In this document: piece after piece, positions 1-33,931 of the stretch | Layout: each line of letters starts with the position of its first letter | Position numbering within the stretch: position 1 is the first letter of the stretch | Virus record (IMG/VR): IMGVR_UViG_3300032820_000054 | Coordinates: 1-33,931 of that record | DNA length: 33,931 nt | Source of the DNA: a virus | Reading direction: 5' to 3' (one strand) | The notes under the pieces: generated by a model | What the model saw: only the letters and a program-made list of their open reading frames with translations | Told to the model about the DNA's origin: nothing | Database searches by the model: none | Made by a program: the position numbers and the translations under genes

Positions 1-2
1 AC

Positions 3-230
3 ATGAGTGTGCGTCGAGACATAGAAGCATGGGGGCCGTTGGGTAAACCACCTGACGTCGTCATTAGGTGTGGCAGAGGACGTGTATGGAGCAAGTGGAT
101 AGCTCTTTCAAAAGAAGCAAGGACGGTACGCGGAAGCTTATCGGAAAAGAAAAAGAAGTCAGACGAAATCAGTCAAAGAAAACAAGAAATAATTAAGATG
201 GCTGAAGGGGAAATGAAGGGAAAACAATGA
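3..230 (+). CDS. Hypothetical basic protein, possibly 5'-truncated
   Basis: The reading frame gives 75 residues from an ATG two bases inside the window, so the true start may lie upstream. I do not recognise a family. The N-terminal half has Gly, Pro and Trp (WGPLGKPPDVV, then WSKW). The C-terminal half is Lys/Glu-rich and probably helical. The best evidence that it is real is its end: the TGA at 228-230 overlaps the ATG of the next gene (ATGA), the usual sign of translational coupling in phage operons. A competing 34-codon frame starts at the ATG near position 87 and ends near 190, but lacks such a junction. No function can be assigned. Confidence 0.42.
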   Translation: MSVRRDIEAWGPLGKPPDVVIRCGRGRVWSKWIALSKEARTVRGSLSEKKKKSDEISQRKQEIIKMAEGEMKGKQ

Positions 231-610
231 GTTTGCCAGACAAAAATCCGAAGACAGCGTTTGGCATGAAGAAGACGCGCATGGGCTTGGTGCCGACAGA
301 AGCAATTCGACACACTGCAAAAGCTATGACGAATGGTGCTGACAAATACGGTGCCTATAACTGGCGAAAAGAAAACATAAGCATGTCTGTATATTACGAT
401 GCTTGTTTGAGACACCTGACCGCTTGGTGGGATGGAGAGGAAAAAGATAAAGACAGCGGCTGTTCACACCTAGGCCATGCGATGGCCTGTATTGCAATCA
501 TTCTCGATGGGAAACACCACAAGGTCATTAAAGACGATAGACCACAGGAAGGATTAAAAAATGACAAGGCTCAAGACGGGCGACCACGTTCGCTCGATGG
601 ATGGTATTAA
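227..610 (+). CDS. dATP/dGTP diphosphohydrolase-type protein (DUF5664)
   Basis: The protein has 127 residues. Conserved blocks of the dATP/dGTP diphosphohydrolase N-terminal family (DUF5664) are visible: GADKYGAYNW at residues 37-46, RHLTAWWDGEEKDKDSG at 62-78 and HLGHAM at 81-86. Known relatives such as MazZ in phages with diaminopurine-containing DNA convert dATP or dGTP to the monophosphate; other relatives occur in ordinary phages with no proven role. Here the MazG-like C-terminal part is absent or very short: the tail after residue 95 is charged and looks disordered. The start overlaps the previous stop (ATGA), and the 3' end overlaps the next gene by about 50 bases. Membership is well supported by motifs. 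Substrate, and whether it serves base replacement or simple dNTP-pool control, cannot be decided from this window. Confidence 0.82.
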   Translation: MSLPDKNPKTAFGMKKTRMGLVPTEAIRHTAKAMTNGADKYGAYNWRKENISMSVYYDACLRHLTAWWDGEEKDKDSGCSHLGHAMACIAIILDGKHHKVIKDDRPQEGLKNDKAQDGRPRSLDGWY

Positions 611-749
611 GGAAGGGTACATCAGCGCGACGAACGGCACACATGCCGACGTTGTCTGGATAGATGGCACTGTATCCGACGAACCTATTCTTTTCGGCTA
701 TCTCGAAAAGATCAAACCAGGGTTGACGAGCTTTGCTAAAGGCATCTGA
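561..749 (+). CDS. Small conserved-looking protein, beta-rich
   Basis: This is a 62-residue protein that starts inside the 3' end of the dATP/dGTP diphosphohydrolase-type gene. A strong ribosome-binding site (AGGAAGGA, ending about 6 bases before the ATG) supports this start. The sequence alternates short hydrophobic strands and turns (TGDHVRS, HADVVWIDGT, PILFGYLEKI), as in small SH3- or KOW-like barrels of the kind that follow charged phage proteins. That fold is an inference from the pattern only. Its 3' end overlaps the TTG start of the next gene, which fits a tightly packed early operon. Function unknown. Confidence 0.65.
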   Translation: MTRLKTGDHVRSMDGIKEGYISATNGTHADVVWIDGTVSDEPILFGYLEKIKPGLTSFAKGI

Positions 750-1026
750 GGACGGCGACATCAAAGCCAAGTGGTGGGACTGGCACAAGCTGAACCCCCA
801 CATATATAAAGAGTTTGAACACTTGACATTTGAGCTAATAAAAAAGGGCGTCAAGAAATCGTCGGCTTGGCTGGTGATAAATCAGATGCGATGGAATTAT
901 GCAATACAGACAAAGGGAGATAAATTTAAAATCTCTAACGATTATATTGCTTACTATACTCGCCTGTTTAAGCACTATCATCCAGAGCATGAAAATTTTT
1001 TTACGACCAAGCCATTGAAGAGGTAA
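733..1026 (+). CDS. Conserved phage protein of unknown function (WWDWH...AYYTRLF)
   Basis: The protein has 97 residues if translation starts at the TTG at 733, and overlaps the previous gene by 17 bases. The pattern is one I recognise from many phage and prophage proteins without a known function: an N-terminal WWDWHKLNPHIY (residues 14-25), then FEHLTFELIKKG, then SSAWLVINQMRWN, then KISNDYIAYYTRLF and a closing FF. It is compact, aromatic and mostly helical, with no membrane segment. The start is uncertain because there is no in-frame ATG before the conserved core. The family is recurrent in early or replication modules, but I know of no established activity. Confidence 0.75.
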   Translation: MLKASEDGDIKAKWWDWHKLNPHIYKEFEHLTFELIKKGVKKSSAWLVINQMRWNYAIQTKGDKFKISNDYIAYYTRLFKHYHPEHENFFTTKPLKR

Positions 1027-1029
1027 ACA

Positions 1030-1167
1030 ATGAATAAAAAGTCACAAGAATTAGATGATAATTTCATCGAAGTTTATGCTTGGATGCTTAAAGAATGTCG
1101 CAAAAGAGGCGATGATTGGCTAACGGGCTGGGTTTTGACTTGTATGTACCTTAATCAAAAACGGTAA
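1030..1167 (+). CDS. Small hypothetical protein, 45 aa, last gene of the plus-strand block
   Basis: This short ORF begins ATG AAT AAA AAG and ends TAA at 1165-1167. A GAAGAGG ribosome-binding site lies just upstream, inside the end of the previous gene. The product is a small charged protein (MNKKSQELDD at the start, LKECRKRGDDWLTGWVL in the middle, ending YLNQKR). It shows the same Trp-plus-charge style as its upstream neighbour, but I recognise no family. Its stop codon directly abuts the stop codon of the convergent minus-strand holin-like gene, whose TGA complement is 1168-1170. The strong start signal and gap-free packing make it likely to be real. Confidence 0.6.
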   Translation: MNKKSQELDDNFIEVYAWMLKECRKRGDDWLTGWVLTCMYLNQKR

Positions 1168-1180
1168 TCATCTACGATTA
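1157..1180 (-). terminator. Possible weak terminator at the convergent strand switch
   Basis: On the minus strand a TAATC/GATTA stem of 5 bp with a 6-base loop is followed two bases later by five T's. The stem spans both convergent stop codons. It is short and AT-rich, so it would be a weak intrinsic terminator at best. No better candidate is visible at the junction of the plus-strand early genes and the minus-strand late genes. Confidence 0.22.
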
Positions 1181-1653
1181 GCAGGGCGTGATCCGAACCA
1201 GAAGGTGATCGCCAGCGAGGTCATAAACACAACCTCTTCTGCTAACATCTTAGTCGTAGTCCAGTCTCCGAACTCGTAAGCTTTCCAGTATATGTATCCT
1301 GACATTGCCATGAGTAGTAGTGTCACCGTCGGACGTACTAAGCGGAGTATGGCACTACACCATCGAGGTGTCTCGCCATAGCTGGCATCATGGTCGTAGG
1401 CGGCTGTGCGAATTGATGCGTCGGCAGTCATTTGAGCGATCATGTACTCGCTCTCCATCTCTGCCTGTTTCATGTTCGCTTGTTCTTTGACGAGAGCTAG
1501 TTCGTGAGCGTTTTGTGCCAAGAGGGTTTTGTTTTTTTCTTTTGCTTCCAGCCAGCCAAAGGTTTTTCCGACGACTGTCCCGATGAGGCCAATCCCACCG
1601 CCCCCTAATGCGCTTCCGAAAAGCCCTGATACAACTGTTCCAAGTATTTCCAT
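1168..1653 (-). CDS. Holin-like membrane protein (3TM-type)
   Basis: The protein has 161 residues. It has a Gly-rich hydrophobic N-terminus (residues 3-30, SALGGGGIGLIG), a charged helical region likely to form a coiled coil (36-80), then two hydrophobic segments (about 105-125 and 140-155) and a short basic tail after FWFGSR. This arrangement, with RP before the first late segment and FWFGSR at the end, resembles the 3TM holins of gene-transfer agents and prophages. It would form or regulate membrane lesions that release the endolysin. It is the last gene of the minus-strand block, starting 3 bases after the stop of the M15 peptidase gene, which supports a lysis role. A structural coiled-coil membrane protein is the alternative. 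Confidence 0.62.
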   Translation of the reverse strand: MEILGTVVSGLFGSALGGGGIGLIGTVVGKTFGWLEAKEKNKTLLAQNAHELALVKEQANMKQAEMESEYMIAQMTADASIRTAAYDHDASYGETPRWCSAILRLVRPTVTLLLMAMSGYIYWKAYEFGDWTTTKMLAEEVVFMTSLAITFWFGSRPANRR

Positions 1654-1656
1654 GTC

Positions 1657-2052
1657 TTACCACCTAGCCCTACGGGGTCTATTGTCTACGTGAACAAACG
1701 TGCGATAGTTTATTCCGATCCCGTTAAAGCCAGCTTCAACCGCCGCTTCAATGATACGGTCTTTGTCCATAGTGATAGCCACGTCGAACGCACGAGTTGG
1801 CATACTTTCTGTAGACCTGTGTGTCGATAGAGGAGCGCCACCAACATGTGCATTATGCAACGGACAGCGTGCCGAGCTGTTAATCCGCATTGGCAATCCG
1901 AGCAAGTCACGCATCACCTCCAATTTTTCTATCGCTTCTGGTTGTATCCATCGTGCTTTGTTTCCTCCTACACCGCATATACGTTTACATTTGCACTCAA
2001 GTTCACGCCACTTAAAATGGGGAGAGGCGAACTCCCTCTTTAATACAATCAC
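1657..2052 (-). CDS. M15A-family peptidase, putative endolysin
   Basis: The protein has 131 residues and starts at GTG (2052), overlapping the upstream gene as GTGA. It matches the peptidase M15A C-terminal domain (D-Ala-D-Ala carboxypeptidase or endolysin type): an N-terminal FKWRELECKC, the SSARCPLHNAHVGGA block at residues 59-73, and the metal-ligand pattern STH (H78), AFD (D90) and FVHVD (H121). Such enzymes cut peptidoglycan stem peptides using zinc. Spacing between H78 and D90 is longer than the usual HxxGxAxD, so there is an apparent insertion in that loop. No signal peptide is visible, so export would depend on the holin. Its position between two membrane-protein genes supports the lysis cassette reading. 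Confidence 0.87.
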   Translation of the reverse strand: MIVLKREFASPHFKWRELECKCKRICGVGGNKARWIQPEAIEKLEVMRDLLGLPMRINSSARCPLHNAHVGGAPLSTHRSTESMPTRAFDVAITMDKDRIIEAAVEAGFNGIGINYRTFVHVDNRPRRARW

Positions 2053-2219
2053 TTATTCTTGTCTCTCAAGCTGTTGACTAGCTGAAACAATGTCTCAATC
2101 TTTTTGACACATTCCTGTAGCATCACATGATTGCGAATAAGCGCGAAGATTATGCCGCTGAGTATTGCAAAACCCCCGAAAAAAATCGTTATGTAATCTC
2201 CTATTCCTATACCTTCCAT
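2049..2219 (-). CDS. Small membrane protein, 56 aa, lysis cassette (candidate holin)
   Basis: The ORF runs from an ATG at 2219 to a TGA that overlaps the GTG start of the endolysin gene (GTGA). The ribosome-binding site AGAGGAA is 4-5 bases before the ATG. The product begins MEGIGIGDYITIFFGG, has one hydrophobic span at about residues 11-28, and then a charged, probably helical cytoplasmic tail (QECVKKIETLFQLVNSLRDKNK). This is the shape of small phage lysis accessory proteins or single-span pinholins. It is the first gene after the 3111-aa protein gene and heads the lysis cassette. Which of this protein and the 161-aa protein is the true holin cannot be told from sequence. Confidence 0.72.
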   Translation of the reverse strand: MEGIGIGDYITIFFGGFAILSGIIFALIRNHVMLQECVKKIETLFQLVNSLRDKNK

Positions 2220-2233
2220 AGTTCCTCTACCCT

Positions 2234-2242
2234 GTCGTCCTT
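2234..2242 (-). promoter_or_regulatory. Near-copy of the WAGGGACGAC element before the lysis genes
   Basis: The minus strand reads AAGGACGAC here, one G shorter than the five exact copies elsewhere. It overlaps the TAA stop of the 3111-aa gene and lies about 14 bases before the ATG of the 56-aa lysis gene. This is the weakest member of the set and could be chance. Confidence 0.25.
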
Positions 2243-5200
2243 ACAGTTTAGATTTTAGGCTATTGCCTACGGATGATTTTAGTCCTTTCTTCTTTTTGGA
2301 CTTTGGTTCGCCAGCTAAAAAGTCGACAGCCCACTCTCGCCCACTACGGACGCCGCCAAGAACTGGCACACGCTGAGAAATTTCTCTAGCGGCTGGTCTG
2401 CTTATTGATCCTTCTGTCGGATTAAGGCCTTGGAACATTGTCGCGCCAGCTTGAAGCGTTCCGAATGATGGGCCAAGAGCAAGCCCCATGATGCGGTTTA
2501 CGCCATAAGAACCTTTTTCATCTTGCATCCCAGCTTGATACAGCAAGTCCGCTACGAGTCCAAAGCCCCCCATATGGACGAGTGATTGTATGAACCAACC
2601 CAAAAATTTATCTCGATTTCCATGCACTCTGACGTCGTAGCCCATTTCTTCGACTAACTTGTTAAATGACCGTTCGCGTAGAGCCGCACTCCTTTCATCG
2701 TCGCCACCGCGCATTTGAAGAATGTCTTTGGCTGCCAACGCTAAAGAGCCAGAGGGTACACCAATCAAGATCATATTGAGTAAGGGTTTGATGTCGCCAT
2801 CGTGTGCGGTTCGTCCACTGCCAGGAGTGTTACGCGGATCAAAGTATCTATATGCTTCTTTGAATGTGTGAGCCGCTAAACGCTGGAACATAAGAGGGTA
2901 ACTCTTAAGTTGGAAAAGCACCGCACCCCAAGGCGAATTATTGTCTTGGCTCCATAGAGGGAGGTCTGTTTTTGACGGCGTGAATATGCTTTCATTCGCA
3001 AAACGATGTAACGCTGTACGCAATCTTGCGTCGTCATACAGTAGAGCTACATCTTCAAATGACTTGTCATTGTGTGCGTATTCGCCTAACCCAAACTGCT
3101 CAAGCTTTCTTTTTGCTCGACGGTACTTCGCTGATTGCGATACTTGACCTGGTTTGTAATGTTTCTGCGCTATTTTTTGTGTAGCTTTCAACATCTCGTA
3201 ACCTGTGGCCGTTGCCACTTCGCGGTTGAGGTTTGTCCAAGGCGTCAACAAAGTGGCATTGAAAAATGCGTTGCTGAGTTTGCTGCCTGATCCACCGTAA
3301 AGCATCGCCATTCTCTGATGAGCAAGGTTTTCCATAGACGCACCAATGCTTCGAAGCGCGGCTCTGTATTCTGCACCGTCTTCTCCACTAGCGAAGTTAC
3401 GCATTGCATTGTAACTGTCTCGAATACCCGCGCCTCTCAAGAAGGGGAGAGAGATGTCGGTGATACTGGTTAATGTTGTCCAGCCGAGCAGTGTTACCGA
3501 ACTAAATGTTCGCAAAAACTTACTGGCGTTCCTGTGGCTATTGTAATAAACGCTGTCCGACGTAGGTCTTCCCATTAATGTAGACATGTATGTGTCGGCA
3601 AACTTGATCGGGTCTTGATCGCCAAAACTGCGTCGATCAAGTGAGCCAAATTTTTTGTTTTCAAATAATCCGTTTGCAATAGCGTCGACGCGCTTTTTGT
3701 AAGCGCGACTGCCATTTGGACGCAGCCTGTTTAGGTACGCAGCCACAGAAACTGGACCTTGCCCTTTTGCAATGAGGGCTTCAGCGACTTCGATGGCTTG
3801 CACGGCTTCATCTGTACGCATAGCACGCATCTCTGGGATACGGATTGTTCGCGGTTCGACGCCGTATCCAAATTCTTTTTGTGCCAATCGTGTACTGGTA
3901 ACTATTTTGTCTGTCGATAAAAGTTTGATGGCGTCTCGCGCACCGTTCTGTCTGACCTGTAGATAATCGTAGAAGCCGTGATTATTTGTGCCGAACTTCT
4001 CTTGCATCTCTAGGCGTCGAGTGGTTCCCTCGAAGTATTTGGATGTGATACTTTGCAAGTCATCTGCCAGATAACCTTTCTTCTCCATAAAGTTTAGGAT
4101 GTCTCCGTAGAGAAGTTTGCCGTTTGCATCTGTGTCGGTCAGACGTATCAAGCGCATGTATTCAGCATCCGACTTACCGCCCGATCTAGCATACTTGGAG
4201 CCTTGGTGAGGCAAGTAAACACCATCCTCATCAATAAGCGTATTTGCCATATGGTCAGCTATATCTTCTAGCGACCTTAAATCTCTGGTGTCTTCTGGAT
4301 CACCGCGCAGTCGCTGCTCCCTTGTCAAGTAACCAGTGAGAGCCTTTTTAAACTCCTCAAAGTTGGCTTGAATTTTTTCAGTGTTCCAAATTTGAGGGAA
4401 ATAATTATTAGGTATTTCACCAATCCGTATCCCAGCTTCCCTCATTGACTGCAACTCCTGGTCAAACCGAGTTCGCAAGGCAGTAGCGAGATTGCGTTCT
4501 TCCTCATTGAGGTTTGCAAAGTTGTCTTGGCTTTGTCGACGTAGGGCTTTAACTACTTTTTTGTAGCTTTCTGGCTGTATGCCATCGCCCCAAAACTTTG
4601 TGTTTCGCCCCCATCTTTTGACTGCCCCTGTTGCACTGTCTTCGCCAGCGGTCTTATACATTAGTTGAAAGATAGGCATGACCTTACGCGCAAACTCTGA
4701 CATTTGACGTTCGTGGTATCCTGTACCGTCAATCGGTTTGGCCCAGTCACCAAGGTAGTGCATCCCGTGGTAGCGAAGTTTGCGTGCGTTGTCCTGTAAG
4801 AAGCGCAATGGATTGTACTTAGAAAGCGCACGCCAGTCAGCATCGTTGAATTGCTGTAGCTTCGCCATCTTTTTCATTACATCAATGATTTCGCTCTCTG
4901 CACCTAGATCATCAATGTCTGTGTAGAACTGCGCTTGATTGGCTGGCGTTGCATCTGGATCATCTATGATTGTGCTAACTGCTTTGCCAAGAGGCTTGGT
5001 TGTTCGCGGTGCCTTGAAGTGATAGTCGCTGTCTGGATTGAACTCTTCTGCGTCGGGAGACTTAACGTTGCTTCGATCAAACATCACAAGAGCTTCGTAT
5101 TCTGTCATCTCTCTGTTGTCGCCAATCCTGTTGTATTCAATGAAACGCAGACTGTCGAAGCCAAGCTCTTTTACAATATTGTTAAAGTCTACCTTGCCGA

Positions 5201-8200
5201 CGTTCACACTTTCTCCATCGGGTGTTAATGATATTGCAGCTAAAGTATGAAACCTTTCTGCATCAATACTTCCTGTTCTTTCTATTTCACCGTTCACAAA
5301 ATCTCTAAGGCTCAAACCGCTCCTTTCTTGTAGGTCAAAGTTGTCGATGAAGTCTAAAACAGCATTCATGTCGGGATCATATTGACCTAATTTAATCCCA
5401 GCACGAAGATCAAATGGATTACGCGCTCGTATCCGTACCTCTACAGTTCCAGGTTCTGGAACAACTCCTACTTCTGCTAACTCCCTTTCGGTTTCTGCGA
5501 TCTGGTCTTGAACCTGTTCTAAAAGCGTCTCGTCTTTATCTGCAACAGCCCGAAACATTGCTATAGGACCGCTTTCTACTTCATTCGGACTAGCTTTCGC
5601 CTCAATCAGGTCGGTTTCCCTGCTCCTCAATTCTATTAAACGATCAATAGCAATCAAAGCATCTTGTTCTGCGACGAAATCAAGGTCAGCGTTTCGGACC
5701 ATCGCTTGCATCGCTCCCGCAGTTGGACGGTTGGCATACATTGCATCGGTAACTTCGGGACTTTGCGAAATATAGATGCCTGGGCCGAGCCGAGATTGTG
5801 GTCCCGAATATTCCCAAATAAAATCTCGGTTATCGAACACCCTTCGGTTTGGTGTGCTGTGGAAATAAGGTACAGATTTGCCCATGCTTTCGCCTAGACC
5901 ACCCTCAACAAAATTTAGTTCCTTCGCTAATCTGGCTTCGCTGACTGGCGTTTCAATGTTTTTAAACATGTCACCATAAAGTGTTAGGCGAGAGGCATAG
6001 TCTTTGATTGCCTTGTTGCCCATCATACCGTTAGAAAGATATGCTACTTCCTCTATACGTTCTTTAATGACGTCATTCAGAGGAGAGTAGCTGGCATTGT
6101 TGAACGGACGTTCGCCTTTGTTTCCTTCTATTACATCTACCAAGTAGGCTTGGAACCATTTTTGAGCCAAGCCACTTTCATTATCATAATCAAGGTCAGT
6201 TCCATTTTCTGCCTCAATACGCTTTCTAACAGGATCATCAGGAAATCTATCGTATTCCGTAAGGACCGAATCAATGTCATCGCCATCAAGCGGACGTGCT
6301 TTGAAGTCAAGTTCGATTAGGCCTTCTACAGTCTCCCGTGGTGTAAGCATTCGTTGTTTACCGTTGCCTGTGAGGGATCGGCCCAATGCTCGAAGCTTTG
6401 TTCGTAGTGGGTTGAAGCCGCCAGAATTTATTTCTAGGTTTCTATCAGCTTCAACGATGTCATCAGCTATCAGCATCAGGCGGTGCATAAGTCCTCTGGC
6501 CACACGTTGTGTGTCGGGATCGCGGTGTGTTATTCGACGCACAACTTCTCGTATTGGTTCTGGTGCGTGCGTCGGAACACCGTCGTTGTCCATTGCGCCC
6601 CGTGTTTGCAAATCTTCAGCTTCAAGAAATTCTGTTATGCGCGGTGCGTCGAACGAGATTATTGGTTTTGCTTTTGGATCGTTTCTGGCAAAAGCCTCGT
6701 AAGCGATTTGATTGGCCCGAACTTTATCACCCTTGTCTAATGCCGCCGTTAAATTTTCAGACAGTTGAGCGTCACTCATTCGGATAACATCGACTGGTAC
6801 TGGGACTTCTTTTACTTGCGCTCCAGCACGTATGCGTCGGATAAGTTCAGCACCTATCGCTTCTTCTCTAGCCTCATCAGGCTTTGTTCGTAATTCTTTA
6901 TCCAACTCCCTGTTAGAAGCTGTCTTTGTTTTTTTGTCTTTAGGTGTATTTGTTGACGCTGGTTTGTTTTTGTTAGGTTCATTTGCTTTTGATTTCGCTC
7001 TTCTGCGACGACGTTTTTTTGGTTTGGATGCTGTTTCTTGTTTTTCCGCACGAGTTCTGGCACTGGCTTTTAAGTCTTCCCACGGCATCTTATATGTCAA
7101 GCGAGTGTCGGCCACGTATAGATAGTCAAGAGCGTTGTCGATGAGATTAAATGTTTCTGTGAAGAAATCGTCGTCGCTCATGTCAGCGAACGCTTGTATC
7201 TCCTCGTCTGTAACACCAGTCTTTTTTACGCCAACGGCAGCCCACATTTTGCGAGATTGTTTTTGTAAGATACCTGTAAGCTTCCTCTGCTCACGCACGT
7301 CTTCAGAAATAGCGAACAGCATTGCCGCATTTTTACCAAACGGCTTTCCAGTATCAGGATTAATTTTCCCTACAAAACTTATCTCCCCAAGAAATTTAGC
7401 TATTGGCTCCATCACGCTGATGAGTGAAGGTCGATTAACACCATCTGGTGTATTACCCATTTCGGCAAGTTCTTGTTCGAACTTGGCTTTATTCTCTCTG
7501 ATGTTTTCCTGTAAGATTTTTTGCTGTATAGCCCATTCACTTTTTGGGACGTATTCTTTTTTGCTTGATGCGGTATCAGTCAATACCTTTTCACTTGGCC
7601 GTAAATGGCCGCCCTCAAGAACTTCATAGGCATCGTTGATCGCTTCGTCGATAATCTCAAAAGCTTCGACTAAATCATTCGCGCTCTCTATGTTTGAAAG
7701 TCCACCTTTTGTGTGCTGTCGGCTTTCTATCTTGTCAAGGAAAGCAAGAACGCTGTCCTTGTCGAGGTGCGCGTCCATTGCCACGCCAAAAGTAGTTTCT
7801 GCATCATCGTCTGTCAGGGTAACTGCGCGTCGAAGAGCAGTTGTCATTTGTCGTATGCTGGTAAGAGAAGGACCATACGTCTGTATGCCGTCGGCGTCTT
7901 CTTGCAGGTCATTCAAACTGTCTTCTATATCTATGCGTTGCATAGTGAAGGCATCACGCATTTGAACTAAGCTTTCGCCAGCGCGTGTCTCTGGTTCTAC
8001 CACACGAGACAGATAGCTTTGTGCATTGTCGTCATACAGTTTATCAAAGTAAGGTACTAGGGATTTATCGAGGCGTTGCTTCTTGCCAGGGATGATATAC
8101 TCAAGAAAGTTCTGAAGCAGTTTACCCAGCTTCTGCATCATCGTTCCCTGGAATGGCAGCTTACCTTCTAAGTATGCTTGGAAGTTTGCCGCCATAAATT

Positions 8201-11200
8201 CTTCGGGGTTAAAGTTTGATAGGGTTTTATCAGTTCCTATCATCTGACCTTCTTTATTAAATTGACGGCCTAAAGCATCTTGATCACGCAAAGCAAAGGG
8301 AGACATGCTTTGCAGTTTCTCTATGTCAAGTGTGCCGTCTGGTGCATAGTAGGCGCGTAGCTCTTTAAGCATTGCCGCCTTGTCGGATGGCGTTAGTACG
8401 TTTCTGTATCCCCAGTGGAATAGCTCGTGTGCCAGTATAGAGTAATCTGGCAGGCCACCGTCGGTTTCACGAATGGTGATGGTTCCTGTTCTAGGAATAA
8501 AGGATGCAGATGTATCATCAGTGCCATCTCTTTTTACAATGTTCGGAGCCATGCCATTGTTGGCGTTTGTTATTCGACGCAGTACGTCTCTCATCAGGAT
8601 CGTGCTGTCTGTTTCAGCGTCGCCAAAAATACTCTTTAGCTGTTGCCATGCCTCTCGACGTTTTTGTTGTGGGTACTTGTAGTCAGGCGTTTCGTTGTAA
8701 AGTGTTTCAAGCTGTTCGATGCGAGAGTTGAAGTTGCTTAGATTGTCATCGAACTCTTGCTGTTCAATTTTGGTTATATTACGGATTTTTTCTGCAAGCT
8801 CATCATCACTAGCTTCTTGCAGTTCGGGTTTATTTTTCGCTGGTTGTGGCTGGGGCGTTTCGACTGCTTCTACTGGAGCTTCAGCATCAAACGGAACAAA
8901 GTCTTTTGTTGCTTCTGATTTTCTGAGATTTACGTTAGGAGAGAAGTGGCCAAGTTCCCAACCTTCTTGGTTCTTGCCCATGAGTTCTTCGAAGGTGCTT
9001 TGGTTTGCACCCATGCGACGGTTGTCAAATTTCTGATAGCCTTTACCACCGCCAATCTTTTTTCTAATTCCATAAACGCGGCCCTCTGGTATTGGGGGTA
9101 AACCCTCTCTCGACGCAGAGGAAACGGGAGCTTCAGCATCTGCTGCCGAAGGAGCGTCGGCTTTGCCGTCGATGCGTTGCTTGCGTCGAGTGATGATGCC
9201 TGCAACATCTTTAGGTTCTATTTGTCCAGTCGTAACTAACTGGCCAAGGGACTGATAAAAACTGTCCCTGCTCTCGATATTGATAAGGTTCTCAACGGGG
9301 TCGTTTGCGTCTTTCTTTCTTTGGCGTTTGCCGACTTGTAATATTGAATACTTCTTTGAGGTTAAATCATATTCAACAATGTCGCCTCTTTTATAGTTCT
9401 TGCCGTCTGGTGTTCGTCCTCTCTGCGTAGCCACCTGTTCGACACGAGTTGACTTGTAGAGTTCAGTCTTGTCTTTGTCTTTACCTTTAAGTAAATCATT
9501 GGCGGCTTTGTTGCTTTCAGCGAGTGCTTTTAATTGTTGTGGCAGTTTGAGATCACGCCTAGTCACAGGACGCTGTTTTCTGCCAAGGCCAGCAATACGT
9601 TCTCCTTCTGGATTAGCGAAGAACGTGTCTTCACGAGATAGAAATGACTGCACGTTTCTTCGTGTTTCATCTGTTTCAATAAGACGTTCTAATTCTAGTT
9701 CTGCAAGGGTATCGATCCTGTGTCGAAAAAACCCTTTGCTTTGGTCATTGAGTTGCGTGTCATTTTGCATACGCTCAACCATGCGTGTGAGGTCGCCCAA
9801 GAATTGCTGTTTGGTTTCTTCTGATAAACCAGACATGTCCATGTCGCTGATAACGCCTTTGACAATTTGGTTTTTAATTCGGGCCGCTTCTCTAGCAGGG
9901 TTTAGAGTTCCATCTCGCGGAGCTTGAAACTCTTCCGATGCACCTAGACCATACTTGTCTACAAGCTGTCTAACTCTTTGTGGGTCTATTACGACGAACT
10001 CAAGGTCAGCAAACAAGTCTACTAATTGTTCGTCATCTAGCTCGGATATAGTTTTTGCAGTGATACCATTTTCTTCAAGGATACTTAGGGCTGTATTAGC
10101 GTTCATCTCCACAGATGCGCGTTGCTGTGCTGGGGTAGTGGTGTCTACTTCTGGTGCTTCCGCTTCTACAGGAGCTTCCTCTGTGGCGACTTCTTCTGCC
10201 TCTGCTTTTGTTGCCTCTACCTCGCTTTCGACTTCCTCTGATCTAATCTCTGCTTCGGCTTTATCCGTAACAGCGTCGTCAAGTTTTTCACCATCTTTGT
10301 TTCGGATAGCATCAAGAAGGGTTCTGTTTTCGATGATTAGTTTAGAACGCTGGTCCTGTAGCTGTGTGACTTGTTTTGGATCAGTTGCTTTGGCTATCTT
10401 TTCATCTAGTGCGGCTATCTGCTCTTGCTGAGAGATGATCGAACGATAGATAGCTGCCTTGCGTACACGTATGCGTGCGTCAAAGTAAGCTTCTTTCTTT
10501 GTCTTGTCTTTTAAAATTTGTTTTTTGTCTAGCCTGTCGTCGATGCGACCAAGATCATTTTCTGCGATTATTGCTTGTGCTTGCGCTTCTTCCTCTTGTG
10601 CCGCTTGCTCTAAAGCTACACTGTCGAGGTCTTCAGCTTCTACAGGTGCTTCAGCTTCTGGAGCAGAAGGGGCTTCGACGTCTGCGTCGGTTGCTGTGTC
10701 TACAGGTTTTGGCTGTAGCTGTGCGTCGGTTAGATCATTAGCTTCCGCTAGGTTTTTTAGTTGGTCATCGATGTCGCTTACATCAGCATTGGGATCGTCT
10801 GTCAGCCTAGCGGCTTTTTCCGCATTAAGTTTGGCTACGGCGTCAGTTACTTGACGTCCTTTCCTGGCACCTACCGCACCACCAATACCGCCGATTACAC
10901 CGCCAAGCGCACCGCCAGCCACACCACCTAAAAGTGCTTCTTGAACAACTCTGTCATAATCAAACTCGCCCTCTTGCGCTCCAGACAATATATCTCCTGT
11001 TTGTCTAGGAAAACTTTGTACAGCCGATACAGTAGCCTCGACAGGAGCCGCGCTTACAGAACCAGCCCCAACCCCTTTGGCAACTGACGTTGAAAGTTTC
11101 TGGCCAGCTTGTGCGGCGGCTTTACCAATCTTTAAACCAGAGAGGCCAGGGATAACGTTTTCTACAGAAAGAACTAGGGCAGGGATTGTATCTTCAAGCC

Positions 11201-11576
11201 CTTCTAGTATTCCTCGCCCCCCTTCTTGCCAGAACGCAGGGTATTGATCGAAAACTTTTTGGATGTTTCCCATCTTCTTTCTTATTTCTGGTGTGGCTTT
11301 TTTGATTGCCTTGTAGCCAGCATCGCCCCCTAGTTCGGCGGCAAGGTTTAGATCGCGCCAGTTGCGTTCCCAGAAAAACTCTTGGAGCATATCCTCGTCA
11401 TTGTCGAAGTATTGTCCTTGAGACGCCATGACATCACGTACATCCTGTAGAAATTGTGGATGCGAGAGGACAGTAGATGGATTGAAGTTTGTTAGATAAT
11501 CAGCAGCTTCTTGCTGCGCTTTATATTGTTCTTTTGCTTGATTTGAAAGCTTTTGGTAATAGGGACTTAATGCCAC
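2241..11576 (-). CDS. Giant internal virion ('polyvalent') protein with zincin and ADP-ribosyltransferase-like domains
   Basis: This 3111-residue protein (about 340 kDa) starts at GTG with GGAG 9 bases upstream. Visible parts, in order: charged N-terminus (1-120); Gly/Ala-rich hydrophobic stretch (214-238, GGVAGGALGGVIGG), a likely membrane-active segment; coiled-coil and Glu/Ala/Pro linkers (300-480, about 806-820 and 893-910); zincin motif HELFHWG (H1050-E1051, H1054) with a possible third ligand at E1125/E1126; Lys/Arg linker (about 1513-1525); ADP-ribosyltransferase-like region (about 1900-2170) with FHST (H1906), GPGIY (Y1935) and EYEALVMFD (E2161); then a long helical C-terminal half ending in a basic tail. 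Zincin and ART domains together are typical of phage polyvalent proteins injected with DNA. Following the 442- and 829-aa genes, it matches the place of T7 gp16. I saw no lytic transglycosylase signature. The virion/ejection role is inference. Confidence 0.85.
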   Translation of the reverse strand: MALSPYYQKLSNQAKEQYKAQQEAADYLTNFNPSTVLSHPQFLQDVRDVMASQGQYFDNDEDMLQEFFWERNWRDLNLAAELGGDAGYKAIKKATPEIRKKMGNIQKVFDQYPAFWQEGGRGILEGLEDTIPALVLSVENVIPGLSGLKIGKAAAQAGQKLSTSVAKGVGAGSVSAAPVEATVSAVQSFPRQTGDILSGAQEGEFDYDRVVQEALLGGVAGGALGGVIGGIGGAVGARKGRQVTDAVAKLNAEKAARLTDDPNADVSDIDDQLKNLAEANDLTDAQLQPKPVDTATDADVEAPSAPEAEAPVEAEDLDSVALEQAAQEEEAQAQAIIAENDLGRIDDRLDKKQILKDKTKKEAYFDARIRVRKAAIYRSIISQQEQIAALDEKIAKATDPKQVTQLQDQRSKLIIENRTLLDAIRNKDGEKLDDAVTDKAEAEIRSEEVESEVEATKAEAEEVATEEAPVEAEAPEVDTTTPAQQRASVEMNANTALSILEENGITAKTISELDDEQLVDLFADLEFVVIDPQRVRQLVDKYGLGASEEFQAPRDGTLNPAREAARIKNQIVKGVISDMDMSGLSEETKQQFLGDLTRMVERMQNDTQLNDQSKGFFRHRIDTLAELELERLIETDETRRNVQSFLSREDTFFANPEGERIAGLGRKQRPVTRRDLKLPQQLKALAESNKAANDLLKGKDKDKTELYKSTRVEQVATQRGRTPDGKNYKRGDIVEYDLTSKKYSILQVGKRQRKKDANDPVENLINIESRDSFYQSLGQLVTTGQIEPKDVAGIITRRKQRIDGKADAPSAADAEAPVSSASREGLPPIPEGRVYGIRKKIGGGKGYQKFDNRRMGANQSTFEELMGKNQEGWELGHFSPNVNLRKSEATKDFVPFDAEAPVEAVETPQPQPAKNKPELQEASDDELAEKIRNITKIEQQEFDDNLSNFNSRIEQLETLYNETPDYKYPQQKRREAWQQLKSIFGDAETDSTILMRDVLRRITNANNGMAPNIVKRDGTDDTSASFIPRTGTITIRETDGGLPDYSILAHELFHWGYRNVLTPSDKAAMLKELRAYYAPDGTLDIEKLQSMSPFALRDQDALGRQFNKEGQMIGTDKTLSNFNPEEFMAANFQAYLEGKLPFQGTMMQKLGKLLQNFLEYIIPGKKQRLDKSLVPYFDKLYDDNAQSYLSRVVEPETRAGESLVQMRDAFTMQRIDIEDSLNDLQEDADGIQTYGPSLTSIRQMTTALRRAVTLTDDDAETTFGVAMDAHLDKDSVLAFLDKIESRQHTKGGLSNIESANDLVEAFEIIDEAINDAYEVLEGGHLRPSEKVLTDTASSKKEYVPKSEWAIQQKILQENIRENKAKFEQELAEMGNTPDGVNRPSLISVMEPIAKFLGEISFVGKINPDTGKPFGKNAAMLFAISEDVREQRKLTGILQKQSRKMWAAVGVKKTGVTDEEIQAFADMSDDDFFTETFNLIDNALDYLYVADTRLTYKMPWEDLKASARTRAEKQETASKPKKRRRRRAKSKANEPNKNKPASTNTPKDKKTKTASNRELDKELRTKPDEAREEAIGAELIRRIRAGAQVKEVPVPVDVIRMSDAQLSENLTAALDKGDKVRANQIAYEAFARNDPKAKPIISFDAPRITEFLEAEDLQTRGAMDNDGVPTHAPEPIREVVRRITHRDPDTQRVARGLMHRLMLIADDIVEADRNLEINSGGFNPLRTKLRALGRSLTGNGKQRMLTPRETVEGLIELDFKARPLDGDDIDSVLTEYDRFPDDPVRKRIEAENGTDLDYDNESGLAQKWFQAYLVDVIEGNKGERPFNNASYSPLNDVIKERIEEVAYLSNGMMGNKAIKDYASRLTLYGDMFKNIETPVSEARLAKELNFVEGGLGESMGKSVPYFHSTPNRRVFDNRDFIWEYSGPQSRLGPGIYISQSPEVTDAMYANRPTAGAMQAMVRNADLDFVAEQDALIAIDRLIELRSRETDLIEAKASPNEVESGPIAMFRAVADKDETLLEQVQDQIAETERELAEVGVVPEPGTVEVRIRARNPFDLRAGIKLGQYDPDMNAVLDFIDNFDLQERSGLSLRDFVNGEIERTGSIDAERFHTLAAISLTPDGESVNVGKVDFNNIVKELGFDSLRFIEYNRIGDNREMTEYEALVMFDRSNVKSPDAEEFNPDSDYHFKAPRTTKPLGKAVSTIIDDPDATPANQAQFYTDIDDLGAESEIIDVMKKMAKLQQFNDADWRALSKYNPLRFLQDNARKLRYHGMHYLGDWAKPIDGTGYHERQMSEFARKVMPIFQLMYKTAGEDSATGAVKRWGRNTKFWGDGIQPESYKKVVKALRRQSQDNFANLNEEERNLATALRTRFDQELQSMREAGIRIGEIPNNYFPQIWNTEKIQANFEEFKKALTGYLTREQRLRGDPEDTRDLRSLEDIADHMANTLIDEDGVYLPHQGSKYARSGGKSDAEYMRLIRLTDTDANGKLLYGDILNFMEKKGYLADDLQSITSKYFEGTTRRLEMQEKFGTNNHGFYDYLQVRQNGARDAIKLLSTDKIVTSTRLAQKEFGYGVEPRTIRIPEMRAMRTDEAVQAIEVAEALIAKGQGPVSVAAYLNRLRPNGSRAYKKRVDAIANGLFENKKFGSLDRRSFGDQDPIKFADTYMSTLMGRPTSDSVYYNSHRNASKFLRTFSSVTLLGWTTLTSITDISLPFLRGAGIRDSYNAMRNFASGEDGAEYRAALRSIGASMENLAHQRMAMLYGGSGSKLSNAFFNATLLTPWTNLNREVATATGYEMLKATQKIAQKHYKPGQVSQSAKYRRAKRKLEQFGLGEYAHNDKSFEDVALLYDDARLRTALHRFANESIFTPSKTDLPLWSQDNNSPWGAVLFQLKSYPLMFQRLAAHTFKEAYRYFDPRNTPGSGRTAHDGDIKPLLNMILIGVPSGSLALAAKDILQMRGGDDERSAALRERSFNKLVEEMGYDVRVHGNRDKFLGWFIQSLVHMGGFGLVADLLYQAGMQDEKGSYGVNRIMGLALGPSFGTLQAGATMFQGLNPTEGSISRPAAREISQRVPVLGGVRSGREWAVDFLAGEPKSKKKKGLKSSVGNSLKSKL

Positions 11577-11593
11577 GTCGGTTCTCCAGTTTC

Positions 11594-11612
11594 ACAACGA
11601 TTAAATCGTTGT
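11594..11612 (-). other. Perfect hairpin in the leader of the 3111-aa gene
   Basis: An 8-bp perfect inverted repeat, ACAACGAT and ATCGTTGT around a 3-base loop, lies between the WAGGGACGAC element (11632-11641) and the GTG start at 11576. There is no T tract behind it, so it is not a classical intrinsic terminator. A leader hairpin that protects or processes the mRNA, or a protein-binding palindrome, would fit. Confidence 0.5.
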
Positions 11613-11631
11613 CGCTGGAAACAGAGATTGT

Positions 11632-11641
11632 GTCGTCCCTA
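11632..11641 (-). promoter_or_regulatory. WAGGGACGAC element, copy upstream of the 3111-aa gene
   Basis: The minus strand reads TAGGGACGAC directly after the TAA stop of the 829-aa gene. The element is 55 bases upstream of the start of the 3111-aa gene, in the only intergenic gap (about 65 bp) of the internal virion gene cluster. It is one of five exact copies and is followed by the hairpin at 11594-11612. A late promoter start region or RNA-processing site are the main readings. Confidence 0.5.
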
Positions 11642-14131
11642 TTATTGGCGGTTTACATTTGTTCCTGGTGCTAAACCAGGTGTTGATCCGCTTCGATAAA
11701 AGCTTCTGGCACCAGGGTTTTTACTGTTGGTGGGGAAAGCGTCTTGTGGCAGCACAAAGAAGTCGTTGAAGATTATGTCTTGATCTTTTTTAAGTTTAAT
11801 TCGTAATGCAACTCGGTTTGGTTCTTTATACATACGGTTTAGCTCGTCTTCCATTGCGGTCAACGTATCAAACGTACCAGCCTCTACATCTCCAAATATA
11901 ACAGTCCCAGCCCCGATTGATGACTTCATATCTCTAACACGTTTGAGCAAATCAGCTATATATTGATTTCTTTCTTGTATAAATTCCGTAGGGTCATTTG
12001 TTCCCAACATTCGGCCAGCTTCTTTGCTATAATATGGGGCAGAAGAAATTACCTCTAATGATGGTCTAAGGTCAGCGAAATCTGTTTCTAAAGATTTCAT
12101 CTTCGCGGCAATTTCTTTTTGTGTTGCAATCGGGGCTGTTCTGTCAGCGATTTTCTTCGCAATGAAACCTGCCCGTGAACTTTGAAGTTTTTTATTGTCT
12201 GGTCGATTTAATTCATTATAAGCTTTTTCTAAAAGAAGAGGCTGATCACGCAAGAACGTGTTTTTGTCACGTCCAGCCATTTGCCAAGCAAACTCATATA
12301 TCAAGGTGAGATCAGAGCCGTGCATTATATCTTTTCCTGAGAGGAAACCTTCGACGCCAGCCGACGCCGTGAGCGCGTCTGTGTCGTCTTCATCAACGTC
12401 AAACTTATTTGCGGCCCATCCTTGTATTTGTTTTGTACTGGCCTTGGCAAGATTTTCGACCAATGTTGTGTACTGTTGATCAGCGGATTTCTGTATTTGT
12501 ATCTTTAAACCTTTTTGGAGTGTCACTACTCCAGCGTCTAAGTTTATTTGTAATCTGCTTACAAGTTGGTTAAAGATTTTTTGTCTTGTTGATCCTTGAA
12601 TGCCATTGGGGATTGCCCGTTCTAATGTGTCAAGAGCATAGGCGTCTTTCCCTTCGTTTCCGAGAGCTACTATTCTTTTAAATAGGTCTGACTTTTCTAT
12701 GTTATTAACAGTTTCTTGTATGCGTGCTGGCTCTTTAACTTTTGCCTCATCCATACCTTTTATTCGCCAAGCGAGGGCATCAAACGAATCACCAACTTTG
12801 AATAAATTATAATATTGTTGGATTTCCTTGATGGCGTTTTCACGTATGTTGGCATCAGTGCTTGACAGTCGGTTCATAAAACCTTGATCCGACGTAAATT
12901 TTTCAGTGATCTTTGCTATTTGCACTCTGTCGTTTTCGGCTTGCTGACCCTTTGCTTCGTTGATGACTTTGTTTATCAGCCCAATATTATTCATTGGGAT
13001 GCCTAGTCTATTTGCAACGTCTTGAGGTGAGTAGTTTTTTGTTGGTCCTATTATTGCTGCAAGTTCTTTTACCAATTTCGCTTCCGAACTTTTGATATTA
13101 ACAGGCGACATCAACTTGTTATAGATATGTTGAAGCGCGGCTTCCTTTGCATGTGGGTTCATCATTACATCTAGGCCTTTTTCTATCTCTGCTCTGAGGC
13201 CTAGTTCACTAAGGTTTTTACCTTGTTTGACAATATACGTTCTGAGATTTGCAAGAAATTCTGGATTGTTCGTTCGTAAATCGTTGACAGCTTTCGTAGC
13301 TATGATGGGGGTACGCGCTGTCTGCTCGTTTTTAAGCGAGGCATTGAGCAAAGCAAATTCGTTTGGTTGGAGTGTTATTCCATTTAGGGTCGCTTGTTGT
13401 GAAACAAAATCCATCGCTTTTTTTATAGACTGTTCATCGCCCATGTTAATTAGTTGTTGGACTGTTTCATTTTTCTGCATGTTTTTAGCAAATGTTTCTA
13501 CTTTCTTGTCACGCTCTGTGCGGTCACGCCGTTTTCTTTTTGCCACTGCCAACTGGAGAATTTCCGCATTGGCTTGCAGGCCTAAACTGGCGGCGGCTTC
13601 TGCCGCATCACCAGCGTCGATGCCTTGCATCATCTCTGAAATTCTTGTAGCCATTTCACCTTTTAAGCTTATAACCTTTGCGTCGAACGTCGGCCTGTAG
13701 TTCCGCATGATTGCTTGAGCCGTTTGCGCTCCTGGCGAACTTGGGTCAGGAAACATAGACACTACATCTTTTTCCAAACTTTCGAATGTGCTGTTTGCAG
13801 TTATCTTGTTGTCTATCATTTTCGAAACGCTGTTCAACGCATCTATATGCGAAGTCATCCTTTCGTTTTCGAGTTTCCACTCGTTGTATTTTCTGTCCTT
13901 CTCTCTTCGGTCTGCATAAGAACGTAGAGCCGCTGTCGATGGCAGTTGCTGTTTTAGGTAACTGCTTCCACCAGAGAGTGTGTCTATCACATTTTGATGA
14001 TCCCCGATTGGAGCATCTGGGAATAGTTGCCGCCACTCCCTGTAGAACTGTAGGTTCTTCATGCGTTTAGTCTGGTATGCCTCATCAGACTTTTGCATAC
14101 CCTCTGTAAATTTATGGAAACCAAAAATCAT
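11642..14131 (-). CDS. Internal virion protein, 829 aa, helical (T7 gp15-like position)
   Basis: The protein has 829 residues, is mostly charged and helical, and has no signal peptide or clear membrane span. It begins MIFGFHKFTEGMQKSDEAYQ, followed by a coiled-coil-like region rich in Arg/Lys/Glu up to about residue 110, and continues with long Leu/Ile heptad-like helices. The last third contains LRDQPLLLEKAYNELNRPDN and a Pro/Gly-rich end (SGSTPGLAPG). I recognise no catalytic motif. Its position between the 442-aa protein with a hydrophobic N-terminus and the 3111-aa giant copies the gp14-gp15-gp16 order of T7-like ejection proteins, so a role in the internal core or ejectosome is inferred. 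The start follows the previous stop by 9 bases with an AAGG ribosome-binding site. Confidence 0.68.
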   Translation of the reverse strand: MIFGFHKFTEGMQKSDEAYQTKRMKNLQFYREWRQLFPDAPIGDHQNVIDTLSGGSSYLKQQLPSTAALRSYADRREKDRKYNEWKLENERMTSHIDALNSVSKMIDNKITANSTFESLEKDVVSMFPDPSSPGAQTAQAIMRNYRPTFDAKVISLKGEMATRISEMMQGIDAGDAAEAAASLGLQANAEILQLAVAKRKRRDRTERDKKVETFAKNMQKNETVQQLINMGDEQSIKKAMDFVSQQATLNGITLQPNEFALLNASLKNEQTARTPIIATKAVNDLRTNNPEFLANLRTYIVKQGKNLSELGLRAEIEKGLDVMMNPHAKEAALQHIYNKLMSPVNIKSSEAKLVKELAAIIGPTKNYSPQDVANRLGIPMNNIGLINKVINEAKGQQAENDRVQIAKITEKFTSDQGFMNRLSSTDANIRENAIKEIQQYYNLFKVGDSFDALAWRIKGMDEAKVKEPARIQETVNNIEKSDLFKRIVALGNEGKDAYALDTLERAIPNGIQGSTRQKIFNQLVSRLQINLDAGVVTLQKGLKIQIQKSADQQYTTLVENLAKASTKQIQGWAANKFDVDEDDTDALTASAGVEGFLSGKDIMHGSDLTLIYEFAWQMAGRDKNTFLRDQPLLLEKAYNELNRPDNKKLQSSRAGFIAKKIADRTAPIATQKEIAAKMKSLETDFADLRPSLEVISSAPYYSKEAGRMLGTNDPTEFIQERNQYIADLLKRVRDMKSSIGAGTVIFGDVEAGTFDTLTAMEDELNRMYKEPNRVALRIKLKKDQDIIFNDFFVLPQDAFPTNSKNPGARSFYRSGSTPGLAPGTNVNRQ

Positions 14132-14140
14132 TTGAGTACC

Positions 14141-15469
14141 TTACAAGACGCGGTTCGGGTCAATATAAAATCCTCCCTGATCCCATGTGCCAGCACTGGT
14201 GCTTCCACCAAACATGGGATCAGGGCCAAGAGAACTGTAATCGATTGGATTTGATGATGGGGTCGGGGCAAATAAATCACCAAGCTTCATATCACCAAGA
14301 CCTGTTTCTTTGAAAAGTTTGTCAGCCGATTGCCCAGCCGCGCCAAAAGCACCGCCAGCCTGTTCTGCTAATGTTTTCATCAGTGCTTGCGAGGTTTGTG
14401 CGGCGGCTGGGGCAGACTTTAATACACCTGCTGGACCCTGCACACGATAGCTGAATGGGGCTGTCGCAAGTGCTTGACCAGTGTCAAGCGTCGTTGTTGC
14501 AAGTGCCTGCTCCTGTCCAAGCGTTCGAAGTGCGGCTTGATAATCGGCCAAGTCAGTGTTCTGGTTGAGTGCGTCAATGTTTTGCAACATGCCCATTGCG
14601 CCTGCCATGTTGGTTCTTTCACCTGCCTGAGCTTGTTGTGATAAGTTTTGTCCAGTGACTGCCGACTGCATAGCCTGTCTGAAGGCAAGGTCTTGCATTG
14701 ATCGGTCAAAGTTGAGGCCAGCTATGTCTGCCCCCTGTGCGGCTATGTTACCGCGTTGTAAGCCAGTATCCAAGCCTTGCAGTCCCTGCATCTGACGCAT
14801 TGCCATGTTGATCGCGTTGAGTGTGTTTCTTGCTTCGGCTTCGTCCATCGCGTCTGCCATCTGACGAGCCGCTACTGTGCGCTGTCCTGTAACCCCACCG
14901 CCTAGCTTGCGCTGGCTGTCGGTTAGGATTTTACTCATTGCCTGATCAAGGTTGCGCTTCGACATTGTGTCGAGGTTCATTTTATACATGTTGGCAAGTT
15001 CAGCGACCGCAGTATCGTACTTATTTGGTGAAAAGGCTGTATTGATTGCGGCTCTGCTTCCAACATTTCCAGCCGTTGTCGGAAACAAAGTATCAGCAAG
15101 CGTCATTTGAGAAAGAAGCTCTGCATCCTGTCGGCGTTTTTGTACTGCGCTTTCCTGTAGGATGTCGCGCCGTGTGTCGATCTCGCCTTGATCTCGTTCA
15201 GCGGAAAGCAGATTTGCAAGATCGTCAATATATGCTGGATCGTACTGACCGCGCCCCCCGTAGGCAGTAAGCAGATCAGCAATGACGTCTTGAAGTGCGT
15301 CAGCACCTTCGTCGTAAATTCCTTCTTGACGATCCATGCTCTCGATCTGACGGTTCTGAAGCTGTTCAGCCATTCGCAGCTGTTTTTTTGCACGGCTGTT
15401 CGCTTGAAAACCTGATATTAGGTTGGCTCCGAGGCCAGCTACCCCAAGGAGAGTTGAAAAAGCTACCAT
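14141..15469 (-). CDS. Internal virion protein, 442 aa, hydrophobic N-terminus (T7 gp14-like position)
   Basis: The protein has 442 residues. It begins with a hydrophobic stretch (STLLGVAGLGANLISG, residues 5-20), then a long Gln/Ala/Met-rich helical body with a coiled-coil character (AKKQLRMAEQLQNRQIESM; QMADAMDEAEARNTLNAIN). The C-terminus is Pro/Gly/Ser-rich and ends FYIDPNRVL. This is the usual make-up of podovirus ejection proteins that insert in the outer membrane, such as T7 gp14 or P22 gp7, but I see no diagnostic motif. The ribosome-binding site TAGGAG lies 9 bases before the ATG. It opens the group of three progressively larger internal proteins (442, 829, 3111 aa). Confidence 0.68.
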   Translation of the reverse strand: MVAFSTLLGVAGLGANLISGFQANSRAKKQLRMAEQLQNRQIESMDRQEGIYDEGADALQDVIADLLTAYGGRGQYDPAYIDDLANLLSAERDQGEIDTRRDILQESAVQKRRQDAELLSQMTLADTLFPTTAGNVGSRAAINTAFSPNKYDTAVAELANMYKMNLDTMSKRNLDQAMSKILTDSQRKLGGGVTGQRTVAARQMADAMDEAEARNTLNAINMAMRQMQGLQGLDTGLQRGNIAAQGADIAGLNFDRSMQDLAFRQAMQSAVTGQNLSQQAQAGERTNMAGAMGMLQNIDALNQNTDLADYQAALRTLGQEQALATTTLDTGQALATAPFSYRVQGPAGVLKSAPAAAQTSQALMKTLAEQAGGAFGAAGQSADKLFKETGLGDMKLGDLFAPTPSSNPIDYSSLGPDPMFGGSTSAGTWDQGGFYIDPNRVL

Positions 15470-15479
15470 CTGTTAGCTC

Positions 15480-16901
15480 CTATAGTCTTATGGTCGTGCC
15501 AAACCCACCAGCGAAGCGTGGATTAAGTGCTTGCGAAAATGCGGTAGGCATAGGCCACTGCGTGGGCAGATATTCTAACGCACCTGTAAATGGGTTAATA
15601 CGAGTTGGTCGGAAATTCTGCATGAATGTGTTGCCGAATGTCTGTGGCTGTGTGTTGACCACAGGTGAAGCTGTACTTGCAGGGATGTCTACAGCTATGT
15701 CTGGCGTAGCAACCTCGTTACTGACAGGAGTGTCGGGGAGAGCAGTTACCTCTGGACCCGGCCCCATGCCAGGGGTGGTGACGCCTAGATCAGCATTTCT
15801 AGCGTTTTCTGCTGCAAGGATTGCCGCTTCATATTGCTGCTGCATTTTGATGTTGTTGAGGTCGGTTGCAGTATCGCCTGATGGCAATAAGCCATATTGT
15901 GTGAGCTTGTCACTGATAAATGTTTCCGCTTCGCCCGTGCCAAAACGACCTGTGTAACCGATACCTCTTATAGCATCGCGGGCAGCGGTTTGATCTGTTC
16001 CAGCGCGGCCAACGTTGCTTGCGTTAGATGCTGACCACGGAGTTAATGGATCATCATCAAAATCTGAATACGATGCTTTGTATGCAGTCACTGTGCTTGG
16101 ATCAAAGGAACCTGTGTAGCCAGATTGCGCCAAGTCGAAGCGAGGCGTAAGCTGTGACGAAAGTTCGTCAGTCGACATTCCAGCCGTATTGCCAAGTAAG
16201 TCGTATGCGAAGTCGCCGCTTCCAATTATGTCTCCCCGCAGGTCAGTTTGTGTTTGGTTAAGAAGGTTTGCTCCGCTTAACATATCTCGCCGTTCAGTAG
16301 AACGCTCACTTGCCCCGCCGCCATGAACGTTGTCGTCGTAAGACGACAAACCCTGTAAGCGGCCAAAACGGCCTTCAAAGCCAGCGTCTTTTATGTCTTG
16401 TTGCAGTTGGTTGGTTGCTCGTTTTTCTGATTGACCGAAAATGTTGAAGTGATCGCGTGCGCTGATGCCGCCAAGTGTACCCTCGTCGAGGGCTTGAGCG
16501 ACGTCAGGGTTGTTAGTGCGATAAAAATCTTCGTCGAACATTCCTGTGTACGCACCTAAATCTTGGGTCTGCTGTTCACCGACGTTTCCAGCGCGACCTT
16601 CGATTTTGCCGTATTGTTGATAATGTTCGAATGGATCAAGATAGTTTTCGTCGTCAGGAGAGCCTCTGCCGTAGCCAGCTTTAGCTACGTCTTGGAACTG
16701 ATCAAGGTAAAAGTCAGCGTCGAAGTCATCTCGGTTCGCAAATTCCAATGCACCTGTCATTGGGTTGATGGTGCCGCTACCGCCACGGGCTTTTAGGAGC
16801 GCGGCTTCTTGAGGGTTGATGTGTGCCAGCAAGGTATCGCCAAAGCGTCCGTGCTTTGCCATCTGCTTTCCTGATCCAAACATTTTACTACCGAACGTCA
16901 T
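15480..16901 (-). CDS. Virion-associated protein with GRFGDT module and FD-FY repeats
   Basis: The protein has 473 residues. Residues 16-54 (KHGRFGDTLLAHINP, then GGSGTINPMTGALEF) form a module repeated at the start of the next upstream gene's product. Two degenerate copies of a motif known from bacterial surface proteins follow: FDADFYLDQFQDVA to HYQQYGKIEGR (60-103) and MFDEDFYRTNNPDVA to HFNIFGQSEKR (121-161). Further short repeats read GFEGRFG, GYTGSFD and GYTGRFG. Near the C-terminus RINPFTGALEYLP echoes the N-terminal INPMTGALEF. I know of no function. The context, between fibre and ejection proteins, suggests a minor virion component. GGAGGAG at the end of the preceding gene is its ribosome-binding site. 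Confidence 0.66.
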   Translation of the reverse strand: MTFGSKMFGSGKQMAKHGRFGDTLLAHINPQEAALLKARGGSGTINPMTGALEFANRDDFDADFYLDQFQDVAKAGYGRGSPDDENYLDPFEHYQQYGKIEGRAGNVGEQQTQDLGAYTGMFDEDFYRTNNPDVAQALDEGTLGGISARDHFNIFGQSEKRATNQLQQDIKDAGFEGRFGRLQGLSSYDDNVHGGGASERSTERRDMLSGANLLNQTQTDLRGDIIGSGDFAYDLLGNTAGMSTDELSSQLTPRFDLAQSGYTGSFDPSTVTAYKASYSDFDDDPLTPWSASNASNVGRAGTDQTAARDAIRGIGYTGRFGTGEAETFISDKLTQYGLLPSGDTATDLNNIKMQQQYEAAILAAENARNADLGVTTPGMGPGPEVTALPDTPVSNEVATPDIAVDIPASTASPVVNTQPQTFGNTFMQNFRPTRINPFTGALEYLPTQWPMPTAFSQALNPRFAGGFGTTIRL

Positions 16902-16906
16902 GTCTC

Positions 16907-17917
16907 TTAAACTCCTCCATAACCTGATCCATCACCACCGAGGGCTGTACTGCCAATAGCGTCTGTCACGCCTTGGTCGCCGTCAAAACCAAACAACTCA
17001 AAACCTGTTAAATCCTTAATCATGTGTTTAAATGTTTTCGTCCAGCCGCCAACGCCTGTCATTCCAGCAAGTTGTCCAAATCCTCTGGTCACGTCTCTAG
17101 CGGCATCTTGCCATGCCATAGGACCGCTATACTCTTTCGTATCGGGATAATCACCGATTTCACCCATGTCCAAGCTGGTTGAACCGTAGATTTGACTCAA
17201 AGCCTGTCTGCCGTAATCATGTGCAAGGGTAACTGGCTGACCGTCGATGGTATCCCATGAGAAAATGTTACTGGATTGTCTTCCTTTTTTGCCGTCGGGG
17301 TCTGGCATTTCGAGGCCAAGTTCGTTAAAGGCAATCATAAGATCGCCCTGATCAAATCCGCTTATTTTTCTCAAAAATCTACGCATGTCACGGGCTTGCA
17401 TACCAGGGTCGTCGTCAGTGGCACCGCTTTTGGACAAAGCGTTTCTAATTCCAAGGTCCCAATACAACGCATCAAGTTCTGCGTTTGCTTTGTCGCCAAA
17501 TGGATCGCTTTTGTTGTCTGAACCGTAGTACATAGGTATATACATACCTTCTTTGTCGTCATAGACCTCACGAGTTCCCATCAGTATTTTTGCGACTGCT
17601 AATGCTTGTTTAGACGCCTTGCCGTTTTTCTCGCTGTCAAGATTTTTCATTCCTGTTTCTTGATTTTTTATCAGGTTTTGAAATGCGTCCGCTACCGTAG
17701 GTTTATTGAGTTCTTGTTTTTCTTCTTCTGCGTTGAACAGGTTTATGCCTCTGCCGCCTAGAGTGCCTTTATAAAACTCAAGCAGCCCAGTGCGAGGATT
17801 TATCGTGCCGCTTCCACCGGCTTTTTTTAGAAGGTCTGCTTCAGATCGGGATAAGTGTGCTACCAGCGTGTCGCCAAACCTACCATGCTTCTGTACTTTT
17901 TGAGCAAAACTATACAT
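16907..17917 (-). CDS. Virion-associated protein with GRFGDT module, 336 aa
   Basis: The protein has 336 residues. Residues 10-48 (KHGRFGDTLVAHLSR, GGSGTINPRTGLLEF) are clearly homologous to residues 16-54 of its downstream neighbour, while the rest is unrelated. The middle is charged and helical (ETGMKNLDSEKNGKASKQAL), followed by a region with DDPGMQARDMRRFLRKISGF, and the C-terminus is Gly-rich (TALGGDGSGYGGV). Its ATG overlaps the stop of the fibre gene by one base (TAATG). No enzyme motif is seen. The shared module suggests that both proteins bind the same partner, or are cut at the same place, within the virion. Function unknown. Confidence 0.64.
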   Translation of the reverse strand: MYSFAQKVQKHGRFGDTLVAHLSRSEADLLKKAGGSGTINPRTGLLEFYKGTLGGRGINLFNAEEEKQELNKPTVADAFQNLIKNQETGMKNLDSEKNGKASKQALAVAKILMGTREVYDDKEGMYIPMYYGSDNKSDPFGDKANAELDALYWDLGIRNALSKSGATDDDPGMQARDMRRFLRKISGFDQGDLMIAFNELGLEMPDPDGKKGRQSSNIFSWDTIDGQPVTLAHDYGRQALSQIYGSTSLDMGEIGDYPDTKEYSGPMAWQDAARDVTRGFGQLAGMTGVGGWTKTFKHMIKDLTGFELFGFDGDQGVTDAIGSTALGGDGSGYGGV

Positions 17918-19479
17918 TAAGATGCGACCTTCGTTACTGCTAAGACAATTTCAATATCGGCGGCACTTGTGACATTGCTTACTTCAAAGCCTATTGTCTT
18001 GGAAGCGTTAGCCGTCTGTGCGTCTACGGTGATACTGTTTGCTAGGTTTTGCTCTACTGGCGTGGATGATGCTCCCACGGCTGTAAAGCCAGGGACGTTT
18101 ACACCGTCAACTTGAAGTATAACGTCACATGTGCCACTGGATGTTCTTACACTTATTTTGTCGATGCGAATAATCTCTCCATAAATGCGTTTTATGACAA
18201 AAGTGGTGGTAGCTGTTGTCGTTCCAGTTTCCACAAAGTGCATACTGTCAAGAGCCATGACCGTCGGAATTTGGCTTGCGGCAAGTCTCCCCGTCGCGTC
18301 GAGAGCCGCCACACCACTAGCGGCCCCGACGGACGTAAGCGGAACGTAGGCACTGAGGTCTACGTTCCGAAACTCTAATGCAGTTCCTGACGAATTTATG
18401 TGTAGAGATTTTAGTGCGTCGGTTGTCGTAAAAGACGGGATTGTGGTTGCCGTCGAAAACGGAAGCCAGTTTACACCGTCATGGAATTTTGGTTCGTCTG
18501 GTGATTGAGCAGTATCAATCCAAAAGTTACCAGCTACAGCGTCGACACCCGTCGGAGCCGTTGAGCTTACAAATGTTTTGCCGCGGTTCGCAGTCAAGGC
18601 GGCGAGGCCGTTGATGCGGTCTTGTGGAATTTGGCCAGCCGATATTGCGATCTTAGAGTAGGGGATGAAGCCAGTGGTCGTGTCGGTGAAATCGTCGGTC
18701 ATCATCAAACCTGTTACAGTTTTAGATGCAACGTTTTCGACAGTTAAAATTGTTACTTCATCGCCAGCGGGTAACGCAGAGGTAAATGTTACCGTGCCTG
18801 TGGCTGGGTCGTTGGTGTAGTCGTTACTGCCACCTGGCGTTTGGAAGAGGCCGTTTCTAAAGACCATGATGCGTTCGCTTTCCGTATGGGGAAACGCGAA
18901 CACTGCCTGGTTTGCCGTAGCAGTTGAGCTTGTGCGGCGAAAGTTAGATATGGAAGGTGCGCGTATACGAACGATGTGTACGATCTGCCCAGCATTGGGA
19001 ACTCCAGATGAGAGTGTTACCGTGTTGTTAGCCGCATCCATTGTGTACGAAGACGGCACCTGTAGTACCCCAGACAAAAACACGAACAAATCATCTGTAG
19101 TGTCAAAAATATAATTAAAGACAGTTTGTCCCTGCGTCGCAGTAAACGACTGCGCTCCAGAGAATAGCGGTCCTTCTATCGTCCCTAAGTCGGCTCCAGG
19201 CGCACCTTTTATGTCAGAAGCTGGAACTATCGTCGTCCACCCTGTGGTCGTATCTGTGTATGTTCCTACGCGGTATTGCAGGTTGGAAGATGTATCCAAT
19301 CGCATTTCGAGAGGCGCGATTAATTTGCCTGTGCTGTCAAATAAAACACCCATCAACTCGCCTAATGTGAAGTCGCCTTTTTCACCAGCAACAAGGTAGC
19401 GGATAAGCGAGTTGAACTCGTCGTCGATATTACCTGTGCTTCTGTAGTTTCCTGGGTGTAACTGCTGGATGCGTGCCAT
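17917..19479 (-). CDS. Tail fibre protein, 520 aa
   Basis: The protein has 520 residues. Residues 38-84 (TLGELMGVLFDSTGK to YRVGTYTDTTTGWTTI) form a domain shared with the 462-aa fibre protein near the portal, probably the virion-anchoring part. Two tandem beta domains follow (about 111-172 and 182-249) of a type common in phage fibres: FTATQGQTVFNYIF with LFVFLSGVLQ and AGQIVHIVRI, then ATANQAVFAFPH with IMVFRNGLFQ and AGDEVTILTV. The centre has linker motifs (SAGQIPQDRINGL; ALDATGRLAASQIP), and the C-terminus is a Thr/Ser/Val-rich beta region that may bind receptor or trimerise. AGGAAA precedes the ATG. It sits next to the nozzle gene, as T7- or P22-type fibre and needle genes often do. Confidence 0.8.
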   Translation of the reverse strand: MARIQQLHPGNYRSTGNIDDEFNSLIRYLVAGEKGDFTLGELMGVLFDSTGKLIAPLEMRLDTSSNLQYRVGTYTDTTTGWTTIVPASDIKGAPGADLGTIEGPLFSGAQSFTATQGQTVFNYIFDTTDDLFVFLSGVLQVPSSYTMDAANNTVTLSSGVPNAGQIVHIVRIRAPSISNFRRTSSTATANQAVFAFPHTESERIMVFRNGLFQTPGGSNDYTNDPATGTVTFTSALPAGDEVTILTVENVASKTVTGLMMTDDFTDTTTGFIPYSKIAISAGQIPQDRINGLAALTANRGKTFVSSTAPTGVDAVAGNFWIDTAQSPDEPKFHDGVNWLPFSTATTIPSFTTTDALKSLHINSSGTALEFRNVDLSAYVPLTSVGAASGVAALDATGRLAASQIPTVMALDSMHFVETGTTTATTTFVIKRIYGEIIRIDKISVRTSSGTCDVILQVDGVNVPGFTAVGASSTPVEQNLANSITVDAQTANASKTIGFEVSNVTSAADIEIVLAVTKVAS

Positions 19480-19488
19480 GTGTGTTTC

Positions 19489-21018
19489 CTATTTCTGCGG
19501 TGTTTTCAGTTCAATCGCAAAGCCTAATAATTCCAAATCTCCCATATCCGTACTCTCAAATTTTAACTGGATACCTCGGTATCGCAGTTGAAACGGAATA
19601 CGAAATTGAACATCAAGTGCATCAGACGGGAAACTGACGGGATTGTCGTCCCTTCTTTCAACTTGGATTTCTTCAACAAGAACCTCGTTGCCTTCCTCAT
19701 CGTGGGCAGTGATGCGAAGTGTTCCTGTGCCAGCAGCTTGCACCACAAGTGCGCGTGCTTCCTTTAGTTCGTCTATCTGGCCGTGCCAGAGGATGGGGGT
19801 TTCAACAACCATTGCTGGGCGTATGAAATCGTCGGTGAGATCGTCTAGTGGTGACAGTTCGAAAAGCTCGTCTAGTCGATCATACATGGTCAAGGTTGTG
19901 CCGAATGTCATACTGCCAGCCAGAAACGCTCCGCATCTGGCAGACCCAATATCGGAAGTTGACCATGACAAAGCGTCATAGCCGCGTCGAAACTCTGCAA
20001 CCAGAGCTTTGTGTAGACCGTCTGCCATTGGGAAGAAGATATGCAGACGGCCTAAGTCTTGATCGTAGGTAGAACTTACGAAACGAGGTCCAATACATTT
20101 GCGTAAAAGGTCTTTGTAGACTTCTTCGATCTCAAAAGAGAGCGTGAGTGTATCTATTGTGATGCCATTGTCGTTACTGCGGATTAAACTATGTACGCCA
20201 TGCCGTGAGCAGAAGATGATGTCTGACCCAACTTGTGCGATTGAGTTGTGGGAGATCGCACCTAATTGTACGTTTGCCCGTGTGTCGATCTCGAAGTTGG
20301 CAATGTCAGGGTCAACTTTGTAAATTATAGCTTGGTCATTGGTAAAGATTGCAAGTCGGTTTGTTTCAAATCGCGCTAGTCCAGTTATCTCATCGGCAGT
20401 GCCAATGATGTTTGCTAGGTCGAGAAAGTCTGCACGGGTACTTGTTGTAGTTGCAGTTTCTTCGGCTGGGAATATTTGCTCATCTCCATCGTTGTTAAAC
20501 AGCCGTGAGATTTCTATCTCAGTCGGTTTGTTTGGGATGCCAGCAACATACATGCGGTTCTGAATGGCTACCCCAAAGCCAGGTGCAACAGAGGCTGTGT
20601 TTGGCATAAAAGAAAATCCATCGGTCATAATCATGCCGTGGCCAGGTGACATAAACATGAGTTTGCCAGCAAACATTGCAGATGTGACGGGAGCATCTTT
20701 CGTGAAAGCGTCTGTGTAGCTGGCAGAGCGTTCTGTGTGTAGGTTTATCGCTTTGCCGGTTTGTACCGCGTATGCCAAGCCAGTTCTGTTAAAAAAGTTC
20801 TGGTGAATTATCTCGCCCTCTTCGATACGCTTGCGAACCTTCAGTCCTGTGTCACGTACCAGAGTTCCTGTCCATTTCGAGTGGGCGTTGTTTAGGGTAA
20901 ACAAGGGCTGTTTTTTACCATCATCCATCCCGATAACAGGACGTGACCGATCAAGGCCAGTGAAAGCGTAATACCCCGATAAGCGTGAGGATATTAGGGA
21001 AGGGGATTTGGTACGCAT
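19489..21018 (-). CDS. Tail nozzle/hub-like protein (P22 gp10 or T7 gp12 type)
   Basis: The protein has 509 residues, is rich in beta strands, and lacks signal peptide or membrane segments. Strand pairs recur around short motifs (GKLMFMSPGHGMIMTDG; NRMYVAGIPNKPTEIEIS; NRLAIFTNDQAIIYKVDP; SDIIFCSRHGVHSLI; GRLHIFFPMADG; TLTMYDRLDELFEL), as in the beta-propeller nozzle or tail-hub proteins of podoviruses. The start MRTKSPSLISSRLSGYYAFTG also suits a tail stabilisation protein. It follows a putative adaptor gene and precedes a fibre gene, the order expected for a tail tube built on the portal. Identification is by pattern, size and synteny, not by a catalytic motif. The C-terminal 130 residues form an extra beta domain. 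Confidence 0.62.
   Translation of the reverse strand: MRTKSPSLISSRLSGYYAFTGLDRSRPVIGMDDGKKQPLFTLNNAHSKWTGTLVRDTGLKVRKRIEEGEIIHQNFFNRTGLAYAVQTGKAINLHTERSASYTDAFTKDAPVTSAMFAGKLMFMSPGHGMIMTDGFSFMPNTASVAPGFGVAIQNRMYVAGIPNKPTEIEISRLFNNDGDEQIFPAEETATTTSTRADFLDLANIIGTADEITGLARFETNRLAIFTNDQAIIYKVDPDIANFEIDTRANVQLGAISHNSIAQVGSDIIFCSRHGVHSLIRSNDNGITIDTLTLSFEIEEVYKDLLRKCIGPRFVSSTYDQDLGRLHIFFPMADGLHKALVAEFRRGYDALSWSTSDIGSARCGAFLAGSMTFGTTLTMYDRLDELFELSPLDDLTDDFIRPAMVVETPILWHGQIDELKEARALVVQAAGTGTLRITAHDEEGNEVLVEEIQVERRDDNPVSFPSDALDVQFRIPFQLRYRGIQLKFESTDMGDLELLGFAIELKTPQK
19645..19654 (-). promoter_or_regulatory. WAGGGACGAC element, copy upstream of the 520-aa fibre gene
   Basis: The minus strand reads AAGGGACGAC inside the 3' end of the nozzle gene, 165 bases before the fibre start at 19479. 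It is the only one of the five exact copies lying well inside a coding sequence, so selection on codons cannot be separated from a regulatory role here. A-rich sequence precedes it, as at the other copies. Confidence 0.38.
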
Positions 21019-21019
21019 G

Positions 21020-21529
21020 TTAGATCGCTAACTTGCTTTCGGCTCCATTCACCGTTCGCATAGGATCAGAGTTTTCCGTAGGTACGAACTCATGTCGCAC
21101 CGTGCCTTTGTACTTACGCGAGTACAAGATGCTGTTTAAGTGTTTGACAAACTCCATACGGGAGTTTGGGTACTTTTCTGATACTTGTTGTTCGGCATAA
21201 AGAGCAAGAAGACCGCGAACCATGACGGCGTCCTCAATAGGCCGTGCGTCAGTTTGCGAGGTATAGTATTCTATCGTGACGCCATCATAGTATGGGTGCG
21301 AGTTGATCATCTCGACCACCTCATTTGCAAACTCAATCATCATAAGAACGACATCGCCTGTTACGCGACGTGATGAGAAGTCACCATATCGACGTAGGGC
21401 GAGGGCGACTAAGTTTTCAAGTGGAGCGTTTGGGCTTCCTTGGAAAACATGGGGAGCAAGACGTGTGTCTTTAGGCGGCTCCCGTGTGCCAATCGTAAGA
21501 TGATCTGTTTTGCTGACTTTTGTTGTCAT
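21020..21529 (-). CDS. Head-tail adaptor-like protein, 169 aa
   Basis: The protein has 169 residues and is mostly helical. The core contains helices typical of portal-bound adaptors: NLVALALRRYGDFSSRR, GDVVLMMIEFANEVVEMIN, AVMVRGLLALYAEQQVSEKY and RMEFVKHLNSILYSRKY. Its N- and C-termini look extended. Size, helix content and location just ahead of the nozzle gene match gp4 of P22 or gp11 of T7, which sit under the portal and connect it to the tail. Sequence alone does not prove this. The ATG overlaps the stop of the preceding gene (ATGA), with GAGGTAGA as ribosome-binding site. Confidence 0.6.
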   Translation of the reverse strand: MTTKVSKTDHLTIGTREPPKDTRLAPHVFQGSPNAPLENLVALALRRYGDFSSRRVTGDVVLMMIEFANEVVEMINSHPYYDGVTIEYYTSQTDARPIEDAVMVRGLLALYAEQQVSEKYPNSRMEFVKHLNSILYSRKYKGTVRHEFVPTENSDPMRTVNGAESKLAI

Positions 21530-21852
21530 TCTACCTCAACTAACTTTCCTTGAATTACAAAGACGTGTTTCATCACACGTTCTTGGTACTCTGGTGGTAT
21601 GACAAACATCATGTGACCACCCTGTGTTCTAACTCCTCGTATTGTTGTCACAGCGTCGAGGATTATGTCGTATCTTTGTTCGCCAGCTTCAGTGGAGATT
21701 AAAGTAAGACCTTTGTCGGTTTTGGTTTTGGGTTGTGATGCTTTGACTTTTTTTGCTTGCTTCTTCTGTGCTTGTAGCTCTACGTCGGTTTCGTCTTGTT
21801 GTGTCTGTGGCGGCGCGGATTGCGCTGATCGCATACCTTGATAAACTTTCAT
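21526..21852 (-). CDS. Hypothetical protein, 108 aa, disordered N-terminus
   Basis: The protein has 108 residues. The first 50 are Gln/Lys/Thr-rich and probably disordered (SAPPQTQQDETDVELQAQKK). The second half looks like a small beta domain (GLTLISTEAGEQRYDIILD; GGHMMFVIPPEYQERVMKH; VFVIQGKLVEVE). No family recognised. It precedes the adaptor gene and overlaps it by ATGA, so a head-completion or head-decoration role is possible but unproven. It is the first gene after the WAGGGACGAC copy at 21904-21913 and after a small leader hairpin. Confidence 0.62.
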   Translation of the reverse strand: MKVYQGMRSAQSAPPQTQQDETDVELQAQKKQAKKVKASQPKTKTDKGLTLISTEAGEQRYDIILDAVTTIRGVRTQGGHMMFVIPPEYQERVMKHVFVIQGKLVEVE

Positions 21853-21871
21853 GTGATGTTCTCCGTGTTTG

Positions 21872-21887
21872 CATACTTGTTTGTATG
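21872..21887 (-). other. Small leader hairpin downstream of the WAGGGACGAC copy
   Basis: CATAC and GTATG form a 5-bp stem around a 6-base loop in the 41-bp gap between the MscS-like gene and the 108-aa gene. It is weak on its own. It is listed because two other copies of the upstream element are also followed or overlapped by a hairpin. Confidence 0.3.
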
Positions 21888-21893
21888 AACGTT

Positions 21894-22238
21894 TTAGTGG
21901 TCTGTCGTCCCTTCGTTCTCCGTAATAACTTTCTCAATACGCAGGTACTCTATGCGTTTGTTAGGAACAAAACGCCATGTGGTTCCTTTCCCGTTTTGGA
22001 TTTGGAATGTGGTTTTGAAAATGCCTATTTTGATGATGGTTGCGCGTTGACCGTCGATGTAGACCGTGCATCCTTCTTCTATGGCTGTGTCTGCGCGGAA
22101 CGTCAGCCCCTTTACCAATGCGTCCATTGCGTCCTTTAGCCAAAGGCCAATGCCGATTGAGACAGTTAGTGCAAGTAGGGGAGCAATCAGTTCTACAAAA
22201 TCAATAGATAGCTGGTTGACGTTTGCAAGCTCTATCAT
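21894..22238 (-). CDS. Mini-MscS-like membrane protein, 114 aa
   Basis: The protein has 114 residues, with one hydrophobic span (about 13-36, LIAPLLALTVSIGIGLWL) followed directly by a small beta domain (54-106). The domain matches the upper beta domain of MscS-type mechanosensitive channels: EEGCTVYIDGQRATIIKIG, then KTTFQIQNGKGTTWRFVPN and KRIEYLRIEKVI. In bacteria MscS opens under membrane tension. The helix just before the beta domain (WLKDAMDALVKGLTFRAD) corresponds to the pore-lining position. It is far shorter than a bacterial MscS (E. coli MscS is 286 aa), since only the last helix and the beta domain remain. It lies among head genes, starting right after the stop of a single-span membrane protein gene. 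Its role in infection is unknown. Confidence 0.72.
   Translation of the reverse strand: MIELANVNQLSIDFVELIAPLLALTVSIGIGLWLKDAMDALVKGLTFRADTAIEEGCTVYIDGQRATIIKIGIFKTTFQIQNGKGTTWRFVPNKRIEYLRIEKVITENEGTTDH
21904..21913 (-). promoter_or_regulatory. WAGGGACGAC element, copy upstream of the 108-aa gene
   Basis: The minus strand reads AAGGGACGAC in the last codons of the MscS-like gene, 51 bases before the ATG at 21852. It would drive or mark the adaptor-nozzle part of the late block. A small hairpin (21872-21887) follows. Confidence 0.45.
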
Positions 22239-22580
22239 TCAAAGTTTATCCCCTTTGACTTGAGGTAAAACCGCACCAGCTTTGCCGTAAGCGACAATAC
22301 ACAGGTGCAAGCCTTGTAAACTCTGGAGTGCGGTCCAGCTATCAGTCAGGGGATTGGCCATTATGATGACCAGTTGCTCTCGATGATTGATGCCTCTGAA
22401 GACAACGACTTCTTTAAACTTCTCTTTCATAGATGCTATGGCAGAGGCTATCGGCATACACTGCCCCATCTGAAGTCCCGGTCCTTTTGACTCGGAGTGT
22501 GCGTCAGATACCAAAATGTATAAAAATAAGAGAAAGGATGCCGCTCCTAATAGATAGCCTGCGTAAGGGTTATTCCACAC
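22239..22580 (-). CDS. Single-span membrane protein with extracytoplasmic domain, 113 aa
   Basis: The protein has 113 residues and starts at GTG (22580). The N-terminus is a signal-anchor (residues 7-26, AGYLLGAASFLLFLYILV) followed by a soluble domain of about 85 residues with two cysteines and short strands (FKEVVVFRGINHREQLVIIM; LHLCIVAYGKAGAVLPQ). No family recognised. If the anchor is uncleaved, the soluble part faces the periplasm. The gene follows the capsid terminator and a tiny ORF, and is directly followed by the MscS-like gene (TGA then ATG with no spacer), suggesting that the two membrane proteins are made together. The start codon is uncertain. Confidence 0.6.
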   Translation of the reverse strand: MWNNPYAGYLLGAASFLLFLYILVSDAHSESKGPGLQMGQCMPIASAIASMKEKFKEVVVFRGINHREQLVIIMANPLTDSWTALQSLQGLHLCIVAYGKAGAVLPQVKGDKL

Positions 22581-22581
22581 A

Positions 22582-22647
22582 CTACTTCTTCTTCTTGCTT
22601 TTTTTCTTTCCGTACATTTCCGCTAACCTTACAAAAAGAATACCCAT
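22582..22647 (-). CDS. Very small Lys-rich ORF, 21 aa
   Basis: A 22-codon frame from the ATG at 22647 encodes MGILFVRLAEMYGKKKSKKK plus one further Lys, then stops (TAG) 2 bases upstream of the GTG start of the membrane protein. AAGGAA lies 6 bases before the ATG, directly behind the T tract of the capsid terminator. It could be a real amphipathic, basic peptide or a leader ORF that sets translation of the next gene. The strong start signal is the only evidence. Confidence 0.35.
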   Translation of the reverse strand: MGILFVRLAEMYGKKKSKKKK

Positions 22648-22659
22648 GATAAATTCCTT

Positions 22660-22694
22660 AAAAAAAGAATGGGGGGCTGGGAAGGAAGCCCCCC
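22660..22694 (-). terminator. Strong rho-independent terminator behind the major capsid gene
   Basis: Immediately after the capsid stop codon (22702-22704) the minus strand forms a perfect 8-bp GC-rich stem, GGGGGGCT and AGCCCCCC around an 8-base loop (22671-22694), followed by ATTC and seven T's (22660-22666). This is the clearest intrinsic terminator in the window. It would limit, but need not abolish, transcription into the adaptor and nozzle genes, allowing high capsid expression, as the terminator after T7 gene 10 does. Confidence 0.88.
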
Positions 22695-22701
22695 AAACTT
22701 G

Positions 22702-23880
22702 TTAGGCAGTGGTTTCCCATCCCTTAATGTAGGTATGGACCTTGTCTTGCGTTAATTCTAGGCCGCAATCCGTTAAATATTCATGGATCACGCCGTCCAC
22801 GCCGTTGCCTTGCCTGTCACGCAACAAACTTGTGTCGCGTCCATCTAGGTAACGGTACTTGACATGTGGCATGTCGATGATGACCATTGCGCTGTCCATG
22901 TTCGGAACTTGTCGGAACTGTGGATGCAAGTGAACCATCAAATCACCAGCCATCGTTGAGTACCGTGTGACGTTCACGCCATAGGTGCCATCGACGACTG
23001 TAGGCTGCCATCTTGCTTTGCCGAAGCGTTGCAAGTGTGCGGCTACTTTAGCGCCAACAAATGCTAATTTTTGCTGGGAGCCAAAGGCAAAGATGGTGTT
23101 GATGAGCATTGAGTCGAACTCATCTTCAGTCATCTGACCGCTTGTTGACCATGTTGCACCATCAACGACGTTTGTTATGCTGGATAAGATACCCCCAGTG
23201 TAACGACGTTCGTTGTAAGCACCGCTGTTTTCGATATGCTTCTTACCAAAAAACATGGCTCTTTCGATCTCTTGCATATGAAGCTTGAGAGCTTTCGTAG
23301 CAAATTCATCTTCCGCGTCACCCGTTCGACGATAGGTAGCCTTTAGGGTATTTGTCACGGCAAATGGAGTTCTAAATATTTCCGTGAAATTCGACACGAC
23401 GCTCGGATCGAAACTTATGGCGGTAGACACGTCATCACCGTCGGCGGCGGCAAAGCCACTCACAAACAGATCATCGTTGTCTAAGATGGTTAGACCAGTT
23501 GAACCCAAGTTTCTAGCCACAGCGAGAGTAGTACCAGACGCATCGGCTGTGACGCGCATGATTTCCCCAGTACGTGCGTTGGCCAACAATGTACCAGCGG
23601 TTAAGAACCCAACTTCAATATCAGCGTCAATGACGACTGATGTTGCTGTTGCGTTGTAGCCTCCAGCGTTGTTGATCTTCACAACCCGTTCTGGGATCGA
23701 ATCTCTAAAGTGGTTGAATTGAGGGTCATCTGTAGCCTCACCCGACGTCATGGCGAGTAAAGCATTAAATGGCGCGGAGCCATTTGGTTCGAGAAGTGTA
23801 AACAATTCTCGGTAATTGGTTGGTCGGAAGTCAGTTGAAAACTCACCTGATCCGCGCAACCCTTGTACTCCAGTAGGCAT
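22702..23880 (-). CDS. Major capsid protein, SU10/DUF5309 type
   Basis: The protein has 392 residues from the ATG at 23880, which has a strong AAGGAGG ribosome-binding site; an in-frame TTG 30 bases upstream would place that site inside the gene, so I reject it. The start MPTGVQGLRGSGEFSTDF and RPTNYRELFTLLEPNGSAPF, the central FRTPFAVTNTLKATYRRTGD (about 170-189) and the spine helix FATKALKLHMQEIERAMFFG (193-212) match SU10-type major capsid proteins (DUF5309), an HK97-fold family. Residues about 75-145 look like an inserted beta domain (VDADIEVGFLTAGT-like strands, TGEIMRV). It is flanked upstream by the scaffold group and downstream by a strong terminator, as expected for the most highly expressed virion gene. 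Confidence 0.9.
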   Translation of the reverse strand: MPTGVQGLRGSGEFSTDFRPTNYRELFTLLEPNGSAPFNALLAMTSGEATDDPQFNHFRDSIPERVVKINNAGGYNATATSVVIDADIEVGFLTAGTLLANARTGEIMRVTADASGTTLAVARNLGSTGLTILDNDDLFVSGFAAADGDDVSTAISFDPSVVSNFTEIFRTPFAVTNTLKATYRRTGDAEDEFATKALKLHMQEIERAMFFGKKHIENSGAYNERRYTGGILSSITNVVDGATWSTSGQMTEDEFDSMLINTIFAFGSQQKLAFVGAKVAAHLQRFGKARWQPTVVDGTYGVNVTRYSTMAGDLMVHLHPQFRQVPNMDSAMVIIDMPHVKYRYLDGRDTSLLRDRQGNGVDGVIHEYLTDCGLELTQDKVHTYIKGWETTA

Positions 23881-23919
23881 AGTAGCCTCCTTTTTAAAAA
23901 AAAGTTGCAAAAAAACGCA

Positions 23920-24048
23920 TCAAACGAAAAACGGCAGAGCTTCGTTCTCGACTTCAGCTTGTTTCTGCGACGTGTATCTAGCGGCTATTGCGGCTTACGT
24001 AGCTTCCACAACTGCATTATTGATTGTGTGGGTAGGGACGTCGTCCCT
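23920..24048 (-). other. Capsid-gene leader (170 bp gap) containing a coding-like but interrupted frame
   Basis: The gap between the DUF7220 gene and the capsid gene holds the WAGGGACGAC element and, on the minus strand, one frame with protein-like composition: RDDVPTHTINNAVVEAT, a TAA (23995-23997), then AAIAARYTSQKQAEVENEAL and PFFV before TGA (23920-23922). It has no start codon at its beginning. It could be the decayed remnant of a small gene, a -1 frame extension of the DUF7220 gene, or chance. The rest of the gap is A/T-rich leader ending in the capsid ribosome-binding site. Confidence 0.2.
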
Positions 24049-24049
24049 T
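24034..24049 (-). promoter_or_regulatory. WAGGGACGAC element with built-in hairpin, upstream of the capsid gene
   Basis: The minus strand reads AAGGGACGAC (24040-24049) and then GTCCCT, so that AGGGAC and GTCCCT form a 6-bp stem with loop GAC. It lies 159 bases before the capsid ATG and directly after the stop of the DUF7220 gene, in the largest intergenic gap of the late block. An A/T-only stretch precedes it. This is the best candidate for a strong capsid promoter or for a processing site at the 5' end of capsid mRNA. Confidence 0.5.
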
Positions 24050-24050
24050 T

Positions 24051-24287
24051 TTAAAATAAATTAAATGCCCGTCTTATGACGTAGCCTCTGACGACAGATA
24101 TGAAAAAATAGCCAAGGGTAATATACCCTGCCTGTAAGGGGTCGGGGTGAAGCCCGAATATAGGCAATGCAAAATAGGTAAACAGGTATGATATTAGAAG
24201 GCCGACAATCGAGTTGGTGTTCGCCTCTAAAAAAGACATCCGACGTGTTTGCGGTTTAAGCGGTTTAATTGGATTTATTACAGCCAT
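24051..24287 (-). CDS. DUF7220-type small membrane protein, 78 aa
   Basis: The protein has 78 residues. A short basic start with QTRRMSFLEANTNSIVG (13-29) leads into two hydrophobic segments (about 24-46, LLISYLFTYFALPIFGL, and 54-70, GYITLGYFFISVVRGYV) and ends RRAFNLF. The sequence RRMSFLEA, then a membrane segment with LPIFGL, and the final SVVRGYVIRRAFN match small two-span proteins of family DUF7220, found in phages and bacteria with no known activity. It would sit in the host inner membrane with both ends in the cytoplasm. It lies between the basic 189-aa gene and the capsid gene, an unusual place for a membrane protein. Confidence 0.72.
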   Translation of the reverse strand: MAVINPIKPLKPQTRRMSFLEANTNSIVGLLISYLFTYFALPIFGLHPDPLQAGYITLGYFFISVVRGYVIRRAFNLF

Positions 24288-24289
24288 CG

Positions 24290-24859
24290 CTACTTTTTCT
24301 TGGAGCCTGGGCCAGTGATTGCAGAGCCTTCCCCTGCTGGGCGTCCCTGTAAATAGTCCAAGATCGTAAGTACGACTGCCGTTCCTGGGGATACTCTGGC
24401 AACGTTTGTGAGAGTTTTTGCAAATTTAGAAGGGGGAATGGCATCTTTAATTGTTTTTTTGGACTGCTCAATAATCTGGTTTCGTATTTTTTTGTCACTA
24501 TCATTTAAATGGTTAGGATTGATCTTCTGCATACGTTGCAAATCATAACTAGCCTGTTCTGCTTTAATCTTTTTTATCCTGTTGGCTGACTTTGCACGCC
24601 GTTCCGCAAATCTTTGTTCGTAGCTTGGTAAGTCTTTAAGGGGAACCCTGTTTCTTACTTTTTGCCGTCGTCTTCCCCCTGCCCCCTTGCTTGACATACT
24701 TTCTCTGATTGCGCTTGTTACGGCATACCCTGCAATACCTGTGGCAAGACCTAGACCTGCATAATGATTTTTAACAAGAGGCGGTTGTTGCTCTCTCATT
24801 GTTGATTTCTTTTTCTTTAACCGAGGCCTCGATTTAGGAATTGGGGGTTTTTTCGGCAT
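24290..24859 (-). CDS. Very basic hypothetical protein, 189 aa
   Basis: The protein has 189 residues and is dominated by Lys and Arg: N-terminal PKKPPIPKSRPRLKKKKS, central GGRRRQKVRNRVPLKDLPSY and RRAKSANRIKKIKAEQ, C-terminal GSKKK. Two short hydrophobic stretches (about 34-51, AGLGLATGIAGYAV; about 160-170, TAVVLTILDYL) might contact membrane. It could bind DNA or the inside of the capsid, or be ejected with the genome; nothing in the sequence decides this. It lies between scaffold and capsid genes, beginning 2 bases after the scaffold stop, so it is probably made with the head proteins. No family recognised. Confidence 0.6.
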   Translation of the reverse strand: MPKKPPIPKSRPRLKKKKSTMREQQPPLVKNHYAGLGLATGIAGYAVTSAIRESMSSKGAGGRRRQKVRNRVPLKDLPSYEQRFAERRAKSANRIKKIKAEQASYDLQRMQKINPNHLNDSDKKIRNQIIEQSKKTIKDAIPPSKFAKTLTNVARVSPGTAVVLTILDYLQGRPAGEGSAITGPGSKKK

Positions 24860-24861
24860 CT

Positions 24862-25896
24862 TTATCCCATTCCAGCTTGTCTGCTGAACGCCTTGTCAGC
24901 CAATCGGTTTAAGGTTTCATCGACAGGAGATGCTGGGGCAGCGGCTTCTCCCTCGGCTGGGGTAGCGGCCACCGTACCTTGATACGCCTGCCGTCGCTGG
25001 TTAATCTCTTTTAGGCGTTCAAATTCTGGCTGGTTTTTCAAGGCGGCAAAGTCAGCCATAACATTATTGAGAAGGTCTGCATCAGTAAACTCTCTCATGT
25101 CATAGCCACGCTCTGCAATGAAACCTTGGAATGGCCCATCATCAGCTTCGCTTAGATTGTACCGCTGGCCAGCTTCCACGATGTTGTTCTGAACAGTCCG
25201 TTGCAGTGCTTCCTCTCTTTGCTGGGAAGCTCTTTGGTTATTTGCCACTGCGTTTTGTGCAGTGTTTTGAGATTGCTGCAGCACGCCGTTAAGCATTTGA
25301 CCTATCTGGCCAATCTGATTTTGAATAGATGCAATGTTCTTTTGCTGTTCACGATAGCCAGGGGGGAGTGCGACATCGTTCTCTGCTTCCCACGAAGCAA
25401 AGGGGTCGTCTGTTCCTATGTTCGATTGTCCAGGGGCTGTGTCTTGACCTGGCCTCATGCTTTGCTGACCATCACCGCCAAGCTGTGTGTTCTTGGATAA
25501 GCCGTTCTTCATTAAGGACATCATGTCCGACATCACTGTCGGCATGTCCTTTCCTGTAGTCTGAGCTAGTTGCTCGGCTATACTGATCAGGGGCTTTGCC
25601 TGTGCGTACTTGTAGTTGACGTCAGGGTATCTGCTTGCCATGCCTTCAAGCTGGGATTTTGTAAACTCGCGTTCACCATCGCCAACTTTAAGCTTGATCA
25701 TGGTAAATGGTTCTTGATTCGCATTGTCGGCTTCAGTTTGCGGAGCCGCGTCAGTCATCGCCATTTCTGTTGGTGTTTCCGCTGGGGGCGGTGCGGCGGC
25801 ATCTACAGCCGCTTGCTGAACTTCTGGTTGTTGCGGTGCAGGGCCAAGCTGGTTGCTTGCAATGCGGTTAATGGGATCGTTGGGGTCTAGTGCCAT
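24862..25896 (-). CDS. Putative scaffolding protein, 344 aa
   Basis: The protein has 344 residues, rich in Gln, Ala, Asn and Pro. The N-terminal 60 residues look disordered (QQPEVQQAAVDAAAPPPAET). A short ordered part follows (FTMIKLKVGDGEREFTKSQL at about 64-83, and YPDVNYKYAQAKPLISIAEQ). A long Gln-rich helix occupies about 185-235 (NIASIQNQIGQIGQMLNGVL), and the C-terminus is helical and basic (ETLNRLADKAFSRQAGMG). Acidic, helical, low-complexity proteins with a basic C-terminus encoded shortly before the capsid gene are usually scaffolds that nucleate procapsids and then leave. No sequence motif proves it. The AGAGGAAA ribosome-binding site is strong, and a WAGGGACGAC copy lies 80 bases upstream. 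Confidence 0.72.
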   Translation of the reverse strand: MALDPNDPINRIASNQLGPAPQQPEVQQAAVDAAAPPPAETPTEMAMTDAAPQTEADNANQEPFTMIKLKVGDGEREFTKSQLEGMASRYPDVNYKYAQAKPLISIAEQLAQTTGKDMPTVMSDMMSLMKNGLSKNTQLGGDGQQSMRPGQDTAPGQSNIGTDDPFASWEAENDVALPPGYREQQKNIASIQNQIGQIGQMLNGVLQQSQNTAQNAVANNQRASQQREEALQRTVQNNIVEAGQRYNLSEADDGPFQGFIAERGYDMREFTDADLLNNVMADFAALKNQPEFERLKEINQRRQAYQGTVAATPAEGEAAAPASPVDETLNRLADKAFSRQAGMG

Positions 25897-25922
25897 TTTA
25901 ATTTCCTCTCAGCCGTAGCGGA

Positions 25923-26243
25923 TTAGGGGTTATGAAGTTTTTGGTGTAAGGATAATGGATCATCAATCGGGTTAGGGTCGTCCCTATTTTCCCACGATTG
26001 TAATTGCGCTTCGCCAAGAAGCTTGGCCTCCATATTTGGAATAATATTAAGAAGGTTCTCGGCCGCTTGCAGACAACCAGCATAGAAGGACGCCTCTTCG
26101 GACGTCATCTTTGGGTTCTTTGCTGTGGTAAGAGCGAGAGTGACGATCTCCTCTCGCATGATTTCCTCAAGAATTTTCCAGCCCTGCGACTTGGAAAGTG
26201 TTCTTAGTTGCCGAAGTTTACGTTCGGCTTGGGTAATACTCAC
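25923..26243 (-). CDS. Hypothetical protein, 106 aa, helical
   Basis: The protein has 106 residues, starts at GTG and overlaps the previous stop as GTGA. It is mainly helical and charged (AERKLRQLRTLSKSQGWKIL; EEASFYAGCLQAAENLLNII; AKLLGEAQLQSWENRDDPNP). I recognise no family. Genes of this size and make-up are common between portal and scaffold in podoviruses, where functions are mostly unknown. Its 3' end contains the WAGGGACGAC copy that precedes the scaffold gene. Confidence 0.62.
   Translation of the reverse strand: MSITQAERKLRQLRTLSKSQGWKILEEIMREEIVTLALTTAKNPKMTSEEASFYAGCLQAAENLLNIIPNMEAKLLGEAQLQSWENRDDPNPIDDPLSLHQKLHNP
25977..25986 (-). promoter_or_regulatory. WAGGGACGAC element, copy upstream of the scaffold gene
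   Basis: The minus strand reads TAGGGACGAC near the end of the 106-aa gene, 80 bases before the scaffold ATG at 25896. The preceding GGGAAAA and the following CCTAACCC are not shared in detail with other copies, apart from an A-rich run just upstream. Confidence 0.45.
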
Positions 26244-26392
26244 GATGCTTTGATGCGACCTTTAGTTTTCTTTGGGGATTTGTTGCCGATTTCAGCTACA
26301 GTCGCGCCCTCCATAATCATAGGATTGCGCTTCATATTGCTGTTGGAAAGCATCTTTTCGTAAGCTTTGGCGGCTTGTGGCTTATTTTCCAT
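26240..26392 (-). CDS. Small basic hypothetical protein, 50 aa
   Basis: The ORF runs from the ATG at 26392 to a TGA overlapping the GTG start of the next gene (GTGA). It begins 2 bases after the stop of the 85-aa gene, so it fills the gap exactly. The product begins MENKPQAAKAYEKMLSNSNM and ends PKKTKGRIKAS; it is basic and probably flexible. No family recognised. The gap-free junctions at both ends are the main evidence that it is real. Confidence 0.6.
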   Translation of the reverse strand: MENKPQAAKAYEKMLSNSNMKRNPMIMEGATVAEIGNKSPKKTKGRIKAS

Positions 26393-26394
26393 AC

Positions 26395-26652
26395 TTATTC
26401 GCCTTTCTTAAGTTCGTCTTCGATTTTTTTGGCGGCGGCAATTTCAGCTTCCTGATGCTTGACGCAGACGGCTTCATCGTCGTCGTCAGGGTAATCGTCT
26501 ACAAGCTTGCCGCTCTTGACAGAGTAGCGGTTTGCCAAACGCGACATTCCGCTTTTTATCTCGAAACTGGCGGTTGCGTCGGGTTCGGAGCCATCAACAA
26601 AATCGGCTATGAAAGAGCTGCCGTCATCGAGAAAGTATATTTTTTCAGTCAT
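26395..26652 (-). CDS. Small acidic hypothetical protein, 85 aa
   Basis: The protein has 85 residues. It starts MTEKIYFLDDGSSFIADFVD, looks like a small beta sheet, passes through an acidic stretch (DDYPDDDDEAV) and ends in a charged helix (EAEIAAAKKIEDELKKGE). It directly follows the two receptor-binding-like genes, with an AAGGA ribosome-binding site. Small acidic proteins encoded right behind fibre genes are often fibre assembly chaperones, but no chaperone motif is visible, so this is only a possibility. Confidence 0.6.
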   Translation of the reverse strand: MTEKIYFLDDGSSFIADFVDGSEPDATASFEIKSGMSRLANRYSVKSGKLVDDYPDDDDEAVCVKHQEAEIAAAKKIEDELKKGE

Positions 26653-26658
26653 TTTTGG

Positions 26659-28080
26659 TTATCCTTGTCGTATGTGTTCGTTATAGGCACTGTTGTCGGA
26701 GGAGCCGTCTCCGTATTTAAAAAGCCTGTAGTCATCGACAGCGGCCATTGCGGGGTAGTTTGTGGTGTTTGAACCGTGCCACATGGGAAGATAGCGATAT
26801 TCGTTTCCATTCGACTCAAGCACTTGATTTATTCCCCCCACCCGGACGCCGGTGTATAAAAAAGCCCCGGTAGGGTTAGATGCGTAGCCGTTGCCAGGAT
26901 ACCAGTGTATGAAGCCGTCATCTCTGAACGGCAAAACGTGCATACCGAAGGAAGTGTTGGTGTCGCTCAGAGATATTGAAGGTCCAACCGCCGTTTCTCC
27001 CATGCCAGTGAAATGACGAAGCGAACCAGACCAATAGTAGTAATACGGAGCCATAAAGCAGTAGTTCCTCCCGTCACGGGATGAGACAATCCTCTGACCG
27101 TATTGCTGAGCCTGATCCCTCCCGTAAGAGGTTGTGTTGGTGAGAGTAACCGCATGTGTGGTATTGATAGTCGCGCCTGGATCAGTCGCGGGCTGGTCCC
27201 AGTAATAACATCGAAAACCGCTGCTGTGATTGTGCTGAACGTAAGCGTGTATTTGGCCGTCGTCGCGTAGAATTAGTTTGTGATTTTGCTCACTTTCAAG
27301 ATCGGTTGTTCCCCAGCTTGGGTGCTGCACGGTGTAAGTGAAGTCAAGCGTTGCGTTTGCCAGAGCTGCGGCGGGAGAAGGGTATGTATCAAAATCCCAG
27401 TTTGTAAATTTATTTATGTCAAAGCTGCCAGACCCGTTGTTGAGCTTGACACAGATGAACTCTTTTCGTGTGTTGTTGTAAGCGGCCATGCCGGAGCCTT
27501 GGCTCATGCTTACGCCAGATATACCTACGTCCTTCGTTCCTTCAAACGGGAGGTCTTCCCGGCATGATTTGTTTACGTGTCGCGCAAAAACATAGCCGTC
27601 TTCATAGCCGTACATGATGGCGCGATTAGCGTGATCGGAGGGGAAAAACATTCTCGCGTTGCGAAGTTTGTTATCTGAAGCGTAACTAGGGTGTCTTGAA
27701 GTTGTAGCCGATCCATCGGAGTAAAAATAACCAGCCGCGCTTCCATTCATTGCGTTAAACGCGAACATCGAGGCGTAAGTTGTCCCGCCAGAGCTAGGGT
27801 AACTGTTTGAACTCCCCCATCCGCTGTATCCCATTGTGTTCTCGGTCGTGAAAGTTCCACTGTGGTACTGCACGACATTACTTGCGGTCACGTAGTTTCG
27901 GGTCGTGTAATTGTTGTACGCTGGGATAATCATGTTAAAATTTTCGTCGTAGAACACGTAATGATCGCCGCTGGATGTTTTGCTCCACATGACGTAGCAG
28001 GCCCGTCTTTGCGCCCTGCCAGCAAAACCTTTTCGGAGTTTGGTTCCCCCCGCGCTTCCAGATGATGGAATGAATGCCAT
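26659..28080 (-). CDS. Putative receptor-binding protein, paralogue B, 473 aa
   Basis: The protein has 473 residues, rich in Tyr, Ser, Gly, Asn and Thr and almost certainly all-beta. It is a diverged paralogue of the gene just upstream. Shared blocks in the same order include YNNTRKEF (middle), DFDTYPSPAAALANAT, TSYGRDQAQQYGQ, APYYYYWSGS (about 343-352) and NTTNYPAMAAVDDY (about 436-449). Repeating strand patterns suggest a propeller or similar receptor-binding fold, but I do not recognise the family. The N-terminus (SGSAGGTKLRKGFAGRAQRR) differs from its partner's and may attach to a different site. CAGGAG lies before the ATG. A surface adhesin role is inferred from composition and fibre-cluster location. 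Confidence 0.66.
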   Translation of the reverse strand: MAFIPSSGSAGGTKLRKGFAGRAQRRACYVMWSKTSSGDHYVFYDENFNMIIPAYNNYTTRNYVTASNVVQYHSGTFTTENTMGYSGWGSSNSYPSSGGTTYASMFAFNAMNGSAAGYFYSDGSATTSRHPSYASDNKLRNARMFFPSDHANRAIMYGYEDGYVFARHVNKSCREDLPFEGTKDVGISGVSMSQGSGMAAYNNTRKEFICVKLNNGSGSFDINKFTNWDFDTYPSPAAALANATLDFTYTVQHPSWGTTDLESEQNHKLILRDDGQIHAYVQHNHSSGFRCYYWDQPATDPGATINTTHAVTLTNTTSYGRDQAQQYGQRIVSSRDGRNYCFMAPYYYYWSGSLRHFTGMGETAVGPSISLSDTNTSFGMHVLPFRDDGFIHWYPGNGYASNPTGAFLYTGVRVGGINQVLESNGNEYRYLPMWHGSNTTNYPAMAAVDDYRLFKYGDGSSDNSAYNEHIRQG

Positions 28081-28093
28081 TAGCTAACTCCTG

Positions 28094-29518
28094 TTATTTT
28101 AGATCGCGGTATGAGTGAAGCCAGTAGTCTTGAACGGGAGACATGGCTGGGTAGTTCGTTGTGTTAGGGCCAGGGAACATGGGCATATACTGTTGTGCAT
28201 TGGACTGCTCGTACATTCCGTCTGCGTCTTTGTGCATAAATTTTTCGAGGAATGCGCCTGACCAGTTGCCTGCGTAGACATTTTGGCTTTGCCACGTTGC
28301 AAAGCCAGTATCCTTGTACGGAATTACTTGATATGCGTAGCTCGTATTTGAGATTGAAGAGTAAGTTCGGTTTTTGTTGATGCTTTCCTTGCACACGTAA
28401 TGAACGGCTGAACCGCAGTGGTAATAATAATACGGACATACAAACGCGATTGACCTTCTGTCACCGCTCTCGATCATCTGAAGACCATATTGATCTCCCG
28501 AATCCATCCCGTAACTTGTCGTAAGTGTCACATCGGTTACATGAGTAGCTTGCGTTGTGCTTCCTTTTCCTCCCGTGGTCATGTCTGTGCCGTCCGTAGG
28601 AACGGTAAAAGTGTAAAGCTTTAGGTTGTTGGATGGGTCCATGATACATATGAATGCTGTCCCGTCATCGCACAGGCATATCTTGGGGTTTTGAAAGCTT
28701 TCATTGCTTGATGATGAGGGGTTGGTGCTAAGCGTCAACTCAAAATATGTCGCAGTTGTCGCATTCGTGAAAGCATCATGGGGCGAGGGGTAAGCGTCGA
28801 AATCGACCCCTTTGTAGTGCCAGACGTCCCAGGTATATGCGCCTGTATTGTAGTGAAGTCCGATGTATTCCTTTCGGGACTTGTTGTAGCTTCCAGTTCC
28901 TCTCATAGCCGTGGTAGGCGATGTACTGCCAGAGTTCACGGCTGGAAGCTGAAAGTTTTTTGTGCCGGGTGCTTCTGGAAACCACTTTGAGAAATCATTT
29001 CGATTGAAGCACTTGATGTAGCCAGTGTCGTGAACATAGATTTTTCCAGCGTCCGTGTGGTCACTGTTTATTATGCGATTATTCAGATAGTGTTTCTCGC
29101 CTACCGTTGCACCGTTATTGCCATACGAGCCGTCCGCGAAAACGTCTATAAATCCCGGCCCCACGTTGAGCGCGGAGTTTACAGATGAACAAAAATACCA
29201 TCCGCTGCTGCTAGAAGGGTGACTTTGTGTGCCTGTCCAACTGTTCCACATGAAGGATTGGTTGATGCTGTGATTGCCGTTTCCGATCCGAACGACTGGG
29301 GAAGTCACATGATAGACGAAATTGCTGTAGCCATCGTATGTGGGGTGCATTATCGCAAAATCCTGATCGTAAAATACGAACTCATAGACCCCCTGCGACG
29401 TGTTGTTTGATGCCAGAATGTATTTCGCTGGCTTCGTTCCAAACCCCCAGCCGTCTGCTGTGACAATAGAGGAGCTTCCTGAAGTAGAGCCTCCGCTTAG
29501 TGTGGAAAGTTGTACCAT
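28094..29518 (-). CDS. Putative receptor-binding protein, paralogue A, 474 aa
   Basis: The protein has 474 residues with the same low-Lys, Tyr/Ser/Gly/Asn/Thr-rich beta composition as its neighbour, and the same ordered landmarks: YNKSRKEYIGLHYNTG, DFDAYPSPHDAFTNAT, TSYGMDSGDQYGLQ, CPYYYYHCGSAVHYV (about 361-375) and NTTNYPAMSPVQDY (about 452-465). Between landmarks the two proteins differ strongly, so the duplication is old or the loops evolve fast. The N-terminus is a flexible Gly/Ser run (LSGGSTSGSSSIV), fitting a tip or adhesin attached through a linker. The start is immediately behind the stop of the repeat fibre gene (TAA then ATG). Receptor binding is inferred. Confidence 0.66.
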   Translation of the reverse strand: MVQLSTLSGGSTSGSSSIVTADGWGFGTKPAKYILASNNTSQGVYEFVFYDQDFAIMHPTYDGYSNFVYHVTSPVVRIGNGNHSINQSFMWNSWTGTQSHPSSSSGWYFCSSVNSALNVGPGFIDVFADGSYGNNGATVGEKHYLNNRIINSDHTDAGKIYVHDTGYIKCFNRNDFSKWFPEAPGTKNFQLPAVNSGSTSPTTAMRGTGSYNKSRKEYIGLHYNTGAYTWDVWHYKGVDFDAYPSPHDAFTNATTATYFELTLSTNPSSSSNESFQNPKICLCDDGTAFICIMDPSNNLKLYTFTVPTDGTDMTTGGKGSTTQATHVTDVTLTTSYGMDSGDQYGLQMIESGDRRSIAFVCPYYYYHCGSAVHYVCKESINKNRTYSSISNTSYAYQVIPYKDTGFATWQSQNVYAGNWSGAFLEKFMHKDADGMYEQSNAQQYMPMFPGPNTTNYPAMSPVQDYWLHSYRDLK

Positions 29519-30826
29519 TTATACGATCCTCCAACCGTAGGTTGCGTCGCTGTAGACGAGATAAAATGAACTGTTGTTGACGTTCGCTACTAGATCGGTT
29601 GTACCCCCCATCATGGTTGATGAGTTACGTGCTACCGTCAGATTGTTTGTGGCCCACGAACCGCCTACGTCGTTGATCTGTACCCATTGACCGATTGTCG
29701 GGGATGCTGGGAGAGTGAGCGTCCATGCTCCACCTGATGTGTTTGCGAATATCCTGTCGTGGACTGCGGCTGTGTAGTTAGCCGTTTTAATTGTCCATGT
29801 TTGCTGAGTCGCGTTTACCTCACCCCACGATGTGACTGAGCCGTCTGTTGTCAGGTACTTGCCAGCATTGCCTGTCTGCGAGGCTATATTTGCGCCTACT
29901 GCCAGCGTGTCGTAGTTGGCTGAGTCGGAAGCGAATGTTCCAGATGTGTGATCGGCAGTGACGATGTATGAGGATACGTCATTAAGGAAGACATCTCCGA
30001 CTTTATAGGCGGTTGCTGTCGCCCAAGTGCCTTTCCACTCGATGCCTCCAGTGAATTTCTGCCAGTTGGAATTACTCAAGTCGGTTGCGAAGGTTCCCGA
30101 GGAATGTGACAAGAGAGCGCGGTAGGTGTTACCGCCGTACTGTATGAGGTCGTTTACTTCGTAAGCGGTCGAGGTAGCCCAGTTGCCTCTTGGCTTAATG
30201 CTCGGAACGAAGAGTGACCAGTTTGATGTGTCAGTCGGCAGGTTGCCTGTAGTGTTGGCGATAGCTTGGTAAATGTTGCCGCCATACGCGACTAGGTTTC
30301 CTGGGACGTAAGCAGTTGCCGCATTATAGATCGCAGACGCTGAAATTCCTTCGACGAACTTGTCCCAAAATACTGTATCGGTGGGCAGGTTGCCCGTCGT
30401 ATCCTGTTTAGCGATATAGACCTGTGGGCCATAGGTGACAACGTCGTTTTTCTGGTATCCCGTCGCATTGTTGTATGCACTTTCGTATTGTATTCCATCA
30501 GCAAAAACCGACCAGTAGGTGCTGTTGGGGGGAGTGTTGCCTTGTGTGGACTGCACTGCAACGTAAACACGGCCGCCATGAGACACACCATCCCCTGCCT
30601 GGTAGGTCGTGTTTGCGTCGTAAACACCGTCGAAGGAAAATCCTTCAACCATTTTCGCCCAGTACGTCGTATCCGTAGGAACGTTTCCTGTGGTCTTGAG
30701 GCCATAAATATAAACGAAAACATTACCGCCGTAGCGAACGATGTCGTTGCTTTCATATTCTGTCGCGGCGTTGTAGTCGCCGGTCCAGTAGAAGCGGAGC
30801 TTCCCTAAATCCATTATCGTACTCAT
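29519..30826 (-). CDS. Fibre protein with six CBM5/12-like repeats, 435 aa
   Basis: The protein has 435 residues. Six tandem repeats of about 49 residues span residues 14-311 (approximately 14-62, 63-111, 112-161, 162-210, 211-261, 262-311). Each has the pattern Y/W-x-A-x-T-x-Y, then a hydrophobic-Y-G-G-x-x-Y strand, then TTGNxPTDTxxW, which resembles the small carbohydrate-binding modules (CBM5/12, chitin-binding type) of chitinases. The last repeat is degenerate: its final Trp is replaced. The remainder (about 330-435) is a beta domain (WTLTLPASPTIGQWVQINDV; SSFYLVYSDATYGWRIV) of the sort that ends many fibre proteins. It probably binds surface glycans. The ATG overlaps the preceding stop (ATGA). 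Confidence 0.78.
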   Translation of the reverse strand: MSTIMDLGKLRFYWTGDYNAATEYESNDIVRYGGNVFVYIYGLKTTGNVPTDTTYWAKMVEGFSFDGVYDANTTYQAGDGVSHGGRVYVAVQSTQGNTPPNSTYWSVFADGIQYESAYNNATGYQKNDVVTYGPQVYIAKQDTTGNLPTDTVFWDKFVEGISASAIYNAATAYVPGNLVAYGGNIYQAIANTTGNLPTDTSNWSLFVPSIKPRGNWATSTAYEVNDLIQYGGNTYRALLSHSSGTFATDLSNSNWQKFTGGIEWKGTWATATAYKVGDVFLNDVSSYIVTADHTSGTFASDSANYDTLAVGANIASQTGNAGKYLTTDGSVTSWGEVNATQQTWTIKTANYTAAVHDRIFANTSGGAWTLTLPASPTIGQWVQINDVGGSWATNNLTVARNSSTMMGGTTDLVANVNNSSFYLVYSDATYGWRIV

Positions 30827-31068
30827 AGTATCTCCATCGTAAGGTGGCCTTTGTTACCCCATGTGAAATTCAAAGTGTCTTCAGTCCAAATCCAGTGGCG
30901 GTAATCGGATGGACCTGATTGATTGTCGGGATCAGGTATTGTGATCAACGAACCGTCATTTATTTTCTCGACGTTAAGATCGCCGTTGCCGTCGAGTTTG
31001 AAGCCATAGAAAGTAAGATCGGCATAGTCATTGTTCGGCGGTGCCGTGTTCATTGTTATCGTAGCCAT
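30823..31068 (-). CDS. Small virion-like protein, 81 aa
   Basis: The protein has 81 residues, with acidic and aromatic character: MATITMNTAPPNNDYADLTF, then YGFKLDGNGDLNVEKINDGS, PDPDNQSGPSDYRHWIWTED and a C-terminal LNFTWGNKGHLTMEIL. It looks like a compact beta protein. No family recognised. It starts by overlapping the stop of the 110-aa gene (TGATG) and overlaps the repeat-fibre gene (ATGA), so it is co-translated with fibre components and may be a fibre joint or decoration. Confidence 0.63.
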   Translation of the reverse strand: MATITMNTAPPNNDYADLTFYGFKLDGNGDLNVEKINDGSLITIPDPDNQSGPSDYRHWIWTEDTLNFTWGNKGHLTMEIL

Positions 31069-31400
31069 CAGTCGACGTCCTCAAGTACGGATAGGACGCA
31101 GTCGAGGCCATTGGCTACCTTGCCCGTTATGTTAATTTTGTCACCAGCTTCCATAACTAATTTCTTACCAGCCAAAAAGTCGGTCGTCGTCCCACCTTTT
31201 ATTTTTGTGGAAAGTGCCAGATGTATCTCTGTGGCATCGGCTTTAACGAGTTTGACCTCGGCTGGAAGATTGCCCTTTGTGATGTTGGCAATAGAACAAC
31301 CAATGATGATTGACTTTTTAGCGGCTGGAACTGTGTATACGTCCGTTGCGCTGTCGCCAATGTTGTTCGAGATAATGGATTTGAATTGGTAAAGTGCCAT
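31068..31400 (-). CDS. Small structural protein, VYTVPA family type, 110 aa
   Basis: The protein has 110 residues, predicted all-beta. The pattern VYTVPAAKKSIIIGCSIANI (21-40), then GNLPAEVKLVKADATEIHLA, KLVMEAGDKINITGK and DCVLSVLEDVD is one I know from many aquatic phage genomes, where it marks a small virion or tail-associated protein. It has a single jelly-roll-like fold by pattern. It sits between two fibre genes with short junctions (4 bases after the 462-aa gene; TGATG with the 81-aa gene). An accessory fibre or baseplate role is likely but not shown. Confidence 0.68.
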   Translation of the reverse strand: MALYQFKSIISNNIGDSATDVYTVPAAKKSIIIGCSIANITKGNLPAEVKLVKADATEIHLALSTKIKGGTTTDFLAGKKLVMEAGDKINITGKVANGLDCVLSVLEDVD

Positions 31401-31404
31401 TTGT

Positions 31405-32793
31405 CTATCCTAATGCTACAGCCATTGCTACTGCACGGCTGTCTATAAATACTGTGTCACTGCCCTCTTGCGTTCTGACCTTGGCTCCCCCCAATCCCTG
31501 GAAGGAAAGCGTGTCGGAACTGCCGTCAGCTACGACATCGTTTGCATCGCCAGTGGTGCGCTCATCCCCTTGGATGACGGTAAACGCCTGTCCTACAGAT
31601 GCGGCTTGTGCTGCATAATGCTTGGCCGAATATTCCGTGTTGCCGTCACTGTCTGTGAATTGCTGATTAATAGTATGCGTTGCATATTTCTTTGCGTCGT
31701 CCGCATTATCGGATGCTCCCTGCACGGCACCCATATTGCTGTTGACATTTGTGACTGCCCCCATATTGGTAGAAACATTATTGATAGCGTTGATGTTTAC
31801 CGTCAGTGAAACAGTGTTGATGTTTGCTATGTACTGGGCTGTTGTATTTATGTCAGCGATATTAGTGTCGACGACTATGATTTCTGGGAGCGCGGCCTTA
31901 ACATCTGTGATGGCTGTTAGGTTTGCTGGAACTGCAAGCGTCGTAACGTCATCAATAGCAGGGGCTACAGTTGTTGCCGTTGTTGTTATGTCCGCTGAAA
32001 TCTGCGCCAGATTGTCAATGTGGTGCGGTTTGACCGTGATAGAGGCTCCAGCCCCTGACGTACCAACGCAGTAATAATGGAACGAGTTGTCTGGGGTGCT
32101 GTCGTTGATCAGGATCGAAACTTTTGCGCCAGATGTTCCAGGTGTCCCTGTACGGGTCACGTTGCCTGTAAATTCTGATCCACCTCCATGTGTGCCGTCC
32201 GACGTTGAACTGAAGGCCAGTACGTTGCCAGCGTTTGAATTGTCTGAAACGTCGAACTCGTAGGTGAACGCTTTCAGCATTGTAAGAGGCTTATTGGCAG
32301 TGCTTTCGATTACGAAGTTGCCTGACGCAAAGGTGAGGGCAATGTTTACTGTGCCTTCAAGCTGTGCGGCTACAGCGTTGATCGATGTAACGGAGTTGGC
32401 TACAGCGAGTACGTCATCTAGGTTTGCGGTGATCGGAGCGACAGTGGTCGCGGCAGTTTCAGCGGCAGTCTTTGCGGCTTCGGCGGCGTTCTTGTAAGCA
32501 AGTGCGTCGGCTACGTATTGTGCGAAGTCGGTAAACGTTATTGTTACCCAGCCTGTGTTGTTGTTGGTGAATGAGCCAACGCGGACTTGGAACATGCCAG
32601 GGTTCGCTGGGTCTTCTCTAAATTCAAACAGGTCGGATCGATAGTCACCGTTCGCATCAAAGATGTCTGCCATCAGATCGCCAAGGGTACGGCCCCCCAT
32701 CTCCGCATCTTCAAGATACGTATCTAGGATTATCTCCCCGTTTACGGAGGAGTTAAATCTAAGCTGATCGCCAGTGGGGCGAGTGATTGGCAT
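31405..32793 (-). CDS. Tail fibre protein with anchor and cupredoxin-like domains, 462 aa
   Basis: The protein has 462 residues. Residues 36-86 (TLGDLMADIFDANGDYRSDL to RVGSFTNNNTGWVTIT) are homologous to residues 38-84 of the 520-aa fibre protein. An Ala-rich coiled coil follows (95-120, AYKNAAEAAKTAAETAATT). Residues about 164-254 resemble the cupredoxin-like domain common in marine phage fibres (LAFSSTSDGTHGGGSEF; GTPGTSGAKVSILI; SFHYYCVGTSGAGA), but the usual C-x-x-H-x-x-M copper site is not intact: only the Cys (C242) remains. The second half has repeated NINT, NVST and NMGAV units, typical of shaft regions, and a C-terminal TGDANDVVADGSSDTLSFQG. The start overlaps the previous stop (TGATG). 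It is probably the proximal fibre. Confidence 0.78.
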   Translation of the reverse strand: MPITRPTGDQLRFNSSVNGEIILDTYLEDAEMGGRTLGDLMADIFDANGDYRSDLFEFREDPANPGMFQVRVGSFTNNNTGWVTITFTDFAQYVADALAYKNAAEAAKTAAETAATTVAPITANLDDVLAVANSVTSINAVAAQLEGTVNIALTFASGNFVIESTANKPLTMLKAFTYEFDVSDNSNAGNVLAFSSTSDGTHGGGSEFTGNVTRTGTPGTSGAKVSILINDSTPDNSFHYYCVGTSGAGASITVKPHHIDNLAQISADITTTATTVAPAIDDVTTLAVPANLTAITDVKAALPEIIVVDTNIADINTTAQYIANINTVSLTVNINAINNVSTNMGAVTNVNSNMGAVQGASDNADDAKKYATHTINQQFTDSDGNTEYSAKHYAAQAASVGQAFTVIQGDERTTGDANDVVADGSSDTLSFQGLGGAKVRTQEGSDTVFIDSRAVAMAVALG

Positions 32794-33059
32794 CAGTTAT
32801 CCCCGTTAATGTGGTCGATGAGTTGTTTGAGCATGGCGCGAGACTTGGGCTGTAGCTCCAGTATCTGTTCCATGTTCTTAATGCGTGCTTCCATGTTGCA
32901 TAGACGCTCTTTTGTCTCGGCCTCTACCTTGGCGTTGTACTTCTCGCTGGATACGATGGCGTTGTTCATGTCGCGCAACGGGTCTTCCAGCTTGGCGTCA
33001 ATGTACTCCCTCATGCGAGGTGGAATTGTAGAGGCGAATGATTTTGCTTTCTCACTCAT
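32793..33059 (-). CDS. Small coiled-coil hypothetical protein, 88 aa
   Basis: The protein has 88 residues and is highly charged and helical: SEKAKSFASTIPPRMREYID at the start, then VEAETKERLCNMEARIKNME, QILELQPKSRAMLKQLIDHI, with heptad-like hydrophobics, ending NGDN. No family recognised. It is joined to the portal gene by an ATGA overlap and to the 462-aa fibre gene by TGATG, so it is made together with both. A role in portal assembly or fibre attachment is possible. Confidence 0.64.
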   Translation of the reverse strand: MSEKAKSFASTIPPRMREYIDAKLEDPLRDMNNAIVSSEKYNAKVEAETKERLCNMEARIKNMEQILELQPKSRAMLKQLIDHINGDN

Positions 33060-33931
33060 TGCTGGCTCCTCATAGGTATAATGTTTCCGCGCTCTACTTC
33101 TCTGTCGATCTGCTCTTGCGGCTGGACGGACGCGCCTCTGGCTTTTTCCATCAGTTCCATTTGCTGGGAGGGAGACGGTCCTTCGCGCTGGAGTTGTTCT
33201 GGTGGGATGCGAAACCTGTCGATGTCGGATATGCCCATGCTTCTGACGGCTTCGAGAGTCATTGCTTTGAGGTCTAGCTCCATGCCAAGACCGCTTTGGC
33301 TGGCTACTTGAACAGCGTTAAGCCACGATTGAGGGGAGCGGCTAGGCTCGATTGGCAGGGTGCCATCGACTACAAGGTATTCGATGTCGCCTTGTAGGGC
33401 GGCACTGTCATAATCGAGATAGCCGTCAGTGATCATAGGACGCAGTGTTTCGTTTACTGTGTCAGCCGCCATGCGGATTGAACCATTGTAGGCGAGGCTG
33501 TCCTGTATGTTTTCAATGGACATACGGACCAGAGGGCGTATCGATGTAGCAGATATGATGCGTGATAGGACGCCAAGGCGCTGTGATCCTAGCTGGGTCA
33601 GACGCTGTACTTCGTATGCAGTTGTGCGGTCTGAGCCAGGAGTAGGCATACCTTGCTGTGCGTCGGAAGCGGCTGAAAGCCGTTGCTTCATTTCGGACAA
33701 GGCTCCAATATCGGACCAGTGACCGCGAGTGATGTCTGGTACGTTAGCTATGAAGACCCCATCTCCTGGGTTTTGACCGGGCAAAGAGCGTATGATGCCC
33801 CACGGGTTCCTGTCGATGAGGTCGGAAACGGCTACCTTGGTAGGATCAACGAAGATGAGGTTGTTCATTGCCGCCTGTACGTTGTCAATGCGAGAACGCA
33901 ACAGCCATGTCGCAATGTCATGCAGGGGTAA
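33056..33931 (-). CDS. Portal protein, C-terminal part (5' end beyond the window)
   Basis: The reading frame is open to the window edge at 33931, so the gene continues upstream; a TTG at 33901 is not its true start. The visible 292 residues begin LPLHDIATWLLRSRIDNVQA, then FVDPTKVAVSDLIDRNPWGI and IIRSLPGQNPGDGVFIANVP, a helical stretch with TAYEVQRLTQLGSQRLGVLS, and a Gln/Glu/Pro-rich C-terminus (PSPSQQMELMEKARGASVQP). The run WLLRSRIDNVQAAMNN followed by NPWGIIR, and TAYEVQ ahead of the long helix, match the clip, wing and stem parts of podovirus portal proteins, the dodecameric DNA channel of the head. It precedes the fibre and scaffold genes in transcription. Terminase genes are probably just outside the window. 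Confidence 0.78.
   Translation of the reverse strand, partial: LPLHDIATWLLRSRIDNVQAAMNNLIFVDPTKVAVSDLIDRNPWGIIRSLPGQNPGDGVFIANVPDITRGHWSDIGALSEMKQRLSAASDAQQGMPTPGSDRTTAYEVQRLTQLGSQRLGVLSRIISATSIRPLVRMSIENIQDSLAYNGSIRMAADTVNETLRPMITDGYLDYDSAALQGDIEYLVVDGTLPIEPSRSPQSWLNAVQVASQSGLGMELDLKAMTLEAVRSMGISDIDRFRIPPEQLQREGPSPSQQMELMEKARGASVQPQEQIDREVERGNIIPMRSQQ

Follow-up and report, generated by a model that had tools for sequence, protein, structure and literature searches.

The heptamer GGACGAC, repeated on the minus strand of a 33,931-nucleotide stretch of viral DNA (the window, meaning that whole stretch), very probably marks the -35 position of late promoters in CRP-810-type phages, at which host RNA polymerase would act together with a phage activator. 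Comparison across related genomes makes it the first of two boxes in a predicted promoter, followed by a spacer of 18-19 bp, a -10 of sigma70 type and a modest purine excess after 7 more nt, and this strict 7-bp box lies on the late-gene strand and recurs before the predicted late transcription units. The window comes from a marine phage of the CRP-810 type, with a capsid 61.5% identical and a shared late-gene order. The family was described by Wu et al. 2024 (PMC11288001), who report that it occurs in oceans worldwide and that several marine bacteria carry its prophages; by a term search, the word 'promoter' is absent from the main text of that paper. Among the matches listed in the literature searched, we found no account of late-gene switching in these phages, and none of those listed for GGGACGAC concerned phage promoters by title.

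The original prediction pointed to five exact copies of WAGGGACGAC in the window, all on the minus strand, and all five were recovered. The chance expectation of about 0.1 copies was borne out by dinucleotide shuffles (n = 100), which had a mean of 0.10 and never reached five (0/100), and the distances of 55, 165, 51, 159 and 80 bases to the gene starts agree with the open reading frames if the capsid ATG is placed at 23880. The observation was thus correct, and it understated the pattern. The repeat is real, but its conserved extent is the 7-mer GGACGAC and not the whole of WAGGGACGAC, because the base preceding the heptamer is A, G, C or T in relatives. The heptamer occurs nine times on the late strand of the window and not at all on the opposite strand (Table 1), and three of the five longer copies fall within the 3' part of the upstream reading frame (the 509-aa, 114-aa and 106-aa ORFs). 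The copy at 2234, which had been called shortened, does lie before the lysis genes but carries the full GGACGAC. As for the A-rich upstream flank, the A's at -1, -3 and -4 are indeed strong, but at many sites they belong to the stop codon that ends the preceding gene; the remaining strong columns are all downstream of the box, at d20-24. A strong -10 is found in the window only at 25977, 24040 and 31696, and the scaffold-gene site (25977) is also present in the relatives G001, G002, G003 and G006.

Table 1. GGACGAC sites and one inverted repeat in the window, with the predicted -10 hexamers and transcription starts
Feature	Position	Strand	-10 hexamer	Spacer (bp)	Predicted start	Remark
GGACGAC box before 344-aa scaffold gene, inside 106-aa ORF	25977..25983	minus	CATTAT 25952-25957	19	about 25945
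GGACGAC box, predicted capsid promoter	24040..24046	minus	AATAAT 24016-24021	18	about 24009
GGACGAC box before 108-aa gene	21904..21910	minus	TACAAA 21880-21885	18	about 21873	-10 weak/partial
GGACGAC box at 3' end of 509-aa gene, before 520-aa fibre gene	19645..19651	minus	TCTGAT 19621-19626	18	about 19614	-10 partial
GGACGAC box before 3111-aa gene	11632..11638	minus	GACAAC 11608-11613		about 11601	-10 poor, unconvincing (score -2.0)
Extra GGACGAC box within 462-aa gene	31696..31702	minus	CATACT 31672-31677	18	about 31665
GGACGAC within 110-aa gene	31186..31192	minus	TAAGAA			-10 weak; uncertain
GGACGAC within 520-aa gene	19232..19238	minus	CATAAA			-10 score 1.0; uncertain
GGACGAC before lysis genes	2234..2240	minus				no -10 at the correct spacing
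Inverted repeat, leader of 3111-aa gene	11583..11621	minus				folds at -18.1 kcal/mol

The evidence for the second box comes from an unbiased search for pairs of heptamer and distance in 17 relatives, in which GGACGAC at d19/20 was the top pair: 120/225 late-strand sites were followed by a -10 (log10 p -94.7, uncorrected for kinship), leaving about half (105/225) with no good -10, and all the other words among the best 12 listed overlap GGACGAC. The spacer was 18 in 54 sites and 19 in 66, the predicted +1 bases showed a modest purine excess (A 0.47, G 0.23), and the -10 hexamer had the A at position 2 and the T at position 6 of a sigma70-dependent promoter; no TTGACA-like -35 was seen, the word in that position being GGACGAC. 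On the early strand the best word in the same scan reached a log10 p of only -7.2, and GGACGAC there is, by these counts, coupled to a -10 not above background. When sites were clustered by kinship, the late-strand figure was 87/175 clusters, against 2/41 for GGACGAC on the early strand and 5/95, 7/144, 2/34 and 0/41 for the control words CAGCAGG, GACGACG, GGACGTC and GTCGTCC. Seventy other loci, themselves relatives of the 17 genomes (L139 is very close to G001), gave 141/210 sites and 45/88 clusters with a -10, with control words at 10/93 and 2/53 clusters and the reverse strand at 0/6. In the 19 large records a -10 followed 56/67 intergenic late-strand sites (489/3788 random intergenic positions) and 90/163 of those within ORFs (5259/53212), with 3/59 on the early strand; the spaced pattern as such was counted 48 times on the late strand, twice on the early strand and three times for the control. 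The strictness of the box was apparent from the 21 one-base variants, of which only those with T (11/51) or A (13/78) as the last base were clearly coupled, T at base 5 being borderline (5/41) and the remainder near background. The -10 hexamers were scored with a table not derived from these genomes. For the main coupling figures no sites were removed except those lying too close to the end of a contig; in one run of the column alignment 11/41 clusters were dropped, judged by eye to be coding or chance.

G031 and G033, in which the promoter set is missing and a search for a replacement -35 word found none, were deliberately left out of the 17-genome scan, the variant test and the 17-genome clusters, and are included in the 19-record counts. 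In G032 or G035 taken alone, GGACGAC was not among the best six 6-mers listed. No promoter set is seen in about 30 kb of either outgroup phage, Kuura or VS-ABTNL-3; GGACGAC occurs in them on the plus and minus strands two and three times (Kuura) and four times and once (VS-ABTNL-3), and at one of the six plus-strand sites (VS-ABTNL-3 12542) a CATATT stands downstream with a spacer of 18. The TGTTGACGTT repeats of CRP-810 were considered as early promoters and rejected, eight of the nine lying in antisense orientation within gp57, which is annotated as tail fibre, and one in gp55.

The site at 19645 lies inside the 509-aa gene, and among 50 deduplicated family homologues of that gene synonymous conservation peaked on the GGACGAC box and around the -10. 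The nine most constrained of the 113 codon columns included two in the box, two in the -10 and two directly upstream of the -10; two tested codons in the rest of the spacer were near a log10 p of -2.

Several other readings of the word have to be weighed. The original prediction had compared GGGA with the initially transcribed sequence of T7-type promoters, and RNA starting at GGGA under a phage single-subunit RNA polymerase would agree with this likeness and with a hairpin present beyond the site in five leaders from the clade of the window. We give this reading almost no credence, since PF00940 matched none of the 20 family records (two of which, G000 and G001, are fragments) with a positive T7 control (9.9e-110), no conserved block lies upstream of the GGG, the first G of GGGA varies, and the conserved partner, the -10 hexamer, sits downstream of the box. 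An element acting in the RNA, whether for processing, antitermination or translation, is suggested by the capsid ends, where the box has a stop codon on one side and a terminator-like hairpin on the other, a place that would suit antitermination; in G016, however, the box comes after the terminator-like hairpin that precedes the capsid gene, and a -10 coupled at 18-19 bp and synonymously conserved inside a gene is hard to reconcile with any such element, which we hold to be very unlikely. The fixed spacing and the constraint on both boxes make the processing site that had been suggested unlikely in particular, while the protein-binding element offered beside it would fit the coupled two-box pattern.

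That GGACGAC is read by an alternative sigma factor of the host is also unlikely. No phage sigma of the kind that serves SPO1 or T4 late promoters was found (Sigma70_r2 matched 0/19 genomes, with 10/14 controls positive; a diverged sigma could escape), and one of the 31 host-family genomes, G053, has seven pattern matches and no control match; across all 31 genomes of Poseidonocella's family, the one host family covered, the spaced pattern was nevertheless not enriched (30 versus 46 for the control). With no T7-type RNA polymerase found in 20 records and no sigma factor in 19, host polymerase acting with a phage activator is the preferred interpretation.

In regard to which protein the activator would be, the lead among the candidates is a helix-turn-helix zinc protein, HTHZn, to which we assign about even chances. 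It has about 100 aa, with a helix-turn-helix at the N-terminus and, at the C-terminus, a CX2C-X12-CX2C zinc ribbon whose cysteines (C70, C73, C86 and C89) are invariant in the alignment, and its gene, which is outside the window, follows the primase gene in the same orientation. It is present in 19/19 large records, including G031 and G033 despite their missing promoter set, and among 50,697 phage records it matched only CRP-810 itself, where the gene lacks annotation. The first coupled site follows 302-1296 bp downstream of this gene in 17/19 large records, G035 and G037 having one coupled site each ahead of its end; 17/19 likewise have no coupled site between the genes for HTHZn and HTH81, an approximately 80-aa helix-turn-helix protein encoded upstream of the primase, two of these (G031 and G033) being nearly siteless. 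The structure model of HTHZn is only fair (pLDDT 76), and fold searches gave weak matches to the common helix-turn-helix arrangement only (best Z 5.6). A PDB profile match to a 'CAP repeat' entry was discarded (best 3.5e-06, with no stretch passing alone), as was covariation of a helix-3 residue (E/Q/H) with motif loss, which was strong on partial loci and failed on whole contigs; G071 and G072 have the H, yet carry GGACGAC with a -10 at 5/14 sites on whole contigs.

Within the promoter explanation, it is somewhat unlikely that the activator is another phage protein, either HTH81 or, in some members, a LuxR/GerE-type protein (CRP-810 gp13). HTH81 is as universal as HTHZn (19/19 large records), but its only family match is a weak one to YdaS (0.0085, below the cut-off) and its gene adjoins the divergent early/primase boundary. 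The LuxR regulator is named in the CRP-810 paper (PMC11288001), and its GerE helix-turn-helix is genuine (3.5e-11); by profile, however, it is absent from 8/19 large records, including G023, G025 and G038, in which a -10-like hexamer (score above 0, spacer 17-19) follows 11/11, 11/11 and 10/11 GGACGAC sites. LuxR/GerE as a required activator was rejected on account of such motif-rich genomes.

Returning to host polymerase with a phage activator, it can be hypothesized that the primase operon is transcribed first, from promoters other than GGACGAC ones, and that the activator would build up and then switch on the transcription units downstream of its own gene. GGACGAC would lie at about -38 to -31, where the activator would read it and so take over the contact of sigma region 4, and the -10 would be read by the host's RNA polymerase carrying the housekeeping sigma. 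At the capsid end the predicted start falls inside a terminator-like stem at 17/17 sites (28 records were surveyed, 11 of them having no site there), so that in many relatives transcripts from upstream may end while new ones continue. In the leader of the 3111-aa gene, the predicted start lies within the inverted repeat, which extends to the Shine-Dalgarno region, and a hairpin follows the site also in the corresponding leaders of G002, G003, G006 and G010. With N4-type hairpin promoters in mind, we noted by eye a long perfect short-loop hairpin at only one of the window's sites, 24040. In the leader of T4 gene e, a start inside a hairpin frees the ribosome site that is hidden in read-through RNA. 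The likeness here is the start inside the hairpin; in these phages it is only a prediction, and its best example involves a hairpin of terminator type, not one that covers a ribosome site.

The nearest likenesses are to two known systems. In T4 middle promoters, too, a phage box replaces the -35 and the host sigma70 -10 is retained, and a small phage DNA-binding activator would be a further likeness; the box read by MotA, (a/t)(a/t)(a/t)TGCTTtA, is separated from the -10 by 12 +/- 1 bp and is tolerant of changes (PMC2988021), whereas here the word is strict, the spacer is 18 or 19, the genes are late and the candidate has a zinc ribbon. The late promoters of P2 and 186, with their zinc-finger activators Ogr and B, would share late genes and a small Cys4 activator; the P2 element is TGT-N12-ACA and the Ogr cysteines are CX2CX22CX4C (PMC3931495), whereas here GGACGAC lies at the -35 position and the candidate has CX2C-X12-CX2C after the helix-turn-helix, with no CX2CX22CX4C.

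Taken together, the particle-building and lysis genes of these phages are probably turned on late by redirecting the host RNA polymerase through a small viral DNA-binding protein. We tentatively propose that HTHZn may represent a new class of late activator, one that reads a strict 7-bp word at the -35 contact and serves promoters set in terminator, and perhaps ribosome-site, hairpins. If true, such hairpin-embedded promoters would let the same DNA stop or silence read-through RNA and still free the new late RNA, a compact arrangement with the predicted start inside the terminator. The outcome is a map of predicted late promoters and a candidate master regulator for CRP-810-type phages, and the GGACGAC promoter pattern may serve as a rule by which many genomes of uncultured phages can be annotated.

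The five copies of WAGGGACGAC reported in the original prediction were found exactly at their claimed places, all on the minus strand, where 0.10 would be expected and five were reached in 0 of 100 shuffles; the open reading frames and site-to-gene distances given with them agree with the ORF list of the window. With one mismatch allowed in the 9-mer there were 11 sites against 5.3 expected and a largest shuffle of 10, so most of the signal is carried by the exact core. Since the quality of the -10, a sigma70-like hexamer downstream of the shorter box GGACGAC, varies among the sites of the window, the original list mixes likely strong promoters with weaker ones.

GGACGAC boxes and terminator-like or inverted-repeat elements in the window
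Feature	Position	Strand	-10	Remark
GGACGAC	25977	minus	good	
GGACGAC	24040	minus	good	
GGACGAC	31696	minus	good	
GGACGAC	21904	minus	partial or weak	
GGACGAC	19645	minus	partial or weak	inside 509-aa gene, before fibre gene
GGACGAC	19232	minus	partial or weak	
GGACGAC	31186	minus	partial or weak	
GGACGAC	11632	minus	poor or none	before 3111-aa gene
GGACGAC	2234	minus	poor or none	
Strong terminator-like hairpin	22660-22700 (approximate)	minus		directly past capsid stop; hairpin and no promoter in the window's clade
Conserved inverted repeat (CCAGTTTCC..GGAAACTGG type)	11583-11621	minus		just before 3111-aa gene

The capsid protein of the window, a virus record of 33,931 bases, is 61.5% identical to that of Roseobacter phage CRP-810, which has matches for the scaffold, capsid, 509-aa, 520-aa and giant proteins in the same order. 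CRP-810-type phages were described as a new, globally distributed marine phage family (Wu et al. 2024, PMC11288001), and a term search of the main text of that paper did not return the word 'promoter'. One related record, G001 (49,775 bases), has 59 of 68 sampled 30-mers in common with the window and reaches 20.7 kb beyond its left end. Another near relative, the nearly complete genome L139 (PBNR01000023.1, also L344-L346), was deposited in a 'Gammaproteobacteria' MAG, where the phage contig is probably a binning error.

Among related phage records, the longer word GGGACGAC is concentrated on the capsid strand (capsid strand vs other: G003, 10 vs 0; G010, 8 vs 0; G016, 7 vs 0; G006, 6 vs 0; G002 and G008, 5 vs 0 each; CRP-810, 3 vs 1). 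It was absent from G013 and G018 and occurred once in G015, and the shorter core GGACGAC is present in G013 and its kin. In 86 further loci from a capsid-profile search (80 kept of 431 viral loci, and 6 genome contigs), the capsid strand carries 300 copies of GGACGAC and the opposite strand 12. The base preceding it is not fixed across relatives, and at many sites the preceding A's belong to stop codons that touch the box.

Counting from d1, the first base past GGACGAC, A in column d20 was the strongest signal in 41 site clusters, and -10-like hexamers fitted best when they began at d19, an offset that won again in new loci (124 clusters, z 4.9 among offsets). An unbiased heptamer scan of 17 genomes over distances 8-28, whose p values ignore kinship, ranked GGACGAC at d19/20 first (120/225); the best early-strand word reached 1e-7. 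After clustering by kinship, GGACGAC was accompanied by a -10 in 87 of 175 clusters, whereas the control words scored 5/95, 7/144, 2/34 and 0/41. Another 70 loci, which are relatives of the 17 genomes and include one very close to G001, gave 45/88 for the box against 10/93 and 2/53 for controls. Intergenic late-strand boxes had a -10 at 56 of 67 sites, compared with 489 of 3788 random intergenic positions. Of 21 one-base variants tested, only those ending in T or A clearly kept the coupling, and T at base 5 was borderline (5/41). The spacer was 18 in 54 cases and 19 in 66, and 7 nt past the hexamer A or G stood in ~70%, a modest excess. Taken together, the coupling, the strict box, the 18/19 spacer and the modest A/G excess are the marks of a promoter, in which GGACGAC would occupy the -35 position. 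The spaced pattern GGACGAC-N18/19-YATWNT occurred 48 times on the capsid strand and twice on the other in 19 phage records (control, 3). A set of 31 genomes from a single host family showed no enrichment of it (30 vs 46 control), although one of these, G053, had 7 matches vs 0 control.

The site inside the 509-aa gene allowed selection to be read from codons. Among 50 homologues left after near-copies were removed from 85, 44 had GGACGAC at the corresponding place and 28 had a CATTAT-like hexamer at spacer 19. The nine most constrained of 113 testable codon columns included both aspartate codons of the box, both -10 codons and the two codons adjoining the -10 upstream, one of which is a GTG that would supply the TGn of an extended -10. 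Two others lie at the gene end, probably reflecting the ribosome site of the next gene, and one elsewhere; the rest of the spacer had only two testable codons, with log10 p about -2. The constraint on the box, the -10 and the adjoining codons is evidence for selection acting on the DNA rather than on the protein.

In 17 of 28 records, the sequence past the capsid gene runs from the stop codon through the box, 18-19 bp and the -10 position to a terminator-like hairpin, and at all 17 sites the predicted start divides the 5' arm of the hairpin; as G013, G015 and G018 are identical in sequence there, the distinct cases number 15. The stretch also loses folding energy, its value going in CRP-810, for example, from -28.8 kcal/mol to -4.4 kcal/mol. 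Two records, G016 and G038, have a poorly scoring hexamer at this spacing, G038 having TATACT at spacer 17 instead, and the hairpin of G034 has no clear T tract after it. The capsid-end promoter was not found in the other 11 of the 28 records, the window's clade included. The inverted repeat before the 3111-aa gene differs in its inner stem among relatives, and the Shine-Dalgarno bases fall within its 3' arm or next to it. It suggests the same start-in-hairpin logic for a ribosome site, but the -10 there is poor in the window.

As to which protein reads the box, a T7-type polymerase was not found in the family records (the T7 control was positive), nor was sigma region 2 in the family genomes searched. 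A LuxR protein as the required activator was rejected: 8 of the 19 large records lack it, and several of these have many coupled sites. Two small helix-turn-helix proteins, HTH81 and the zinc-ribbon protein HTHZn, whose gene follows primase, are both present in 19/19. In 17 of the 19, coupled sites begin 302-1296 bp past HTHZn (exceptions G031 and G033), and 17 of the 19 have no coupled site between the HTH81 and HTHZn genes (exceptions G035 and G037), G031 and G033 passing this test only through a near absence of sites. HTHZn matched 1 of 50,697 phage records, CRP-810, in whose public record the ORF (L028:14026-14316) was left unannotated. Its structure model is a three-helix HTH (pLDDT 76) with weak matches to HTH proteins, and a covariation of one helix residue with motif loss, promising at first, was refuted by whole contigs. 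We therefore set the HTHZn assignment well below the promoter itself: the balance stands about even for this candidate as the activator that reads GGACGAC. The first GGACGAC past its gene (G003:49518, G001:14579) belongs to the replication and not the structural region, where it coincides with or precedes two small neighbouring genes, one of which looks HNH-like by eye.

G031 and G033 keep HTHZn with only 3 and 2 capsid-strand boxes, and no replacement word for GGACGAC was found in them. G032 and G035 are weaker records, scoring >0 at 7/12 and 8/19 sites, and GGACGAC lies outside their six best words. Other words are also over-represented: GCAGACG strongly so in G031, G033 (L168-L170, L174-L176) and CRP-810 (L028, L029), with 36 late-strand and 15 other-strand copies in G031 vs about 2 expected; CGCAGACG 24 times in CRP-810, on one strand, vs 2.3; and GGAAACACCA in G001 (L030-L032), whose plus (early-gene) strand has 7 copies vs 0.05 expected, perhaps as shared ribosome-site context.

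A phage box combined with a host -10 is a device of known kind, probably met here in a recently described phage family. It comes with an unusually strict box, a new candidate activator, and predicted starts that are built into terminator-like stems.
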